A DNA stretch of 64,000 bases, from NCBI RefSeq assembly GCF_000411295.1, contig NZ_KE150421.1:745324-809323 (forward strand), read 5' to 3'. The notes under the pieces were generated by a model. That model had not been told where the DNA came from, searched no databases, and worked only from the letters and a program-made list of their open reading frames with translations. Within the stretch, counting starts at the first letter, position 1; each line of letters opens with the position of its first letter. This document shows positions 1 through 64,000 of this stretch, in pieces. The position numbers and the translations under genes are program-made. Source of the stretch: Paenisporosarcina sp. HGH0030 (GTDB lineage: Bacteria; Bacillota; Bacilli; Bacillales_A; Planococcaceae).

Positions 1-3
1 CAT
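1..3 (-). CDS. Start codon of a gene running off the left edge
   Basis: The first three bases are CAT, an ATG on the minus strand. It is preceded on that strand by a purine-rich site (GAGGGGG, about 11 nt upstream) and by a good promoter at 138-166. Only the start codon lies in the window, so nothing can be said about the product. Confidence 0.45.
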
Positions 4-131
4 CCATTAATCCCCCTCTTAAGCCAAAGACGTAACATCCATTTTACTTTACATAATAAAATTATCGACTTTTAAATTCATTCATTTCTTTAATCCATTG
101 TATGATGCATTTCATCGTATAACACTATTTC

Positions 132-166
132 AACGTAATATTATCAAAATGTAATATTATAGTCAA
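132..166 (-). promoter_or_regulatory. Sigma-A-like promoter with direct-repeat operator candidate
   Basis: On the minus strand TTGACT (161-166) and TAATAT (138-143) are separated by exactly 17 bp. The decamer GTAATATTAT occurs twice on the plus strand (135-144 and 151-160), 16 bp apart, overlapping the -10 element and the spacer; this could be a repressor site. The promoter would serve the gene starting at position 3. The rest of 1-420 is AT-rich and holds nothing else recognisable apart from the terminator at 308-343. Confidence 0.5.
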
Positions 167-307
167 TACAATAATCGGAAAACTCTATATTTTTGGAATT
201 AATAGATACTTATTTTTGAAAAGTCATCTTTTGCATTTTCAATTCGTTCAACAAGTGCTTATTGTATGCAGGTTTATAATGTTAAATGAACAATTAGATA
301 GAGAAAG

Positions 308-343
308 AGCCCTTCCTTTGTTAGCGACTTGGAAGGGCTTTTG
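308..343. terminator. Rho-independent terminator
   Basis: Stem AGCCCTTCC/GGAAGGGCT (308-316 with 331-339) with a 14-nt loop. A T-rich tail follows on the plus strand and a CTTTCTC tail on the minus strand. It is placed to end the FabK-like gene whose stop is at 421. Confidence 0.7.
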
Positions 344-420
344 ATTTACGGTGTACCACTCACGATTCATCTGGACCTGTGAGAAATACTGGAACAAATA
401 ACAAATACGATGTGTTCCCG

Positions 421-1395
421 TTATTCATATTTTCTATTGAGTATTTGATTCAATTCTATTGAAGTTCGGTTGATTTGATGGTTTGCTTCATCCAACATGC
501 TCTCTACCAATTCCTTGACACTCGGGATATGGTCAATCAAACCAGCTATCTGACCGCTATTGATAAAACCGTTTTCCAAATCGCCATCCATTGCACCTTT
601 GACGTGATGCTTTTCGGTAGTCATTTCACCGTATTGTGCTAAGGACATGCCCTGTTGTTCATGTTCGTCCAGTTTCTGCGAATAAGGTGTCTTCAAGATT
701 CTTCTCAGCATTCCTACACTGCGTCCTACAATAATCGTTGCTGTATCACTCGCATTCACTAAACTGTTCTTATAGTTGTCGTGGAATGGTGCTTCTTTGG
801 TGGCAATCAATCGTGTTCCAATTTGAACACCGCTCGCCCCCAGCATCAGTGCAGCCGCGAGTCCTTTACCGTCTCCGATACCACCAGCTGCAATAACGGG
901 GAGTTGGACATTTTTCACAATCTGAGGAATGAGTGTGAATGTCGTTAATTCAAGACTGGAATTGATACCCGCAGCTTCAAATCCTTCCGCCACTAGAAGA
1001 TCGGCACCTGCCGCTTCCGCTTTTTGTGCATGTTTTACGGAAGCTACAAGAACAATCACTTTCACACCATGCTCATGTAAAGTCTGAATAAAAGGAACTG
1101 GGTTTCCAGCTGATAAAGAAACAATTGGAATGCCATGTTTAATAACGAGCCCAATTAATTCATTTGTATATGGAGAGACATTAATGGCGATGTTGATCGC
1201 GAAGTTTCGTTTCGTCAGTTGTTTCGTTTGAAGGATAATTTGTTCCACTTCGTCAGGTGTCATCGTTCCACACCCGATCGTTCCTAATCCACCAGCTTCG
1301 GACATAGCAGAAGTTAACGGGGCATTGCTTATATTCCCCATCCCCCCCTGTATAATTGGGTAGTCAATTTGCAACATCTCACAAACATATTTCAT
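421..1395 (-). CDS. FabK-like enoyl-ACP reductase / nitronate monooxygenase family flavoprotein
   Basis: A 324-residue FMN-dependent TIM-barrel protein of the 2-nitropropane dioxygenase/FabK family. Visible marks are the N-terminal IIQGGMGNIS, the central AEGFEAAG and the phosphate-binding PVIAAGGIGDG and GASGVQIGTRL segments. FabK members reduce trans-2-enoyl-ACP in fatty-acid synthesis, while close relatives oxidise nitronates; sequence alone does not separate them, although the AEGFEAAGINSS region resembles the FabK type. The start at 1395 is chosen because AGAGGTGA sits just upstream; longer in-frame extensions lack a ribosome site. It is divergent from the carbonic-anhydrase-like gene, sharing an 82-bp spacer. 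Confidence 0.8.
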   Translation of the reverse strand: MKYVCEMLQIDYPIIQGGMGNISNAPLTSAMSEAGGLGTIGCGTMTPDEVEQIILQTKQLTKRNFAINIAINVSPYTNELIGLVIKHGIPIVSLSAGNPVPFIQTLHEHGVKVIVLVASVKHAQKAEAAGADLLVAEGFEAAGINSSLELTTFTLIPQIVKNVQLPVIAAGGIGDGKGLAAALMLGASGVQIGTRLIATKEAPFHDNYKNSLVNASDTATIIVGRSVGMLRRILKTPYSQKLDEHEQQGMSLAQYGEMTTEKHHVKGAMDGDLENGFINSGQIAGLIDHIPSVKELVESMLDEANHQINRTSIELNQILNRKYE

Positions 1396-1477
1396 TTTCC
1401 ATTCACCTCTACTAGAATATGTTATAGTAATTGTAGTTGAAAGACAATTGCGTGAATTCAAATTGGGGGTAATAGTG

Positions 1478-2005
1478 TTGATTATTTCATTTAAAGGAAA
1501 TACACCTAAACTAGCTTCAACGGTATTCGTTGCGCCAGGAGCTAAAATTATCGGAGAAGTAATAGTAGGGGAAGAATCGACTATTTGGTTCAACGCCGTT
1601 TTACGTGGAGATGAAGGACTTATTTCGATTGGAAAAAGATGCAGTATTCAAGACAATTCTACGATTCATTTGTATGAAGATGCGCCTGTTATAGTTGAAG
1701 ACGAAGTAACAGTTGGCCATAATGTCATCTTACACGGCTGTAAAATTGGAAAACGTTCGATCATCGGCATGGGTTCCACCATACTGGATCATGCTGAAAT
1801 CGGGGAAGAATGCATCATCGGTGCCAATACATTAATTCCTCCCGGCAAAAAATTTCCACCGCGTTCATTAGTTGTGGGATCGCCAGGAAAAGTAGTTAGG
1901 GAACTGAGCGATAAAGACTTTGAAATTATCCAGCTTTCCATTGATACGTATGTTCAAAAAGGATACGACTACCGAGAAATTCTTCAAAGCAAAGAAACTG
2001 AATAA
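1478..2005 (+). CDS. Gamma-class carbonic anhydrase family protein
   Basis: A 175-residue left-handed beta-helix protein built from hexapeptide repeats (I-x-G-E-V-I, IGKRCSI, VGHNVILHGC, IIGMGSTIL, IIGANTLIPPG). The VTVGHNVILHGC segment supplies metal-ligand histidines of the gamma-carbonic anhydrase/YrdA/PaaY group. Start TTG at 1478 is favoured because GGGGGT ends 7 nt upstream; GTG at 1475 is the alternative. An extended -10 (TG-n-TATAGT, 1420-1428) precedes it. PaaY, a thioesterase in phenylacetate clusters, belongs to this superfamily, but this gene is not in the paa operon and the link is speculative. Confidence 0.85.
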   Translation: MIISFKGNTPKLASTVFVAPGAKIIGEVIVGEESTIWFNAVLRGDEGLISIGKRCSIQDNSTIHLYEDAPVIVEDEVTVGHNVILHGCKIGKRSIIGMGSTILDHAEIGEECIIGANTLIPPGKKFPPRSLVVGSPGKVVRELSDKDFEIIQLSIDTYVQKGYDYREILQSKETE

Positions 2006-2092
2006 GTAAAAACTGGGAACTGGGCTGCCAACAGATAACTGATTCCGCTTCACATTAAAAATGATCAGCAATCTGCACCTAATTTTTCTAAC

Positions 2093-2135
2093 GGGTTCTA
2101 TTGAGGGGTGTATCATCTCAATAGAACCCTGTTTT
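2093..2135. terminator. Rho-independent terminator between convergent genes
   Basis: A 13-bp perfect stem, GGGTTCTATTGAG (2093-2105) with its complement at 2117-2129, followed by TGTTTTCTTC. It ends the carbonic-anhydrase-like gene and may also act on the opposite strand. Confidence 0.85.
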
Positions 2136-2215
2136 CTTCATCTAATTATCCCCCTTTAATTAGACAGTAAGGTTTCAATACTTTTTCTTCAAAAATACAT
2201 ATTTTATTCCACATA

Positions 2216-2866
2216 TCACTTCTTATAACCTAAAACCTTTCCTTTCACATTTTCAATCGGCAATACTCCAAAATCTTTACTATCGGTACTTCTCCACCAG
2301 TTATCTCCCAAGACAAATACAGTGTTCGCTTCAACTTTTACAGGCTCCATAGTTGTTGCAAAGTATTCTTTCCAAGATTCATCGTCACTTCTATTAGCAG
2401 GGTCGGATTCTTTGAAAAATTCTTCTTCATTCTGACCTCTACTCAACGCTTTAGAATAAAAAGTATCTAGTTTCTTGCCATCAATAAATACTTGACCGTT
2501 CTTAATCTCTACGGTTTCGCCCTCTAGCCCAACTACTCTTGAAATGTAATACTCAGGCATATTGAAGTCGGGATTGCTTTCTATAGTGAAGTCGGGTGAT
2601 TTGAAGTAAATAACATCTCCGCGTTTAATTTCCTTGTCATCAGGATCAACGACTAAACGGGGATGAGCCAATGTTTCATAATCGTGGTCACCTCTATCCA
2701 TATTGTCGTAATCCCATTCCAATAATAATGAATTTTCAAGAGGTTCTACCAATTCGACTTCTGGTTTTGTGCCTTTGTCTGTAATCGTTTGCATTTCATT
2801 CGAAGTAACCTCTTGTGAACACGCAGTCAATAATACTGCCACACCAATCAGTAAATACTTTTTCAA
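2216..2866 (-). CDS. Lipoprotein with signal peptidase I-like (S26) fold, apparently lacking catalytic residues
   Basis: Starting at TTG 2866, placed 9 nt after AAGGAG, the product begins MKKYLLIGVAVLLTAC, an ideal lipoprotein signal with lipobox LTAC. An ATG six codons upstream overlaps the ribosome site and would spoil this. The mature part has S26 peptidase core strands: KRGDVIYFKSP, YYISRVVGLEGETVEI, a GQVFIDGKKL segment and FVLGDNWWRSTDS. In active SipS-type enzymes a Ser precedes the first of these and a Lys stands before R in the K-R-V/I-x-G-L motif; here that position is Ser (ISRVVG) and no SM motif is evident. Active proteolysis is therefore doubtful. Related Bacillus proteins are annotated as signal peptidases; the true role is unknown. 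Confidence 0.75.
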   Translation of the reverse strand: MKKYLLIGVAVLLTACSQEVTSNEMQTITDKGTKPEVELVEPLENSLLLEWDYDNMDRGDHDYETLAHPRLVVDPDDKEIKRGDVIYFKSPDFTIESNPDFNMPEYYISRVVGLEGETVEIKNGQVFIDGKKLDTFYSKALSRGQNEEEFFKESDPANRSDDESWKEYFATTMEPVKVEANTVFVLGDNWWRSTDSKDFGVLPIENVKGKVLGYKK

Positions 2867-2950
2867 CTCAGCCATCTCCTTCATTTATATTATACCAAAA
2901 ATATCCATTTGATAATTAAAATTAAAGAATATTCTGTGAACAATAAACAT

Positions 2951-2977
2951 AAAAAAACGCTGGAATTTAATCAGCGT
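2951..2977 (-). terminator. Rho-independent terminator of the yitT-like gene
   Basis: On the minus strand ACGCTG-9 nt-CAGCGT is followed by seven T residues (2957-2977 stem, tail 2951-2956). Confidence 0.85.
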
Positions 2978-3040
2978 CTGTCTTAACGTTTATATATAAT
3001 ATCTTCCCAAGAATACACTTTGTCAGTGATTCAAAGAAGA

Positions 3041-3937
3041 TTAATGAATATCTTTCTTTTTGAACCTACCGCCACTAACTTCCACCACTTCATATATCGT
3101 TACAAATGCATTGACGTCAATTTCCTGTATGATTTCTTTCATTTTACTTTCTTCCAAGCGATTAATTACACAAGTGATTTCTTTAAATTGCTCATTTGAG
3201 TAGCCGCCTTCAACAATGCTATATGTGGCTCCACGGCCTAAGCGGTCACGAATTGTCTCTACCATGATTTCGGGTTGATTCGTAATAATTTTAAAGGTTT
3301 TAGAACCACTTAAACCTTCTTCAACAATGTGAATAACTTTAGAAGCAATAAAGTAAGCGATTGCCGATAAGATAGCCCCTTGAAAACCGAAAACTAACGA
3401 AACAACAATAAAGACAAAGACGTTTAAAAATAAGATAAGATCGCTTGTTCCAAAAGGTAATTTTCTAGATAGTAATACGGCTAACATATCAATTCCATCT
3501 AAGGCGCCACCATTTCGTAATGCTAAACCCATACCGAAACCTATTATAATACCGCCGACAACGGTTACTAACAAAGTATCGCCATGAATGATGGTTGATA
3601 CTCCGTGCATAAGGATCGTGCCAACTGCTAAGGATGCTATCCCGATTACTGAGTATATAGCAAAACGCTTACCGATTTGCTTATAACCTAAAAATACGAA
3701 CGGGAGATTAAGTATTGCAATAAGTGCTCCTAAAGGCAAATCGAACAATTCTGACCCAACAATACTTAGGCCTGTCACACCACCATCTGAGACATTGTTC
3801 GGGATTAATACCGCTTCTAGTCCATATGCAGTAATAAAGCCCCCAATAATGACCAATAGTGCTCGCAAAATAATTTTAAGATTTTTTTGCTTTGCGATTG
3901 TTTTCTTATTAATTTTCTCGTTTAATGTCTCTTTCAT
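3041..3937 (-). CDS. YitT/DUF2179 family membrane protein
   Basis: A 298-residue protein with about five or six membrane segments (roughly residues 25-180) followed by a soluble DUF2179 domain with the FKIITNQPEIMVETIRDRLGRGATY region near residues 220-245. The GLEAVLIPNNVSDGGVTGLS motif after the first helix is typical of the YitT family. These are integral membrane proteins of unknown substrate, widespread in Firmicutes. The start at 3937 has AGGGGA 8 nt upstream; an upstream in-frame start does not. It is a single gene with its own terminator at 2951-2977. Confidence 0.85.
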   Translation of the reverse strand: MKETLNEKINKKTIAKQKNLKIILRALLVIIGGFITAYGLEAVLIPNNVSDGGVTGLSIVGSELFDLPLGALIAILNLPFVFLGYKQIGKRFAIYSVIGIASLAVGTILMHGVSTIIHGDTLLVTVVGGIIIGFGMGLALRNGGALDGIDMLAVLLSRKLPFGTSDLILFLNVFVFIVVSLVFGFQGAILSAIAYFIASKVIHIVEEGLSGSKTFKIITNQPEIMVETIRDRLGRGATYSIVEGGYSNEQFKEITCVINRLEESKMKEIIQEIDVNAFVTIYEVVEVSGGRFKKKDIH

Positions 3938-4309
3938 CAAATTTCCCCTAACATAAATTACATGGATTGATAACATATTTTTTACCTTGTTTTATTTATT
4001 TTAACATACCAATAAAGTAAAGAACCGTTTTTTCACCTTAATAACACCTGATTCAAGCTTTCAATCATCCATTATTATCGTCATCATTTAGATTATTATT
4101 TTCATGGGAGTTATATAAGGGTGAGTCCCTCCGAACTTTAAAACAATTGTGTTTTCGTATTAAATTCCTCGTAATTATGTTTAAATTCTTCTTCAGTTAC
4201 AGCGTCGACATTATTTGCTCGGTCCTCCGAAACGACAAGGTATCCACCTAGCATTATTTAGGTGAGAACTGTACGACGACCATAAGACCCCCCCTAAAAG
4301 GGGAACCGA
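3938..4309. other. Intergenic region with a decayed coding fragment
   Basis: About 370 bp separate the yitT-like gene from the GNAT gene. Apart from the fragment at 4138-4254 it contains a short C-tract/G-tract hairpin (CCCCCTAAAAGGGG near 4290-4305) without a clear T-tract. No other gene or RNA is recognised. Confidence 0.5.
4138..4254 (-). pseudogene. Fragment resembling the C-terminus of a small phage-type protein
   Basis: An ATG at 4254 opens a 38-residue reading frame ending at 4138: MLGGYLVVSEDR, then VTEEEFKHNYEEF near the end. The G-x-Y-L-V then V-T-E-E-E-F-K-x-x-Y-E pattern resembles the C-terminus of small phage or plasmid proteins that end in a GDYIV...F..TYE arrangement. A stop lies two codons upstream of the ATG, and no ribosome site is obvious, so it is probably a remnant. 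It could be a genuine microprotein; confidence is low. Confidence 0.3.
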
Positions 4310-4768
4310 TTACAGCATTTTTTTAGATATCCATTCATATTGAATATCAGGTAAATTCTCTTCATTTTCATGTCCTCTACCGATGATTTCAAATCCATGT
4401 TTTTCGTAAAATCGTTGTGCATTTTCATTTACTTCAAATGTGTATAATGTTAATCTCCCACTTGATTGTGCTTTTACTTTATCTAGTAATGAATGACCTA
4501 TACCAATTCCTTGGTAATCTATATGAATATATAATTGGCTTATTTCCATTTCATTATAGACAATCATTCCAACTACTTTTTCATCAATTAACGCTAAATC
4601 TATTTGAAACTGTTCAGGTAATATATGATTTAAAAAATATACGTGATTTTCAAAGCTGTGAATTTCTTTCTGACCAATAGCCTGTTCCTTACTATCTCGC
4701 CACATATCCACTGTTTGTTCAGCATATTTGGCGTTGTACTGAGTAATTATCAATTTATGATGGTTCAT
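4310..4768 (-). CDS. GNAT family N-acetyltransferase
   Basis: A 152-residue GCN5-type acetyltransferase. The acetyl-CoA-binding motif A is visible as LYIHIDYQGIGIGHSLLDKVK (Q/R-x-x-G-x-G/A, about residues 80-100) followed by motif B-like LYTFEVNENAQRFYEKHGFEIIGRG, a standard end for the family. The substrate cannot be predicted. ATG at 4768 follows AAGGAGA at 7 nt spacing. It stands alone between the yitT-like gene and a small membrane-protein gene. Confidence 0.8.
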   Translation of the reverse strand: MNHHKLIITQYNAKYAEQTVDMWRDSKEQAIGQKEIHSFENHVYFLNHILPEQFQIDLALIDEKVVGMIVYNEMEISQLYIHIDYQGIGIGHSLLDKVKAQSSGRLTLYTFEVNENAQRFYEKHGFEIIGRGHENEENLPDIQYEWISKKML

Positions 4769-4830
4769 TACAAAATCTCCTTCAGTTTTGTTAACTGCTC
4801 TATATGTTGTTTTATGTTAGTAAGTTGGAT

Positions 4831-4856
4831 TAGAAAAAGAGCTGACTACGCAGCTC
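4831..4856 (-). terminator. Rho-independent terminator
   Basis: On the minus strand GAGCTG-6 nt-CAGCTC followed by TTTTTC. It lies just after the stop of the small membrane-protein gene at 4872. Confidence 0.75.
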
Positions 4857-4871
4857 ACTGAATTAAATTGA

Positions 4872-5150
4872 TTATTTAACGAGTGGAGATGTCTGTATTT
4901 CCCATTCGGTAGGTCCTTCGTTAGTTTCAATAAATTTTCTCCAATATTCTCCACTTTGTTTATCAAAAATAATAATATTGCTGTCGTTTGGTGAAATTAA
5001 TTCATATCTGTTTTGCTCTTCATCCTTAGTTGTTCCATTGGTTGAAGTATCTCTTATTGCTCCTGAAATTTGAAACGACGAATAAAGAATGGAAATACTT
5101 AAAACTACAATTGCCCCTGTTAAAAATAATCTCGTCGTTTTCTCGTTCAA
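4872..5150 (-). CDS. Small single-pass membrane protein of unknown function
   Basis: A 92-residue protein with one N-terminal hydrophobic segment (LFLTGAIVVLSISILYSSFQ, residues 8-27) and a hydrophilic C-terminal part with N-rich and acidic stretches, ending in a motif YELISPNDSNIIIFDKQSGEYWRKF. That last part resembles short beta-hairpin repeats in membrane-anchored Bacillus proteins that recur as 'xxxxxxxDxxTGEYW'. Start is TTG at 5150 with GGGGG about 9 nt upstream. It is a single gene with its own terminator. No function is recognised. Confidence 0.65.
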   Translation of the reverse strand: MNEKTTRLFLTGAIVVLSISILYSSFQISGAIRDTSTNGTTKDEEQNRYELISPNDSNIIIFDKQSGEYWRKFIETNEGPTEWEIQTSPLVK

Positions 5151-5300
5151 TATGTAACCCCCATTAATTTTTAAATTGTATTTTAGAAACCTAATTTTGG
5201 TTTTACATGAACATTCTACATAGTTGATTAGTTATCATGTTTTTATATTCTTCAACTAATCAAGCCCCACACAACGGCTATTATTTCGTTTTCATATAAA

Positions 5301-5338
5301 TAAAAAATGACCAACAAATCAATTTATAATTTGTTGGT
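5301..5338 (-). terminator. Rho-independent terminator of paaX
   Basis: On the minus strand ACCAACAAAT-9 nt-ATTTGTTGGT (5310-5319 with 5329-5338) is followed by CATTTTTTATT. It closes the paa gene block about 90 bp after the paaX stop. Confidence 0.85.
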
Positions 5339-5425
5339 GATCTTTATCACATATTTATTGTTTGAGATGAATGGTTTCATTGGTCAGCGATGTTTCTAAT
5401 TTGTTAATTAAAAATTCCTTTTGAC

Positions 5426-6304
5426 TCACTCACTCATTAAAGGATGGTCATCCGCATCATATGATTTGTCTTTCCACCGCATATCATTGTCTTCTTGGAA
5501 TACCTCTTCAAAGAATTGACTTGCTGATTGAGCAAGCAATTTATAGTATTGTTCGAACAACAGTGCCGCATGATGACCATTCCATATTTCCGGAAGCAAC
5601 TCTTTCGGAAGTCCAGGATCTGCGAAGAGAAATTTTCGGTATTCATGAACAAGCTTCGTGCGTTCCACAAAACATTCGGCATCCGACATCTGGCCTTTGC
5701 TCATCATGCTTTGATGGACGATGAACTGTTTGCTGTAGGTCGAAATGAATTCCTGATATTTCATTTCTATCTCTTGAAGGGGCCAGCTTTTTTCGACAAG
5801 TGATCGATCTGCTTGCGGTCCTTTATATGAGGACACGAAGAAATCTGCATAATCTTGAATCTCATACTTTTCAATTAGAAGATTCACTTCTTTTTCAAGA
5901 TTGTTCGGTGAAATCCAGCAACCGTTTGAAAAGCTGCCAAACCCGCTCCATAACAGTTCTTTACGAAGTTCATCGCGAATCTGTCTCTTTTCTTCAGGAA
6001 TCGTATACATCAGCATACGCCATTTCCCATCCCACTCGTCTGGTGTTAATTTGAATATGCGGACTGCCGCTTCTTCCATACGGGCTTCACCACGTGGGGT
6101 CAAGAAATAATAACTCTTATTGCCTTTTTTTTCAGACTCAATCCATCCTTGCTTCATCATTCTGGAAACCGCTACGCGCACGGATTGTTCATTATGTCCA
6201 AATTCTTTTAACAGGCGAATTAAACTACCAATCCATATTTTGTTTCCGTAATGCCGAATGTAATCACCATAAATTGTAAAAATCATGGATTGTGTGTTTG
6301 CCAA
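5426..6304 (-). CDS. paaX: PaaX family phenylacetate-pathway repressor
   Basis: A 292-residue PaaX-type regulator. Residues about 1-85 form the winged-helix DNA-binding domain (FTIYGDYIRHYGNKIWIGSL, then EQSVRVAVSRMMKQGWIESEKKG, then YFLTPRGEARM). The central WDGKWRMLMYTIPEEKRQIRDELRKEL block and the C-terminal PAAX-C domain (QFIVHQSMMSKGQMSDAECFVERTKLVHEYRKFLFADPGLP) are characteristic. In characterised systems PaaX represses paa genes and is released by phenylacetyl-CoA. Translation begins at TTG 6304 with AGAGTGA upstream. It is last in the paa gene order, and a candidate AACG-type half-site (6363-6376) lies in its own upstream gap, consistent with autoregulation. Confidence 0.93.
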   Translation of the reverse strand: MANTQSMIFTIYGDYIRHYGNKIWIGSLIRLLKEFGHNEQSVRVAVSRMMKQGWIESEKKGNKSYYFLTPRGEARMEEAAVRIFKLTPDEWDGKWRMLMYTIPEEKRQIRDELRKELLWSGFGSFSNGCWISPNNLEKEVNLLIEKYEIQDYADFFVSSYKGPQADRSLVEKSWPLQEIEMKYQEFISTYSKQFIVHQSMMSKGQMSDAECFVERTKLVHEYRKFLFADPGLPKELLPEIWNGHHAALLFEQYYKLLAQSASQFFEEVFQEDNDMRWKDKSYDADDHPLMSE

Positions 6305-6362
6305 TTCATTTCACTCTTTCTTTTTTGCTATTCAACATATATCAAGATTTATTCCATTTTTC

Positions 6363-6376
6363 ATTATATCGTTATA
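6363..6376 (-). promoter_or_regulatory. Candidate PaaX half-site upstream of paaX
   Basis: On the minus strand TATAACGATATAAT, 10 of 11 identical to TATAACGTTAT in the site at the paaA promoter. It lies in the 87-bp gap before paaX. Assignment to PaaX is inferred from recurrence at paa promoters only. Confidence 0.35.
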
Positions 6377-6391
6377 TTACTAAAATGAACA

Positions 6392-7168
6392 TTAAATCCC
6401 AGTGAATATTGGACGACGTTTTTCACTAAATGCGTTTAAAGCTTCTATACGATCAGTAGTCGGAATCACCAACTCATAAGCTTTCGACTCAATAGCTAAC
6501 CCTGTCTGCAAGTCTGTATTCATTCCAGTTGAAATAGCGTACTTTGCCTGTTTAATCGCAACAGGACCATTTTTCATCATATTTAAAGCGAACTGCTCGC
6601 ATGTTTCTAGCAACTGTTTTTTCTCTACGACTTTTAATACGATGCCAAGTTCGACACCTTCCTCAGCTGTGAACTTTCTAGCCGTGAAAATCAGTTCTTT
6701 TGCTTTCATTTCTCCTACAAGTCTTGGAAGTCGTTGAGTACCCCCAGCACCTGGGATGATGGCCCAGCTTGTTTCGGTTAATCCCATCTGAACATCTTTT
6801 GCTGCAATTGAAAAATCACAGGCAATCATCAATTCAAAACCCCCACCAAAAGCATAGCCATTTACGGCAGCAATCGTGGGCTGAGGAAGATTTGCGATGC
6901 TATTAAATACATCTCTAATAGCTCTCACATTTCTTCGAACTTCGGTTTCAGTCAGCGTCTTGCGTTCTTTTAAATCGGCTCCGGCACTGAATGCTTTATC
7001 CCCAGCTCCAGTGAAAATAACAACACGAACATCTGGATCAAGAGAGATTGAATCTGTCACCGATTGCAGTTCCTGAAGCGTTTCGAAATTAAAGCAGTTC
7101 AAAGCTTGTTCTCTATTAATGGTCACATACCCGATATGGTTTTCTTTTCTATATAGAACAGTTGACAT
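6392..7168 (-). CDS. Enoyl-CoA hydratase/isomerase family protein
   Basis: A 258-residue crotonase-fold enzyme. The oxyanion-hole segments AFSAGADLKER and AFGGGFELMIACDFSIA and the second catalytic Glu in MGLTETSWAIIPGAGGTQRLPRL are present, so hydratase activity is plausible. The sequence around MGLTET...PGAGGTQRLPR resembles the AUH/YngF-type hydratases more than PaaF. The start at 7168 has GGAGGGAGGAG just upstream; the longer frame does not. It is separated from the thiolase gene by 183 bp with its own promoter candidate, and directly precedes paaX, so it may form a second transcript with the repressor. An auxiliary role in phenylacetate breakdown is inferred. Confidence 0.85.
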   Translation of the reverse strand: MSTVLYRKENHIGYVTINREQALNCFNFETLQELQSVTDSISLDPDVRVVIFTGAGDKAFSAGADLKERKTLTETEVRRNVRAIRDVFNSIANLPQPTIAAVNGYAFGGGFELMIACDFSIAAKDVQMGLTETSWAIIPGAGGTQRLPRLVGEMKAKELIFTARKFTAEEGVELGIVLKVVEKKQLLETCEQFALNMMKNGPVAIKQAKYAISTGMNTDLQTGLAIESKAYELVIPTTDRIEALNAFSEKRRPIFTGI

Positions 7169-7238
7169 ACTGCTCCTCCCTCCAAATAATAAGTGCAGCA
7201 GTTTTAAATCATTCAAGTCTTGCTTTATTCAATCTCGG

Positions 7239-7266
7239 AAATCGTTACAGAACTATTAGCATTATA
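7239..7266 (-). promoter_or_regulatory. Promoter candidate with AACG half-site before the second enoyl-CoA hydratase
   Basis: On the minus strand TATAAT (7261-7266) is followed by TGTAACGATTT (7239-7249), which matches 9 of 11 bases of the site upstream of paaX. The -35 region is weak. This lies in the 183-bp gap between the thiolase and the downstream enoyl-CoA hydratase. Confidence 0.35.
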
Positions 7267-7351
7267 AGTAAATGCTGGTGAATACCCCGTTTTCTCTGTG
7301 ATATGTTGCCATTTTTATAACTGAGGGGCAGCCTTATTTGGACATTTGAAC

Positions 7352-8557
7352 TTATTCCGATATATTCTCGATAATTGTTGCGATTCCCTGACCGACTCCG
7401 ATACACATCGTAGCCAGGCCATATTGAACGTTCTCTCTTTTCATTTCATATAAAAGTGTGGTTAATATTCTTGCGCCACTGGCACCAAGAGGGTGACCAA
7501 AAGCAATCGCACCACCATTAACATTCACTTTTTTATCGTCCAGCTCTAATTGCTTTATACACTCTAGCGACTGTGAGGCAAAAGCTTCATTTAATTCAAC
7601 CAATCCAATATCATTTGCAGTCAGACCGGTTCGTTCCAATACTTTTCTCGTCGCGTAAATAGGACCTAGCCCCATCACATTTGGTTCGAGGCCAGCTGTA
7701 GCACCGGCCACGTATTTCGCCAGAGGTATTAAGTTCAATTCTTTCGCTTTTTCTGCACTCATCAGCAACAAAGCAGACGCACCGTCATTCACCCCTGAAG
7801 CGTTCCCTGCCGTAACCGTACCATCTTTAAAAATCGGTTTCAGCTGACTGAGTTTCTCAAAAGTAGTATCCGGACGAGGATGCTCATCCTGCTTCACCAC
7901 TACGTTATTTCCTTTTCGGTCCACATAAACAACCGGAACAATTTCATCAGCAAAACGGTTTTCTTCCAATGCTTTTTTAGCTCGTTGCTGGCTTTCAAAA
8001 GCAAATTGATCCTGACTCGCTCGTGTAATTTTGAATCGCTGTGCTACATTTTCCGCAGTCTCGGGCATCGAGTCCGTTCCGTACATCTCTTTTAACTTAC
8101 TATTGGTAAAGCGCCAACCAATTGTAGTATCCTGCAATTCCATATTGCCTCTGGGGAATGCTTGAGTTGGTTTTGCCATGACCAGTGGTGCGCGCGTCAT
8201 GCTTTCAGTACCACCAGCGATGTAAACATCTCCATCTCCGACTGCAATGGCTCTCGCCGCATACATAACAGCGTCAAGACCTGAACCGCACAGACGATTT
8301 ATCGTGGTGCCTGCCACTTCAACCGGAAGTCCTGCTAATAATGCAGACATACGTGCAACATTGCGGTTATCTTCTCCTGCCTGATTGGCATTCCCTAAAA
8401 CAACTTCTTCAATTTGTGAAGTTATCAGACCTGGATTACGCTCAATCAATGCCTTGATCACGACTGCTCCCAAGTCATCAGGTCGCACATCTTTTAATGC
8501 ACCGTTATATCTTCCAATAGGGGTTCTTACTGCGTCTACGATGACCACTTCTCTCAT
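7352..8557 (-). CDS. paaJ: Acetyl-CoA acyltransferase (thiolase), PaaJ/PcaF type
   Basis: A 401-residue thiolase. The acyl-accepting Cys is in [11 protein letters not shown] (about residue 90), the second site is [17 protein letters not shown], and the C-terminal base Cys is in CIGVGQG. In phenylacetate catabolism this class cleaves 3-oxoadipyl-CoA and 3-oxo-5,6-dehydrosuberyl-CoA. The start at 8557 is preferred because it forms an ATGA overlap with the paaH stop (8554), which indicates translational coupling; four extra codons upstream are in frame but unnecessary. A role in general beta-oxidation cannot be excluded, but position favours the paa pathway. Confidence 0.88.
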
Positions 8558-9426
8558 TTCTTGACCCACTCTTCTTCTATTGTATAGTCGTATACACCTT
8601 TGCCGGTTTTTCGTCCGAGACGTCCCGCTTTTACATATTGTTCAAGGAGCGGTGCCGGGCGGTATTTCTCCCCGAGCTTTGCATGTAAATAGTTTAAGTT
8701 GTTTAGGCGAGTGTCGAGTCCCACCAAATCTACAAGTTCGAATGGACCCATTGGATAATTTAAGCCGAGCTTAATTGCTTTATCAATTTCTTCAGGTGTG
8801 CCAAGTCCTTCCTGAAGCATGTAGAAGGCTTCGTTACCAACGAGGGCACTAATCCTACTAGTAACAAATCCCGGGAATTCATTGATAACAACCGTTTCTT
8901 TGCCCATCTTTTCTGCAACTTCTTTGATTGTTTTGGCAGTTTCATCACTCGTTTCCAAGCCACGGACAATTTCAACAAGCGGCATTTTATGTACAGGATT
9001 GAAAAAATGCATCGCTATCGTTTTATCAGGTCGTTTTGCAAATGAAGCAATTTCTGTCGGACTCATCGTTGACGTATTCGTCGCGAAATAACAATGAGCA
9101 GGTGCGTGTTCTTCCATTGTTTCAAACACTCGTTTTTTTATAGCTATCTCTTCAGGAACCGCTTCAATAATCAAATCTGCTTCTCGTGCAGCTTCGGATA
9201 AGTCAGGTTGAAAACTTAAGTTCCGCAATGCATTTGAAGCATGATCAGAAGTTATTTTTCCAAGCGCTATCCCTTTTTCAAACATCCGTTCAATTTCCTT
9301 TTTTGCATTTTCCAATGCATGTTCATGTATGTCGACTACAGTTAGGTCAAAACCACCAACTGCGCCAACATAAGCAATTCCTCTGCCCATCAAACCTGAA
9401 CCGACGACAACAATACGATTAATCAC
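8554..9426 (-). CDS. paaH: 3-hydroxyacyl-CoA dehydrogenase, PaaH type
   Basis: A 290-residue NAD-dependent dehydrogenase with the Rossmann motif VVGSGLMGRGIA at the N-terminus, catalytic His region TIAMHFFNPVHKMPLVEIV and the C-terminal domain ending in GRLGRKTGKGVYDY. PaaH oxidises 3-hydroxyadipyl-CoA. Start GTG at 9426 follows AAGGAGGA at 7 nt. It overlaps the thiolase start by 4 bp. A strong hairpin (9457-9488) lies in the gap between it and the upstream aldehyde dehydrogenase. The family also includes 3-hydroxybutyryl-CoA dehydrogenases. Confidence 0.9.
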   Translation of the reverse strand: MINRIVVVGSGLMGRGIAYVGAVGGFDLTVVDIHEHALENAKKEIERMFEKGIALGKITSDHASNALRNLSFQPDLSEAAREADLIIEAVPEEIAIKKRVFETMEEHAPAHCYFATNTSTMSPTEIASFAKRPDKTIAMHFFNPVHKMPLVEIVRGLETSDETAKTIKEVAEKMGKETVVINEFPGFVTSRISALVGNEAFYMLQEGLGTPEEIDKAIKLGLNYPMGPFELVDLVGLDTRLNNLNYLHAKLGEKYRPAPLLEQYVKAGRLGRKTGKGVYDYTIEEEWVKK

Positions 9427-9456
9427 GAGATATTCCTCCTTTTGAGGTGAAAGAAT

Positions 9457-9488
9457 ACGGACAGGGGGTTGGATAACTCCCTGTCCGT
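9457..9488. other. Intercistronic hairpin within the paa operon
   Basis: A perfect 10-bp GC-rich stem, ACGGACAGGG (9457-9466) with CCCTGTCCGT (9479-9488), loop 12 nt. Neither strand has a proper T-tract after it, so it is more likely an mRNA stability or partial attenuation element between the aldehyde dehydrogenase and paaH than a full terminator. Confidence 0.6.
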
Positions 9489-9501
9489 CATTTAAAAGAT
9501 T

Positions 9502-11019
9502 TTATAGACCGAACGGATTTAAAGGACGGCTACCATAGTACGATAAAATACTTTTCGTTTCTGTATAAAGGTCCAATGTTTCTATGCATAGTTCGCGCCC
9601 AAATCCAGATTGTTTATAGCCACCAAAAGGCGTTCCAGGGAAGGCAGAGAACGGACAGTTGACCATAACGATTCCAGCTTGAATCTGATTGGCAACGCGA
9701 GTAGCACGTGCTCCGTCTTTAGACCAGACAGCCGAACCTAATCCGAACTCAGTATCGTTTGCTAGGCGGATCGCTTCTTTTTCATCTTTGAATTTCATCA
9801 CAACGACAACTGGTCCGAAGATTTCATCTGTTACAGCCTTCATGTCGTGATTTACGTTTGCGATGATTGTCGGCTCATACCAGAAACCATTTTCATAGCC
9901 TTCTGGTTTCGCGACATTTCCTCCGACAAGGATTGCCGCTCCTTCTTTTTTAGCGGATTGAACATAGCCATCAATTGTTTCAAGTTGTGCTTGATCAATA
10001 ATTGCTCCTACGTGTGTACCTTTATCAAACGGATTGCCCATCTGTAATTTCTTCGCTTTTTCTACAAACTTGTTCATGAATTCATCGTAAATGTCTTCAT
10101 GGACGTATAAACGAGAACGTGCCTCACATGATTGGCCCGAATTATAGAAAATGCCAAATAATGAACCATCAACCGCAGCATCAATATCTGCATCTTCAAA
10201 TACTAGACTTGGAGATTTACCGCCAAGCTCCAATGTCACGCGTTTTAACGTTTCAGAAGCTCTACCCATAATGTCTTTCCCGATTGGTGTAGAACCTGTA
10301 AACGCAACTTTATTTACTCGTGGATGCTCCACTAAGAAGTTTCCGACTTCCGCTCCCGAACCTGGAATCACGTTCACTACGCCTGCAGGAACCCCTGCTT
10401 CGAGACAGATTTCTCCAAGGATAATTGCAGTAAGTGGAGTAAGAGATGCCGGTTTGACAATTACTGAACATCCTACAGCTATTGCAGGTGCGATTTTCCA
10501 TGCTGCCATCATTAGCGGATAGTTCCATGGAATGATTTGAGCGCAAACTCCAACGGGCTCTTTCTCCGTATAGTTGTGGAATTGACCCGGTACGTTATTT
10601 ACTGTGCCGCGATGCCCAACGATTGCGCCTGCGTAAAACTCAAAATCTTCGATGGCTTGAGACACTTGCCCTTGTGCTGCATGAAGCGATTTACCAGTAT
10701 CAAGCATTTCCAATTCCACCAGCTCATTGAAACGAGAGCGCATGATTCCTGCAATTTTATTCAATACCTGCGCACGGCGCCCAATCGGGTAGAGCTTCCA
10801 CTTTCCATGGTCAAAAGAATTACGTGCCGCTTCAACTGCTTTTTCAGCATCTTCTTTAGAAGCTTTTGCCACTTCCGCAATCAATTCACCAGTAGCCGGA
10901 TTGAAAGTTTTAATCGTTTCACCATTGCTACTGTTCACTTTTTCACCATTAATAATTAAATGATAAAAATCACGTTTCATTGATTCTTTCTCAAGCTGAT
11001 TTTCTTTGATCGTTGCCAT
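9502..11019 (-). CDS. Aldehyde dehydrogenase of the paa cluster
   Basis: A 505-residue NAD(P)-dependent aldehyde dehydrogenase. Key features are the cofactor region PWNYPLMMAAWK, VKPASLTPLTA, the GSTPIGK turn, the catalytic Glu in LELGGKSP and the nucleophile Cys in NSGQSCEARS. In E. coli the 3-oxo-5,6-dehydrosuberyl-CoA semialdehyde step is done by the PaaZ fusion protein; this protein has only the dehydrogenase part and is of betaine/phenylacetaldehyde-dehydrogenase type. It could therefore be the stand-alone semialdehyde dehydrogenase, or a phenylacetaldehyde dehydrogenase feeding the pathway. Start 11019 has AGGGGGAG upstream. It begins 13 bp after the paaG stop. Confidence 0.9.
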   Translation of the reverse strand: MATIKENQLEKESMKRDFYHLIINGEKVNSSNGETIKTFNPATGELIAEVAKASKEDAEKAVEAARNSFDHGKWKLYPIGRRAQVLNKIAGIMRSRFNELVELEMLDTGKSLHAAQGQVSQAIEDFEFYAGAIVGHRGTVNNVPGQFHNYTEKEPVGVCAQIIPWNYPLMMAAWKIAPAIAVGCSVIVKPASLTPLTAIILGEICLEAGVPAGVVNVIPGSGAEVGNFLVEHPRVNKVAFTGSTPIGKDIMGRASETLKRVTLELGGKSPSLVFEDADIDAAVDGSLFGIFYNSGQSCEARSRLYVHEDIYDEFMNKFVEKAKKLQMGNPFDKGTHVGAIIDQAQLETIDGYVQSAKKEGAAILVGGNVAKPEGYENGFWYEPTIIANVNHDMKAVTDEIFGPVVVVMKFKDEKEAIRLANDTEFGLGSAVWSKDGARATRVANQIQAGIVMVNCPFSAFPGTPFGGYKQSGFGRELCIETLDLYTETKSILSYYGSRPLNPFGL

Positions 11020-11032
11020 GTCATTACTCCCC

Positions 11033-11806
11033 CTATTGTCCTGAAAAGACAGGTTTTCGTTTTTCCATAAATGCATTGACACCTTCACGGTGATCTTTTG
11101 TAAGTCCTGCTATCCGTTGCCCTTGAGCTTCATGTTCAAGGTAATCTTCAAACGAAAGTTCTGGAACCGCTTTCAAATACCGTTTAATCAATCCGACTGC
11201 TTTCGTCGGTAAAGAGGCAATGCGTTTTGCAAAAGCAGTTACGTCTTCTTCCCAGCTTTCCGATGAGATAAGTTGTGTTGCCAGTCCCATATTAAATGCA
11301 TCTTCTGCTTTCAGTTTTTCACCCAATATTGAAAGTTCTATAGCCTTCGCTTCACCCACCAGGCGTGTTAAATAATAGAGATTCCCTGAATCGGGAATGA
11401 GACCGACATGGATAAACGCATTAATAAAACTTGCGCGCTCTGAGACAAGCCTGAAATCACAAGCAAGTGCTAAACTAAAGCCAGCTCCCGCCGCAACTCC
11501 ATTTACAGCTGCAATAATTGGTTTTTCACACTGCCTGATTTGCTTCATCATCGGACCATAATGGTCACGCAAGACTTGACCGTGATCCATCTTTTCATCG
11601 ACTTCAGACAAATCCTGTCCAGAACAAAATGCCCTTCCTTCTCCTGAAATAACAATGCAGCGAACTTGTTCATCGTTAGAGGCAGTTTTGATTGCGTCTT
11701 TCACTTCTCGGTTCATTTGAGCGACAAATGCGTTCAAACTGTCCGGTCTATTTAAATAGAGCCATGCAATACCGTCTTTGACGTCGTAACGGATCGTCTC
11801 AAACAT
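11033..11806 (-). CDS. paaG: Ring 1,2-epoxyphenylacetyl-CoA isomerase, PaaG type
   Basis: A 257-residue crotonase-fold enzyme. GRAFCSGQDLSE and GVAAGAGFSLALACDFRLVSE form the oxyanion hole, and the segment FINAFIHVGLIPDSGNLYYLTRLVG is typical of PaaG, where Asp replaces one hydratase Glu. PaaG converts the epoxide made by PaaABCD to oxepin-CoA and isomerises a later double bond. It lies 12 bp from paaF. The assignment rests on the IPDSG motif and the operon. Confidence 0.88.
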   Translation of the reverse strand: MFETIRYDVKDGIAWLYLNRPDSLNAFVAQMNREVKDAIKTASNDEQVRCIVISGEGRAFCSGQDLSEVDEKMDHGQVLRDHYGPMMKQIRQCEKPIIAAVNGVAAGAGFSLALACDFRLVSERASFINAFIHVGLIPDSGNLYYLTRLVGEAKAIELSILGEKLKAEDAFNMGLATQLISSESWEEDVTAFAKRIASLPTKAVGLIKRYLKAVPELSFEDYLEHEAQGQRIAGLTKDHREGVNAFMEKRKPVFSGQ

Positions 11807-11818
11807 TCAACACACTCC

Positions 11819-12595
11819 TTACTTCCCTTTATAATCCGGTTTTCTCTTTTCAACAAATGCATTCATACCTTCTTTTTGGTCCTGAGTCGAGAACAGCAAA
11901 TAGAAGTTTTTCCGTTCATACTGCATGCCTTCAAATAAGGAAGAATCAACTGCCTTGTTTACAGAATCTTTGATAAGACGTAAGGATAGAGGCGGTTGCT
12001 TGGCAAGTTTGTTTGCGAACTTCATACACTCCTCCATCAGTAGTTCTGGTGCCACAATTTTATTGACGACTCCATATTTTAAAGCTTTATTCGCTGAAAT
12101 ACGCTCGCCCGTCCATAGCCACTCTAAAGCTTTTGTCCGTCCGGCAAGTTTCGTCAAGCGCTGTGTTCCACCTGCTCCGGGCATGACACCAAGACCTACT
12201 TCAGGGAATGAGAACTCTGTTCCACTGGCTGTAATTAGAACGTCACAACATAGTGCAAGCTCAAATCCTCCGCCGAAAACAAATCCTTTTACTGCACCAA
12301 TAATCGGCTTCTTAATGAGCGCCAACCGATCCCAATCGGCAAATTGATTCAGCAGTTCCAGACTGATTGAATCATCATTCGTCATTTCGTCGATGTCCGC
12401 TCCTGCCGAGAAAGCTCGGCCCTTACCAGCCAACACCATCACGCGCACCTGGTCATCTCGATCAAAACCTTCCATCGCCTCGACCAGTTCCCTTACCATT
12501 TTCCGGTTCAAGGAATTCAACTGACGCGGGCGGTTCAGCTCGATTAACGCCACGTTTCCTTCAATGGAAGTTTCAATGAATTCAAACGCGTTCAT
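11819..12595 (-). CDS. paaF: Enoyl-CoA hydratase, PaaF type
   Basis: A 258-residue crotonase. GRAFSAGADIDEM, FVFGGGFELALCCDVLI and SFPEVGLGVMPGAGGTQRLTKLAG carry both hydratase glutamates. In the paa pathway PaaF hydrates 2,3-dehydroadipyl-CoA for PaaH. Its ATG (12593-12595) overlaps the stop of the EthD-family gene by one base (TAATG), indicating coupled translation. The three crotonase genes of this cluster are distinct in their active-site loops, so they are not recent duplicates. Confidence 0.87.
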   Translation of the reverse strand: MNAFEFIETSIEGNVALIELNRPRQLNSLNRKMVRELVEAMEGFDRDDQVRVMVLAGKGRAFSAGADIDEMTNDDSISLELLNQFADWDRLALIKKPIIGAVKGFVFGGGFELALCCDVLITASGTEFSFPEVGLGVMPGAGGTQRLTKLAGRTKALEWLWTGERISANKALKYGVVNKIVAPELLMEECMKFANKLAKQPPLSLRLIKDSVNKAVDSSLFEGMQYERKNFYLLFSTQDQKEGMNAFVEKRKPDYKGK

Positions 12596-12897
12596 TACGC
12601 ATCTTCACCAATCATCAATGTAACTAGATTCCCTGCAAACCCCATTAGGTCTTTACCGGAAGCTTTACCTTCAGCAGAACGCATACCATGTTGCATTGAT
12701 TCCATATCATCGTAAATCATCTCGCACATAAGGTAATATTTGCTTTCTCCTCCCATTGGAGAACCAGAGAATTTGGTCACTTTCATTTCGCGCAGACCAG
12801 GAATTTTTGCTGTCAGCGGTCCATGGACATTGAAGTAATGATCATCGAAAGCCTCTTTGTTTTCAGGGTGTTTGTATAATGCGATTAATTTAGCCAT
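12595..12897 (-). CDS. EthD family protein in the paa operon
   Basis: A 100-residue ferredoxin-fold alpha/beta-barrel (EthD-like) protein. Diagnostic are ALYKHPENKEAFDDHYFNVHGPLTAKIPGL near the N-terminus and YLMCEMIYDDMESMQ in the middle. EthD proteins assist or accompany ring-attacking or ether-cleaving systems and some bind small aromatic ligands; their biochemical role is mostly unclear. It sits between paaD and paaF with 15 bp to paaD and a one-base overlap to paaF, so it is expressed with the epoxidase. It is not part of the E. coli paa set, and its role here is unknown. Confidence 0.8.
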   Translation of the reverse strand: MAKLIALYKHPENKEAFDDHYFNVHGPLTAKIPGLREMKVTKFSGSPMGGESKYYLMCEMIYDDMESMQHGMRSAEGKASGKDLMGFAGNLVTLMIGEDA

Positions 12898-12912
12898 TAT
12901 TTTCTCCTCACT

Positions 12913-13413
12913 TTACATGTTGGTAGAGACCGGTTTCATGGCCTCAAATACGTTTTTGCAACTCTTGCAATATAGAATACTTCGACATGCGGTTGGTCCA
13001 AAGATATTGTCCATTGTCACGTAGGTGGACCCGCAATAGGCGCAATCAACATGCCAACTTCCATCTTCTTTAAAATGACGCGGAGGTGGTGCAATTCCAA
13101 ACGCCCTTAAATTCTTATGTCCTTTTTCTGTAATACGATCTGATGTCCATGGTGGATGTAATGCGAATTCCACTTCAACTTCACCGACATCTAGTAATTC
13201 TTTTATAGCACTTATGGTATTTTTCTTGATAATTTCTAGTGCGGGACAACCTAAAAAGGTTGGTAGAAGAACAACTTTCACATGATTTCCATCCGTTGTA
13301 ACTTCACCGATCATACCGAGATCAAAGATGCTGACCGTGTCTATTTCTGGATCTTTCACGTTCAGCAGAGCTTCATAAATCCGCTCAACCGACACTTCTG
13401 TAAATACAGTCAT
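12913..13413 (-). CDS. paaD: Phenylacetyl-CoA epoxidase maturation subunit PaaD
   Basis: A 166-residue DUF59/MIP18-family protein. The N-terminal part carries DPEIDTVSIFDLGMIGEV and LLPTFLGCPALEII, typical of PaaD; the C-terminal part has a Cys-rich segment with CAYCGS and CRSILYCKSC that may bind zinc or Fe-S. PaaD is required for active PaaABCE and is thought to act in iron centre assembly. Start 13413 is preceded by AAGGAGGAGG. It follows paaC by 24 bp. Confidence 0.92.
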   Translation of the reverse strand: MTVFTEVSVERIYEALLNVKDPEIDTVSIFDLGMIGEVTTDGNHVKVVLLPTFLGCPALEIIKKNTISAIKELLDVGEVEVEFALHPPWTSDRITEKGHKNLRAFGIAPPPRHFKEDGSWHVDCAYCGSTYVTMDNIFGPTACRSILYCKSCKNVFEAMKPVSTNM

Positions 13414-13437
13414 GTTGCCTCCTCCTTTCCCGATCTT

Positions 13438-14250
13438 TTACCAGACGGCGGCTGTATCGAGCTTGTAAACTTCTGAAAGAGTCGTTAGAGCCTCCTCCAG
13501 ATCTTTTGTGTGTTGTCCATTTCGTCCGTTTTTTACTGGATGATCAGGAATTTTCAACATTTGCATGTGCACCGCTAGCATCATTGGTTCGATGCTTATT
13601 TGCCATTTTTGTTTCAATTCTTCCTCACTTCCGATAAGCCCACTAGATTCGATCGCTTGTTTTTGATCGCCGTAAGAGAAAACATCTCCGAAATCATCCA
13701 TCACACGGGTGATAGCATTGTTCATTTTCTTTTTTGCTACATCTGTAGAATTCATCAATTGCTTGAACCACGTATCCCAGTGCAGGCGGTGATAATAAAG
13801 TTCCATTCTCACTTTTACAGCTACTTCCGCAAGAGGTTGGTAGGAGCTTTCGCATAAAGAGTCGATTTTCACTTTTTTTGCTTGTGTATATAAATAACTT
13901 CGTGCAACCGCATATGCCCAATCATAATGGGGAGTTTCCAAATAATATCCTTGCCCGTTCACGCGTTCTGTTAAAATACTGTTTTTTCTATCCGATGCTA
14001 GGCGAAAATGAGCCAGATCATCCGCTTTTCCTGCACCCAGATTTTCAAGAAGTGAGTAATACATTGCCGCATGCCCCATCGTATCCTGGCTGATTGAAGA
14101 ATAAGCGATGTCCGCTTCAATATGAGGAGCAAGTCCTAACCATTCCGATCCACGAAACGAGTATAAAAAGTCATCATCAGCCAACTGGAATAACAAACTT
14201 TTTACCGCTCCTGTATATTCCGGGCTCATCACTGAGTCAGCATTGTTCAT
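13438..14250 (-). CDS. paaC: Phenylacetyl-CoA epoxidase structural subunit PaaC
   Basis: A 270-residue ferritin-like helical protein. The residues QDTMGHAAMYYSLLE (about 58-72) and MELYYHRLHWDTWFKQL (about 150-166) are the helix positions corresponding to the diiron helices of PaaA. PaaC pairs with PaaA in the epoxidase core and stabilises it. The ATG overlaps the paaB stop by 4 bp (14247-14250). Confidence 0.93.
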   Translation of the reverse strand: MNNADSVMSPEYTGAVKSLLFQLADDDFLYSFRGSEWLGLAPHIEADIAYSSISQDTMGHAAMYYSLLENLGAGKADDLAHFRLASDRKNSILTERVNGQGYYLETPHYDWAYAVARSYLYTQAKKVKIDSLCESSYQPLAEVAVKVRMELYYHRLHWDTWFKQLMNSTDVAKKKMNNAITRVMDDFGDVFSYGDQKQAIESSGLIGSEEELKQKWQISIEPMMLAVHMQMLKIPDHPVKNGRNGQHTKDLEEALTTLSEVYKLDTAAVW

Positions 14251-14594
14251 TTTCTATCGCCTCCCCATGACAAGATTTCTTTTTCATCCAGCATTTCCTG
14301 TTCATATTGACGCCATTTCTTTTTCAAGTAACCATACCCTTTGGTCGTGCGGTACTCTTTGTTTTCTAGGCGGTTAAGTGTCAATTTTTCTTCAGCATTC
14401 ATTCGTTTAATGTGCTTACGGTTGATGATCCAAATGTCAGCAACAGGCTCACGTCGCATAAAGTTTTCCTGCGCTAAAATTAGCGCCATATCTTCATTCG
14501 GAGCCAGTAAACTGAATTGGTGCTGGAAAGCTGAGCTCGGTGTTCGTTTGCTAAAAATTTCATATTCCTGATAAAATGTTTTCTCTTCTCCCAC
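14247..14594 (-). CDS. paaB: Phenylacetyl-CoA epoxidase subunit PaaB
   Basis: A 115-residue protein of the PaaB family: YEIFSKRTPSSAFQHQFSLLAPNEDMALILAQENFMRREPVADIWIINRKHI is the conserved body. PaaB links PaaAC dimers in the multicomponent oxygenase. Start GTG at 14594, with GGAG about 9 nt upstream; the C-terminus is longer and more basic than the E. coli form. It is 18 bp from paaA and overlaps paaC. Confidence 0.92.
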   Translation of the reverse strand: MGEEKTFYQEYEIFSKRTPSSAFQHQFSLLAPNEDMALILAQENFMRREPVADIWIINRKHIKRMNAEEKLTLNRLENKEYRTTKGYGYLKKKWRQYEQEMLDEKEILSWGGDRK

Positions 14595-14612
14595 TTCACC
14601 TGACTCCTTTCA

Positions 14613-15566
14613 CTAACTTATATTCGCACTGAGTGCATCCCGTACCCATGAATTATATTCATAAGAATGTCGACGTAAATTTAGTCGTGCTTCCGAACGT
14701 TGCCCCTGATTTTTTATGATTTTCTTAAATTCATTCCAATCCGGCTGCTGATAGGACCATAAATTGCTATCTTTATCGAAATGGAAGGTCGGATCCGGTA
14801 TGGTCAATCCCAGTGAAAGTATTCGTGGCATATATTTATCAAAAAAGATTTGCCTGAATTCTTCATTTGTTTTCGTCCGGATTTTATATTTAATTGTTAA
14901 ATCTTGTTTGGATGAACCGGTCGTTTCCTTACTAGCGGGCCCGAAGAACATAAGAAGTGGTTCCCACCAACGATTAAGGGCCTCCTGAACCATCGCTTTC
15001 TGTTCATCTGTTCCTTCAGCTAACGCTAAGATGATGGATTCACCATGTTGAGCATGGAATACTTCTTCTGCACAGATTCGTTGCAGTGCTCTTGCGTACG
15101 GACCATATGAAGCTTTAAGCATATCTGTTTGGGTAATAATCGCGGCACCGTCAACTAGCCATCCAATAATCCCTGCATCTGCCCACGTTTTCGTTTCCAT
15201 ATGAAAAACATTATGAAACTTCAAATCTCCATTAAATAGATCCTGCATTAAGTCTGCACGGGTTTTGTTATATGGTGCCAGTAAGTCCTCCGTTACACGA
15301 AGCAGAAGCTGCCCATGCCCCATCTCGTCCTGTACCTTAGCCATAATTCCGAGTTTTCGGTTCAAAGAAGGAGCTTTAGGTACCCATTCTTTTTCAGGTA
15401 AAGCTCCCATAATTTCGCTCATGCCGTGCATCGAAATTAGCTTTATGAGTGTCTGTCTATATTCTTCTGGCATCCAGTCATCCGCTTCAATTTTGTCACC
15501 AGCTTCAATGCGTTTGATAAAATGTGCATACTGCTTTTCTTCATTCGAGGTGTTTACATTTGTCAT
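14613..15566 (-). CDS. paaA: Phenylacetyl-CoA epoxidase catalytic subunit PaaA
   Basis: A 317-residue diiron oxygenase subunit. Ligand-bearing helices show KVQDEMGHGQLLLRV (about residues 72-86) and CAEEVFHAQHGES (about 163-175), the two E-x-x-H type pairs. PaaA inserts oxygen into the aromatic ring of phenylacetyl-CoA to give the 1,2-epoxide, using electrons delivered by a reductase. ATG 15566 has AAGGAGGG upstream. It is the first gene of the main paa run, preceded by a promoter/operator candidate at 15611-15630. Confidence 0.94.
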   Translation of the reverse strand: MTNVNTSNEEKQYAHFIKRIEAGDKIEADDWMPEEYRQTLIKLISMHGMSEIMGALPEKEWVPKAPSLNRKLGIMAKVQDEMGHGQLLLRVTEDLLAPYNKTRADLMQDLFNGDLKFHNVFHMETKTWADAGIIGWLVDGAAIITQTDMLKASYGPYARALQRICAEEVFHAQHGESIILALAEGTDEQKAMVQEALNRWWEPLLMFFGPASKETTGSSKQDLTIKYKIRTKTNEEFRQIFFDKYMPRILSLGLTIPDPTFHFDKDSNLWSYQQPDWNEFKKIIKNQGQRSEARLNLRRHSYEYNSWVRDALSANIS

Positions 15567-15607
15567 ATTGAACCCTCCTTATCTTAAGATATGCGAAGTT
15601 GATGTTT

Positions 15608-15633
15608 CACATAACGTTATACATACGTTAATT
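15608..15633 (-). promoter_or_regulatory. Candidate PaaX operator at the paaA promoter
   Basis: The 20-mer at 15611-15630 (plus strand ATAACGTTATACATACGTTA) is matched in 15 of 20 positions by the 20-mer at 16771-16790 upstream of the reductase gene. On the minus strand it reads as two AACG-containing half-sites 11 bp apart and contains TATAAC as a possible -10. A repressor bound here would cover the promoter. PaaX is the obvious candidate but this is inference. Confidence 0.45.
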
Positions 15634-15677
15634 AATTACTTTGTTACATTGAATTGAATGCCTATTTTATATGTTTA

Positions 15678-16703
15678 TTATTTCACCAATTCTGCAGTTT
15701 TAGAATTCACCTTTTCCATAACTGACGTACTATGAAGTGGCTGAACTTTTGAAGATGGATCAATATAAACTTTTGCATTGCTAATTGCTGTTGGAGCCTC
15801 TCCAAAACCTGAAGCAATCAGTTTTACTTTGCCTTCATATGTGCAAATATCTCCCGCAGCGAAAATGCCAGGAATACCAGTTTCCATTCTTGAATTTACG
15901 ACAATGCTGTTTTTCTCAAGAGTCATGCCCCAGTTCTTGATGGGACCAAGTGACGATACAAATCCATAATTGACTAGTACAGCATCTACATCAATGATAG
16001 TTCTTTCGTTGCTTTTTACTTCTTTCAATACAACCTGTGTAATGCGGTCTTCTCCACTTAACTCTGCAGGGACGAAGGGAGTCAGCACTGTTACAGAGGA
16101 GTTTTTCATCTTTTCCACTGTGTTTTCATGTGCTCGGAATTTATCGCGACGGTGAGCAATGGATACTTTCTGTGCGATTGGCTCCAGCATGAGTGCCCAG
16201 TCAACTGCAGAATCTCCCCCACCAAAAACATGTACTTTTTTCCCGGCAAATTGTTGTAAATCATTGATCAAATAATGAAGATTGCTTTCTTCAAATTTCA
16301 ATGTATCTTCCAAATCCAGTTTCTTCGGATGGAATGCTCCATTACCTGCTGTTATCAATATGGTTTTTGAATAATGGATGCCCTTACTCGTTATAAGCTT
16401 AAATGTGCCATCGGCTTGTCTTTCAAGTGCCTCCACCTCTTGATTCAAACAAATCGTTTGTTCAAATTGACCCATTTGTTCTAGTAAGTTATCAATAAGT
16501 TTTTGTGCAGATATTTTCGGAAAACCGGCAACATCATAAATATATTTTTCTGGATACAACGCAGACAATTGCCCTCCAAGTTGCGGGAGGCTTTCAATAA
16601 TTTTGCAGGACATATTACGGAGTCCAGCATAAAAGGCGGAGAATAAACCGATGGGTCCTCCCCCAATAATCGTTACGTCATACACTTCCCGATCATGAGA
16701 CAT
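15678..16703 (-). CDS. Thioredoxin-reductase-like ferredoxin-NADP reductase (type 2)
   Basis: A 341-residue two-dinucleotide-binding flavoprotein. FAD-binding [17 protein letters not shown] is N-terminal, [15 protein letters not shown] binds NADPH (about residue 155), and [25 protein letters not shown] is C-terminal. The CxxC redox pair of thioredoxin reductases is absent and the C-terminus is extended, which marks the YumC-type ferredoxin/flavodoxin-NADP reductases. Start at 16703 has GGGGG at 8 nt; an ATG two codons earlier is too close. It is next to paaA with a similar promoter motif, so it may supply electrons to the epoxidase in place of PaaE. Confidence 0.85.
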
Positions 16704-16767
16704 TATCATTTCCCCCTACATTATCGTTCGTTCTTTAATAGCACAGTAAAAAAACATTTCGTTTTTA

Positions 16768-16793
16768 TATATAACACTTTATATACGTTTTGC
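16768..16793 (-). promoter_or_regulatory. Candidate PaaX operator at the reductase promoter
   Basis: Plus-strand 20-mer ATAACACTTTATATACGTTT (16771-16790) matches the paaA-upstream motif at 15 of 20 positions in the same orientation and with the -10-like TATAAA at the same offset as TATAAC there. It suggests shared regulation of the reductase and the epoxidase. Confidence 0.42.
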
Positions 16794-16952
16794 TATAATT
16801 CTGTAATACTTACTTTAGATTAATAGCGGGAGAGTTAGATGTCAATAATAATTTCAGAAAATTCCAAATGGAATACTCCTTCATCTTTCATCGCAATTCC
16901 TAACCCCGTTCCAAGAATAGGGTTAATAATAGAAAATATTAAAATGAAGCCA

Positions 16953-16984
16953 AAATAAAAAGCCCCGCCAAATTTGGCGAGGCC
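16953..16984. terminator. Rho-independent terminator of pepF
   Basis: Minus strand GCCTCGCCAAATTTGGCGGGGC stem followed by TTTTTATTTTGG. The plus strand also has a T-rich stretch after it (CTTGTCTCTTTTCT), so it may act both ways. Confidence 0.85.
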
Positions 16985-16997
16985 TTGTCTCTTTTCT

Positions 16998-17059
16998 AGC
17001 TTTGTTAATCGATGTTGTTGGTTGCTTATCGTACATTTGCGCACATCATTAAACAGCCC
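16998..17059. repeat. Terminator-associated repeat element, 62-bp copy
   Basis: Begins AGCTTTGTTAA (16998-17008), contains TATCGTACATTTGCG (17027-17041) and ends TTAAACAGCCCT directly against the pepF stop codon. It thus lies between the gene and its terminator. It contains the family core 14-mer CGCAAATGTACGAT (minus strand). Confidence 0.65.
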
Positions 17060-18760
17060 TTAAAGTGCTTTATCGTCAATTGAATTTAACCATTGTTCAA
17101 TTGGGCCGATTACGGATTCAACGCAACCATCTTCGAATGGTGAAATCAAATTGGCTTCTTTTACAAGTCCTGTAAACGACAGACTTCCTCCAATTTTACA
17201 TAAGTGTACATAATCTGCCCAAGCTTGCTCACGGTCTTCTAACGTTCGTTTGAAGAACTGGAATGCACAGATTTGAGCCAATGTATAATCAATATAATAG
17301 AACGGACTTTGATAAATATGGCCTTGTCGTTGCCAGAACCCACCTCTGTTTAAGTAGTCATTACCGTCATAATCACGGTGTGGCAAATATTTTTCCTCAA
17401 GCTCACTCCAAGCCTTTTTACGTTCAGCTGGCGATGCCTCCGGATTTTCATAAACAAAGTGTTGGAATTCATCCACAGCCACCCCATATGGCAAGAATTC
17501 AAGCGAACTGCTTAAATGGGAAAATTTGTATTTATCCGTATCCTCCTTAAAGAAGTTTTCCATCCATGGCCAAGTAAGAAATTCCATACTCATAGAATGA
17601 ATTTCACACGCTTCGTATGTTGGCCAATTATATTCAGGGATTTCAAAATGACGACTTGAATACACTTGGAATGCGTGTCCCGCTTCATGTGTGAGAACAT
17701 CTATATCTCCAGATGTACCGTTAAAGTTAGAAAAAATGAAAGGTGCTTTGTAATCTTCGATATACGAACAGTACCCACCGCTTGCTTTCCCTTTTTTCGC
17801 GACAAGATCCATCAAGTTATTGTCTATCATGAAATCAAAGAATTCACTTGTTTCCTTCGACAATTCATCATACATTTTTTTGCCACCATCTATGATCCAC
17901 TCCGGTGAACCTTTTGGTGTGGCATTTCCGGTTTTGTAATTGATTGATTCATCGTAGTATTTGAAATCATCTACCCCGATGCGAGCCTGCTGACGTTCTT
18001 TTAACTTGGATGCCAACGGAACAATGAAATCCTTGACCTGATCACGGAAGTTCATGACCATTTTCGCGTCATAATCTGTGCGAATCATACGATAATAGCC
18101 CAGTTCCACAAAGTTTTTGTATCCTAATGTACGGGCAATTTCCGTTCGAACTTTTACCAAATCATCAAAAATCCGATCGAGTTGCTGCTCGTTTTCTGCG
18201 AAAAAGCTAAAGTAGGCGTCTTTTGCCCGTTTCCTCATGTCACGGTCTGTAGATTCAGTGAATGGCTGCATCTGTGCCAAGGTACGCTCTTCATTTTCAA
18301 AATTGATTTTGGCAGACGCAATCAATTGTTGATATTCTGATGAGAGTTTATTCTCTTTTTGCATCATTGGAATGACTTCAGAAGAAAAAGATTTAATCTG
18401 TGCTTCCGCAATGGCAAATAATTGAGTGCCCCACTTTTCTTCCAACTCGTTACGGAAAGATGAGCTCACCAGTGACTTATAATATTTTGTAATTAAATCA
18501 TCTACTTTTGGACTTAGTTCATCGAAGTAGTCCCGTTCCGCTTTGTAAAACTCGTCATTCGTGTCAATTGAATTTCTGATGTAGACAATGTTCATCATCG
18601 TTCCCACATGGTTTCTGATATCATTGATTTGCTTCATTACTTCACTTTGTACTTCAACAGTTTCGGAGTCATTAAACTCAGTTAATGCTTCATTAAACTG
18701 CGTTTCAATCTGTTCGAATTCAGGTCGTGTATACGCAAATTCTTCAAATTTTGTTACCAT
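17060..18760 (-). CDS. M3 family oligoendopeptidase, PepF type
   Basis: A 566-residue zinc metallopeptidase. The active-site HEAGH lies in DIDVLTHEAGHAFQVY (about residues 355-370), followed by the third-ligand region YEACEIHSMSMEFLTWPWM. M3 oligoendopeptidases degrade cytosolic peptides of roughly 6-20 residues. ATG 18760 is chosen because AGGGGA is 9 nt upstream; the ATG three codons earlier touches the ribosome site. It is a monocistronic gene. Confidence 0.9.
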   Translation of the reverse strand: MVTKFEEFAYTRPEFEQIETQFNEALTEFNDSETVEVQSEVMKQINDIRNHVGTMMNIVYIRNSIDTNDEFYKAERDYFDELSPKVDDLITKYYKSLVSSSFRNELEEKWGTQLFAIAEAQIKSFSSEVIPMMQKENKLSSEYQQLIASAKINFENEERTLAQMQPFTESTDRDMRKRAKDAYFSFFAENEQQLDRIFDDLVKVRTEIARTLGYKNFVELGYYRMIRTDYDAKMVMNFRDQVKDFIVPLASKLKERQQARIGVDDFKYYDESINYKTGNATPKGSPEWIIDGGKKMYDELSKETSEFFDFMIDNNLMDLVAKKGKASGGYCSYIEDYKAPFIFSNFNGTSGDIDVLTHEAGHAFQVYSSRHFEIPEYNWPTYEACEIHSMSMEFLTWPWMENFFKEDTDKYKFSHLSSSLEFLPYGVAVDEFQHFVYENPEASPAERKKAWSELEEKYLPHRDYDGNDYLNRGGFWQRQGHIYQSPFYYIDYTLAQICAFQFFKRTLEDREQAWADYVHLCKIGGSLSFTGLVKEANLISPFEDGCVESVIGPIEQWLNSIDDKAL

Positions 18761-18896
18761 CCTAAACATCCCCTATTATTTTCAAATCGCAATCTAAGAA
18801 TTTTTAATCATTTGATTACGTCTACTCATAAATAGTTTACTATTAATTCATTTATGACAACAAGAAAAATTATTTTATTTAGAATGTTAGGTATAT

Positions 18897-19457
18897 TTAT
18901 TCTGACCACTGGTTTTGTTGTTCTTCTGTCGCTACTAACTGTAAGTCGTCAGCTGTTATTGTAATGATTTGATAGTCATGACGTTCTGCATATTTCATGG
19001 CCAGTTCTTTCATAAACTTTGGTGAACCTTCATTTTCCTCATCATAAATGATCAGTAGACCGTCAGAATTTCGTATTATGAATTTATTCTTTTCTATAAA
19101 TTGCCAAGGTCCTTCATAAGGTTTTTTCGTCACACTTGTTTGAAAATCAGCATTTGAACAAATCGTTTGATACATTTCTTTTTTGCTGTCATTCCAGTTC
19201 TTTTCTTGCTCAAGAAAAGGCGTAATGACTGCGTATTTTAAATGCGGGAATGATTGCTTCAAATCAATAACCAATTGCGCTGCCCACGTTTCGACCCCTA
19301 ACTGCCCGCTGACAATAACCCATTCCAGTCCATCGTCAATTAGTTCAAGAAGACGATTTTCTAATGCCTTCTTTATAAAACCTACGCCTGGATGTTTATC
19401 GTCGAAAACACCAATCTCGTGCTGTTTATAACCTGTAATCACTAATCTTTTAATCAT
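18897..19457 (-). CDS. ypsA: YpsA-like SLOG family protein (DUF1273)
   Basis: A 186-residue protein with Rossmann-like fold. RLVITGYKQHEIGVFDDKHPGVGFIKKALENRL, WVIVSGQLGVETWAAQLVIDLK and the later KPYEGPWQFIEKNKFIIRNSDGLLIIYDEENEGSPKF are hallmarks of YpsA. YpsA influences cell division in Firmicutes when overproduced; SLOG proteins bind nucleotide-type ligands. In many Bacillales ypsA neighbours gpsB, which is not in this window. It is a single gene. Confidence 0.88.
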   Translation of the reverse strand: MIKRLVITGYKQHEIGVFDDKHPGVGFIKKALENRLLELIDDGLEWVIVSGQLGVETWAAQLVIDLKQSFPHLKYAVITPFLEQEKNWNDSKKEMYQTICSNADFQTSVTKKPYEGPWQFIEKNKFIIRNSDGLLIIYDEENEGSPKFMKELAMKYAERHDYQIITITADDLQLVATEEQQNQWSE

Positions 19458-19548
19458 TTGAAAACCTCCGTGTCACTAACGTATCTATATAGTATTTTAG
19501 CATTTAATAGAAACAACAGTTTGGAGAACAACGTCCAGGTTATCAAAA

Positions 19549-19577
19549 AATAAAGACCCTCCAATTTCAGAGGGTCC
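19549..19577 (-). terminator. Rho-independent terminator of the permease gene
   Basis: Minus strand GACCCTC-8 nt-GAGGGTC (19555-19576) followed by TTTATTTTTT. Confidence 0.85.
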
Positions 19578-19589
19578 GTATATCATAGA

Positions 19590-20990
19590 TTATATTAAAA
19601 ACATGGCTACGATTGTTGTAACAACCAACCCGATTGTCACTGGAAGAAGGTTTCTTCTCGCAAGTTCAAATGGATCGACACCACAGATAGCTGCCGCTGG
19701 AATAAGAGCCCATGGAACCAACGTCCCTCCACCAACCCATATGGCTGCAATTTGACCAAGAGCGGTCAAAGTAGCTGCACCTGCACCGATTGCATTAGCA
19801 AAGATAGTGGCAACAGAACCTACCAGAGAAATACCCGAGAACCCCGAGCCATCCAAGCCAGTTATTGCGCCAACAATCGTCAAAGTAACTGCACCGACTT
19901 CTTTACTTAACGGAACGAGTGATGCAAGAGCTACACCAAGGTCGTTGACGATGCCATGTGAAGTCTTCGGCAATAGTTCACCGATTATTTTATTGAACCC
20001 TGCATCTCCCAGATAAAAGAATGCAGCAATCGGAATGACTGCACCGAACACTTTAAAACCGAATTGAAAACCTTCAATAAAGTAACTTGTAGCTTTTTCA
20101 AGCCCTTTATTTTTATGGCTGACTATTGTAATGAATAAGAGGATGAAAACAGATGTACCACCTATCAATGCGGTTGCATCGCCACCCTGTAAATCAAGAA
20201 TGGACATCGCAATCACGTCAAGTGCAAACAGGACAGGGATCAGGAGTGCAAAAAAGCGCTTTTGTCCTGCGGATAACAACGTTAATTGATGTTCAGTAGG
20301 TTCCGTTGTTGGCATGGCTGATATTCCTGTAGTTGCTGTTAACAATCCGGATTTTAAGTCTCGTTTCAAGAAATAAAACGCGGTAATGGTAGTCACGAGC
20401 CCCATCACAATAACTAGCGGAATACTTGCACTGATGACATCACCAACTGGAAGCCCCGCAGCATCCGCGGTCAATTTTGGTGCTCCTTGAATAATGAAAT
20501 CTCCTGATAACGCAATTCCGTGCCCGAATAAGTTCATTGCCATGGCAACCCCAAGTGCAGGCAAGCCTACACGAAGTGCGATTGGAAGTAATACAGCGCC
20601 CATCAACGCTACAGCTGGAGACGGCCAGAAAAACCATGAAATGACCATCATTAAGATTCCGATTGTCCAATAAGCCAATGCAGGGGTCTTAATGAGTTTC
20701 GAAAACGGTGAAATCATCACATCATTGATTCCGGTCGTTGTCAGAACTTTACTCATCGCGACAATAATTGAGATAACAAGTATCGTTGGCAATAATTCTG
20801 TAATCGCGAAAATGAAGCTGTTAAAAATACTACTGATTGAGCCACTCAAAGAGCCAGTGGCAGTAATGGCAATTAGAAAAATACCGACGATACTTACAAT
20901 GGTTGTATCACGTCTCATCACCATAAAGCCGATGATTAAAAAGATAAAAACGACATAAATCCAATGCAACGCTGTTAATTCAACACCCAT
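19590..20990 (-). CDS. GntP/IT-superfamily type permease
   Basis: A 466-residue integral membrane protein with about 12 hydrophobic segments. It shows the two-half arrangement of ion-transporter (IT) superfamily carriers with re-entrant motifs near GHGIALSGDFIIQGAP and GAGAATLTALGQIAAIWVGGGTLVPWALIPAAAICGVDPFELARRN. It most resembles gluconate/citrate-type secondary transporters, probably for an organic anion. Start 20990 has AAGGAGAAG at 9 nt; the longer frame is unsupported. The substrate is unknown. It has its own terminator and no co-transcribed neighbour. Confidence 0.7.
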   Translation of the reverse strand: MGVELTALHWIYVVFIFLIIGFMVMRRDTTIVSIVGIFLIAITATGSLSGSISSIFNSFIFAITELLPTILVISIIVAMSKVLTTTGINDVMISPFSKLIKTPALAYWTIGILMMVISWFFWPSPAVALMGAVLLPIALRVGLPALGVAMAMNLFGHGIALSGDFIIQGAPKLTADAAGLPVGDVISASIPLVIVMGLVTTITAFYFLKRDLKSGLLTATTGISAMPTTEPTEHQLTLLSAGQKRFFALLIPVLFALDVIAMSILDLQGGDATALIGGTSVFILLFITIVSHKNKGLEKATSYFIEGFQFGFKVFGAVIPIAAFFYLGDAGFNKIIGELLPKTSHGIVNDLGVALASLVPLSKEVGAVTLTIVGAITGLDGSGFSGISLVGSVATIFANAIGAGAATLTALGQIAAIWVGGGTLVPWALIPAAAICGVDPFELARRNLLPVTIGLVVTTIVAMFLI

Positions 20991-21110
20991 CAGATTTCTT
21001 CTCCTTTCTTGCATCCTTTTGTTTGAAGAGGGTATCCCTACTTCAAGATGTTCTATAGGATATGTGCAGCAAGAAAAGTGGTGTGAGGAATGCCCAAGAA
21101 TTTGAGAGAC

Positions 21111-21141
21111 AAAAAACACCGCTCAATTAAGTGAGCGGTGT
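21111..21141 (-). terminator. Rho-independent terminator of the aldo-keto reductase gene
   Basis: Minus strand ACCGCTCA-TTAAT-region-TGAGCGGT followed by GTTTTTTG, about 12 bp after the stop at 21153. Confidence 0.85.
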
Positions 21142-21152
21142 GATAAGTACTA

Positions 21153-21995
21153 TTAAAAATCAAAGTTATCTGGATCTGGACCTACACGTTTGTTTTCATT
21201 GAGTGAAGAAATTTTCTCCATTTCTTCTGCCGAAAGCTCAAAGTCAAATATAGATGCATTTTCAACAATACGATGTTCATTGATTGATTTTGGAATGGTC
21301 ACAACATCATTTTGAAGATCCCAACGCAAGATGATTTGTGCCACGGATTTTCCATGTGTCTCAGCAATTTCTTTAAGTTTCACATCATCAAGTAATTGCC
21401 CTTGCATAAGGGGTGACCAAGCTTCAAGTTGAATATTGTTTTGTTGGCAAAATGCACGCAGGTCTTCCTGACTCAATTTAGGATGGTATTCAACTTGATT
21501 GACCATCGGAACGATTGTTGCATCTTTCATTACATCTTTTAGGTGATGAATATGGAAATTACTTACTCCAATTGCTTTTACACGGTTTTCAGTATAGATA
21601 GTTTCAAGTGCTCGCCAAGTATCTTTATACTTTCCTTCTACTGGCCAGTGAATTAAGTATAGATCTAAGTAATCCAAGCCTAATTTTTTTAGACTTGTTT
21701 CATAAGCGTCCAAAGTAGTTTCGTATCCGAAATCTGCATTCCACACTTTAGAAGTGATAAATAATTCTTCTCGTGAAATACCGGTTTCTATCATTCCCTG
21801 ACGGATTCCTTCACCCACTCCTTCTTCATTTTGATACACTGCAGCAGTATCAATGCTGCGGTATCCCTTTAAGATAGCAGTCTTCACAGCTTCTATTACC
21901 TCTGTTCCTTCTTCAACTTTAAAAACGCCTAATCCGAACCAAGGCATTTTGATTCCATTATGTAAAGTTGTACATGCTTGCAAGTTATTTTTCAT
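21153..21995 (-). CDS. Aldo/keto reductase (YvgN-like)
   Basis: A 280-residue NADPH-dependent (beta/alpha)8 reductase. The catalytic tetrad positions are seen in SIDTAAVYQNEEGVGEG (Asp, Tyr), ITSKVWNADFG (Lys) and YLIHWPVEGKYKDTW (His). NADPH-binding residues are near IPKSINEHRIVENASIFDFEL. Closest known style is the YvgN/YtbE group, which reduces glyoxal-type and other reactive aldehydes. The 280-bp upstream region holds spaced ACTTGCATT repeats that could be a regulator site. Confidence 0.9.
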   Translation of the reverse strand: MKNNLQACTTLHNGIKMPWFGLGVFKVEEGTEVIEAVKTAILKGYRSIDTAAVYQNEEGVGEGIRQGMIETGISREELFITSKVWNADFGYETTLDAYETSLKKLGLDYLDLYLIHWPVEGKYKDTWRALETIYTENRVKAIGVSNFHIHHLKDVMKDATIVPMVNQVEYHPKLSQEDLRAFCQQNNIQLEAWSPLMQGQLLDDVKLKEIAETHGKSVAQIILRWDLQNDVVTIPKSINEHRIVENASIFDFELSAEEMEKISSLNENKRVGPDPDNFDF

Positions 21996-22133
21996 TTTTG
22001 TTATTCCTCCAGTGTCTACATATTTTACACTTTCCCATTCTCTCTTTTTTCATTTAACACTTCAATTAATTGACCTTACCAATATAATTTCCATGAATAA
22101 TAAACGCTCTTTTCCTTGAAAACACTGATTTGT

Positions 22134-22207
22134 TATACACTTGCATTATGCAAATTAATACAATGTAATATACTTGCATTTTACAACAATAATACAATAC
22201 TTGTTAA
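22134..22207. promoter_or_regulatory. Spaced direct repeats upstream of the aldo-keto reductase
   Basis: ACTTGCATT occurs at 22139 and 22172 (33 bp apart), with ACTTGTTAA at 22199. The first copy is part of the palindrome TTGCATTATGCAA (22141-22153) and each of the first two is followed by TAATACAAT. Helically phased spacing and dyad symmetry suggest a regulator site. The region 21996-22279 otherwise shows no gene. Confidence 0.4.
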
Positions 22208-22265
22208 ACTCAAGTAACTTACAATGAATATGTTTGTATTCCACAGCTATTACACATAAGAAAAA

Positions 22266-22279
22266 CCATCCCCTGTTTG
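22266..22279 (-). terminator. Distal half of the spo0M terminator, displaced by IS insertion
   Basis: CCATCCCC (22266-22273) with the preceding A-tract is the 3' half of a terminator whose 5' half (GGGAATGGC, 23716-23724) is now on the other side of the IS element. Rejoined across the 4-bp target TTTG they form an 8-bp stem with a G-T pair and a TTTTTC tail. TTTG (22276-22279) is repeated at 23710-23713. Confidence 0.75.
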
Positions 22280-22332
22280 TGAACTGCCCCATAAAAGTTA
22301 GACACCAATCTAACTTTTATGGGGTGTTTATT

Positions 22333-22839
22333 TTGGCCAAATTTACAAAAGAACAAAAAATTTCAGCAGTTAAACGATACTTGGATGGCAACGAGGGATA
22401 TTCAACTCTCTCAAAAGAAATTGGTGTGTCACAAGTTATTCTTCGAGAGTGGGTTGGACTTTACAAGGTTTGGGGTCCTGACATCTTTGATGTATCCTAT
22501 ACAACGTATTCTGCAGAGTTTAAACTGGAGGTACTAAACAATATGGCGGATACAGAAAGTTCTTCTCTCGATATTGCGGTCGAATATGGCATTACCTCAC
22601 CAGCAATGATTAGAAGTTGGAGAAGAGCCTTCGAAAAAGAAGGTTACGACGCCCTGTTTCCCAATAGAAAGGTTCGTCCTCCTATGAAAAAGAAATCAGA
22701 AGATAAGAAAGAGTTAACAGAGATTGATCAGTTGAAGGAGAAGGTCAAACTTTTAGAGATGGAAAACGCGTACCTAAAAAAGTTGAAAGCTTTGGTTCAA
22801 GAACAGGAAAGGTCACAAATAAAATCAAGACGCAAGTAA
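22333..22839 (+). CDS. IS3 family transposase OrfA (helix-turn-helix)
   Basis: A 168-residue DNA-binding protein with two helix-turn-helix units: [30 protein letters not shown] (about residues 12-41) and [26 protein letters not shown] (about 80-105), then a C-terminal coiled coil ([25 protein letters not shown]) for multimerisation. TTG 22333 is preceded by GGGGTG at 8 nt. The sequence A-AAA-AAG at 22776-22782 in the coiled-coil codons is the expected -1 frameshift site that fuses it to OrfB. Confidence 0.92.
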
Positions 22840-22883
22840 TCCTTGAACTGAAGCATCTCTACCAGGTCACCGACCTTATTAAA

Positions 22884-23678
22884 GTGGCCAGTATCAAACG
22901 GAGTGTCTATTACTACTGGGAACAGCGGTTGAATGCGCCAGACAAATATGAACTGGTAAAGAAGGCCATCACGGAGATCTACCACGAGCATAAGGGACGT
23001 TACGGGTATCGACGTATCACGATAGAACTCGAAAACAGAGGCTTCAAACATAATCCCAAGACCATCCTTCGTCTCATGAATGACATGGGACTGAAGTGCC
23101 TGGTCCGTATGAAAAAGTACCGTTCTTACAAAGGGAATGTCGGTCATATCGCTCCAAATCATCTGAATCGTGATTTCCGTGCGGATAAAATGAACCAGAA
23201 GTGGGTCACGGACGTGACAGAGTTCCACCTGTTTGGAGAGAAACGCTACCTGTCACCCATCATGGATCTGTGCAATGGGGAAATCATCGCTTTCAAGGTC
23301 ATGGCACGCCCAGTATATGAACTCGTAAGTGATATGTTAGATCAGGCTTTGGAAAAGTTGTGTCCTGAGGATAACGTCATCCTCCACTCAGATCAAGGCT
23401 GGCATTATCAACATGCGAAATTCGTCAAGACACTCGATGCACACGGCATCACCCAGAGCATGTCCCGTAAGGGAAACTGTCTCGACAACGCAGCCATGGA
23501 GAGTTTCTTTGCCATCTTGAAGTCCGAACTTCTCTATCTGCAAGACTTTCGAGACATCGCTCATTTTGAGAGAGAACTGGACGAGTTTATGGATTACTAC
23601 AACAACAAGCGTATCAAGGCAAAATTAAAGAACCTGAGCCCAGTGAAATACCGGAGTCAGGTCCTTAAATCTGCATAA
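22884..23678 (+). CDS. IS3 family transposase OrfB (DDE catalytic part)
   Basis: Retroviral-integrase-type catalytic domain. The frame is open upstream of 22884 to the slippery site at 22782, so the functional product is the OrfAB fusion made by -1 frameshifting; 22884 (GTG) is only the first in-frame start-like codon. DDE residues: Asp in [11 protein letters not shown], Asp in [12 protein letters not shown], Glu in [16 protein letters not shown]. The HTH_21-type N-terminal section [21 protein letters not shown] is intact. No disabling mutation is seen. Confidence 0.93.
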
Positions 23679-23709
23679 TTTTCATGTTTAACTTTTTTGG
23701 TTCAGTTCA

Positions 23710-23727
23710 TTTGTTGGGAATGGCTTA
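23710..23727 (-). terminator. Proximal half of the spo0M terminator, split by the IS
   Basis: TTTG target copy (23710-23713) followed by the 5' stem strand GCCATTCCC on the minus strand (23716-23724), starting 8 nt after the spo0M stop. Its partner lies at 22266-22273, beyond the IS. Confidence 0.75.
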
Positions 23728-23731
23728 CTTC

Positions 23732-24151
23732 TTAACCTAAATCTTTACCGTAAACAATTTCATCTTCATCCTGCACATCCACCGCATTAATGATATGTAC
23801 TGATGTGCGTAAATACATTTTTGCGGTATCATCTGTTAACACCCAGCGTTCATCTGGCATCAATTCAAAAGGCACCATACGGGTTTCTTTTGATTTTACT
23901 GAGCCTACCATTTCAATGGTGTGTTTCGCCACACACTCTTCAGTTACATCAAAATCACTGTCTTCCCGATGCCCTTCTTTTCTCAACAATACTTCTAATT
24001 TAATGAACTCAATAACTTGTTCGCTTTGACCACCATTAATATAAATTTTACCTGATAGTGATTCTCCGTGCGCAATTTCAGGTTTGTCTACAACAGTATC
24101 TACTTTCATTGAACCAATACCGATTGTAGACAAAAACTTTTTCAACATCAT
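23732..24151 (-). CDS. Spo0M-like sporulation control protein (short form)
   Basis: A 139-residue arrestin-like beta-sandwich protein. KKFLSTIGIGSMKVDTVVDKPEIAHGESLSGKIYINGG is the N-terminal Spo0M signature and FELMPDERWVLTDD is the conserved middle. B. subtilis Spo0M is about 258 residues; this form has only the first arrestin-type domain. The stop is followed within 8 nt by the original terminator, so the short form predates the IS insertion. Spo0M affects early sporulation and cell-envelope behaviour. Two adjacent ATG codons (24151, 24148) follow GGGAGGA. Confidence 0.85.
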   Translation of the reverse strand: MMLKKFLSTIGIGSMKVDTVVDKPEIAHGESLSGKIYINGGQSEQVIEFIKLEVLLRKEGHREDSDFDVTEECVAKHTIEMVGSVKSKETRMVPFELMPDERWVLTDDTAKMYLRTSVHIINAVDVQDEDEIVYGKDLG

Positions 24152-24217
24152 GTCTTCCTCCCTGTCATAGAAACCATTCCATCCATTCCAATTGATTCAC
24201 TTATCTCATGTCCATTA

Positions 24218-25387
24218 TCAATAATGATGATCAAGCTCTGTTTCATGTCGATTGTATCTACGCTTAAATAACTTATAAATATGCGTGACCAATACTTTAA
24301 GTAAAGCATACCCTGGAATCCCTAAAATTACGCCTGGAACTCCAAACAATGAACCCGCAGTCAATAAAACAAAAATAATGGTAATTGGATGTATATGTAG
24401 TGATTTACCCATAATCTGAGGAGAAATAAACTTCCCTTCTACTAATTGTACGACTGTCCACACAATCGCCAATTTAAACAGCATGAATGGGGAAGTTACG
24501 ATAGCAATCACAGCTGCTGGTGCGATTGCAATAATCGGTCCTAAATAGGGCACTACACTAGTAATCATGGCTAAAACCCCTAGAAGCAAAGCATAGTCCA
24601 TACCAATAATAACGAAACCGATGAACACCATAAATCCAATGCACATCGCGATCAAAATTTGTCCTTGAATATATGCACTGATTTGTTTGTCTGCATCTTT
24701 CATTACCTGACGTGTATCTTCTCTCATGCGTGGAGGCAATAAATTCAGAATATATTGCGGTAACTTTTCGCCGTCTTTCAACAAGTAAAACAAAATAAAT
24801 GGCACGGTTACAATCGCCAATATTAAACCTGTCAAAGTGGAGATTACTTTCCCAATCCCACTAGCAACTCCACCCACAGCATCCTGGAGGGTATTTCCAA
24901 TATCCTCAGGTAGTTGCTGCAGTATTATATTTACATCAAATTCAAGATTAGCATAGTAACTCGAAAAGATTGATGTTTTAAGAAAGGCATCAATAGATAT
25001 GACAAGTTCCTTGAAGTATCCAGGGAAATCTTGAATCAAATTCGTTAACTGCGTTTTTAGGAACGGAAACACAAGTAAGATTAATAAGGTGATGAGGCCG
25101 ATTAACCCTAAGAAAATAATAAGAATGCCCCAGATTTTCGGTATTTTCAACCGTATCAAAAGCCGCAGTAAAGGACGTAAAAGGTAATACCCAATGGTTG
25201 CTAAAATGACAGGCAATACGACATTCGCCAAAAACACTTGCATGGGATAAAAAACAAACGAAACGACATCAAAGATCCATATAATCAAACCCAATAATAA
25301 GATCAATAACATTAAATATAGTGTATTCCTCCCACCTAGAAACTGAATGAATCTAGTAGAAAAAAAGGATGTTTTTTCTGGTTGCAT
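24218..25387 (-). CDS. AI-2E family transporter
   Basis: A 389-residue membrane protein with about eight hydrophobic segments (two pairs at residues 20-95, a long periplasmic-type loop about 100-190, then four to five more). The GLILAIVTVPFILFYLLKDGEKL and LAMITSVVPYLGPIIAIAPAAV stretches are typical of the family, whose members were named for autoinducer-2 export but also include Na+/H+ antiporters. Start ATG 25387 has GTGGGG at 9 nt. The role here is unknown. It precedes an LCP gene by 90 bp on the same strand. Confidence 0.85.
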   Translation of the reverse strand: MQPEKTSFFSTRFIQFLGGRNTLYLMLLILLLGLIIWIFDVVSFVFYPMQVFLANVVLPVILATIGYYLLRPLLRLLIRLKIPKIWGILIIFLGLIGLITLLILLVFPFLKTQLTNLIQDFPGYFKELVISIDAFLKTSIFSSYYANLEFDVNIILQQLPEDIGNTLQDAVGGVASGIGKVISTLTGLILAIVTVPFILFYLLKDGEKLPQYILNLLPPRMREDTRQVMKDADKQISAYIQGQILIAMCIGFMVFIGFVIIGMDYALLLGVLAMITSVVPYLGPIIAIAPAAVIAIVTSPFMLFKLAIVWTVVQLVEGKFISPQIMGKSLHIHPITIIFVLLTAGSLFGVPGVILGIPGYALLKVLVTHIYKLFKRRYNRHETELDHHY

Positions 25388-25476
25388 ATCATGTCCCCAC
25401 TTTCGAATTCTCATAATCTTAAGAATGATTACGATAAAACTAATTTTACAGGAAAATTGCGCTGATAATCAATTTA

Positions 25477-26433
25477 TCAACGCAATCGCATTCCTAGGAA
25501 TTCGCTTAAAGCCTGCTTATTTTCATCTAGATTTATTTCAATGACAGATCCTACACCCGGATAAGACCCAAAATCATAACTATGTTCCACAGGGATGGTC
25601 ATTTTATTAATGTCTACTCCCCCGCTGAACGCCAGGCTTAGTACTCGTTTGACTTCATCTGTAGATGAGTAATCAGACTGGACATAACCATGTATGGCCC
25701 CTGCAAATTTCGGGTAATGAGCAGCATTGGAAGGACTCATGATTTCATCTTTTAATGCTTCCATAACTTTTTGCTGTCTCTCAACTCGTCCGAAATCCCC
25801 TTCAGCATCTGCGCGGAACCGTGCATATCCTAAAAGTTCCTTCCCATTCAACTGTTGAACTCCAGGTTCAAGTGAAACCCCAATTTTCTCGGACATCGCT
25901 TTTTCGACATCTATTTCGACACCGTCTGGTGCAACAATATCAACCAACGATTCAAAGCTTTTAAAATCTATCAGCGCATAATGGTGGATTGGCACGCCGA
26001 ACATACTTGAAATCGTATCCTTGACAAGTTGTACGTCACCTAAGTAGTATGCAGTATTCAGCTTATAGGATTTGTATCCTGGAATTTGAGCGTAAATATC
26101 TCGCATGAACGACACAACATTCACTTCGTCGGTTTCTTTATTCCACGAAACCAGCATCATTGTATCAGAACGGGATTGTTCTTCTCCCCGAGTATCTACA
26201 CCAAGAACCAAAACATTCTCAATGGATGGGTTTTTCACATCCATCGGATCACCTGTGAACTCAATATCATTTTTCCCTTTATTGGAAGCCAGCTCTTGAC
26301 CAGCTTTAAATTGAACGAATGAATATATAGCTACTCCTATTGCAGCCAAAAATAGAAGAGTCATAAAAAATCTACCGAAACGAAACTTTCTTTTCCTTCT
26401 CATGGAACGACGATTTGGAACTTGTTCTTCCAA
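25477..26433 (-). CDS. LytR-CpsA-Psr (LCP) family cell-wall ligase
   Basis: A 318-residue membrane-anchored protein: short cytosolic arginine-rich tail (RRSMRRKRKFRFGRF), one helix (FMTLLFLAAIGVAIYSFVQF) and an extracellular LCP domain. VLVLGVDTRGEEQSRSDTMMLVSWN and VVSFMRDIYAQIPGYKSYKLNTAYYLG, GVQQLNGKELLGYARFRADAEGDFGR contain the acidic and basic residues that bind the pyrophosphate-lipid substrate. LCP proteins attach teichoic acid or polysaccharide to peptidoglycan. TTG 26433 is preceded by GGGGGGAG. It is divergent from msrA. Confidence 0.88.
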   Translation of the reverse strand: MEEQVPNRRSMRRKRKFRFGRFFMTLLFLAAIGVAIYSFVQFKAGQELASNKGKNDIEFTGDPMDVKNPSIENVLVLGVDTRGEEQSRSDTMMLVSWNKETDEVNVVSFMRDIYAQIPGYKSYKLNTAYYLGDVQLVKDTISSMFGVPIHHYALIDFKSFESLVDIVAPDGVEIDVEKAMSEKIGVSLEPGVQQLNGKELLGYARFRADAEGDFGRVERQQKVMEALKDEIMSPSNAAHYPKFAGAIHGYVQSDYSSTDEVKRVLSLAFSGGVDINKMTIPVEHSYDFGSYPGVGSVIEINLDENKQALSEFLGMRLR

Positions 26434-26579
26434 AACGCTCCCCCCTTTCATATCTTTCATATAATAGAACGAAATAAGTCCAAAAAAGTTGCTTTTTTTC
26501 CTCTTCAATCATAGTTGTTGAGCACAGAGGATGCAAGTGCTACAATACGGTCTATGCAGGTTTGAGAGGAGTTTTATAA

Positions 26580-27098
26580 ATGGAAATAGCTACATTTGCA
26601 GGCGGTTGTTTTTGGTGTATGGTCAAGCCCTTTGATCAATGGGATGGAATAGAGTCCGTCATTTCAGGTTATATGGGTGGACATGTTGAGAATCCTACAT
26701 ATGAAGACGTGAAAAAAGGAGATTCAGGGCATCTTGAGGTCGTACAAATTCAGTTTGACCCATCTGTTTTTACATATAAACAATTACTTGAAATTTTTTG
26801 GCAGCAAATTGATCCAACGGATGACGGAGGTCAATTCCAGGACCGCGGAGAATCTTATAAAACAGCGATTTTCACACATTCCGATGAACAAGTGGAAATA
26901 GCGAATGAATCAAAACAAGCACTCGCTGAGAGCGGACGTTTCTCCAAACCAATCGTCACACCAATCCATCCTGCGGAAACATTTTATATCGCAGAAGACT
27001 ATCATCAAGATTACTATAAAAAAGAACCGGATCATTACGCAGAAGATCGCGCTATGTCCGGCCGTGATGAATTCATCCAAGAGAATTGGAAGAAGTAA
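26580..27098 (+). CDS. msrA: Peptide methionine-S-sulfoxide reductase MsrA
   Basis: A 172-residue MsrA. The catalytic Cys is in TFAGGCFWCMVKPFD near the N-terminus and the conserved SGYMGGHVENPTYEDVKKGDSGHLEVVQIQFDP follows. It reduces methionine S-sulfoxide in oxidised proteins using thioredoxin. The C-terminal region ends DRAMSGRDEFIQENWKK without obvious recycling cysteines. No MsrB domain is fused or adjacent. Start ATG 26580 follows GAGAGGAG. Confidence 0.95.
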   Translation: MEIATFAGGCFWCMVKPFDQWDGIESVISGYMGGHVENPTYEDVKKGDSGHLEVVQIQFDPSVFTYKQLLEIFWQQIDPTDDGGQFQDRGESYKTAIFTHSDEQVEIANESKQALAESGRFSKPIVTPIHPAETFYIAEDYHQDYYKKEPDHYAEDRAMSGRDEFIQENWKK

Positions 27099-27109
27099 TT
27101 CGATTTCTA

Positions 27110-27138
27110 GCCTTGCGCTTGCAAGGCTTTTTTATTTA
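27110..27138 (+). terminator. Rho-independent terminator of msrA
   Basis: Stem GCCTTGC-GCTT-GCAAGGC followed by TTTTTTATTTA. Confidence 0.9.
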
Positions 27139-27190
27139 GGCACGCTTATCGCACATTCGCGCTAGTCGCATGTTCTGCAAGAACTCACAA
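27139..27190. repeat. Terminator-associated repeat element, degenerate short copy
   Basis: Starts GGCACGC directly after the msrA terminator T-tract and contains TATCGCACATTCGCG (27147-27161), two mismatches from the family motif TATCGTACATTTGCG, then GCTAGTCGCATG. A degenerate copy of the element at 16998, 33322, 39493, 54299, 61997 and 63365. Confidence 0.5.
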
Positions 27191-27193
27191 ATA

Positions 27194-28384
27194 TCAAATG
27201 CTTTCTTTAACATGACCTTTATTTAAAAGGACCGTGACTATAAACATTCCTATAATTAAAGCGAGCAAGACAAAGAACGTCATTTGATGTGTTCCGCTCC
27301 AATCGTATAAAATACCGATTGCCAAAGGAACAAGCCCTCCCATGATAAAACCGCCTGTCTGAACCATTGCCGTCCATGCGTTCGCTTCTATTGCATCTGT
27401 CGTTTCATCGAGTGGTAGCAGTAATGCAAGCGGGAACAATACACCAAGTGTAAATCCAAGGAGAATCGCTGCCGGCCAAATCAGTGTCATATTCCCTGTC
27501 AATAACAAAACAATTCCAATGGTCCCGATAATGAGCGCGGAATAAATCCAAAATGATCGGATCGGAAATTTCTCAAGTAGTAAAGGGATGAAAATGTTTG
27601 TTACTATTTGTGCGACTGTCAAAACACTGATAACTGAACCAGCTTCAACCACATTAAATCCTAGTTCACTCGCTGCAGATGCAAGCCATGTCGTCAATGA
27701 GAAAAACAATGAAGCTTGAAAACCAAAAAACAATAAAATAAGCCATGCTCTCGTATTTGTCCACGGCGAACGGAATGATGCTGTCACATTTTCTCGTTCA
27801 ATCGGAACAGCGATTTCTTTTTCTGGCTTCATGGCAACGACCCAAACCAAGTATGCCAACAATGCTAACGAAGACCAGAAAGCTAGGGCATACTCCCATT
27901 CTTCACCGATCTTGACATATAATATACCGGTTAAACCAGCACTCAATGTTGCACCAGCACCCATACCTAGTGAATAGATTCCTATAGCTGAAGCAGTACG
28001 AGAAGGGAATTTTTCTTTAATTAATGATGATAAAATAGGTCCGATAATTGCAATGGCAACACCTATTACAAAAGCAGTCACCAATAGTGATACATAGTCA
28101 TTTAACCATGCACGTAATAAAGTAAGCACACCTATTAAGACGATTAATAAAGAAATGCCTCTTCTTTGTCCGAACTTATTCAGCCAGTGAACAGCCAATG
28201 GTGCGAATAATCCCATACAGATTACGGGAACCGCCGTTAACAAACTTACTTCACTGTTCGTCAAATTTAAATCATTACGGATTGTGTCCAGTAATGGCCC
28301 GATTGATGTAATAGCAGGTCGTAAATTTAAGGCAATCAAAAAGATGGCAATTAATAATGATGTCATTGATTTTTGGGAATTCAT
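27194..28384 (-). CDS. CynX/NimT-type MFS transporter
   Basis: A 396-residue major facilitator with 12 hydrophobic segments. The N-terminal LIALNLRPAITSIGPLLDTIRNDLNLTNSEVSLLTAVPVICMGLFAPLA is characteristic of the CynX/YycB cyanate/nitroimidazole-type group, and EKFPSRTASAIGIYSLGMGAGATLSAGLTG and LLFFGFQASLFFSLTTWLASAASELGF follow the family pattern. The substrate is unknown; members export or import small anions, or 2-nitroimidazole. No recognisable ribosome site decides the start beyond ATG 28384. Monocistronic. Confidence 0.82.
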   Translation of the reverse strand: MNSQKSMTSLLIAIFLIALNLRPAITSIGPLLDTIRNDLNLTNSEVSLLTAVPVICMGLFAPLAVHWLNKFGQRRGISLLIVLIGVLTLLRAWLNDYVSLLVTAFVIGVAIAIIGPILSSLIKEKFPSRTASAIGIYSLGMGAGATLSAGLTGILYVKIGEEWEYALAFWSSLALLAYLVWVVAMKPEKEIAVPIERENVTASFRSPWTNTRAWLILLFFGFQASLFFSLTTWLASAASELGFNVVEAGSVISVLTVAQIVTNIFIPLLLEKFPIRSFWIYSALIIGTIGIVLLLTGNMTLIWPAAILLGFTLGVLFPLALLLPLDETTDAIEANAWTAMVQTGGFIMGGLVPLAIGILYDWSGTHQMTFFVLLALIIGMFIVTVLLNKGHVKESI

Positions 28385-28530
28385 AATCTCCGCCCTCTAT
28401 AATTAAAATAGTTCTCCACCAAGTAAATCATATCAGACGTCCGACCACAACTATGAAACTTTGTATCTAGCATGCAAACTTGTGTTCCCTTTTGATAATT
28501 TGTACAATAAATGATGAAAGGGTGAATAAA

Positions 28531-28845
28531 TTGAAACTCATTCAATGGAGTTACACGAAAAGATACCAAGTGAAAGCTATTTTTGATGAATTTCCAAATA
28601 TGATTCTCGTATTCAGGACGATAGGGTCCTATTATTTTATATTTACTACAAAAGGATCGATAGACAATCGATATCCAACTAGAAAAGATTATGTTGAAAT
28701 GGAACTGTTGGTAAATGAGCAGCTGCAAACGCTGCAATCCTACATAAATCGCAAGTCACCACTCGAAATGAAGTGGGTTGACGAATGGTTGCAAAAAAAA
28801 GAACTTCCACTTACACAATTGGAAGTCCTTTCTCATAAAGAATAA
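28531..28845 (+). CDS. Hypothetical protein, 104 residues
   Basis: Starting at TTG 28531, which has AAAGGGTG 7 nt upstream, the frame gives 104 residues: MKLIQWSYTKRYQVKAIFDEF, an FRTIGSYYFIFTTKG stretch, then an amphipathic helix (EMELLVNEQLQTLQSYI) and a basic tail. No family is recognised. It converges on the GGDEF gene with a 35-bp overlap, and the terminator of that gene (28793-28826) lies inside its 3' end. It is therefore transcribed toward its neighbour's stop region. Confidence 0.5.
   Translation: MKLIQWSYTKRYQVKAIFDEFPNMILVFRTIGSYYFIFTTKGSIDNRYPTRKDYVEMELLVNEQLQTLQSYINRKSPLEMKWVDEWLQKKELPLTQLEVLSHKE
28793..28826 (-). terminator. Terminator of the GGDEF gene inside the convergent gene
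   Basis: Minus strand ACTTCCA/TGGAAGT stem followed by TCTTTTTTTT. It ends the GGDEF transcript but lies in codons of the opposite-strand gene 28531-28845. Confidence 0.75.
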
Positions 28846-29646
28846 TTTGCTTGCGTCCAAGCGATTTTGCGATGTAAAGCGCTTGGTCTGCACGTTTCAA
28901 TAAATCTTCCAGTGATTGCTGGATATCATATTCATGCACACCAGCCGAAAATGATAACGGTACTGGATCCATTCGGTATTTCAACAATTCTTCATTGCAG
29001 CAATCTTGTATTGAAAGTAATTGACGGTGAATTTCCTGCGTGTTGCTGTTTTGAAAAAGAATAATAAATTCTTCTCCCCCCCACCTCGCAACGACATTCA
29101 GATCATGAATTTTCCGTCTTAATAGGCTGGCAAAAGTTTGGAGGGCAATATCCCCAAATGTATGCCCGTATTGATCGTTGATGTTCTTGAAATGATCCAG
29201 ATCCAATATCGCCAAAGTAAAAGACTGTCCGCTCACTTCAAAACGATTTTGAGCCTTACGGATTTCCTCCACCATTTTCCGTCGATTAAATAGTGACGTT
29301 AAGTGATCGGTAATGGAAAGCTCCTTTACTTGTTCGACCAAACGTTCCAACTCCTCATGGCTCCTATGAAGCAAAATCTCAATTTCTTTTCGCTCGGTAA
29401 TATCGATATGTGTCCAATCATGCGCTTTGCGAATCTCGATTGTCACGCTCCAAAGATTTTCCACGACCCAAAACCCAACGATTTTGGAGATATATGTTCT
29501 ACTTCTTGTTTTCCGTTGTCCAATACCCGGTGCATAAAAATTATAGGTCCATTCCAAGTCATTTCATGAAAAGGCGTTTCAAACACTTTTTCCATATTAC
29601 CCATAATACACCAACTATCTAATACACTTATTATAACTGAAAGCAA
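28811..29646 (-). pseudogene. PAS-GGDEF protein with decayed PAS domain; GGDEF part intact
   Basis: The C-terminal part (28811-29557 frame) has a complete GGDEF domain: SITDHLTSLFNRRKMVEEI, LAILDLDHFKNINDQYGHTFGD and the active-site RWGGEEFIILF, so a diguanylate cyclase core survives. Upstream, a PAS-like start (EMTWNGPIIFMHRVLDNGK, up to ISPK) is in another frame (29443-29646), and the join at about 29500 shifts frame and lacks most of the PAS core before ITERKEIE. So the sensory domain was lost by deletion plus frameshift. Whether the GGDEF part is still translated is unclear. It follows the esterase gene by 10 bp. Confidence 0.7.
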
Positions 29647-29655
29647 AAATTAAGG

Positions 29656-30270
29656 CTACCTAATTAAGGAATACCAATCACGTGCATCCTGTATTTCCTT
29701 CATTGTCAATTGGTGTCCGTTGTTATACCATTTTTCCTGAACTTTAGCGCCTTGAACACGTAATACATCAATTAACTCCTGCGTCTCTTTTTGAGGAATA
29801 ATGGGATCATTTGTTCCTGCCCCAATAAAAATATGTGCATTCTGTATTTCTTTTACTGTGTTGTTTCGATATGGCACCATTGCATGGAATAAAATCGCTC
29901 GATCGACAATTTTCTCATATTTCATCAGCAATGTTGCTGCAATATTTGCTCCATTGGAATAGCCAATAACTGTGACAAGGTCAGTGTTCGGTGCATAATG
30001 CGATAAAGCTTCCTTAAGGAACGTATGGAGTTCTTCTGCGCGGTAAAACAAATCTTTCTCGTCAAAAATACCTTCTGCTAGACGGCGGAAGTATCGTGGC
30101 ATGTCCCCCTCCAAAACATTTCCACGAACTCCAAGTAAGGATGCTGTCGGATCGATATGTTTTCCCAGATTAATCAAATCATGTTCATTTCCACCTGTAC
30201 CGTGTAGCAATATCAAGACGTTTTTTTTATTTGTTCCTTCAATAAATATGTGTTGATGTGTTTCATTCAT
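29656..30270 (-). CDS. MhqD-like alpha/beta hydrolase (carboxylesterase family)
   Basis: A 204-residue esterase. Oxyanion loop LILLHGTGGNEHDL is N-terminal, nucleophile Ser lies in VIGYSNGANIAATLL, acid Asp in IGAGTNDPIIP and base His in YNNGHQLTMKE. The family includes MhqD/YodD-type carboxylesterases induced by quinones. Substrate unknown. ATG 30270 has GGAGGGG upstream. The downstream PAS-GGDEF remnant starts 10 bp after its stop. Confidence 0.85.
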   Translation of the reverse strand: MNETHQHIFIEGTNKKNVLILLHGTGGNEHDLINLGKHIDPTASLLGVRGNVLEGDMPRYFRRLAEGIFDEKDLFYRAEELHTFLKEALSHYAPNTDLVTVIGYSNGANIAATLLMKYEKIVDRAILFHAMVPYRNNTVKEIQNAHIFIGAGTNDPIIPQKETQELIDVLRVQGAKVQEKWYNNGHQLTMKEIQDARDWYSLIR

Positions 30271-30394
30271 CGTTATCCCCTCCTTCTTTTCATTTTATCT
30301 TGAATTCAAGATATATTCCACTCTTAAAGTTTGAGCATTCTTATACCCTTTCATGATATAATAGAAGCATTGTGAAAAATAAGGAGGTTCAAAC

Positions 30395-32002
30395 ATGATT
30401 GCTGTAAGTAATGTAAGTTTACGCTTCGGAGATCGTAAGCTTTTCGAAGACGTCAATATAAAATTCAACCCAGGTAACTGTTACGGATTAATTGGTGCTA
30501 ACGGTGCGGGAAAATCAACTTTTATTAAAATCTTATCAGGTGACATTGATACACAAGAAGGTAATGTCATCATGAACCCGAACGAACGTATGGCTGTCCT
30601 AAAACAAAATCACTTCGAATATGAAGAGTATCCTGTTTTGGAAACAGTTATGATGGGTCATAAACGTTTGTATGAAGTCATGAATGAAAAGAATGCCATC
30701 TATATGAAAGAAGATTTCTCTGATGAAGATGGCATGCGTGCTGCTGAACTTGAAGGTGAGTTTGCTGACATGAACGGATGGGAAGCGGAATCAGAAGCGG
30801 CTATCCTTCTTCAAGGTTTGGGAATTGGTGAAGAATTCCACACGAAAAAAATGGCAGATTTAACTGGTTCTGAAAAAGTGAAAGTGCTATTGGCACAAGC
30901 TCTATTCGGCAAACCTGATGTACTTTTACTCGATGAGCCTACTAACCATCTGGACTTAAAAGCGATTCAATGGTTGGAAGAATTCCTAATCAACTTTGAA
31001 AATACTGTTATCGTCGTTTCCCATGACCGTCACTTCCTTAATAAAGTTTGTACACATATTGCCGATCTTGATTTCGGTAAAATTCAAGTGTATGTCGGAA
31101 ACTATGATTTCTGGTATGAATCAAGCCAATTGGCATTAAAAATGTCTCAAGATCAGAACAGTAAAAAAGAAGAGAAAATCAAAGAACTTCAAGCGTTCAT
31201 TGCACGATTCAGTGCCAATGCCTCGAAGTCTAAGCAAGCTACTTCTCGTAAAAAAATGTTGGATAAAATCGAATTGGACGATATCCGACCTTCATCACGT
31301 AAGTATCCATATGTAAACTTCCAAATGGGCCGTGACATCGGAAATGATGTATTGTCCGTTCAAGATATTACAATGGAACATGAAGGCCAAACATTATTTA
31401 AAAACATTCATTTCTCCGTAAATAAAGATGACAAAATCATCTTGATCGGTGATCCAATTGCAAAATCTTCTTTACTACGTGTATTGGCTGAAGAAGTGCA
31501 ACCTGTTGAAGGTTCAATTCGTTGGGGTGTCACAACTACTCGTTCATACTTCCCTATCGACTACAGTGAATACTTCACTGGAAAAGAAAATTCTTTAGTT
31601 GATTGGTTACGCCAATATTCTCCAGATGACGAAAGCGAAACATTTTTACGAGGGTTCCTTGGACGCATGTTGTTCTCTGGCGAAGAAGTAAAGAAAAAAC
31701 CTGCTGTACTATCAGGTGGAGAAAAAGTTCGTTGTATGCTTTCTAAAATGATGTTAGCCAACGCTAACGTTTTACTGTTGGATGAACCGACTAACCACTT
31801 AGACTTGGAATCAATTCAAGCACTGAACAATGGATTAATTGCTTTCAAAGGCGCAATGATTTTCACTTCTCATGACCATCAGTTCATTCAAACAATTGCT
31901 AATCGTGTAATTGAAATCATGCCTGATGGATCAATTTTGGATAAACAATTATCATTTGATGAATTTTTAGAGTGGAAAGAAGCACAAGGAATTAAATCAT
32001 AA
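30395..32002 (+). CDS. ABC-F family ATPase, YkpA/YbiT type
   Basis: A 535-residue protein with two ATP-binding cassettes and no membrane segments. Cassette 1: Walker A GANGAGKST, signature LTGSEKVKV, Walker B DVLLLDEPTNHLD. Linker with charged SKKEEKIKELQAFIARF (about 250-270). Cassette 2: Walker A is the degenerate GDPIAKSS, signature LSGGEKVRC, Walker B VLLLDEPTNHLD. ABC-F proteins act on the ribosome; YkpA-type members have unknown physiological role. ATG 30395 is preceded by AAGGAGG. Confidence 0.88.
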   Translation: MIAVSNVSLRFGDRKLFEDVNIKFNPGNCYGLIGANGAGKSTFIKILSGDIDTQEGNVIMNPNERMAVLKQNHFEYEEYPVLETVMMGHKRLYEVMNEKNAIYMKEDFSDEDGMRAAELEGEFADMNGWEAESEAAILLQGLGIGEEFHTKKMADLTGSEKVKVLLAQALFGKPDVLLLDEPTNHLDLKAIQWLEEFLINFENTVIVVSHDRHFLNKVCTHIADLDFGKIQVYVGNYDFWYESSQLALKMSQDQNSKKEEKIKELQAFIARFSANASKSKQATSRKKMLDKIELDDIRPSSRKYPYVNFQMGRDIGNDVLSVQDITMEHEGQTLFKNIHFSVNKDDKIILIGDPIAKSSLLRVLAEEVQPVEGSIRWGVTTTRSYFPIDYSEYFTGKENSLVDWLRQYSPDDESETFLRGFLGRMLFSGEEVKKKPAVLSGGEKVRCMLSKMMLANANVLLLDEPTNHLDLESIQALNNGLIAFKGAMIFTSHDHQFIQTIANRVIEIMPDGSILDKQLSFDEFLEWKEAQGIKS

Positions 32003-32008
32003 TACAGA

Positions 32009-32044
32009 TAAAAGTGCGAAGGAATTTCTCCTTCGCACTTTTTA
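32009..32044. terminator. Rho-independent terminator, bidirectional
   Basis: AAAGTGCGAAGGA-5 nt-TCCTTCGCACTTT with T/A tracts on both sides; it serves the ABC-F gene and the converging DUF1232 gene. Confidence 0.9.
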
Positions 32045-32527
32045 ATTTGATTTTTTTATAAATCGACCAAGTAATGATCGTGCAGGTAATTTACCGAGCA
32101 GCCCATCGCTGGTTTCGGAAATTTTTTTCAAGGCATCCAGTAACTTTTGATCACCAACCCAGTGCTCTTCCAGTATTTCAGGAGAAAATTTATTCAATAG
32201 TAAATTTACAACGAACGTGGCCACTATGATGTCATCAATAAATCCACCTGGCCCAATCAAACCTTCAGGTATTACATCAATTGGTGCAATAAAATACAAA
32301 ATCCCACTTCCGATTAAAGCTTTGCTTTTCCCGTCAATGCGTTGATCCAGCATGGATTTTGTGAGCAAATGAAACAAATCAGGTGCAAATAATAAATACG
32401 GCGCAAATTTACTCGCACCACCTGAGCGTGTTGCTAAAAATGTGGTAATTTTTTCGCGTAATTTTTCATAAAAGTCCTGTTGTTTTCTTGGTGTAGGCAG
32501 TTCATGTTTCAGTTCATATTGTGTCAT
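32042..32527 (-). CDS. YkvA/DUF1232 family membrane protein
   Basis: A 161-residue protein with the DUF1232 core: ALIGSGILYFIAPIDVIPEGLIGPGGFIDDIIVATFVV, a PxD turn between two hydrophobic helices. YkvA-type proteins are small membrane proteins of unknown function. The start at 32527 (MTQYELK) has GGAG at 7 nt; an ATG two codons upstream is only one base from it. The last codons precede the shared terminator at 32009-32044. Confidence 0.85.
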   Translation of the reverse strand: MTQYELKHELPTPRKQQDFYEKLREKITTFLATRSGGASKFAPYLLFAPDLFHLLTKSMLDQRIDGKSKALIGSGILYFIAPIDVIPEGLIGPGGFIDDIIVATFVVNLLLNKFSPEILEEHWVGDQKLLDALKKISETSDGLLGKLPARSLLGRFIKKSN

Positions 32528-32634
32528 GATCATTCTCCTTCCATACCAGTTACTATACCAAAAAAACAGAAGGTTGAAACGTTTCGACCCTTTCAAACGT
32601 CTACTGTATAAATTACTTAGAGGAGGTCCATGAT

Positions 32635-33300
32635 ATGTCAGCATTCAAATTTCCCATAGTTTTGGTGTTAATGCTCCTATTAAGTGCTTGTAGTGAAAAA
32701 TCTACAGATGACTCCCCTATTGACACCGGTACTCCATCAGACGAAATTCGAGAAGAAGTTCCTCAGACCGAAGATTCTGCTGAAGAAAAAATCGATCTAA
32801 AACGATTTTTTATGAAGGATGGATCTGTTGCAAAATATTTAGGTGACGGCAACGAATATGCCAGTTATCAGGCACGCACTCAATGGCACAATGATAATAC
32901 AGTATCAGTATATGAGGATAACGGTGGCACAGTCGTAATCCGCACTTTTCGAATTACAGAGGATTCGATTCATTTAATTAAAGAGCAGGCTGAGTATTAT
33001 GAAACATACTCTCCTACCGATGAAGAACTGCAGTCGTTGCCTATCATTTCCACAATTCTTCAAACACCAATTGAACCAGGAACAACGTTTGATGAATGGA
33101 CAGTCGTAAGTATTGACCAAACACTTGATACACCATACAAAACGTTTGACGATGTCATTGTGTTAGAGAAAACGGACGAAAGTGGTGCGGTCCAACGTAA
33201 ATATTTTGTTCAAGATTTCGGTGAAATCAAACGGGAATTTATCATGCAGGACAACGATACAGAATTCAGCGTGACTTCTACGCTTGAGTCTATAGACTGA
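32635..33300 (+). CDS. Lipoprotein of unknown function
   Basis: A 221-residue protein with a lipoprotein signal: FPIVLVLMLLLSAC, lipobox LSAC, Cys as first mature residue. An acidic low-complexity linker (DDSPIDTGTPSDEIREEVPQTED) precedes a folded part with repeated beta-strand patterns such as VSVYEDNGGTVVIRTFRI and KYFVQDFGEIKREFIMQD. This resembles the extracellular lipoproteins of Bacillales with unknown substrate binding. ATG 32635 follows GGAGG at 8 nt. A repeat element begins 22 bp after the stop. Confidence 0.75.
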   Translation: MSAFKFPIVLVLMLLLSACSEKSTDDSPIDTGTPSDEIREEVPQTEDSAEEKIDLKRFFMKDGSVAKYLGDGNEYASYQARTQWHNDNTVSVYEDNGGTVVIRTFRITEDSIHLIKEQAEYYETYSPTDEELQSLPIISTILQTPIEPGTTFDEWTVVSIDQTLDTPYKTFDDVIVLEKTDESGAVQRKYFVQDFGEIKREFIMQDNDTEFSVTSTLESID

Positions 33301-33321
33301 TTCATGCTGGATTTTATACAA

Positions 33322-33816
33322 GACCCTGTTAAATGGATGGCTGTATATCGTACATTTGCGCTTGCCGCATGAGCCAACAAGTATGAAAACCACATACTTG
33401 CAGTCTCATTCTTCGAAAGATCTGATCCAGCGGTTACTCGTCGCAAATGAAATCTTCGTTTTATTTTAATATCGACAACATTAATTAATATGGTGTTCGA
33501 TAATCTGTTAATCATATTGTTAATAGTAAAGGAGTGCCACTACTGCGGTAAAACCCCGCAGTGAGTACAAAGGAACGAAGGCTAATAACGCCACCTCCCT
33601 GCTCCTGCGGTTACTCGTCGCAAAGAATAAGACTGCTCCTGCGGTTACTCGTCGCAAAGAATAAGACTGCTCCTGCGGTTACTCGTCAGAAAATGCAATT
33701 TTTGTGGCAACGCCTTCGCGACCAACATCCTGTTGGCCCGAGTAGGCTTGCTATTTCGTCCGCTGAAAGGGCACAGATTCCATTTTTAGACATCAACCGT
33801 GAAAGTTAACAAAGTC
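33322..33816. repeat. Terminator-associated repeat element, 495-bp copy with internal tandem repeats
   Basis: Left end GACCCTGTTAAA (33322), right end GTTAACAAAGTC (33805-33816), mutually inverted. It contains TATCGTACATTTGCG (33346-33360), a stem-loop with CAAGTATG/CATACTTG, and a 34-bp tandem repeat in 2.5 copies (see next entry). Its reverse complement matches the 224-bp copy at 54299 at both ends, with extra internal modules. The right end is next to the A-tract of the csp terminator. It contains short frames only, no gene. Confidence 0.75.
33601..33687. repeat. 34-bp tandem repeat inside the repeat element
   Basis: Copies start at 33601, 33635 and 33669 (third truncated), each GCTCCTGCGGTTACTCGTCG followed by CAAAGAATAAGACT. 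The same CTCCTGCGGTTACTCGTCGC core recurs near 53878 (slightly altered) and, inverted, at 63400-63460 (CGACGAGTAACC-GCAGGAG). It appears to be a mobile sub-module. Confidence 0.85.
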
Positions 33817-33820
33817 ATAT

Positions 33821-33860
33821 AAAAAAAAAGAAGAGGCAATCCGATTTCGGAAGCCTCTTT
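33821..33860 (-). terminator. Rho-independent terminator of the cold shock gene
   Basis: Minus strand AAGAGGC and GCCTCTT flanking TTCCGAAATCGGATT, followed by TTCTTTTTTTT. Confidence 0.88.
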
Positions 33861-33872
33861 TACATTGTTAAA

Positions 33873-34073
33873 TTAAACTTTAGTTACATTAGCAGCTTGT
33901 GGTCCGCGGTTGCCATCGACAACTTCGAACTCAACTTTTTGGCCTTCATCAAGTGTTTTGAAGCCATCTCCTTGGATTGCTGAGAAATGAACGAACACAT
34001 CGTTTTCTCCCTCAATTTCAATGAAACCGAAACCTTTTTCTGAATTGAACCATTTTACTGTACCTTGTTTCAT
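33873..34073 (-). CDS. Cold shock protein, CspA/CspB family
   Basis: A 66-residue single-domain cold shock protein. The start [19 protein letters not shown] carries RNP1 (KGFGFIE) and [10 protein letters not shown] carries RNP2. It binds single-stranded RNA and DNA as an RNA chaperone. Start 34073 has GGAGG at 9 nt. A strong promoter is 150 bp upstream, so the mRNA has a long leader as in other cold shock genes. It terminates at 33821. Confidence 0.95.
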
Positions 34074-34216
34074 GAACAAAACCTCCAAAAAAATAAAGTT
34101 AACAATCGTGATTATTTGTTGTAAACCTAAAAAACCACACATTCAACAGTACCAGCAAACGCCAATCACTACTGAAAATATGTGAGTTCAGGTCTCCGGT
34201 AAAACAATTTCAATTG

Positions 34217-34252
34217 TTAAGAATATTATATCACTTGCCCAACATCTGTCAA
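34217..34252 (-). promoter_or_regulatory. Strong promoter of the cold shock gene
   Basis: TTGACA (34247-34252) and TATAAT (34225-34230) on the minus strand, 16 bp apart. The predicted transcript start near 34217 gives an approximately 144-nt leader before the AUG, which is consistent with temperature-dependent control seen in csp genes. Confidence 0.8.
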
Positions 34253-34288
34253 TTTTATTCTTTGTATTTTCATAGCTTTTTATGTCAT

Positions 34289-34582
34289 TTACATTTGTTT
34301 AGGAATCCCATTAATGAGCCACAAAACGCCATGATACACTTGTAAATCATCATCACACGCTTCACAAAATTCCTGTTCGTCTTCTGTCCAGAAAGCCCAA
34401 CAAGCTCCTTTTTGACTCGCTTCATTTGGATAAGATTTCCTGAGTTTTTCAAGCAGTGAATTCAAAAAAATACTCGCTTCTGCTTCATTCACAAACACCT
34501 TTTTTTCAATGATGGTTGCTTCCCAACCAGAGAACATCCACCATGGTTCGTAGCCAGCTTTCATATAGATGATTTCATTCAT
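34289..34582 (-). CDS. DUF1033 family protein
   Basis: A 97-residue protein with the DUF1033 signature YEPWWMFSGWEATI at the start and SQKGACWAFWTEDEQEFCEACDDDLQVYHGVLWLING at the end. It is a conserved Bacillales/Lactobacillales family of unknown function. ATG 34582 follows AAGGATGG. An in-frame extension upstream has no ribosome site. It is a single gene; the next operon starts at 34816 on the other strand. Confidence 0.85.
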   Translation of the reverse strand: MNEIIYMKAGYEPWWMFSGWEATIIEKKVFVNEAEASIFLNSLLEKLRKSYPNEASQKGACWAFWTEDEQEFCEACDDDLQVYHGVLWLINGIPKQM

Positions 34583-34815
34583 GATTAATCCATCCTTTTC
34601 TTTCAATCCTTAATCTCATTTTAGCAAACGATTTTCTAACGTCTAGTCATTCGCTCGTTTCTCTTTTCACCCTTTCATTTTTCAATAAACCTTATAACAA
34701 TTCGAAATGATTGATAACTGGATAAAATTAATATAAGTTTAGTCATAACAAGGATGAAACCTTTTGTTGCGCCAACCGTATGTATTAGATAAGAACTCTT
34801 AAGGAGGGTTTCAAC

Positions 34816-35490
34816 ATGATCGATATAAAATATTTTATAACTCGACAATTTCTCGGTTTCCCTATATTTATAGGTAGTTGGATCGGATTTCAGTCAGGAT
34901 TAAATTTAAACTTCATGCTTTCTGGCTTATTGGCGATTGGAACATATGCTGTCTCCAATCAAGTAATCAAAGTCGTTCAATCAAGGTTGATTGTTTCCAA
35001 ATATGGTTTAACCTTTGCTGAATATCGACATATCAGAATGCAATTAAAAGAAGCGAAATTTAAACTTAATCAATTAAATGGATACTTCCTGAAAGTTCGC
35101 TCCATAAGAGCATTTAAGCAACTTTTTGAAATGAATCGTTTGGCGAAGCGTATTTTTCAAATTGTCAAAACCAATCCAAAAAAGTTTTATCAAGCAGAGC
35201 CATTTTTCTATGCACATCTGGACACTGCAGTGGAACTCACTTCTAAATATACTTTACTTGTTTCACAGCCAGTTAAAGCAGCAGATGTTCAAATAGCCCT
35301 TCAGGACACACGGGAAACTTTGCTGGAACTTAATCAGGTAATGGAACAAGACCTTCGACAAGTGTTGTCTTCTGATATTGAACATTTAAAAATGGAACTA
35401 GATTTCGCCAAAATCTCAATGAAGAATCATGCATCACCTTTACTATTGAAAGGAGAAACACCAGATGACTCAAAATCCATCGACTTCTAA
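34816..35490 (+). CDS. xpaC: XpaC-like protein
   Basis: A 224-residue protein with two N-terminal hydrophobic stretches (LGFPIFIGSWIGFQSG and LNFMLSGLLAIGTYAVSN) and a long helical soluble part. It belongs to the XpaC family, first found through 5-bromo-4-chloroindolyl phosphate hydrolysis in Bacillus; it usually sits with telA-like genes. ATG 34816 follows AAGGAGGG. It overlaps the telA gene by 26 bp, so the two form one operon. Biochemical role unclear. Confidence 0.85.
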   Translation: MIDIKYFITRQFLGFPIFIGSWIGFQSGLNLNFMLSGLLAIGTYAVSNQVIKVVQSRLIVSKYGLTFAEYRHIRMQLKEAKFKLNQLNGYFLKVRSIRAFKQLFEMNRLAKRIFQIVKTNPKKFYQAEPFFYAHLDTAVELTSKYTLLVSQPVKAADVQIALQDTRETLLELNQVMEQDLRQVLSSDIEHLKMELDFAKISMKNHASPLLLKGETPDDSKSIDF

Positions 35491-36649
35491 CCAAACGAAA
35501 ACTATAGATGATTTACTTCATTCACCTTTTGATATGCAACCTCAAAAGATGTCACAAGATCCTATCAACGAAAAGCTTCCAGTAAAGATTTTGGATCGAT
35601 TGTCCGAAGAAGAAAAGCAAAAAGCATTGGCTCTTGCTACTCAAATACCTGCAGGAAATTATGAAGCCATTCTCACATATGGAGCCAATGCACAAACGGA
35701 ATTGTCTTCGTTTTCTCACCAGATGCTGGACCATGTGCAAAAGAAAGATATCGGTCCTGTAGGGGATATTTTGAAAGATCTGATGGACAAGCTCGGGCAA
35801 TTAAATCCTGAAGAACTATCTAACCAAAAAAAGTCTGGGATTAAACGGTTATTCGGCAAAGTCTCCCGTTCTGTTCAAGAATTAATGACAAAATATCAAA
35901 AACTGAGCACTCAAATCGATAGAATCGGCATCCAACTCGAACACTCCAAACGTGGCCTGATTGAAGATGTTCAAATGCTTGATAAATTGTATGACCAAAA
36001 TAAAGCGTATTTTCAAGCATTGAATATTTATATTGCAGCGGCTGAAATCAAACGGGATGAAATTCTAAATGAAACAATCCCTGCCCTGCGTCAAAAAGCG
36101 GAAGCTTCTTCTGACCAAATGGCTTATCAGGAAGTCAATGATATGGCTCAATTTTTAGATCGTCTGGAAAAGCGTCTATATGATTTACAACTTTCTCGTC
36201 AAATCACGATTCAAAGCGCTCCGCAGATTCGAATGATCCAACAAACAAATCAGACGTTAGCTGAGAAAATTCAATCATCTGTTATGACGTCCATTCCATT
36301 ATGGAAAAATCAGATTGCCATTGCTTTGACACTTAACCGTCAAATGAAAGCTGTAGAAGCTCAAAAACAAGTAACCAAAACAACAAATGATTTATTACTG
36401 AAAAACTCCGAAATGTTGAAAATCAACAGTCTTGAAACCGCTAAAGAAAACGAACGCGGCATTGTAGAAATTGAGACGTTGAAACAAACGCAGGAAAACT
36501 TGCTGCAAACGATTGAAGAAACACTGCGTATTCAAGCTGATGGTCGTGTGAAACGTAAAGCGGCTGAAGTAGAAATTGCACGTATGGAAGAACAATTGAA
36601 ACAGAGATTGTTAATCGTCCATCAAGAACAAGAAAACCGTCCTCGCTAA
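35465..36649 (+). CDS. TelA-like toxic anion resistance protein (YaaN)
   Basis: A 394-residue helical protein of the TelA family. Typical segments: KSGIKRLFGKVSRSVQELMTKYQKLSTQIDRIGIQLEHSKRGLIEDVQMLDKLYDQNKAYFQ and a coiled-coil C-terminus. TelA proteins confer tellurite and lantibiotic-related tolerance. It starts in the xpaC 3' end, giving translational coupling. Its stop codon sits in the loop of the terminator at 36635-36664. Confidence 0.88.
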   Translation: MTQNPSTSNQTKTIDDLLHSPFDMQPQKMSQDPINEKLPVKILDRLSEEEKQKALALATQIPAGNYEAILTYGANAQTELSSFSHQMLDHVQKKDIGPVGDILKDLMDKLGQLNPEELSNQKKSGIKRLFGKVSRSVQELMTKYQKLSTQIDRIGIQLEHSKRGLIEDVQMLDKLYDQNKAYFQALNIYIAAAEIKRDEILNETIPALRQKAEASSDQMAYQEVNDMAQFLDRLEKRLYDLQLSRQITIQSAPQIRMIQQTNQTLAEKIQSSVMTSIPLWKNQIAIALTLNRQMKAVEAQKQVTKTTNDLLLKNSEMLKINSLETAKENERGIVEIETLKQTQENLLQTIEETLRIQADGRVKRKAAEVEIARMEEQLKQRLLIVHQEQENRPR

Positions 36650-36664
36650 TGAGGACGGTTTTTT
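36635..36664. terminator. Rho-independent terminator
   Basis: ACCGTCCTC-GCTAAT-GAGGACGGT followed by TTTTTATTG on the plus strand; the yojO-like gene converges on it. The stop codon of the telA-like gene is the TAA in the loop. Confidence 0.88.
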
Positions 36665-36670
36665 ATTGTG

Positions 36671-38563
36671 TCACTTTACTACGAGATATAACATTCGTCG
36701 CAACAGTCTTAATGTCTGTGTTGTGAACTCATCGACATTTCTGGCAGTTGCGGTTCTTGGCCCGAACATCATTTGAAATAATTGCATTTGTTCTTCCACA
36801 GGTTGCTCTGCACTTAAATACAAATGAAGCATATGAATCCCTTTTTTCTCGATTTCAATGACTGCTTCTGCTGTATCAACTATACCATTTGCGGCGTATC
36901 CATAAGCCGAAGGTTCTCCATCGGAAAAAAGCAAAAGAAATTTATGCTTCTCAGGGCGTTTCTGAAGTCTTTCCGCCATCCAGCGAATAGCCAAGCCATC
37001 CCGATTATCTTCGTGCGCTTCAAGCGATAGAATTTCAGCTGCATGATCCTTCAAACCGTCCTCCACTTGATGACAAAATAAAAATGTATTAGGTTGATTT
37101 AGTTCTGAGGCTTCATAAGCATCTTCATAGTAGGAAACTATATCATGCCGAATACCTAAATCCCGCAATACATCATGAAATAAAAGTACGGCTTTTTTCG
37201 TATCTTCCATTTTATCAATCATTGAAGCTGAGCTATCTATCAATAGGCCAAAAACCGCATCTAAAGGTAACGATGGATTATTTTTTTTATAGAATGGTTT
37301 TGGACGCTGTTCAGTTAACAATGAGGTTAGGTTCGGCATTAACCTACCTTTTGATAAATTTGTCCGTTTACTCGCTAGCTTTTGATCAATCCGTTTTCGC
37401 ATTTCTTTTGTAAAAGCTTTCACAAACGGCTTTTGTTCTGCACGAATGGTTAAAATTTTGCTTTTCATCGAAGAAACTTCTTGAAGATCTATTCTTTTTT
37501 CCTCAATTGTCACGAATTGATGCTCATCACCGAATCGCTTGCCTGATTGTTTCGAGTATTTCTTTTCAGCACTACCATCTATTGTGGCATCTTGTTTCGA
37601 TTTTTTATTGGAATTGGAAAAACCGACCCCTTCGCTTTGAATTTCATTGGAATCTTCCCCTTCTTCAAATCGGCCATTGTCTGTCTTCCCTTTATTTCCT
37701 TTTGATAAATCAAATTCTAAATGCGGCCCAGCCTGTTTCTCACTTTCACGATGCCACGACCTGAACATTTCTTCAATGGATTCCTTTGCAGTTTGATTGT
37801 CCGAATTTTGCTGATCGATTTCATGCTGACCTTTGGTTTCAAAAGCAGGTTCCATTAAGTTTTCATGTAGTGTCATGAACGTATGAGTCAAGTCCTTAGT
37901 CGACTCTTCTTCCAAGACATAGAGAATCTCCAGACAGATTTTGCAGCAGTCAGCTGTTGATTTTGCATCGTAAATAAATTCCCATTTTGCAAGGACTCTT
38001 TGGTAGTAGTCAGGATAATCTCCCGTTAACGCTGTGGCTTGCGAACCTTTACGAAGTGCTATATACAAATAATTAAATAGACTATCACTGATAAACCCTT
38101 TGTTGAAATTGACACTCATTTGCTGTTCATGGTAGGTCGTATAGACATCTTCCCTTACAGTAAATGCCTTGTCGGTACCGGGACGTTCTTGTCGGATCAA
38201 GTTGGAAAGTCTGAATTCTTCAGCACTCAAAGCGAGCTGCAAAGCAAATTCTTTTAGTGGAAAGTGCTCGACTTCTTTCTTGTATCGATCCCATGAAGGA
38301 AGATCAAAATGGCTCCAAAAACCAGCTGTCAGTAAATACAAATCGGACAGTTGTCCATTCTGCACAATATCAGGTTCCCGATGTTGCCAAAAATGGCTCA
38401 TTGAAATCGCGCCTTCTTTCGGACGAAATTCCATCAATTTACGAACGGTCAATGTTAAATACGGTGCACGGCTTAATGCTCTCGCTAAATGTTCCAATTG
38501 AATCATTCGTCTTGCATTTACCGTTTCATTGTTAAATTGAATAAATCGATTGACTGATGACAA
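36671..38563 (-). CDS. VWA domain protein, YojO type
   Basis: A 630-residue protein. The C-terminal 200 residues are a von Willebrand A domain with a MIDAS motif DSSASM in VFGLLIDSSASMIDKMED, and FLLLFSDGEPSAYGYA further on. The N-terminal half is helical with an acidic/charged middle. Homologous to B. subtilis YojO and related CobT/NorD-type partner proteins. With the MoxR ATPase (38574-39443) it forms a MoxR-VWA pair, which in other bacteria acts as metal-insertion or assembly chaperones. Start TTG 38563, GAGGGATG just upstream. Client unknown. Confidence 0.82.
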   Translation of the reverse strand: MSSVNRFIQFNNETVNARRMIQLEHLARALSRAPYLTLTVRKLMEFRPKEGAISMSHFWQHREPDIVQNGQLSDLYLLTAGFWSHFDLPSWDRYKKEVEHFPLKEFALQLALSAEEFRLSNLIRQERPGTDKAFTVREDVYTTYHEQQMSVNFNKGFISDSLFNYLYIALRKGSQATALTGDYPDYYQRVLAKWEFIYDAKSTADCCKICLEILYVLEEESTKDLTHTFMTLHENLMEPAFETKGQHEIDQQNSDNQTAKESIEEMFRSWHRESEKQAGPHLEFDLSKGNKGKTDNGRFEEGEDSNEIQSEGVGFSNSNKKSKQDATIDGSAEKKYSKQSGKRFGDEHQFVTIEEKRIDLQEVSSMKSKILTIRAEQKPFVKAFTKEMRKRIDQKLASKRTNLSKGRLMPNLTSLLTEQRPKPFYKKNNPSLPLDAVFGLLIDSSASMIDKMEDTKKAVLLFHDVLRDLGIRHDIVSYYEDAYEASELNQPNTFLFCHQVEDGLKDHAAEILSLEAHEDNRDGLAIRWMAERLQKRPEKHKFLLLFSDGEPSAYGYAANGIVDTAEAVIEIEKKGIHMLHLYLSAEQPVEEQMQLFQMMFGPRTATARNVDEFTTQTLRLLRRMLYLVVK

Positions 38564-38573
38564 TTAACATCCC

Positions 38574-39443
38574 TCATTTCACCCAAGTATTCGCGAGTTC
38601 CATGACTAATTCTTTTTCACTATCATCATCTAACTTCTCCGCAATGGCATAACGTATTGCACGAAGTGGATCAATGTGTTGAGCAAGTTCTGTAGCATCA
38701 AGTAAACTGCGAATGGAAGCAGCTTCTTCACTTAATAAACCATTTTGAACTTGAATGAACATATCTTCAGAGAGATGAAGCATTGTTTTTATCAGGTTAT
38801 GTGATGCTTGAGGATATTCACGAACGAATAATTCTCGAAGGGGTTCACCGGTTAAATACGGGATGGCAAAAGAAATAAAACGATTTTTCAATGCTTCATT
38901 TAAAGGTGAAGTTCCGATATATCCCTCATTTATTGCGGCTATTACGGTAAAGTCTTTGTGTGCTTTCAACACTTCACCAGTATAAGGATTTGTCAGCATA
39001 CGTCGGTGATCAAGGACACTATGCAGAATTGGCAAAGTTTCAGGTTTCGCCATATTAATTTCATCTATATATAAAATATGTCCGTATCTCATCGCCTTAA
39101 TTACGGGACCTTCTACAAAATCAATATTAGTTTGTCCATTAGCCTGCACCAACGTTTTAAAGCCAAGAAGTGCTTCTGCATCCAAGTCAACAGAACAGTT
39201 GATACTGTGCATTGGTTGAGCGAAATACAATGAAATTGACTCAGCTAATTTCGTTTTCCCAGATCCTGAAGGTCCTTTCAGTAAAACGTTTTTTTGTAGT
39301 ACAACACTCAGTAAAAGATCCTCCCATAAATGAGGTAAAGGTGACATATACCCACCTTGTCCGATCAATGTTGAATGATCTTCTGAATGTGTTCTCTGTT
39401 TCCGAGAAGTTTGTGATTGTAAAATCAGTGATTGTGCATCCAA
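38574..39443 (-). CDS. MoxR-type AAA+ ATPase, YojN type
   Basis: A 289-residue AAA+ ATPase: Walker A LKGPSGSGKTKLAES, Walker B ILYIDEINMAKPETLPILHSVLDHRR, sensor AAINEGYIGTSPLNEALKNRF and arginine-rich C-terminal region. MoxR ATPases remodel clients together with VWA proteins; the partner (yojO-like) starts 10 bp downstream. The client protein is unknown and none of the usual cofactor-enzyme genes is adjacent. ATG 39443 has GGAGG at its upstream side. Confidence 0.87.
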   Translation of the reverse strand: MDAQSLILQSQTSRKQRTHSEDHSTLIGQGGYMSPLPHLWEDLLLSVVLQKNVLLKGPSGSGKTKLAESISLYFAQPMHSINCSVDLDAEALLGFKTLVQANGQTNIDFVEGPVIKAMRYGHILYIDEINMAKPETLPILHSVLDHRRMLTNPYTGEVLKAHKDFTVIAAINEGYIGTSPLNEALKNRFISFAIPYLTGEPLRELFVREYPQASHNLIKTMLHLSEDMFIQVQNGLLSEEAASIRSLLDATELAQHIDPLRAIRYAIAEKLDDDSEKELVMELANTWVK

Positions 39444-39492
39444 TTATTATTCCTCCTAAAGAAAAGCGTACGGCTCCCCTCTTCATAAACTA

Positions 39493-39828
39493 AGCTCTGT
39501 CCTACTTTTTCTATTGGTTATCGTACATTTGCGGTAGCCGCATGTTTCGCATTGGCCCAAATGAATTGTTGTTGCGTGGCGTTTTTAACCTTCGTTCCTT
39601 TGCATGCTAGGCGCAAATGCACTCAAACAAATGATTGTTATTTATTATGAACATTGTTTTACAAAATTTAATGTTATTAACATAATGGGAATAAGCATCA
39701 CTCCTGCGGAAAAACGGTCTGGCGAGACCCCACAGTGAGGCACGAGTGAGGAGCTCGTCAGTTCGTCCGCGGAAAGGGCGCAGATTCCCAATTTTTTATA
39801 TAAATCAATTGTAAAAGTTAGCATAGCT
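39493..39828. repeat. Terminator-associated repeat element, 336-bp copy
   Basis: Left end AGCTCTGTCC (39493), TATCGTACATTTGCG at 39519-39533, right end AGTTAGCATAGCT (39815-39828), whose complement begins AGCTATGCTAAC. It has the GC-rich inverted module (CTCCTGCGGAAAAACGG / TTCGTCCGCGGAAAGGG) shared with 53680-53780 and 61860-61950. The right end abuts the A-tract of the DUF6501 gene terminator. No gene here. Confidence 0.7.
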
Positions 39829-39861
39829 AAAAACAAAAAAACCGATGAAAGATTCATCGGT
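39829..39861 (-). terminator. Rho-independent terminator of the DUF6501 gene
   Basis: Minus strand ACCGATGA-loop-TCATCGGT (39841-39861) followed by TTTTTTTGTTTTT. Confidence 0.82.
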
Positions 39862-40058
39862 TATTCAAAATATTCTTTATAAAAGCCACCGATGTGACCA
39901 CTATTATCTACAACGAAAATGAACTCTTCTGTTTCATTTTTTACTTCATATGATTTTCCGACAGTCAGTACATTCGATACAGAGAATTTTGCCGCGTTTG
40001 TATGAACGCAAGTGACTGTTTTAAGTGTAGGTGTCTCTTTCCAAACATTATGTAACAT
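39861..40058 (-). CDS. DUF6501 family small protein
   Basis: A 65-residue protein: TLKTVTCVHTNAAKFSVSNVLTVGKSYEVKNETEEFIFVVDNSGHIGGFYKEYFE. The Cys-His pair (VTCVHTNA) and the closing VDNSGHIGGFYKEYF are conserved among Bacillales members. Function unknown. ATG 40058 has GAGGAGAT in the upstream bases. The terminator stem begins within the stop codon. Upstream lies a 21-bp tandem repeat region. Confidence 0.85.
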   Translation of the reverse strand: MLHNVWKETPTLKTVTCVHTNAAKFSVSNVLTVGKSYEVKNETEEFIFVVDNSGHIGGFYKEYFE

Positions 40059-40162
40059 AATTCATCTCCTCAATTCTTACTCTCTCTAGTATAAGCATGC
40101 ACTTAAAGATTATCAACAATCCATCATTCATAATTCGTTCAGTAGCCGGTGAAAAGTGTTGG

Positions 40163-40285
40163 CCAGGTTGACAGAAAGCTTTCCCAGGTAGACAGTTTGC
40201 CGCTCCAGGTAGACAGAATCGCTTTCCAGGTTGCACAAAATCAATTAAATGACAAAATCTCCTCAAGTTTGCACAAATCGAAACA
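40163..40285. repeat. 21-bp tandem repeat, four clear copies plus degenerate ones
   Basis: CCAGGT/CCAGGTT-type units start at 40163, 40184, 40205 and 40226, exactly 21 bp apart, each of form CCAGG-T-W-G/GC-ACAG/ACAA. Weaker units follow to about 40285 (GACAAAAT, GCACAAAT). It lies between odhB and the DUF6501 gene. The 21-bp period equals 7 codons and yields heptapeptide repeats in an open frame on the minus strand, but no gene evidence supports that frame. Confidence 0.8.
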
Positions 40286-40320
40286 AAAAAGCAGCTTCGC
40301 ATAATTATGCGAAGCTGCTT
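40285..40320 (-). terminator. Rho-independent terminator of odhAB
   Basis: Minus strand GCAGCTTCGCATAATTATGCGAAGCTGC palindromic stem followed by TTTTTTG. Confidence 0.9.
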
Positions 40321-40328
40321 CCTATTTC

Positions 40329-41585
40329 TTAAGACTCCAACAACAAGTCTTCAGGGTTTTCGATTAATTCTTTAACAGTTTTCAAGAATCCAACTGAATC
40401 TTTTCCATCGATTACACGGTGGTCATAAGATAGAGCCACATACATCATCGGACGGATTTGAACTTCGTCACCGATAGCTACTGGGCGTTTTTGGATTGTA
40501 TGCATTCCAAGAATACCTACTTGAGTACCGTTCAAAATTGGCGTAGACATTAGAGAACCGAAGACTCCACCATTTGTGATAGTGAATGATCCACCTGTCA
40601 TATCAGAAATTTGAAGCTTCTTGTCACGAGCTTTTTTAGCTAACTCGCCGATTGTCGCTTCGATTTCTGCGAAGTTTTTACGGTCTGTATCGCGAACGAT
40701 TGGTACAACTAATCCTTCTTCAGTTGATACCGCAATACCTACATCATAGAACTGTTTCAATAGGATTTCGTCCCCATCAAGTTCTGCGTTAACATAAGGG
40801 TATTTCTTAAGCGCAGAAGTAACGGCTTTCGTGAAGAATGACATGAATCCTAAACGGACATCATGATCTTCAAAGAATTTATCTTTCTTGCGAGAACGCA
40901 AAGCCATAACATTTGTCATGTCGATTTCGTTGAAAGTAGTCAACATCGCAGTTGATTGCTTAACTTCCAACAAACGGTTAGCGATTGTTTGACGGCGACG
41001 AGACATTTTCTCGCGTTTCACACGGCTATCGTCTGCTTTTGGTGCAGCAACTGCTTTTGGAGCCGTTGGTGCTGCTGGTGCTTGTTTAGGAGCATTTGAG
41101 TGTGCTTCCACGTCTTGTACGCGAACGCGACCCATTGGATCTACAGTTGAAACTGCTTGTAAATCAATTCCTTTTTCACGAGCAAGTTTACGTGCAGCTG
41201 GACTTGCAATTGTGCGATCTGTTGAAGAAGATTCATCTTTAGCAACTGGTGCCGCTTGTTGTTTAGGAGCTGCTTCAACATCTTTTACTGGTGCGTCAGC
41301 TTCTGCAGGATCAGCTTCAACCGGGCTCTTAGTCGTGCTACCAGAACCTGAACCTTCACCAACAACAGCAATCACTTGGCCAACTTCGACTGTATCGCCT
41401 TCAGCAAAAAGTAGTTCTTGGACTACTCCTGCTTCTTCTGAAATGACTTCAACGTTTACTTTATCAGTTTCAAGCTCAACGATGAATTCACCTTTTTCAA
41501 CTGTATCGCCTGGTTGTTTCAACCATTGTGCGATTGTTCCTTCTGTAATTGATTCTGCTAATTCGGGTACTTTAATTTCTGCCAC
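40329..41585 (-). CDS. odhB: Dihydrolipoyl succinyltransferase, E2 of 2-oxoglutarate dehydrogenase
   Basis: A 418-residue E2. The lipoyl domain ends with the lipoylated Lys in [20 protein letters not shown] (about residues 35-55). An Ala/Pro/Lys-rich linker follows, then the E3-binding domain ([21 protein letters not shown]), and a C-terminal catalytic domain with HRVIDG in [16 protein letters not shown]. It transfers succinyl groups to CoA in the TCA cycle. Start GTG 41585 with GAGGAGG. It is 28 bp after odhA. Confidence 0.95.
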
Positions 41586-41613
41586 TATATTTTCCTCCTC
41601 TAATCAATACGTT

Positions 41614-44421
41614 CTAAAGTGAAACGGCTTCTTCAATAATGCGGGATTGTTCTGTTTTATGTGTTTCACCATCGCCCTCAGCTGGACTTGAACGTTTCAC
41701 ACGTCCAATATATCTAACACTCTTCGTTCCAGCTAAATCACGTAAGTATGGATCTGCAAATGTCCAAGAGCCCATGTTTTGTGGTTCTTCTTGTACCCAA
41801 GCGATTTCTTTTGCATTTGGATAACGTTCAACAATTGCTTGAATTTTTTCAGAAGGGAATGGATATAATTGTTCAACTTTAATCAAGTGAAGATGGTCGA
41901 AATCCTTGCCATCTTTTACTTTATCAGCTAAATCAATCGCCATTTTCCCACTTGCCAATAAAATTCTTTCCACTTTATCTGTTTGCTCACCAAGACCTCG
42001 TTGTTCCAGAACAGTGTCAAACTGGCCAGTTGTAAGGTCTGCTACTTCAGCACCCACAAGTGGATGACGAAGCAATGATTTAGGCGAAACAATAATTAAA
42101 GGTCTCATCGTTTCTTCTCCAAGCATTTTCGCTTGTCGACGTAAAATATGGAAATAGTTCGCAGCACTTGATAGATTTGCAATTGTCCAGTTATTTTCTC
42201 CGGCCATTTGTAAATAACGCTCTAAACGAGCACTTGAATGCTCTGGGCCTTGACCTTCATACGCATGTGGAAGTAACATGACCAATCCGGATTTTTGACC
42301 CCATTTTGAACGGCTAGCAGAGATAAATTGATCAAACATAACTTGCGCCATGTTTGCGAAATCCCCGTATTGTGCTTCCCAAATGACTAATGCTTTTTCG
42401 TTTTCTAAGTTATATCCAAATTCATAACCGACAACCGCTGCTTCAGTCAATGGACTGTTGTATACCACAAATGATGCTTTTGCATCTGAAATATGGTGTA
42501 AAGGAACAAGTTCTGCTCCAGTTTTTTCATCGTGTAAAACAAGATGTCTGTGTGCAAAAGTTCCACGCTGAGCATCTTGACCAGTCAATCGAATCGGATT
42601 ACCTTCTTGGATAATCGAACCAAATGCTAATGTTTCTGCATGCGCCCAATCGATTTTTCCTTTTCCTTTAAAAGGTTCTTCACGACGTTTAAGAATTTTT
42701 TCAAGTTTCTTAAATGCCGAGAATTCTGAAGGCCATGATAATAATTCAGCATTCATTTTTACAAGTGTTTCTTCTTTCACACCTGTAGGAACTTCCGGAT
42801 ATCCATTCAATACAACTTCAGGGATGACAATATCCTGATGTACTGCTTCAGGCACTTCTCTTACACGATCATAAGCAGCTTGCATTGTTTTTTGAACGTC
42901 AGTAGCAAGTTTTTTCACATCTGTATCTGCCACAACTTTATCAGCAACCAATTGCTTGCCGTATAGTTCACGTACAGTTGGATGTTTGTGAATAGCATGA
43001 TACATTGTTGGGTTTGTTACCAACGGCTCATCCATTTCATTGTGACCGAAACGACGGTAACCGATTAAATCGATTAGGATGTCTTTACCAAACTGTTCAC
43101 GATATTCAAATGCCAGACGTGCGACTGCAATTACTGCTTCAACATCGTCAGCATTAACATGGACAACCGGTACTTCATATCCCTTGGCAGGGTCAGAAGA
43201 ATAATGAGTTGAACGTGAATCGTAATATTCTGTTGTGAAACCAATCATGTTGTTGGCAATGATATGAATTGATCCACCAGTTTGGAATCCACGAATACGG
43301 CTATAGTTTAACGTTTCCGTTACGATACCTTGACCTGGGAATGCTGCATCTCCATGAATCAACACGGAATAAGCTGCTTTTGGATTTTGAACAGGTACAC
43401 CTGTTTTTGTCGTTTTTTCTTGCGCTGCGCGAGTTTGTCCAGTAACGATTGGACTAACTACTTCCAAGTGAGAAGGATTATAAGCAAGTTTTACTTTTAG
43501 ACCAGATTTAGCAGTATGCGTTGCACCCATGTGGTATTTCACGTCGCCAAACCAGCCAGTCGTAATTTTCAATGAATCATCTTTTGGCAAGAACGATTCA
43601 TTTGGAACATGTGCAAAATCTGCAAACATCATGTCGTATGGCTTGTTAATAATGTGTGTTAAGACATTTAAGCGTCCACGGTGAGCCATACCGATTAGAA
43701 TTTGTTCCGTTTGATATTTTTCGGATTGTCGAACTAATTCATCAAGCAAGACGACTAAGGTATCCAACCCTTCAATCGAGAATCGTTTAGCACCGACAAA
43801 AGTACGATGGATGAATTTTTCAAATCCTTCAATTTCCGAAAGACGTTTAAGCAACGCTTGACGTTCTTCAGTCGATAAAGTTAATTTCATAGAAGAAGAT
43901 TCGATTTTTGATTGAATCCACTGACGTTCTTGTGGATTGATAATATGAGCGAATTCATAAGCAATCTTATCCGTATAGAAAGATTTCAAATGCTCAATTA
44001 CTTGCAAGCCATTTTGAATATCTTTTGGAGCATTTTTCATTAATAAAGAAGCTGGAATCTCGATAAGATCAGCATCTGTCAATCCATATGAAGAAGGATC
44101 CAATCTTGTTGAATCTTTTGGTCGATCATTTAACGGATAAATATCCGCAGCTAAATGACCATGTGCGCGAATAGCGTCAGCTAATTGTACAGCTGCCAAT
44201 ACTTTGCCTACATGGTTCGGATCAACTTGCCCAGCTGCAGAGAAATCGACAAGATTTTCATCTGTAGATGGAGCCCCATACTGTTTAAAAAGTTCACCTA
44301 GTTCTGCGTCAACAGATTCTGGTGATTGCATGAACGTATCGTACATTTCCAATACATAACCTAAATTCGGACCAGAAAGTTTAGTCCATGGTGACCCGTT
44401 CGGTGACCCGTTTTTTGACAT
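41614..44421 (-). CDS. odhA: 2-oxoglutarate dehydrogenase E1
   Basis: A 935-residue thiamine-pyrophosphate-dependent E1. Motifs include GMAHRGRLNVL, VLIHGDAAFPGQGIVTETLNYSRIRGF, the cofactor region RFGHNEMDEPLVTNP, and the substrate-binding HRHLVLHD. It decarboxylates 2-oxoglutarate and feeds odhB. ATG 44421 has GGAGGG upstream. The 230 bp upstream are AT-rich with no obvious regulatory site. The lpd gene for E3 is not in this window. Confidence 0.96.
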   Translation of the reverse strand: MSKNGSPNGSPWTKLSGPNLGYVLEMYDTFMQSPESVDAELGELFKQYGAPSTDENLVDFSAAGQVDPNHVGKVLAAVQLADAIRAHGHLAADIYPLNDRPKDSTRLDPSSYGLTDADLIEIPASLLMKNAPKDIQNGLQVIEHLKSFYTDKIAYEFAHIINPQERQWIQSKIESSSMKLTLSTEERQALLKRLSEIEGFEKFIHRTFVGAKRFSIEGLDTLVVLLDELVRQSEKYQTEQILIGMAHRGRLNVLTHIINKPYDMMFADFAHVPNESFLPKDDSLKITTGWFGDVKYHMGATHTAKSGLKVKLAYNPSHLEVVSPIVTGQTRAAQEKTTKTGVPVQNPKAAYSVLIHGDAAFPGQGIVTETLNYSRIRGFQTGGSIHIIANNMIGFTTEYYDSRSTHYSSDPAKGYEVPVVHVNADDVEAVIAVARLAFEYREQFGKDILIDLIGYRRFGHNEMDEPLVTNPTMYHAIHKHPTVRELYGKQLVADKVVADTDVKKLATDVQKTMQAAYDRVREVPEAVHQDIVIPEVVLNGYPEVPTGVKEETLVKMNAELLSWPSEFSAFKKLEKILKRREEPFKGKGKIDWAHAETLAFGSIIQEGNPIRLTGQDAQRGTFAHRHLVLHDEKTGAELVPLHHISDAKASFVVYNSPLTEAAVVGYEFGYNLENEKALVIWEAQYGDFANMAQVMFDQFISASRSKWGQKSGLVMLLPHAYEGQGPEHSSARLERYLQMAGENNWTIANLSSAANYFHILRRQAKMLGEETMRPLIIVSPKSLLRHPLVGAEVADLTTGQFDTVLEQRGLGEQTDKVERILLASGKMAIDLADKVKDGKDFDHLHLIKVEQLYPFPSEKIQAIVERYPNAKEIAWVQEEPQNMGSWTFADPYLRDLAGTKSVRYIGRVKRSSPAEGDGETHKTEQSRIIEEAVSL

Positions 44422-44651
44422 TTAGAAAACCCTCCAACTTTTGCCAAGCGGCATTTCCTATTTCTATTTAATAATCTACATTATTTTATCACGTTAGTTC
44501 TTGATATCAAAGGAATCGAACGCAATGCAAATGGCAGAACATTTTTTCCATTTCAATCTTACTACTCTCATAGGAAAATACAATGCTTTTTAGTAAATTA
44601 AGCAAACTTTTTCGTTAAGTCGAAATAACCCGTCATTTAGACAAGGATTCA

Positions 44652-46058
44652 TCATTCTATTAGAGGAAGAACGAGTGAAAAAGTTGAGCCTTTTCCTAGT
44701 TCGCTTTTTACGGTTATAGATCCTCTCGCATTTTCCACAAGCATCTTTACAATACTTAATCCTAAACCGCTTCCGCCTAAATCGCGGGAACGGGCCATAT
44801 CGACCCGATAAAATCGGTCGAATATTTTTGTCTCATGCTGTGGATCTATACCAATCCCCTGATCTTGTACATGGACAATAATATATTTTGTCTTGCGTTC
44901 ATATGAGATATGAACTCGAGCAGGCTCTGTACTATACCGGATTGCATTGATTAACAGGTTTCGCATAATTTGTTGGTAAGCATTTGAGGAAATGAGTACA
45001 TGCAATGACCGATCTATGGGAATTTTATGTTCAATGTATGCCGTTGGATAAACTTGAACTAGTTCTTCTATCACTTCTTCGGTTTGCTCGAGAATATTTG
45101 TTGGTGGTTGAGCTTTCATTTGTTCCCCACGCGCAAGTTCCAACATTTCATCAACCAACGTTTTCATTTGATGTACTTCTCGTAAAGATATTCCTAGTGA
45201 CTCTTCCAAAATTTCCGGGTCATCTTTTCCCCACCGGTTCAATAAGGATAAATGCCCTTCCACTACTTGTATGGGAGTGCGTAATTCATGAGAAGCATCT
45301 GCCATGAACTGCTGCTGCTGTTCAAATGAATACTTCAATTTGGCCATCATGCTTTCATATACAATGATTAACTCGCCAATTTCATCTTTTGCGTCGTAGG
45401 AAATCGTTAATTCTTTTTCAAAACCATGAGCAACTACGTCATCCATAGTCATTTTCAAATCCTTGAGTGGCTTTAATAAGTAAGAAGCCAGAATGTACCC
45501 GATCCACCCAGACAACAGCAAAGCGCATACACTGAATAACAGCATCGCTGTCAAAATGTACGTCTTAGTGGATTGAAATGACTTTAACGGGTGCTCGAGT
45601 TGTATATACCCTTTAAATCGGCCGAGTCTAACGTTCCCGATTGCAGAAATGGATGAATTATCATAATCATTGAGAGCATAACCTTCTTCAGGAACATCGA
45701 TATCTTTAAATGCTTTGAAAGTAGAAGTGTTATTGATTTGAAGCACTTCAATTCCATCAGCATTCAACAATCTCACGGTCTGGTCTTTATCGACAATTGA
45801 TTTCATTAACCCTGTATTGGACTGAATGTCCTGAACGGTCAAAAAAGGACCTTGAGATTCAAAAAATGCCGTTAAATCCTGCATCGTTCGATTCACTTCT
45901 TGTTCTTCTTGTTGATACAACCAACCTTTTAATGCCACATATAAGATTATGCTCATAGTAGCGAAACTTAAAAAGATTACGGCTGCAGAACTGATTGCCC
46001 ATTTTTTCTTCAACGATTGAGAAGCGATTTTCTGATTCAACTTTTTCCACTCATTCAT
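44652..46058 (-). CDS. Sensor histidine kinase, ArlS/CssS-like
   Basis: A 468-residue membrane kinase. Two helices (about residues 20-43 and 170-195) flank an extracellular domain, then a HAMP linker (ILASYLLKPLKDLKMTMD), H box with the phospho-His in FMADASHELRTPIQVVEGHLSLL, N box LLINAIRYS, G boxes DQGIGIDP and GSGLGLSIV. The VEGHLSLLNRWGKDDPEILEESL sequence is typical of ArlS-type kinases. Its ATG overlaps the response regulator stop by 4 bp, so both are coupled. Confidence 0.88.
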   Translation of the reverse strand: MNEWKKLNQKIASQSLKKKWAISSAAVIFLSFATMSIILYVALKGWLYQQEEQEVNRTMQDLTAFFESQGPFLTVQDIQSNTGLMKSIVDKDQTVRLLNADGIEVLQINNTSTFKAFKDIDVPEEGYALNDYDNSSISAIGNVRLGRFKGYIQLEHPLKSFQSTKTYILTAMLLFSVCALLLSGWIGYILASYLLKPLKDLKMTMDDVVAHGFEKELTISYDAKDEIGELIIVYESMMAKLKYSFEQQQQFMADASHELRTPIQVVEGHLSLLNRWGKDDPEILEESLGISLREVHQMKTLVDEMLELARGEQMKAQPPTNILEQTEEVIEELVQVYPTAYIEHKIPIDRSLHVLISSNAYQQIMRNLLINAIRYSTEPARVHISYERKTKYIIVHVQDQGIGIDPQHETKIFDRFYRVDMARSRDLGGSGLGLSIVKMLVENARGSITVKSELGKGSTFSLVLPLIE

Positions 46059-46732
46059 TCACGCATCACATATCCGACCCCTCTGACCGTTTCGATATAG
46101 CTGGTTGCATGCTGGGGTAACTTTGAGCGTAAATGACGAATATAAACATCCACAACATTCGTTTCGATATCGGCTAAATATCCCCATACATTTTCTAGAA
46201 TCAAATCTCTTGTTACCACACGATTTTTTTGTTGCATCAAATACACCAATAAATCATATTCAGTTTTGGTCAGTTCAATATTTTGTTCGGCGACTTTTAC
46301 AGTATGGGCATCCGTGTCGACTATAATATCTTTTATTTGCAGGCGCGCGGTCTCATGATTTAACGTGCTGGCTCTTCTTAAAACCGAGCGTATTCGAGCT
46401 AGTAATTCTTCAATCGCAAACGGTTTAACAATATAATCATCCGCACCCGCATCTAGCCCAGCTACACGGTCAATTACAGCATCCCGAGCTGTAATTAACA
46501 ATATAGGTATTTGAGAAAATGAACGGATGCGCCGGCACACTTCAATTCCGTTCAGTTCCGGTAGCATTACATCCAGCAGGACAACGTCAAAATCATGAGT
46601 TTTGGCTGCCTCCAAACCTTCTCTTCCAGATATAACATGGACAACATCAAAATTCTCATGTCGCAACTCGAGCTCGATAAACCGAGCAATGTTTTTTTCA
46701 TCTTCAACTAGTAGGACGCGGCTGTTCATCAT
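46055..46732 (-). CDS. OmpR-family response regulator, ArlR-like
   Basis: A 225-residue regulator. The receiver has Asp in VVLLDVMLPELNG, acidic pocket LLVEDE, Thr in LLITARD and Lys in YIVKPF. The C-terminal winged helix includes ELTKTEYDLLVYLMQQKNRVVTRDLILENVWGY and ETVRGVGYVMR. Together with the kinase it forms an ArlRS-type pair. Tandem ATG codons at 46732/46729 follow GAGGG. Confidence 0.88.
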   Translation of the reverse strand: MMNSRVLLVEDEKNIARFIELELRHENFDVVHVISGREGLEAAKTHDFDVVLLDVMLPELNGIEVCRRIRSFSQIPILLITARDAVIDRVAGLDAGADDYIVKPFAIEELLARIRSVLRRASTLNHETARLQIKDIIVDTDAHTVKVAEQNIELTKTEYDLLVYLMQQKNRVVTRDLILENVWGYLADIETNVVDVYIRHLRSKLPQHATSYIETVRGVGYVMRE

Positions 46733-46752
46733 CTTACCCTCTTCCATATTTT

Positions 46753-46784
46753 CAAAAGAACCGCTCCAATTATCGGACCGGTTC
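46753..46784 (-). terminator. Rho-independent terminator of the dapF-diguanylate cyclase unit
   Basis: Minus strand GAACCG-15 nt-CGGTTC followed by TTTTG, between the GGDEF gene stop and the response regulator start. Confidence 0.65.
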
Positions 46785-46792
46785 TCTAAGAT

Positions 46793-48823
46793 TTATTCTG
46801 AAAAATAAAGGTATTGATTTTTCCCCATGCCTTTCACCTCGTATAAAGCTTTATCCGCTTTTTTCAACAATTCATCAATAGTGTTTCCATTTTCAGGGAA
46901 GTAGACAATACCGATTGAAGTTGTAGGATGAAATGCCTGTTGTTTTATAAACCATCCTTTTTTTAAGGACGACCTGATGTTATGTATGATTTGATTGGTT
47001 TGTTCTAATCGTTTATCCATGTCCATACACAAATCTGTTAATACAATAACGAACTCATCACCACCAATTCGTGCAACCATGTCCTGTTGACGTACATTCT
47101 TTAATAAAGCTTCTCCAAACTTCCGAATGAATTCATCACCAACATCATGCCCGTAAGAGTCATTAATCGATTTGAAATCATCTCCATCCAAATAAAGGAC
47201 GGCAATCGAAGTTTTCTTACATTCAGCACTATGGACTAATTTAGGAAATGCTTTCATTAAAAAACTACGATTGGGTAATTGCGTAAGGCTATCATGATAG
47301 GCCATAAACGTTAGATGGTCTTCAAGATTTTTACGTTCCGTAATATCTCTGGATACTATGACGTGTTGTAGTTTATCTTGATGTTCACGATTTTTCACCG
47401 CAACGATCGAGGTTTCAGTCCAAAGTTTAGATTCGTCTTTTCGGACGAACTGCAATTCCAGACGAATTTCATCATCCTCATTTACTCGTTTTGTAATGTC
47501 ATCATCCCAAGTATCTTGAAATGGGCACGGCAACATATCACTGAACTTCTTGTTTGCCATGTCTTCTTTGGAAAAACCCAAAATACGACAGTGAGAAGGC
47601 GAAGTATATAAAATGTAGCCATTTTCATCCGTAATCGCGATTAAGTCATTTGTATTTTCAGTAATCAGATTAAACGTTTTTTCAATTGATTGAAGTTCAA
47701 TCATCACATTCTTTTTTTCAGTAATATCAAATTGAATGATTAATACATTTTCAATGTTTTGCTGTTTATTATATAGCGGAATAACCGTTGTATCTCCCCA
47801 GTAAAACGTACCATCTACTGCTCGGTGCCGAAGTTCGCCGCGCCAAATTTTATCTTTAAAAACATCTCGCCACATGCGTTTCAATTGGAAGTCATTGTAC
47901 TGATCTACCTGTAAAACCGTGATATGTTTACCTTTGATGTCTTTTCTCGCATTACCTGAAATATCTTCGAACAATTCATTAACATATTCAATGTAACCCT
48001 TTCGATTGGTCATTAATACCATGGCTGCCTTACTGATGGCACGTTTATAGCTCTCCAAAACATGTCTAGTATTACGCAGGCTTTCTTTTAAGACCACTTC
48101 GTCTGTAACTTCCTGAAGCAAAATATACATCGCTACATTTTCTCCGTTTTTCATAATCGGAGAGTAACTAACTAAAAATGTCCCTTTGTCTCCTGTCGAT
48201 TTCATTCGTTTTACAAGTACTGAAGATTTTCCTTCGCCACGTAAATTGGAATAAAAGTGATGTTCCACTGAACTGCGTTCTTTGATAGGAACGAAAGGCA
48301 AGTTAAGGAAATGTTTACCTCGCCATTCCTTGAGTCGATAGCCAAACACTTCTTCGAATTTAGGGTTCATATCGAAAATCTTGCCTTCATTCGTTACGAC
48401 AATGGTCGGATCTACATTCATATTCAGGAGTGATTGCATAAATAAATATTTTTCTTCAATTTCTTTCTGAAACGATACTTCCTTTGTAATCGCCAGTATA
48501 TATGTACCTGAATCTGTGATTATTGGCTTTACAATTGTCTCATTAACCAACTCTAAATCTGAAAACAAAAAGAAATCTTGATAAGCTATGACTTTATTTT
48601 CATTAATCGCTTGCATGTAGTGCGTCTGAATTGATTCACAATGGGAAGCGGACACCATTTCGTGCAATTTTGATTGAATTGGGTTTTCTTTGAAAATGAG
48701 TCTAGCACTATGATTGACAAATAAGTATTCAAACGAGTGTTCCTTTTGAATTAAAAAGAACACTAAATCTGTAGAATCGCCATATAATAAATCAAACTGT
48801 GCTTGAGTGAAAAAATATTCCAT
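46793..48823 (-). CDS. Diguanylate cyclase with multiple PAS domains
   Basis: A 676-residue protein: an N-terminal PAS-like domain, then PAS repeats around residues 130-245, 255-375 and 380-505 (DITEKKN and DITERKNLE mark PAC ends), and a C-terminal GGDEF domain with ARIGGDEFVIVLTD. The active-site GGDEF and TSIGIVYFPENG metal-binding pattern look intact, so it should make c-di-GMP. No transmembrane segment, so it senses an internal signal. It is 13 bp after dapF on the same strand and probably co-transcribed with it. Confidence 0.88.
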   Translation of the reverse strand: MEYFFTQAQFDLLYGDSTDLVFFLIQKEHSFEYLFVNHSARLIFKENPIQSKLHEMVSASHCESIQTHYMQAINENKVIAYQDFFLFSDLELVNETIVKPIITDSGTYILAITKEVSFQKEIEEKYLFMQSLLNMNVDPTIVVTNEGKIFDMNPKFEEVFGYRLKEWRGKHFLNLPFVPIKERSSVEHHFYSNLRGEGKSSVLVKRMKSTGDKGTFLVSYSPIMKNGENVAMYILLQEVTDEVVLKESLRNTRHVLESYKRAISKAAMVLMTNRKGYIEYVNELFEDISGNARKDIKGKHITVLQVDQYNDFQLKRMWRDVFKDKIWRGELRHRAVDGTFYWGDTTVIPLYNKQQNIENVLIIQFDITEKKNVMIELQSIEKTFNLITENTNDLIAITDENGYILYTSPSHCRILGFSKEDMANKKFSDMLPCPFQDTWDDDITKRVNEDDEIRLELQFVRKDESKLWTETSIVAVKNREHQDKLQHVIVSRDITERKNLEDHLTFMAYHDSLTQLPNRSFLMKAFPKLVHSAECKKTSIAVLYLDGDDFKSINDSYGHDVGDEFIRKFGEALLKNVRQQDMVARIGGDEFVIVLTDLCMDMDKRLEQTNQIIHNIRSSLKKGWFIKQQAFHPTTSIGIVYFPENGNTIDELLKKADKALYEVKGMGKNQYLYFSE

Positions 48824-48836
48824 TACATTTCATCTC

Positions 48837-49823
48837 CTACATGTCCGATTCGCTAGACCATCCATCTTTTACTTTTTGTTTTGCCAGTTGTTCTAATTCT
48901 TTATATTCCTCTATTTCATCATCATGAAGGATCTTGGAGTTCCAGTTGAACTCCCCATCTTCAGATAGTATTCCAGTATAGGTAGCAAAAAACGTAGCAT
49001 TTCCTATCAGTGAAAGCTGCGAAGAAGTATCGCTTTGTTCAATCGCACACTTAACAAATCCTCCTGGATTATAGACCGTCGTTTCCCCACGAGGAACGAG
49101 TTTAATTGTGGCAGCTACTAAAGCAGAAGCTGTCATGGCTGTTCCACAAGCATTTGTAAATCCTACACCACGTTCATAAGTCCGCACAAAAATACTAGTA
49201 TCATCTACTGGGTGAACAAAGCTTACATTTACACCATCAGGGAAAAAGATATTTTCTCTATTAAATGATGCAGCAAGTTGTTCTTGAAAATGGGTATCTT
49301 CAATATACTGAATAGGAACTATACCTATTAAGTGAGGATTCGGAACCGACACTGCGGTAAAGTGAATATCGGAAGAAAACTCGGGCATTATCTCATTGAT
49401 GATTTGATGGCTATTTTTATAGATCATTGGTAGTGAAGACAGCTCAAATGATACCGGTGAAATTTCTACTGAATATGTATCTATACTGTTGAAAATAGAA
49501 TCTACTTTTCGTACAGTCAAGTCTGCTTTCATTGTTTCTATTGTTGCAGTCTGTTTACCAGTCTTGTTTAATACAAATCTCGCCACACATCTTAATCCAT
49601 TGCCACACATGGATGCTTCTGAACCATCCGCATTATAGACGCGCATTCTCGCATCCACACGGGTCGATGGCGAAATAATCAATAAACCGTCCGCTCCATT
49701 TTCTTTTGAAGGATCGCACATCTTCTGTGCAGTTAAGGGCCAATTGTATGTTGTGTTTTCTACTTCTTCATGTAAATAGAACGTATTGCCTGAACCGTGG
49801 ACTTTATGAAATATTAAGGTCAT
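48837..49823 (-). CDS. dapF: Diaminopimelate epimerase
   Basis: A 328-residue DapF. The catalytic cysteines are in NADGSEASMCGNGLRCVARF and GVGFTNACGTAMTAS. It interconverts LL- and meso-diaminopimelate for lysine and peptidoglycan. It is about 40-50 residues longer than E. coli or B. subtilis DapF, as in Listeria-type forms, with an extra charged C-terminal tail. ATG 49823 with GGAGGGA upstream. It starts 157 bp from the divergent leader's transcription start. Confidence 0.93.
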   Translation of the reverse strand: MTLIFHKVHGSGNTFYLHEEVENTTYNWPLTAQKMCDPSKENGADGLLIISPSTRVDARMRVYNADGSEASMCGNGLRCVARFVLNKTGKQTATIETMKADLTVRKVDSIFNSIDTYSVEISPVSFELSSLPMIYKNSHQIINEIMPEFSSDIHFTAVSVPNPHLIGIVPIQYIEDTHFQEQLAASFNRENIFFPDGVNVSFVHPVDDTSIFVRTYERGVGFTNACGTAMTASALVAATIKLVPRGETTVYNPGGFVKCAIEQSDTSSQLSLIGNATFFATYTGILSEDGEFNWNSKILHDDEIEEYKELEQLAKQKVKDGWSSESDM

Positions 49824-49947
49824 GATAATCCCTCCAGATACTCTATCTTTTCATCATAAATCTAAACGAAAACGGTTACAACTATTCGTTCAAATTAAAG
49901 GCATAATCTTGTAACAAAACTTACACATTTTTAACGTATTTTTTTCT

Positions 49948-49982
49948 TTGCATTTTGAAAAAAAATTAGTATAGTAAGAATG
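49948..49982 (+). promoter_or_regulatory. Promoter of the GNAT leader
   Basis: TTGCAT (49948-49953) and TATAGT (49970-49975), 16 bp apart. Transcription would begin near 49982 and give a leader of about 200 nt before the ATG at 50181. Confidence 0.55.
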
Positions 49983-50180
49983 CAAACAAACAATTTCATA
50001 AAGCGATTTTATTCACCATAAATCGTGAGGGAAGGCAAATGGTGCGCCACCAGCAAATATGACTGGTTCTAGTGGGTTCGATTCCCACCCCGAAATTTTT
50101 TATGCAACACAAAATGAAAAATTTCGAGGGGTTAGAACCAGACATCTGTCTTGATCTACCCTGGTACGGAGGCGTTAATT
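49983..50180 (+). ncRNA. Long structured leader RNA with tRNA-like stems upstream of a GNAT gene
   Basis: Consecutive stems: GGC-9 nt-GCC (50034-50036/50046-50048, D-arm-like, TGGT in loop), ACCAG/CTGGT (50049-50053/50063-50067), then GTGGG-TTCGATT-CCCAC (50072-50088), exactly a T-arm. An alternative 9-bp perfect stem pairs CTGGTTCTA (50063-50071) with TAGAACCAG (50133-50141), enclosing the T-arm-like hairpin and a long hairpin CCCCGAAATTTTT (50088-50100) / AAAAATTTCGAGGGG (50117-50131). The CTGG strand can use only one partner, so there are two exclusive folds. AGACA/TGTCT (near 50140-50151) and the ribosome site (GGAGG at 50168) are next. The function is inferred, not shown. Confidence 0.5.
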
Positions 50181-50738
50181 ATGATTAAACGACGAGAATT
50201 ACACGAATGCACTACTTTATTCGAGTATTTATCACACCCATCTGTCTTCCCTTTTGTTCGTCACAAAGCGACTTCTGCTGATGAATTTATGTTCATGACG
50301 AAACAGATAATGGAAGAAGAAGAGCGTGGAGAAGTAATTTCACGCACAATTACTGACGATTACGGAATGCCAATTGGGACCATTAATTTATATGACATTC
50401 AAGATCATGCAGGTTTTCTTGGGACATGGATTGGTCACCCTTTCCAAGGAAAAGGTTTTAATCAAAAAGCAAAAAACTTATTTTTGGAAGAGCTGTTTTA
50501 TCAGCATAATATCAATACAGTATTCCTACGGATTAAAAAGCATAACGAAAAATCCATTCGTGCTGCTGAAAAATTGCCTTACACGATGAATGCAAAAGAA
50601 AGTCACCCTGCTTTATTGGAAGAAATCAATGCAGGTGCACATCAATATGAGTTATATCAAATCCCTAAAGATTTATTCTACATGGCAACGGCTGCTTCTA
50701 GGTTCACTGGAGAAGAAGAAGAAGAACAAGCGATGTAA
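50181..50738 (+). CDS. GNAT family N-acetyltransferase with long leader
   Basis: A 185-residue GCN5-type acetyltransferase: SHPSVFPFVRHKATSADEFMFMTKQIMEEEERGEV, then the acyl-CoA motif GTWIGHPFQGKGFNQKAKNLFLEELFYQ and a helical turn KKHNEKSIRAAEKLPY. It looks like Rim-type and ribosomal-protein-like acetyltransferases but the substrate is unknown. ATG 50181 has GGAGG upstream at 8 nt. It is preceded by the leader at 49983-50180, unusual for such a gene. The C-terminus is very acidic (EEEEEEQA). Confidence 0.82.
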   Translation: MIKRRELHECTTLFEYLSHPSVFPFVRHKATSADEFMFMTKQIMEEEERGEVISRTITDDYGMPIGTINLYDIQDHAGFLGTWIGHPFQGKGFNQKAKNLFLEELFYQHNINTVFLRIKKHNEKSIRAAEKLPYTMNAKESHPALLEEINAGAHQYELYQIPKDLFYMATAASRFTGEEEEEQAM

Positions 50739-50741
50739 GAA

Positions 50742-50797
50742 CAAAAGCGGAAAGCGTCTCTCTAGCCTGGCGCTGGAAGCAGACATAGAATTCCTCT
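50742..50797. repeat. Degenerate copy of a Bacillales intergenic repeat
   Basis: AAAAGCGGAAAGCGTCTCTC...GGCGCTGGAAGC resembles the GCGGAxxGCG...GGCGCTGGAG pattern of an intergenic palindromic repeat common in Bacillus genomes. It lies between the GNAT stop and its terminator. Assignment rests on recalled pattern only. Confidence 0.35.
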
Positions 50798-50844
50798 AAA
50801 AAATGAATATATCTGTTAATGCCTTTGCTTTATTAAATAAAAAA

Positions 50845-50886
50845 ATACCGTCCACACACGTTTATGGTGTGTGGACGGTATTTTAT
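50845..50886. terminator. Rho-independent terminator, bidirectional
   Basis: ATACCGTCCACACAC-7 nt-GTGTGTGGACGGTAT with T/A tracts on both sides. It serves the GNAT gene and murG. Confidence 0.9.
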
Positions 50887-51959
50887 TTTGCGTATGAAGT
50901 AATAAGACTGACCATTTCATTCGGCGTTTTTGGAAATTCTGAACTTTCCATTACTTGTTGGATATGTTCTGTGCGTTCTTTAACATCTTCCAACGCAGCC
51001 ATAAATGATGCTGGGGTTACTTCTTCTTCTTCAATTACAGATGCCCACCCATGTTTCTTAAATATCTGGGCATTTAAAAGTTGATCTCCACGACTTTGTA
51101 GTTTTGTTAATGGGATTAACAACATCGGTTTGCGCAAGGCTAAAAATTCAAAAATGGAATTTGACCCTGCTCGGGAGATAATTATATTAGCGGCATGCAA
51201 CAAATCAGGCAATTCGTGTGTCACATATTCATATTGTTTATACCCTCTTATGTTGTTTAATGATTCATCCAATTTGCCTTTTCCACACAAGTGAATGACA
51301 TCATATTTTTCAAGCAACTTAGGAAGATTACTTCGAATGGCATCATTCACTACTGCTGAGCCTTGACTGCCACCCATAATGAGTAGAACGGGTTTAAAAC
51401 CTTCAAAACCACACAGACGCATTCCCGTTTCTTTTCTCCCTTCAAACAATTCCGAGCGAATAATGGAGCCAGAACAACTGGACTTTTCTGATGGTAAGTG
51501 CTTTAACGTTTCCTGGAAGACTGTAAAAATATGATGGGCAAATGGCATCGCGATTTTATTTGCCAGTCCTGGAGTTACGTCAGATTCGTGAATTACAACT
51601 GGAATGTTAGCTATTTTACCTGCCATTACGACAGGAACGGATACAAATCCACCTTTTGAGAAAATTACGGAAGGTTTTACTTTTTTTAATATGAATAAAG
51701 CTTCCAGTAATCCTTTCATGACTCTTAGTGGATCCGTGAAGTTTTTGACGGAGGCATAACGTCTTAATTTGCCACTTGAAATGGCATGATACGTAATATG
51801 AGGAAAAGCATCGCGAATCAATTCCAATTCAATGCCATCTTTGGAACCGATGTAATGTATTTCAAATGATTGCTCTTCTAATGTCGGGATAATTGCCTGG
51901 TTCAATGAAACATGACCAGCAGTTCCCCCTCCTGTTAATACAATGGTTTTTTTCTTCAT
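50883..51959 (-). CDS. murG: MurG-type N-acetylglucosaminyltransferase
   Basis: A 358-residue GT28 enzyme. N-terminal GGTAGHVSLNQAIIPTL, then SKGGFVSVPVVMAGKIANIPVVIHESDVTPGLANKIAM, the UDP-binding region MGGSQGSAVVND and the acceptor side AANIIISRAGSNSIFEFLALRKPMLLIP. MurG makes lipid II in peptidoglycan synthesis. This protein is of the type lacking an adjacent mur/ftsW cluster in Bacillales and may be a second copy; the usual division cluster is not visible here. ATG 51959. Confidence 0.88.
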   Translation of the reverse strand: MKKKTIVLTGGGTAGHVSLNQAIIPTLEEQSFEIHYIGSKDGIELELIRDAFPHITYHAISSGKLRRYASVKNFTDPLRVMKGLLEALFILKKVKPSVIFSKGGFVSVPVVMAGKIANIPVVIHESDVTPGLANKIAMPFAHHIFTVFQETLKHLPSEKSSCSGSIIRSELFEGRKETGMRLCGFEGFKPVLLIMGGSQGSAVVNDAIRSNLPKLLEKYDVIHLCGKGKLDESLNNIRGYKQYEYVTHELPDLLHAANIIISRAGSNSIFEFLALRKPMLLIPLTKLQSRGDQLLNAQIFKKHGWASVIEEEEVTPASFMAALEDVKERTEHIQQVMESSEFPKTPNEMVSLITSYAK

Positions 51960-52215
51960 GTGTAAAGCTCCTATCTAATAAGCCACTCGATCGTTATAAA
52001 AATCATGAGGCAATTTGGCAAAATCAAGCTGCTCTTATAATCTACCCTTTACATAATATACACCATTTAAAGCTTTAACATGAACGTTATCTTCAAAACG
52101 ATGGAATCCATTCACATATTGTAAAAGTGAATAATACGACTATTTCCATATCCACGAACCCTTAGAAAAATATGATATACTGGGGAAAATTTGTAGAAAT
52201 TCAAGGTGATCACAT

Positions 52216-53571
52216 ATGTATGAAACTTCAAATCTAAAAGAAAAATGGTCACGGATGCTTAAAATTATTTTTCCGATTTTAGTGACTCAAGTGGCATTAT
52301 ACTTAATTACTTTTTTTGATATTTTAATGTCAAGCAGGTATGGGAGTGAGGACTTGGCTGGAGTTGCGGTAGGCTCCTCATTATGGATACCTGTTTATAC
52401 CGGACTGGCAGGTATATTATTGGCAATTACCCCTATTGTCGCTCAACTAGTTGGAGCGAAAAAAAAGGAAGAAGTCCGACTGGTTGTCCAACAAGGTTTA
52501 TTTCTGTCTCTTGGGTTGTCCGTCCTTACCTTAATTGTCTTATTTTTTGTTTTAGAACCGATCTTGCAATCTATGACATTGGAGAACCGTGTAGAAGAAG
52601 TTGCCAGTTCGTTTATAAAAGCGATTAGCATCGGCATTATCCCATTATTTGCTTACAATGTTTTGCGTTCGTACATGGACGCGCTTGGAAAAACAAGAGT
52701 TTCCATGATTATCACCTTATTATCTGCACCTATAAACGTGTTTTTTAATTATTTATTGATTTTCGGAAATTTTGGCTTTCCGGAACTGGGAGGGGCCGGA
52801 GCTGGTTATGCTTCTGCCATTACCTACTGGCTCATTTTTCTTATAGCAGTTGGAGTGGTACATAAACAAAAACCTTTTCAGCAATATGAGCTTTTCAGAA
52901 ATTGGCAACGTGTACAGTATTCAAAATGGCGCGATATCAGTAAAATTGGTGTTCCTATTGGTTTGTCAATCTTTGCGGAAACAAGTATCTTTTCTGCAGT
53001 TACGTTGATGATGAGTACGTATAGTACGGCAGTTATATCCGCCCATCAGATTGCTTTGAACTTTACCTCATTAATGTATATGGTTCCATTAAGCATTTCT
53101 ATTGGTACTACTGTCCTGGTTGGATATGAAGTTGGAGCGAAGCGCTTTAAAGATGCAAAAATTTATAGCTGGTTAAGTGTTAGTACTGCAGTAATGTTCA
53201 GTTTCCTCTCAGCATGTATTTTGTTCTTTTTCAAGGAACAAATTGCCGAATTGTATACTACAGACGAAACGGTCATCCAATTAACCATACAATTCTTTAT
53301 TTTTGCAGCACTATTTCAATTATCCGATGCGATACAAGCACCAGTGCAAGGAGCTTTACGAGGTTATAAGGATGTAAATGTTACATTCATCATGGCCATT
53401 ATTTCCTATTGGATCATTGGTTTGCCAGTAGGCTATCTCCTATCGAAGTTCACGGAATTTGGACCGTTTGGATATTGGATTGGTTTAATTGTTGGTTTAT
53501 CTGCCGGTGCCATCACTTTATCCTTAAGACTCATCCGTATTCAGCGCAAAAAAGATGCCGCGTCCCTTTAG
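52216..53571 (+). CDS. MATE family efflux transporter
   Basis: A 451-residue multidrug and toxin extrusion protein with 12 membrane segments. ILVTQVALYLITFFDILMSSRYGSEDLAGVAVGSSLWIPVYTG and the central SAPINVFFNYLLIFGNFGFPELGGAGAGYASAI, then ISIGTTVLVGYEVGAKRFKDAK are standard NorM-type motifs. It exports cationic compounds with Na+ or H+. ATG 52216 is preceded by AAGGTGAT. Its last codons overlap the first half of a 33-bp repeated terminator. Confidence 0.9.
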   Translation: MYETSNLKEKWSRMLKIIFPILVTQVALYLITFFDILMSSRYGSEDLAGVAVGSSLWIPVYTGLAGILLAITPIVAQLVGAKKKEEVRLVVQQGLFLSLGLSVLTLIVLFFVLEPILQSMTLENRVEEVASSFIKAISIGIIPLFAYNVLRSYMDALGKTRVSMIITLLSAPINVFFNYLLIFGNFGFPELGGAGAGYASAITYWLIFLIAVGVVHKQKPFQQYELFRNWQRVQYSKWRDISKIGVPIGLSIFAETSIFSAVTLMMSTYSTAVISAHQIALNFTSLMYMVPLSISIGTTVLVGYEVGAKRFKDAKIYSWLSVSTAVMFSFLSACILFFFKEQIAELYTTDETVIQLTIQFFIFAALFQLSDAIQAPVQGALRGYKDVNVTFIMAIISYWIIGLPVGYLLSKFTEFGPFGYWIGLIVGLSAGAITLSLRLIRIQRKKDAASL

Positions 53572-53584
53572 GACTGCGTCATCT
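53552..53584. repeat. 33-bp direct repeat, first copy (MATE terminator duplicate)
   Basis: AAGATGCCGCGTCCCTTTAG... to CATCT matches 54181-54213 with one mismatch. It includes the stop codon of the MATE gene and forms the stem of a terminator, but here the T-tract is replaced (CATCTCAGC). Confidence 0.9.
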
Positions 53585-54180
53585 CAGCTTGTTGACAAGA
53601 GAATATTAATCAATATAAAAGTATAAAAATTCGCATTCTTATCTTTTGCACTCTATCGAAAAAATTTATGGTCGGCTATTTCTTTCGCTTTCCGTGGACG
53701 AAACGCTAGACTCCTCGGCTCAGCTGTTAATGACAGCTGAGCCTGTGGGGTCTAGCTTATTTCGTTTTTCCGCAGGAGTCTTCAGAAATTGCCGACCATC
53801 TTACTAATGAAATAATATGAAGAGATACGTAAACAGAAGCGAAATCTGTTGATTGGAGTGGAGGCGGCGGAAAACAACTGCTCCTGCGGTAACTCCTCGC
53901 AAAGATTAGGACCAAATTGCCTTTGGTCCCAATCTTTTCAGCGGGAACAGCACGAGCTGAAGGCCCCGCAGGAAACGAATAGTGCAAATGTAGTTTGCAC
54001 TATTTGTTTGCGACGAAGCTAGCGAAGCGATGCAGGAGCACCGGTTTTTCTAGTGACGAGGAGACTAAAGCCGTGCCCGCGAAACGCGTCCGCCGCAAAG
54101 GAAATCAACATTTTCTTGCATACGCTCTTTTTCATTAGTATACTTTTACATTCACTCTTTTTATTTTTTGTCTACAGTCT
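53585..54180. repeat. Composite GC-rich repeat insertion between duplicated terminator copies
   Basis: Three parts. 53668-53799: a nested inverted repeat with outer arms ATGGTCGGC-ATTTCT / AGAAAT-GCCGACCAT and a perfect 12-bp inner stem GGCTCAGCTGT / ACAGCTGAGCC (53717-53743). 53847-54110: a module starting TGTTGATTGG and ending AAATCAACA, containing CTCCTGCGG, GCACGAGCTGAAGGCCCCGC and GTGCCCGCGAAACGCGTCCGCC; I recognise this arrangement as a repeat frequent in Bacillales intergenic DNA. The rest is AT-rich filler. Open frames inside are not credible genes. Confidence 0.7.
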
Positions 54181-54222
54181 AAGATGTCGCGTCCCTTTAG
54201 GACTGCGTCATCTTTTTTTCGT
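54181..54222 (+). terminator. 33-bp direct repeat, second copy, complete MATE terminator
   Basis: AAGATG-T-CGCGTCC-CTTTA-GGAC-T-GCG-T-CATCTTTTTTT. It matches 53552-53584 and retains the T-tract, so it is the complete terminator; it now lies about 610 bp past the MATE stop. Confidence 0.85.
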
Positions 54223-54257
54223 ATGAATATCCTTAATTATGGGATGCGCAAAAGCAA

Positions 54258-54298
54258 AAAGAACGGTTTTCAGCAATTCGAAAACGGTTCTTTTTTTT
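54258..54298. terminator. Terminator of the glg operon / plus-strand side
   Basis: AAGAACGGTTTTC / GAAAACGGTTCTT with one mismatch, followed by eight T residues on the plus strand and by TTCTTTTTGC on the minus strand. For the glg operon it lies beyond the repeat element at 54299-54522. Confidence 0.82.
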
Positions 54299-54522
54299 GG
54301 CTCTGTTAAGTTTTATGGTTGATTTTTTTATAAAAATTATAGGGAATCTGCTTCCTTTCCGCGGACGAACAGGCAAGCATCCTCGGACGAATAGGATGTT
54401 GGTCACGAAGGCGTTGTCGAAAAATGAGACCCACAAGTATGTGATTTTCATACTCGTTGGCTCATGCGGAACTTTCGGCTAGCGCAAATGTACGATTAAC
54501 TACCATATCGTTTAACAGAGCC
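54299..54522. repeat. Terminator-associated repeat element, 224-bp copy with perfect inverted ends
   Basis: GGCTCTGTTAA (54299-54309) at the left and TTAACAGAGCC (54512-54522) at the right are perfect inverted 11-mers. Inside: the module TTTCCGCGGACGAACAGGCAAGC, the stem-loop CAAGTATG/CATACT and CGCAAATGTACGAT (54483-54496). The left end touches the T-tract of the terminator at 54258-54298, and the right end is 8 bp from the glgA stop, so it is transcribed with the glg operon. No coding capacity, hence MITE-like. Confidence 0.85.
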
Positions 54523-54529
54523 TATATTG

Positions 54530-55960
54530 TTAAGATTTCAGGAGTTCCCGATAGATTTTGAGATATTGCTGCGAAGATGATGACCAGCTAAAATCAAGAT
54601 CCATTGCGTGCCCTACTAAGTTTCTCCATTTGTTAGGCTGGAAGCGGAAAAGTGCAACCGCTCGCTCAATCGTATATAGCAATTCGTGGGCATTATAATT
54701 AGCAAAGCTGAATCCATTTCCTTCTTCGGTTATTTCATTATAAGGAATAACGGTATCCTTCAGCCCACCTGTTTCTCGGACGAGCGGCAAGGTTCCATAG
54801 CGAAGTGCGAGCAACTGTCCTATGCCGCACGGCTCAAATTGGGATGGCATCAGAAAAAGATCGGAACCGGCATAAATTTTTCGTGCCAATGCTTCATCAA
54901 AATATAGGTTTGCTGAAACTTTATCGGGATAAACTTCTTCAAAATACCTGAATGACTCTTCATACTGCTGATCGCCAGTACCTAATAACACAATCTGGAC
55001 ATTCAAACCGATGATTTCATGGAAGACATGTAGAATCAGATCTATGCCTTTTTGATCAACTAGTCTGGTAACCATAGAAATTACTGGTATATCAGCGTTT
55101 ATAGGAAGCCCGAGTGATTCCTGAAGGTGCTTTTTATTTACAGACTTCCCCTTATAATCGTCGAATGGAAGGAATAAATTTTCATCACGTTTAGGATCAT
55201 AGGAGTCATTGTCAATTCCGTTCACGATTCCACGAATATCGGCGCCTCTCTTTCGTAAAAACCCATCAAGTCTTTCTCCATAAAAGGGAGACTGTATTTC
55301 GTATGCATAGGTTGAACTTACAGTAGTCAAGCGATCAGCAAAGGCCAGTCCTCCTTTAAGGTAACTGACATCCCCATAAAACTCTAAGCCATCCATGTGA
55401 AAATAAAGTTCGCTTAAATCCAGTAAATCGGAAAGCACTGATTTAGCATATACACCTTGGTAACGTAAATTATGAATGGTAAACACGGTTTTGATTTCCT
55501 GATAATATGGATTATTTTCATAATGGGCCTTTAAAAGAACAGGAATCAAGCCTGTTTGCCAATCATGGCAATGGATGATATCTGGTCGTTCCTCTAAGAA
55601 TGGCAAAGCCTCCAGCACGGCTCGAGAAAAGAAGGCGAAACGCTCACCATCATCCCCAAAGCCATAACTGCCATGCCTTTTAAAATAATATTCGTTATCG
55701 AGAAAGTATACTGTTATCCCCTGATAATGCAGTTTTTCAATACCACAAAATTGACGTCTCCACCCTAAAGGCACTTCAATGCTTTTGATCCATTGCATTT
55801 GTTCTTGAAAATGTAACGGAAGATCGCCATACTTCGGTAATATAACACTGACGTTGGTTCCCTTTTCATGTAAAGATAGAGGCAAGGCGCCTATGACATC
55901 ACCAAGTCCCCCGGTCTTAATAAATGGGACGCACTCTGAGGCTGCAAATAAAACATTCAT
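54530..55960 (-). CDS. glgA: Glycogen synthase
   Basis: A 476-residue GT5 enzyme. ADP-glucose site KTGGLGDVIGALP is N-terminal; HCHDWQTGLIPVLLK and, in the C-terminal half, MPSQFEPCGIGQLLALRYGTLPLVRETGGLKDTV contain the E-x7-E retaining motif. It elongates alpha-1,4-glucan from ADP-glucose made by GlgC/GlgD. Start 55960 with GGAGGG. It is last in glgB-C-D-A. Confidence 0.95.
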   Translation of the reverse strand: MNVLFAASECVPFIKTGGLGDVIGALPLSLHEKGTNVSVILPKYGDLPLHFQEQMQWIKSIEVPLGWRRQFCGIEKLHYQGITVYFLDNEYYFKRHGSYGFGDDGERFAFFSRAVLEALPFLEERPDIIHCHDWQTGLIPVLLKAHYENNPYYQEIKTVFTIHNLRYQGVYAKSVLSDLLDLSELYFHMDGLEFYGDVSYLKGGLAFADRLTTVSSTYAYEIQSPFYGERLDGFLRKRGADIRGIVNGIDNDSYDPKRDENLFLPFDDYKGKSVNKKHLQESLGLPINADIPVISMVTRLVDQKGIDLILHVFHEIIGLNVQIVLLGTGDQQYEESFRYFEEVYPDKVSANLYFDEALARKIYAGSDLFLMPSQFEPCGIGQLLALRYGTLPLVRETGGLKDTVIPYNEITEEGNGFSFANYNAHELLYTIERAVALFRFQPNKWRNLVGHAMDLDFSWSSSSQQYLKIYRELLKS

Positions 55961-55976
55961 GCTGGGTCCCTCCAGT

Positions 55977-57083
55977 TTAAACTACTTCTTCTTTTTTGAT
56001 TACCGTCGGCTTATTTCTCGCTGTAATGATTTGATTCCTTGTTATGATTACTTGTTTATCAGTAATAACATTTTCGATATGGGCTCCGTCTTCAATCTCA
56101 CCTCTTTGCATAATGATACTGTTTTTAACGACAGCACCTTTCCTTACTTTTACGCCACGGAAAATAATACTATTTTCGACGGTTCCTTCAATAATACATC
56201 CATTGGCAATTAAGGAATTAGAAACCTTTGAGGAATTTGCATATTCGGCAGGTGCTTCATGTTTAATTTTAGTGAAAACTTCCCATGAATCATAAAAATA
56301 GTTACGAAGAATTTCTGGGTTAAGAAATACCATACTACTAGCATGGTATGTTTCTAAGGAGTGAATAAACGGCATATTACCAGTGAATTCATATCCTTGC
56401 ACTTTAAGATTTATCAAATTTGCTTTTACAATATCTTTCAAAAAATCATATTCATCATACTCAATACAATTCTTAATTAAATCTATTAATAATTGCTTTT
56501 TAATCACATATGTTTCCAAACATATATGGTCACCTTTCTTAGGTGACGTATAAAGGTTTATATCACGGACTTCGCCGTTTGAATCTAGTGAACATTGATG
56601 ATAAAGAGGTCTTTTCACTGACTCCCCATCATAATCCTTATACAGAACTGTAATATCAGCTTCATTACTTTCGTGTTCTTTAATCACTTCGTTAAAGTCT
56701 ATTTTACAAATATGATGACCAGGAGCAATAATTACTGTATCTGCAGTTGCCCGTTGGAAAAATTCTAAATGATCGTAGAACTGCTGTAAATCTCCTTTAA
56801 TTTTTTCATCGGGATGAATTGAAGGAAGAATGAATAAACCTTGTGAACGGTGATCAAGATCCCATTCCTTTCCAGAACCTAGATGATCCATCAACGATCG
56901 ATATTTATCTTTTGTGAATATCGCAACCTTGCTGACGCTAACATTCATAAAGTTAGACATTGTGAAATCTATCATACGATAGCGTCCTCCAAATGGTACG
57001 GAAGCCAGACAACGATGCTGGGTCAGTTCTTTTAAAATAGGCCTTTCATTTACGAGATTAATTACACCTAATACATTCCTCAT
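55977..57083 (-). CDS. glgD: GlgD, regulatory-type glucose-1-phosphate adenylyltransferase subunit
   Basis: A 368-residue protein. The N-terminus VINLVNERPILKELTQHRCLASVPFGGRYRMIDFTMSN is a degenerate nucleotidyltransferase signature lacking the GGxGxRL loop, and the C-terminal half has hexapeptide-repeat beta-helix (IANGCIIEGTVENSIIFRGVKV). In Firmicutes GlgD pairs with GlgC and boosts its activity. It starts 16 bp after glgC. Confidence 0.93.
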   Translation of the reverse strand: MRNVLGVINLVNERPILKELTQHRCLASVPFGGRYRMIDFTMSNFMNVSVSKVAIFTKDKYRSLMDHLGSGKEWDLDHRSQGLFILPSIHPDEKIKGDLQQFYDHLEFFQRATADTVIIAPGHHICKIDFNEVIKEHESNEADITVLYKDYDGESVKRPLYHQCSLDSNGEVRDINLYTSPKKGDHICLETYVIKKQLLIDLIKNCIEYDEYDFLKDIVKANLINLKVQGYEFTGNMPFIHSLETYHASSMVFLNPEILRNYFYDSWEVFTKIKHEAPAEYANSSKVSNSLIANGCIIEGTVENSIIFRGVKVRKGAVVKNSIIMQRGEIEDGAHIENVITDKQVIITRNQIITARNKPTVIKKEEVV

Positions 57084-57099
57084 TTAAGGCTACCTCCTA

Positions 57100-58257
57100 T
57101 TATAAAGATTGCAGCAAAGCACTTTCCGAAGAAATCCGCTGATTTTCACCAATTAAGGTAAGCCCTTGTTTAGAGTCAAAGACTATTGCTCCATCTTCGA
57201 TAGTTGTACCGCTACCGATTATAGCCCTTTCGATTATTACATTTTTCCCGATTTTCACATTTGGCATTATTACGGAATCCTTTACGATAGAGCCGCTTCC
57301 AACTTGGACATTATAGGAAAGAACAGAATGATCGACCTTCCCAAATACCAAACACCCTTCATTGACTAATGATTGTGTCACATCAGCATCCTCAGATATA
57401 TATTGTGGAGGGTGGTTGGCATTCCCTGCATATATTTGCCAATTCGGGTCTCCTAGCTTGAATACAGATGGTTCTTCCAATAAATCCATATGCGCTTCCC
57501 ACAGGCTTTCAATCGTACCGACATCTTTCCAATAGCCTTCAAATCGATACGCTTGTAAATTTGCTTCATCATTCAGCATCTTTGGAATAATGTCTTTTCC
57601 AAAGTCATTAGTCGAACTGCTATCCTGTTCGTCTTCTGTTAAATACTTTTTGAGATGATTCCAGTTAAAGAGATACACACCCATCGAAGCCAAATTACTT
57701 TTTGGATGTTTAGGTTTTTCATCAAATTCAATAATTTTATCAGTTTCGTTTGTATTCATTATGCCAAAGCGATTTGCTTCTTCCCAAGGTACCTCTATGA
57801 CAGCAATGGTCGCATGTGCACCCTTATTAATATGATCTTCAAGCATTTTATTATAATCCATCTTGTAAATATGATCTCCTGAGATAACAAGTACATATTC
57901 TGGGTCATTATGATCAATAAAATGGAAATTTTGATATACAGCATTTGCAGTTCCTTTGTACCATACACCACCGTCTTTCCCCTGATAAGGTGGAAGTATA
58001 GAAACCCCGCCGTTATTACGGTCAAGATCCCACGGGCGGCCGTTACCAATATATGAATTCAAAATATGCGGACGATATTGGGTAAGTATGCCGACTGTAT
58101 CAATACCTGAATGTGTACAGTTGCTTAAGGTAAAATCGATAATCCGGTATTTGCCTCCAAAGGGTACTGCGGGTTTAGCTAAGTCACTCGTCAATTCCCC
58201 GAGTCTTGAACCCTGACCACCTGCTAAAAGCATTGCAACCCATTTTTTAGATGCCAT
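57100..58257 (-). CDS. glgC: Glucose-1-phosphate adenylyltransferase
   Basis: A 385-residue ADP-glucose pyrophosphorylase. [40 protein letters not shown] carries the pyrophosphorylase loop, [15 protein letters not shown] the metal-Asp, [10 protein letters not shown] the glucose-1-P Lys/Glu site, and C-terminal LbH repeats follow. Overlaps glgB by 11 bp. It supplies ADP-glucose for glgA. Confidence 0.95.
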
Positions 58258-60196
58258 TTGTATTGAATCCCCTTTGCCTTGTTTTTGTTTCTTTCATGAA
58301 TATAGCAATCCCTAGCGGCGGTACGGTTATTTCCAGGCTGCAGGGCTGATTATGAAGCGGGATCTTACTGGCATGCATCGGGGTGGAGTTCAGCTGTCCC
58401 GATCCGCCAAATGATGCGGCATCACTATTAAATGCTTCAAAATATTTCCCATTGGACGGAACCCCAATTTGATAGTTATGGTAAACATCGGCTGAAAAAT
58501 TACAAACAACAATGCAATAATCCCCCTTCCGTTTTCCTTTTCTCATAAAAGTAATCACGCTTTGTTCTGCATTGTCTGCATCAATCCATTGAAAGCCAGC
58601 TTGCTCATGATCCAGACGCCATAGGGAATTGGTTTCCTGATAAAATTTATTTAATTCTTTATAGTATCGATAAAAAGTGGAGTGAGCGTCAAAATCTAAA
58701 AGCTTCCAATCCATTTCTTGTCGGTATTTCCATTCGTCAAACTGCCCAAATTCACTACCCATAAATAAAAGTTTTTTTCCTGGATGCGCGAATAAATAGC
58801 CAAATAAGAGGCGTAAATTTGCGAATTTTTGCCAATAGTCGCCTGGCATTTTATTTACTAATGACCTTTTTCCATGAACCATTTCATCATGTGAAAATGG
58901 AAGGACAAAATTTTCCGAAAATGCATAGAAAAATGAAAACGTTAAAAGGTGATGATGCTTTGGTCGTTCGTTTATATCAAGCTTCATATATTTAAGTAAG
59001 TCATTTGACCAGCCCATATTCCATTTATAATTGAATCCAAGACCGCCTGTACTAGTGGGACTCGTAACCAGCGGCCATTCGGTAGCTTCCTCTGCCATCA
59101 TAAGGGCACCAGGATACTTCTGGAAAATAGTTTCATTTAACTTTTTCAAGAATTCGATTGCTTCAAGATTTTCTCCGCCACCATACTGATTCTTCAATTT
59201 TACAGGAAGTGGATTATCATGATTAAGATAAATCATTGACGAAACGGCATCAATCCGAAATCCATCAACATGATAGATATCCATCCAAAACATTGCGTTT
59301 GAGATTAGGAAGCTGATGACTTCGGGCTTGCTATAGTCAAAGCTATACGTTCCCCAGATTGGCCTCTCGGCGCGCATGGGATCTGCTGATTCGAAGAGAG
59401 GCGTTCCGTCGAACCTCCCAAGACCATGGCCATCTTTGCAAAAATGGGCAGGCACCCAATCAAGAATTACACCAAGGCCCTTCTGATGGCATTTGTCTAT
59501 AAAATACATTAATTGCTCAGGTGTACCGTATCTGCTAGTTACTGAATAATATCCAGTTATCTGGTAACCCCATGAACCATCGTACGGATGCTCCATGACA
59601 GGCATCAACTCAATATGTGTAAAGCCATTATCAATTGCATAATCGACTAATTCGTCTGCAAGTTCTTGATAACTATAAAACTCACCATTTTCTTTTTGTT
59701 TCCATGAAGCCAAGTGAACTTCGTAAATCATCATCGGTTTGTTGTAAATATCTTTCTTTATTCGCTGTGTCATCCATTTTTGATCTTGCCATTCAAATGT
59801 AGTTAAATTGTAGATGATAGATGCTGTAGCAGGTCGCTGCTCCGAATAAAAGGCATACGGGTCTGCTTTTAATTCCTTCCGCCCATCCGGTCCTGTAACC
59901 TCATATTTATAAATGTCTCCATGTGCAAGCTCGGGAATAAATAGTACCCATATTCCAGAATTAGATAAACGGTCCATTCGGTTCTGGGTACCATTCCAAT
60001 TATTAAAATTACCCACGACGGATACCTGCTTTGCATGTGGAGCCCAAACCGCAAAACGCACACCTTGAAAATCGTTCTCATGAATGATATGAGCGCCGAG
60101 CATTTTATAGCTTTCAAACAGTGTTCCTTCATGGAAAAGATATACATCAAAATCACTTGGGTATGGCCGGTTATTCAACTCAATAATTCCTTCCAT
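58247..60196 (-). CDS. glgB: 1,4-alpha-glucan branching enzyme
   Basis: A 649-residue GH13 enzyme: N-terminal CBM48-type domain ([21 protein letters not shown]), catalytic barrel with nucleophile Asp in [17 protein letters not shown], acid Glu in [14 protein letters not shown] and transition-state Asp in [17 protein letters not shown]-terminal all-beta domain. It makes alpha-1,6 branches. ATG 60196 is preceded by AAAGAGGTG. First gene of the glg operon. Confidence 0.95.
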
Positions 60197-60535
60197 TTCA
60201 ACACCTCTTTCATCCTATGATTATTTCTATTTATTTACCATTTCTTCTCTTTAATTATTCGCCATCTATCAAAAAACACCTTTAAATTGTTTAGATTTTT
60301 GTAATAATTAAGAATTTTAGACAAAATAAAAAATCCTTCATGGATTGGAGGATTTTTTATAACATTCTATTTTCGTGAACTCTTCTTATATTCGGGTAGC
60401 TGTACATTAGTTATTAGCTGAGTTCCCACACACCATACTTTTTCAAATTTTGAGAATGACTGATGTCAAAAGTGGATAAAAAATATATTATTTCTGTTCC
60501 AAAAGAAACTTTAAGTTTAAACCTGTATGTTAATC
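60197..60535. other. AT-rich intergenic region upstream of glgB
   Basis: It holds the terminator of the glycosidase gene (60327-60359) and, in 60197-60326, presumably the glg promoter, although no convincing consensus promoter is seen on the minus strand. Nothing else is recognised in 60360-60535. Confidence 0.5.
60327..60359 (-). terminator. Rho-independent terminator of the GH15-type gene
   Basis: Minus strand AAAATCCT-CCAATCCATG-AGGATTTTTTATTTTG. Confidence 0.82.
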
Positions 60536-61558
60536 TCAATCATTTCCTGTCAATTGTGAAGTAGGCATACTTATCATACGGTTTAAAAACAGATAGGAGA
60601 GGGAGACGGACCAAGCTAGTGGTGTGTTGCCATTTGGCACATTTTTCCCGCCAATATATAATTCAGGAACTGCCCAATTATTTGGTACGATTCGTTCCGT
60701 TTTATTTACATATTCATAAGCCTTATCATACATGCCCAGTTCAAAATAGCACAATCCTAGCCAAGGTAGTCCGAAGCACCATTCAGCTTCGCTTCCTTCG
60801 TTGTAATACTGATCGTTCTGATATCGAATACAGCCATATGTCCGCTCAAGGCGTTCGGAGACCAACTCGACTATCTTAAGCGCCGTTTTCCTTTCAACTA
60901 TCCGATACGGATAGATAAGTGAAAGCAGCGATAAGTCTGTTTCTTTCGTTTCACTTTCCCGTGGTAAAAGAAACCGCAGCGTCTCCTCACCTTTTTGAAT
61001 CAGTTCATCCTTAACATTAACGAGCATTTTCACCGCACGCAGGCCTGCCACGCATGCACCTACACTTGAAGCATGCAGTTCCATATTCTCTTCCCACATT
61101 CCATTATCCTTTGCCTGCCAGTATTGAAGACACTCTAGATAGTCAACAAGTTTCTGGACAATAGCGAGATCTTTGTCATCACGGATAACCTTTTGTCCGT
61201 GGCTCACACCCACCCCTACTCCCCATAAGAACGCTCCAATTGCATCATTCTGAGCATGCCCCCATTCTTGGCTCATTTCCTTTAATTCTGTGGAATACCG
61301 TGAGTGAATATATTCAAAAAGATAAACCGGTTTTTGTTCACGGTGAATGTCGATTTTCCATTCATAGGTTTTAAATAGATCAAATAATGCATGATATGCT
61401 TTTTCATACCGCTCAGATTGGCTTTGCAAAAAAGGCAACACCGTATATACGACATCACGTATCCAAACAAAATTGTAGTCCTTTGAAATACTGGCAGTGT
61501 AAGCACCGTTCGATAAGCGCATCCGATCTAAAACCTCAATTGCATTGTTGATTTTCAT
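60536..61558 (-). CDS. GH15-type glycoside hydrolase
   Basis: A 340-residue (alpha/alpha)6-barrel protein: YNFVWIRDVVYTVLPFL, EWGHAQNDAIGAFLWGVG, CLQYWQAKDNGMWEENMELHASSVGACVAGLRAV (acidic catalytic position) and VPELYIGGKNVPNGNTPLAWSVSL near the C-terminus, which fit glucoamylase/phosphorylase-kinase-like GH15. No signal peptide, so it is intracellular and could trim glycogen or related oligosaccharides. It is immediately upstream of the glg operon, separated by its own terminator. ATG 61558 follows AGGAGG. Confidence 0.8.
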   Translation of the reverse strand: MKINNAIEVLDRMRLSNGAYTASISKDYNFVWIRDVVYTVLPFLQSQSERYEKAYHALFDLFKTYEWKIDIHREQKPVYLFEYIHSRYSTELKEMSQEWGHAQNDAIGAFLWGVGVGVSHGQKVIRDDKDLAIVQKLVDYLECLQYWQAKDNGMWEENMELHASSVGACVAGLRAVKMLVNVKDELIQKGEETLRFLLPRESETKETDLSLLSLIYPYRIVERKTALKIVELVSERLERTYGCIRYQNDQYYNEGSEAEWCFGLPWLGLCYFELGMYDKAYEYVNKTERIVPNNWAVPELYIGGKNVPNGNTPLAWSVSLSYLFLNRMISMPTSQLTGND

Positions 61559-61996
61559 ATATTAAAACCTCCTATTAAATTCTACCTTTATGGTGATTGT
61601 TCACCATTTGCGTTTATTCTAGACAAACTTTTCCACCCAATATATAAAAGCGTTTCCATTATGCATTTAATAAGCCCACAAAAGAAGTTTAAATATTTAT
61701 ATTTTATGTAGTAGAATGTTAATTGGATAAGCAAGCAGACCAAATTCATCGAATAAACCGACTCAAATTTAACGTGCTCCTCCGGAATTTGGGACATGCG
61801 CAAATGTACGATAAACATCTAGAACGTTAAAGAAGACCAATTCAAAAAAGAGCAGAATCTGCTCCCTTTCCGTGGACGAACTGGCAATCCTTCTCGCTCG
61901 TCCCTCACTGTGGGGTCTTGCCTGCCCGTGATTCTGCCGGAGTGTCGCAGATTCCCTTTCAAGTTCCAAGAAACTTGTTTCATAAGCTATAGAAAA

Positions 61997-62086
61997 GCCC
62001 TGTTAAAGATTGCTTCTATTGATTAACGAGAGAGTGGATTTGCGCCTAGCGTAAATGTACGATAATCGGAAAGTAAGATTAGAGCC
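61997..62086. repeat. Terminator-associated repeat element, 90-bp copy
   Basis: Left end GCCCTGTTAAAG (61997-62008), right end TTAGAGCC (62079-62086). It contains CGTAAATGTACGAT (62050-62063), one mismatch from the family 14-mer. The right end is next to the A-tract of the CAP-protein terminator. Confidence 0.7.
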
Positions 62087-62100
62087 TAAAAAAATAGAAC

Positions 62101-62136
62101 AAAAAAAGCCATCTCAACGTATTGAGATGGCTTTTT
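62101..62136 (-). terminator. Rho-independent terminator of the CAP gene
   Basis: Minus strand AAAGCCATCTCAA-4 nt-TTGAGATGGCTTT followed by TTTTTG. Confidence 0.88.
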
Positions 62137-62139
62137 GTA

Positions 62140-62916
62140 TTATTTTTGAATGAATTGTTGTGTCCAGTAATTACCGTTTGCATCGTATCCAATACCAATA
62201 TGAGTATAAGTACCGTTCATGATATTTGCGCGATGTCCTGGTGATTCCATCCATCCTTTAACGACTTCAGCTGCCGTTTTTTGACCCATTGCGATATTTT
62301 CAGCAGCAGCCTTGTATTGAATGCCTTTAGCTTTCATTTGATCGAATGGGGATCCCATTGTTGGACTTGTATGTGAGAAATAGTTATTCTTGCTCATATC
62401 TGCTGATTTTGCACGAGCAGAGTCCATCAAAGCAGCATCAGTTGCTAGTGGTTTCAATCCTTCTTTTGCACGTTCTTGATTCGTCAATGTAAGAACTTGT
62501 TGTTCAATTGAAGAAACATTACCTGATGCTTGTGCTGCAGGAGCTGCCGGAGCTGCCGGTTTTTCAGCAGTTTGTGTATTTGTTGCTGGCTTTTGAGCCA
62601 CCGGTTTTGCAGCAGGTGCTGCAGGTGTTGCTTTTTGTGCAGCAGGCTTAGCTGTTTCAGCTGGTTTCTGTGCAACTGGGTTTTCTTGAGTAGTTTTAAA
62701 CCCTGCAGCATATAGCTGCGTATAAAGTTGATCTAACAACTGTTTTTCTATATTTGAAGACTCCACCGGTTTTGCTAGAGTACGTGCTGACCAGTTATTA
62801 GTATTCTGAGTCTGACACGTGGGGTTATTTGATGAAAATGAAGCTTCTGCGGTCGTACCTTGACTGAATGAGAACACCATAGCTCCCATTGTTAAACCTA
62901 GTAACATTTTTTTCAT
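62140..62916 (-). CDS. Secreted CAP/SCP domain protein, YkwD-like
   Basis: A 258-residue protein: signal peptide (MKKMLLGLTMGAMVFSFSQGTTAEA), an Ala/Pro/Lys-rich low-complexity linker (about residues 75-130), and a C-terminal CAP domain: VLTLTNQERAKEGLKPLATDAALMDSARAKSADMSKNNYFSHTSPTMGSPFDQM, then AAENIAMGQ and GWMESPGHRANIMNGTYTHIGIGYDANGNYWTQQFIQK. Bacterial CAP proteins are secreted and of uncertain function. A near-identical second copy starts at 63630. Confidence 0.88.
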   Translation of the reverse strand: MKKMLLGLTMGAMVFSFSQGTTAEASFSSNNPTCQTQNTNNWSARTLAKPVESSNIEKQLLDQLYTQLYAAGFKTTQENPVAQKPAETAKPAAQKATPAAPAAKPVAQKPATNTQTAEKPAAPAAPAAQASGNVSSIEQQVLTLTNQERAKEGLKPLATDAALMDSARAKSADMSKNNYFSHTSPTMGSPFDQMKAKGIQYKAAAENIAMGQKTAAEVVKGWMESPGHRANIMNGTYTHIGIGYDANGNYWTQQFIQK

Positions 62917-63166
62917 TTGTTATTCCCTCCTCTGCCACCTAGTCTATCGGCTAAATCTATGAAAAAAATACCCATTCATTTCCACCGTTTCCATCAGAAA
63001 TGAAAATGTACTCTCATAGTGGTTTACACGACATTAAAATTGCGTGGTCTTAGGATAATTACCATATCTTTCATTAAATTAGCTATTGACGGGCTGATAA
63101 ACAGCCTCATAAACCTTCTTTAACCTCTCTTTTTATACAGGAAAGAGGCTACTTCTATCGATTCTA

Positions 63167-63298
63167 TCAAAAGTAATATGTAATTATACAACTGTGCTTG
63201 GGTGAGTGAGCTCTTCTGATAATTGATTCATTTTCAATCAACTTAGTTCCTTGACGATATGGGAACAATGATTGAAAAGCTTGTATCATTTCATTCAT
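63167..63298 (-). pseudogene. Possible short remnant downstream of the lipoprotein fragment
   Basis: ATG at 63298 opens 43 residues starting MNEMIQAFQSLFPYRQGTKL and ending at 63167, seven bases beyond the stop of the fragment at 63305-63385. It may be a continuation of the same decayed locus or noncoding. No ribosome site is obvious. Confidence 0.25.
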
Positions 63299-63304
63299 GG
63301 CCGA

Positions 63305-63385
63305 TCACACACTTCCTGGAACTTGCCATTGCACAATTTGTTCTCCAATTTGCTCTTTACATGCCGCAAGAAAGAGTAGGGTCAA
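63305..63385 (-). pseudogene. Possible lipoprotein gene remnant
   Basis: On the minus strand from 63385: LTLLFLAACKEQIGEQIVQW..., ending at a stop at 63305. LTLLFLAAC looks like a lipobox at the end of a signal peptide. Its N-terminal part is missing and the site touches the repeat element at 63365-63571, so the gene may have been cut by that insertion. Confidence 0.3.
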
Positions 63386-63571
63386 AGGTAGTTTGACCCT
63401 ATTCTTTGCGACGAGTAACCACAGGAGCAACCTTTTAGGCGACGAGTAACCGCAGGAGAAGCACTTTGGAAGTGTGAGATCCACAACTATATGATTTTCA
63501 AACTTGTTGGCTCATGAGGAATGTGATGCTAGCGCAAATGTACGATATAAGCAGTAAAGTTTAATAGAGCC
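63365..63571. repeat. Terminator-associated repeat element, partial copy
   Basis: Contains GGGTCAAAGGTAGTTTGACCC hairpin, two CGACGAGTAACC-GCAGGAG modules (63410-63458), a stem-loop part (ATGATTTTCAAACTTGTTGGCTCATG), CGCAAATGTACGAT at 63533-63546, and right end TTAATAGAGCC (63561-63571). It lies about 25 bp before the stem of the second CAP terminator. The left end is not clear. Confidence 0.6.
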
Positions 63572-63589
63572 TTTAAAATGTAAATAGCA

Positions 63590-63626
63590 CAAAAAAAGCC
63601 ATCTCAACGAATTGAGATGGCTTTGT
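63590..63626 (-). terminator. Rho-independent terminator of the second CAP gene
   Basis: Minus strand AAAGCCATCTCAA-TTCG-TTGAGATGGCTTT followed by TTTTG; nearly identical to that at 62101-62136. Confidence 0.85.
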
Positions 63627-63629
63627 GTA

Positions 63630-64000
63630 TTATTTTTGAATGAATTGTTGTGTCCAGTAATTACCGTTTGCATTGTATCCAATACCAATATGAGTATAAG
63701 AACCATTCATGATATTTGCGCGATGTCCTGGTGATTCCATCCATCCTTTAACGACTTCAGCAGCCGTTCTTTGACCCATTGCGATATTTTCAGCAGCAGC
63801 CTTGTATTGAATGCCTTTAGCTTTCATTTGATCGAATGGAGATCCCATTGTTGGACTTGTATGAGAGAAATAGTTATTCTTGCTCATATCTGCTGATTTT
63901 GCACGAGCAGTGTCCATCAAAGCAGCATCAGTAGCAAGGGGTTTTAATCCGCCTTTAGCACGCTCTTGATTCGTCAATGTAAGAACTTGTTGTTCAATTG
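63630..64000 (-). CDS. Second CAP/SCP domain protein, cut by the right edge
   Basis: C-terminal part of a CAP-domain gene whose start is beyond the window. From NQERAKGGLKPLATDAALMD to WTQQFIQK it differs from the first copy at few positions (KGGL/KEGL, T/S, R/K, S/T, N/D). The stop and downstream terminator are also duplicated. A recent tandem duplication of about 1.49 kb offset is likely. Function as for the first copy. Confidence 0.9.
   Translation of the reverse strand, partial: IEQQVLTLTNQERAKGGLKPLATDAALMDTARAKSADMSKNNYFSHTSPTMGSPFDQMKAKGIQYKAAAENIAMGQRTAAEVVKGWMESPGHRANIMNGSYTHIGIGYNANGNYWTQQFIQK

What the first reader, a model, noticed from the sequence alone, without database searches (positions are those of the whole stretch)
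16998..63571. A short repeat family that sits at rho-independent terminators
Seven intergenic copies share a 14-mer CGCAAATGTACGAT (17027-17041, 33346-33360, 39519-39533, 54483-54496, 61799-61813, 62050-62063 with one change, 63533-63546), plus a degenerate copy at 27147. Several have inverted ends like GGCTCTGTTAA/TTAACAGAGCC (perfect at 54299/54522). Copies at 27139, 33816, 39828, 54299, 62086, 63571 and 16998 end within 0-26 bp of a terminator T-tract or stem. This looks like a non-autonomous mobile element with terminator preference, comparable in site choice to group IIC introns though not related in sequence.
Basis: partly seen in the sequence, partly recalled or inferred. Interest (0 to 1): 0.8.

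Follow-up and report, generated by a model that had tools for sequence, protein, structure and literature searches.

The report
Mobile DNA landing beside transcription terminators
These short repeats look like stripped-down copies of a bacterial jumping gene whose insertions often sit just past the stop signals that end gene transcription, a place where a new insertion is likely to do little harm.

Summary
The 14-mer (6 exact window copies, 16 in the genome) is a subterminal stem sequence of one MITE subfamily in Paenisporosarcina. The wider family is defined by a 28-bp inverted end (consensus GGCTCTGTTAAACGATGCTGTTGATTTT) and an 8-bp A/T-rich target duplication. Window copy 27139-27217 has a perfect duplication, TTTATTTA, directly after a terminator. 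The same ends bound 1.6-2.5-kb insertion sequences in other genera, with an IS1595-family transposase that was not found intact in 9 Paenisporosarcina genomes. Proximity is sharp: 42 of 161 unique ends lie within 20 nt of an intrinsic-terminator hairpin, mostly 5-15 nt. Of 44 sites with good duplications 22 have one; in 37 testable sites 20 were seen against 5.3 expected in the same intergenic stretch. Empty sites in a sister strain (one case) and in 27 congeners (one locus) keep the terminator: targets, not cargo. A different MITE family gave 0 of 14. Half the sites lack a strict terminator; how the site is recognised is open.

The parts
27139..27217 (.). 79-bp element, degenerate 14-mer at 27148-27161 (-), perfect 8-bp target duplication TTTATTTA (27131-27138 and 27218-27225)
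27109..27128 (+). terminator hairpin AGCCTTGCGCTTGCAAGGCT followed by TTTTTATTTA; target of the 27139 element
16998..17058 (.). about 61-bp decayed element, 14-mer at 17028-17041 (-); no target duplication left (2 of 8)
16959..16986 (-). terminator hairpin beside the 16998 element; on the - strand the element lies before the hairpin
33322..33816 (.). 495-bp composite element with both ends, 14-mer at 33347-33360 (-), flanking 8-mers match 6 of 8
   Evidence: same locus occupied in the sister strain
33831..33859 (-). imperfect terminator hairpin with A/T tract next to the 33816 end
   Evidence: read; not listed by the scan nor by the rule
39493..39828 (.). 336-bp composite element, 14-mer at 39520-39533 (-), flanking 8-mers match 6 of 8
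39840..39862 (-). terminator hairpin 11 nt from the 39828 element end
54299..54522 (.). 224-bp element with perfect 11-bp ends, 14-mer at 54483-54496 (+), flanking 8-mers match 5 of 8
54260..54291 (+). terminator hairpin with one mismatch and a T run, abutting the 54299 end
   Evidence: read; detected (-13.6 kcal/mol); not listed
61775..61959 (.). composite remnant: 14-mer copy at 61799-61812 and a GC-rich core match 61844-61896; ends not defined
61996..62086 (.). 91-bp element, 14-mer with one change at 62050-62063, flanking 8-mers match 6 of 8
62103..62136 (.). bidirectional terminator-like hairpin next to the 62086 end
63400..63571 (.). element with right end at 63571 and 14-mer at 63533-63546; left end not identified
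63595..63624 (.). bidirectional terminator-like hairpin next to the 63571 end

Best explanation
The repeats are MITEs: short non-autonomous derivatives of a group of IS1595-family insertion sequences. The transposase (supplied in trans, not found intact in this genome) acts on a roughly 28-bp inverted end beginning GGCTCTGTTAA and inserts the DNA into an A/T-rich 8-bp target that is duplicated. The preferred target is the T tract of an intrinsic transcription terminator or its downstream edge, usually 5-15 nt past the hairpin. The hairpin and much of the T run stay in place, so the host gene probably keeps its terminator while the element sits in DNA that is little transcribed. Shown here: ends, 8-bp duplication, linked transposase in related genera, terminator proximity, empty sites. 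Inferred: trans-mobilisation of the MITEs by that transposase; that the bias comes from target choice more than from selection afterwards; that termination is preserved. Not known: whether the transposase reads DNA sequence or shape (T tract after a GC-rich palindrome) or follows terminating RNA polymerase.
For: Target duplication peaks only at k=8: 62% identity against 42% in re-paired flanks, 7 of 41 perfect against 0.4% expected, no shuffle of 20,000 reaching the observed sum. End profile: 196 hits against 2; stricter pattern in 57 of 200 genomes of the bacterial family, 0 in the reversed control. Facing end pairs enclose a roughly 350-aa transposase with perfect 8-bp duplications in L306, L307, L309, L320 and L323 (the frames of L306 and L320 are interrupted by a stop). 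Of 30 transposase loci scanned, 18 have a listed facing pair and 15 of these a perfect duplication; several are the same copies as. NCBIfam IS1595 model 212 bits against a cut-off of 75, Pfam PF12762 above cut-off. Terminator hairpin pointing at the element within 20 nt: 42 of 161 unique ends, 40 of them at 5-20 nt, background 0.05-0.09 per 100 nt beyond 40 nt. Random placement in the same intergenic stretch: 36 of 128 observed, null mean 7.4, maximum 17 in 2000. Element-wise: 22 of 44; testable 37: 20 observed, 5.28 expected, 0 of 100,000 simulations. T runs beside ends carry a hairpin in 34 of 69, other noncoding T runs in 55 of 462. The sister strain lacks a 382-bp element and has the terminator intact. 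The terminator hit by the IS in G032 is present in 29 of 29 congener loci inspected (of 39 congeners matched), 27 of them without any insert. Another MITE family: 0 of 14 ends.
Against: Half of the well-defined insertions (22 of 44) and most single ends (119 of 161) have no strict terminator; the rule misses bulged stems, but some sites are plainly only A/T-rich. Within Paenisporosarcina alone the element-wise count is 9 of 23 (my count). No intact transposase was found in the 9 Paenisporosarcina genomes (one 107-residue remnant in G004), so mobilisation is inferred from matching ends. Of 13 strain-specific candidates, counterparts were found for 9 and only one was a clean empty site; at G061 2815371 the other strain lacks both the element and the terminator beside it. 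Four IS1595 copies of other groups with identifiable ends (Niallia twice, ISAma5, ISOar1) had 8-bp duplications but no terminator by eye, and the Pontibacillus copy with the same ends has none by eye, so the preference is not a property of the whole IS1595 family. The control MITE family is small (14 ends, Fisher p 0.024). The T-run background comes from the own genome only, and the end set from six.
Confidence: 0.78

Rival explanations
1. Survivor effect only: the transposase inserts into any A/T-rich 8-mer, and copies remain where they do no harm, just behind terminators.
For: Insertions are mostly outside genes (36 of 161 flanks in an ORF by a crude ORF rule). A/T-rich 8-bp duplications, with copies inside genes and no mention of terminators, are reported for ISApl4, an IS1595/IS1016-group IS (PMC12561309, passages only).
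Against: The peak is 5-15 nt past the hairpin and falls to near background by 30-40 nt; random placement in the same noncoding stretch does not reproduce it. Another intergenic MITE family shows 0 of 14.
Confidence: 0.12
2. The target is simply a T tract or A/T-rich run; the hairpin is incidental.
For: 35 of 69 ends with a T run have no strict hairpin, and all ends taken together show T enrichment at -8 to -13.
Against: Hairpins are far more common at T runs beside ends than at other noncoding T runs (34 of 69 against 55 of 462, Fisher p 8e-12), although the background runs are from one genome and not matched for position behind genes.
Confidence: 0.2
3. The terminators belong to the elements, which would be mobile terminators.
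For: Terminators touch many element ends.
Against: Hairpins lie outside the duplications and differ in sequence from site to site; empty sites in G000 (one) and in 27 congeners (one locus) hold the terminator without the element.
Confidence: 0.02
4. A REP/BIME-like structured RNA element that stabilises mRNA 3' ends, kept for its function.
For: Two copies folded give strong hairpins (z -6.2 and -5.4), and many copies lie behind genes.
Against: No consensus structure and so no covariation over 29 aligned half-elements (full-length copies were not tested); inverted ends and 8-bp duplications are those of a DDE transposon; no Rfam family at gathering score in the window. A secondary use is not excluded.
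Confidence: 0.06

Closest known systems
IS1595 family insertion sequences (NCBIfam NF033547; Pfam PF12762)
   Same: Transposase-bearing relatives carry this transposase, GG-starting inverted ends, 8-bp A/T-rich duplications and, in some, passenger genes.
   Different: Terminator preference; four copies of other IS1595 groups looked at by eye did not show it.
MITEs of bacterial insertion sequences (for example the Correia, RUP and bcr1 types; names recalled)
   Same: Short, noncoding, multi-copy, inverted ends, target duplication.
   Different: This family has its own ends and interior, and often sits at terminators.
Group IIC introns (recalled)
   Same: Insert next to intrinsic terminators.
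   Different: Retroelement ribozymes; here a DDE transposase and 8-bp duplication; no Rfam match at gathering score in the window.
TnGBS / ISLre2 elements that insert near promoters, and Tn7 at the end of glmS (recalled)
   Same: DDE elements with a transcription-related safe site.
   Different: Other transposase families, other signals.
REP/BIME/REPIN repeats (recalled)
   Same: Intergenic palindromic repeats behind genes.
   Different: To my recall those have no target duplication or IS-type ends; both are present here.

Membership tests
MITE | short, without transposase, several copies in a genome | tested here: met
   51 blastn places in the own genome; paired units of up to 900 bp, too short for the 1-kb transposase gene; no transposase match in the own genome
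MITE | terminal inverted repeats | tested here: met
   28-bp profile, 196 hits against 2
MITE | target-site duplication of fixed length | tested here: met
   8 bp; perfect in window 27139-27217; 5 or 6 of 8 in four other window copies and lost in one
MITE | ends shared with an autonomous element | tested here: met
   IS1595-type units with the same ends in other genera; none found in the own genus
IS1595 family (transposase-bearing relatives) | IS1595 transposase with DDE domain | tested here: met
   NF033547 212 bits against cut-off 75; PF12762 57.8 and 54.7 bits against cut-off 27
IS1595 family (transposase-bearing relatives) | 8-bp A/T-rich duplication | tested here: met
   perfect in 15 of the 18 loci with a facing pair listed (30 loci scanned)
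IS1595 family (window copies) | mobilised by an IS1595 transposase | not testable with these tools
   no intact transposase found in 9 Paenisporosarcina genomes; inferred from ends
Group IIC intron | group II ribozyme structure | tested here: not met
   no Rfam match at gathering score in the window
REP/REPIN | paired REP palindromes without target duplication | tested here: not met
   8-bp duplications and IS-type ends present
REP/REPIN | linked RAYT protein | not tested
   no RAYT search was made

The most novel reading that the evidence does not exclude
A subgroup of IS1595-type DDE transposases in Bacilli selects intrinsic terminators as its target, possibly by following RNA polymerase at its release point, so that terminators act as a genome-wide landing pad for insertion sequences, MITEs and passenger genes.
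Probability: 0.35. Interest if true: 0.8.

Novelty: new variant of a known kind. Interest (0 to 1): 0.64.

Why it matters
Terminator-directed insertion is, to my recall, a trait of group IIC introns and not described for a DDE insertion sequence of this family. None of the listings of ten paper searches showed a report of it, but they cover open-access text only and I read passages of just three papers. If true it gives a simple safe-harbour rule for how IS1595-type elements, their MITEs and passenger genes spread without breaking genes, and a testable case of target choice tied to a transcription signal.

Tried and rejected
Partner search: IS1595 domain (PF12762), ISL3 (PF01610) and IS6 (PF13610) families in the 9 genus genomes gave no partner with matching ends. 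GGCTCTGTTAA resembles IS6 ends (recalled), but no such ends were found near the four IS6-type matches. The first cargo units examined held no ORF that I recognised as a transposase of this family. A structure search on 29 aligned half-elements predicted no pairs. Other IS1595 groups on plasmids were compared by eye only: 7 regions fetched; one (Pontibacillus) has the same ends; of the six others, 4 had identifiable ends with an 8-bp match (Niallia twice, ISAma5, ISOar1) and 2 gave no pair.

Weak points of the counts: the end profile was trained on the loci it was then scored on. Duplicate and orthologous ends were removed before counting (247 to 161 by shared 14-mers; 109 to 90 by shared 12-mers; 63 to 41 pairs). 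In one search, 33 of 161 ends had fewer than 10 noncoding positions and were left out of the null; seven of 44 sites were left out of the expected count. Terminators pointing away from the element also peak near the ends (22 within 20 nt); many terminators are bidirectional. In one search only 14 unique ends were found in 30 loci of 56 places. An earlier count said 15 OV554 stretches; one search lists 12 (13 matches), and the report uses 12.
Full report
What is there. The 14-mer is real and far above chance in the window (9 places with up to 2 mismatches against 0.63 expected, maximum 3). The own genome (3.52 Mb) has 16 exact copies, 6 of them in this 64-kb window (Poisson 6.5e-7), and 51 blastn places for the 224-bp copy 54299-54522. 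Named records place the family in Paenisporosarcina: of 27 stretches with the 18-mer GCGCAAATGTACGATAAA in the genome collection, 12 are from Paenisporosarcina sp. OV554 and 4 from P. indica, and these 16 were read; the other 11 are single hits in unrelated taxa, not inspected, a number near what chance would give. In 61 genomes searched with the 224-bp copy, 9 had a match. Matches to the half bearing the 14-mer were listed only in this genus; the GC-rich core (query about 57-118) also matched two other genera of the family (G021, G011), and one genome of another family matched the left end (G045).

Anatomy. Compact copies in OV554 are about 181 bp: an inverted end, a subterminal inverted repeat with the 14-mer on one arm and a matching CGCAAATGTAC-type stretch on the other, and a central palindrome. 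The one folded (L090) gives a long hairpin (z -6.2), the window copy 54299-54522 also folds well (z -5.4). No consensus structure was found over 29 aligned half-elements. The 28-bp ends were profiled and found 196 times against 2 in reversed sequence in the fetched loci; with up to 3 mismatches the own genome has 60 end matches against 5 in the control. Paired ends are flanked by an 8-bp duplication: identity of flanking k-mers rises only at k=8 (62% against 42%), 7 of 41 pairs are perfect, and none of 20,000 shuffles reaches the observed sum. In the window the cleanest case is 27139-27217 with TTTATTTA on both sides; the other window copies with two ends match 6, 6, 6, 5 and 2 of 8.

Transposase-bearing relatives. 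No IS1595 domain was found in the 9 genus genomes, and a protein query found only a 107-residue remnant in G004. A stricter end pattern is present in 57 of 200 genomes of the bacterial family and 0 times in the reversed control. Fetched units of about 0.7-2.0 kb between facing ends have mostly perfect duplications, and five of them (L306, L307, L309, L320, L323) carry a transposase of up to about 350 aa, interrupted by a stop in L306 and L320. Pfam and NCBIfam name the two proteins tested (from L309 and L323) as IS1595 transposase. The transposase query matched 49 of 261 genomes. Of 30 transposase loci scanned, 18 have a listed facing pair 1.6-2.6 kb apart, and 15 of these show a perfect 8-bp duplication; L336, L338 and L340 do not (several are copies already seen). 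Some units carry passengers: a GNAT acetyltransferase (L306), a small lipoprotein-like ORF without family match (L307), a RibD_C protein with what looks like a transposase remnant (L312).

Terminators. Terminators were called with one fixed rule (hairpin of at least 5 pairs with at least 3 GC pairs, fold energy at most -6 kcal/mol, T-rich tail). Among 161 unique ends from six Paenisporosarcina genomes (two of one species), 42 have a terminator pointing at the element within 20 nt: 2 at 0-5, 15 at 5-10, 20 at 10-15 and 5 at 15-20 nt, against 0.05-0.09 per 100 nt beyond 40 nt; 22 further matches within 20 nt point away from the element. Placing the same ends at random noncoding positions outside the element gives 7.4 on average (maximum 17 in 2000 runs) against 36 of 128 observed. 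Taking only elements with a duplication of 7 or 8 of 8, from all genomes, 22 of 44 unique sites have a terminator at the target; in 37 with enough noncoding sequence 20 were seen and 5.28 expected, and none of 100,000 simulations reached 20. By my count of that list, 13 of 21 sites outside Paenisporosarcina and 9 of 23 within it are positive. In an overlapping set of other-genus ends, 18 of 90 have a terminator within 20 nt. As a contrast, a MITE family with other ends (GGGCACTGAAAAA) in G021 has 0 of 14 (p 0.024).

Empty sites. G061 is a strain of the same species, with a median of 99.2% identity over shared pieces. Of 13 candidate differences, counterparts were found for 9. Its 382-bp element at 1331249-1331630 is absent from G000, where the hairpin, T tract and single target copy are present. 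At another site G000 and G061 carry different repeat inserts beside the same terminator; at a third (G061 2815371) G000 lacks both the element and that terminator, which decides nothing. In G032 a 1,689-bp IS sits in the T tract behind a gene that I read as pycA from its sequence. The joined flanks matched all 40 genomes searched, G032 among them. Of 29 congener loci inspected (of 39 congeners), 29 have a hairpin-plus-T-run terminator of -17.5 to -28.4 kcal/mol there, 27 without any insert and 2 with an insert in which these ends were not found.

Mechanism. The duplication starts at or just behind the T tract, so hairpin and much of the T run remain upstream of the element. I infer that termination survives and that this makes the site tolerable. 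The narrow peak argues that the transposase itself prefers the site. T runs beside ends carry hairpins much more often than other noncoding T runs (34 of 69 against 55 of 462), so a bare T tract is probably not the whole signal, but half the insertions show no strict hairpin. Whether DNA shape or terminating RNA polymerase is read cannot be told from sequence.

Relation to what is known. The transposase-bearing elements meet the IS1595 features tested here, and the window copies meet the MITE features. An IS1595/IS1016-group IS in print, ISApl4, is described with 8-bp A/T-rich duplications and copies inside genes, and the word terminator does not occur in that paper's main text (PMC12561309, passages only). 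PMC9208149 (passages only) reports IS1595 over-represented between genes but says nothing on insertion into terminators in the passages shown. PMC3281130 (passages only) had nothing relevant. The listings of ten paper searches showed no report of terminator targeting by this family; most subscription papers are not held, and the original IS1595 description was seen only as an entry in a reference list.

Noticed in passing
window 27194-28384 (-): The last codons and the stop of this ORF lie inside the 27139-27217 element, so the insertion set the C-terminus of the convergent gene.
   Followed up: no
L231:1994-2927 (G006): A 934-bp unit with these ends and flanking TTTAAATA copies carries an ORF matching the N-terminal part of mraY (below that model's cut-off) and no transposase, perhaps a captured gene fragment.
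   Followed up: partly
L232:1835-2433 and 6249-7001 (G005): Two units with these ends carry small membrane- or lipoprotein-like ORFs and no recognised transposase.
   Followed up: partly
L240, L083 (OV554): Near-tandem arrays of the compact element with a period of about 238 bp.
   Followed up: no
L052, L060, L067 (G021): The GC-rich core TTTCCGCGG...CCAACACGATGTTGG is shared with elements that have quite different ends (GGGCACTGAAAAA); the core seems to occur in different MITE types.
   Followed up: partly
window 62092-62391 and 63582-63881: Two 97% identical stretches holding a terminator and a gene 3' end, each with a different element copy beside it.
   Followed up: partly
window 53659-54110: A separate cluster of GC-rich repeats, one matching the GCGACGAGTAACCGCAGGAGC type, between 33-bp copies at 53552 and 54181.
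   Followed up: no
G061 C1:2649778 and G000 C1:1517651: What appears to be the same element is 649 bp in one strain and 297 bp in the other, so interiors change length between strains.
   Followed up: no
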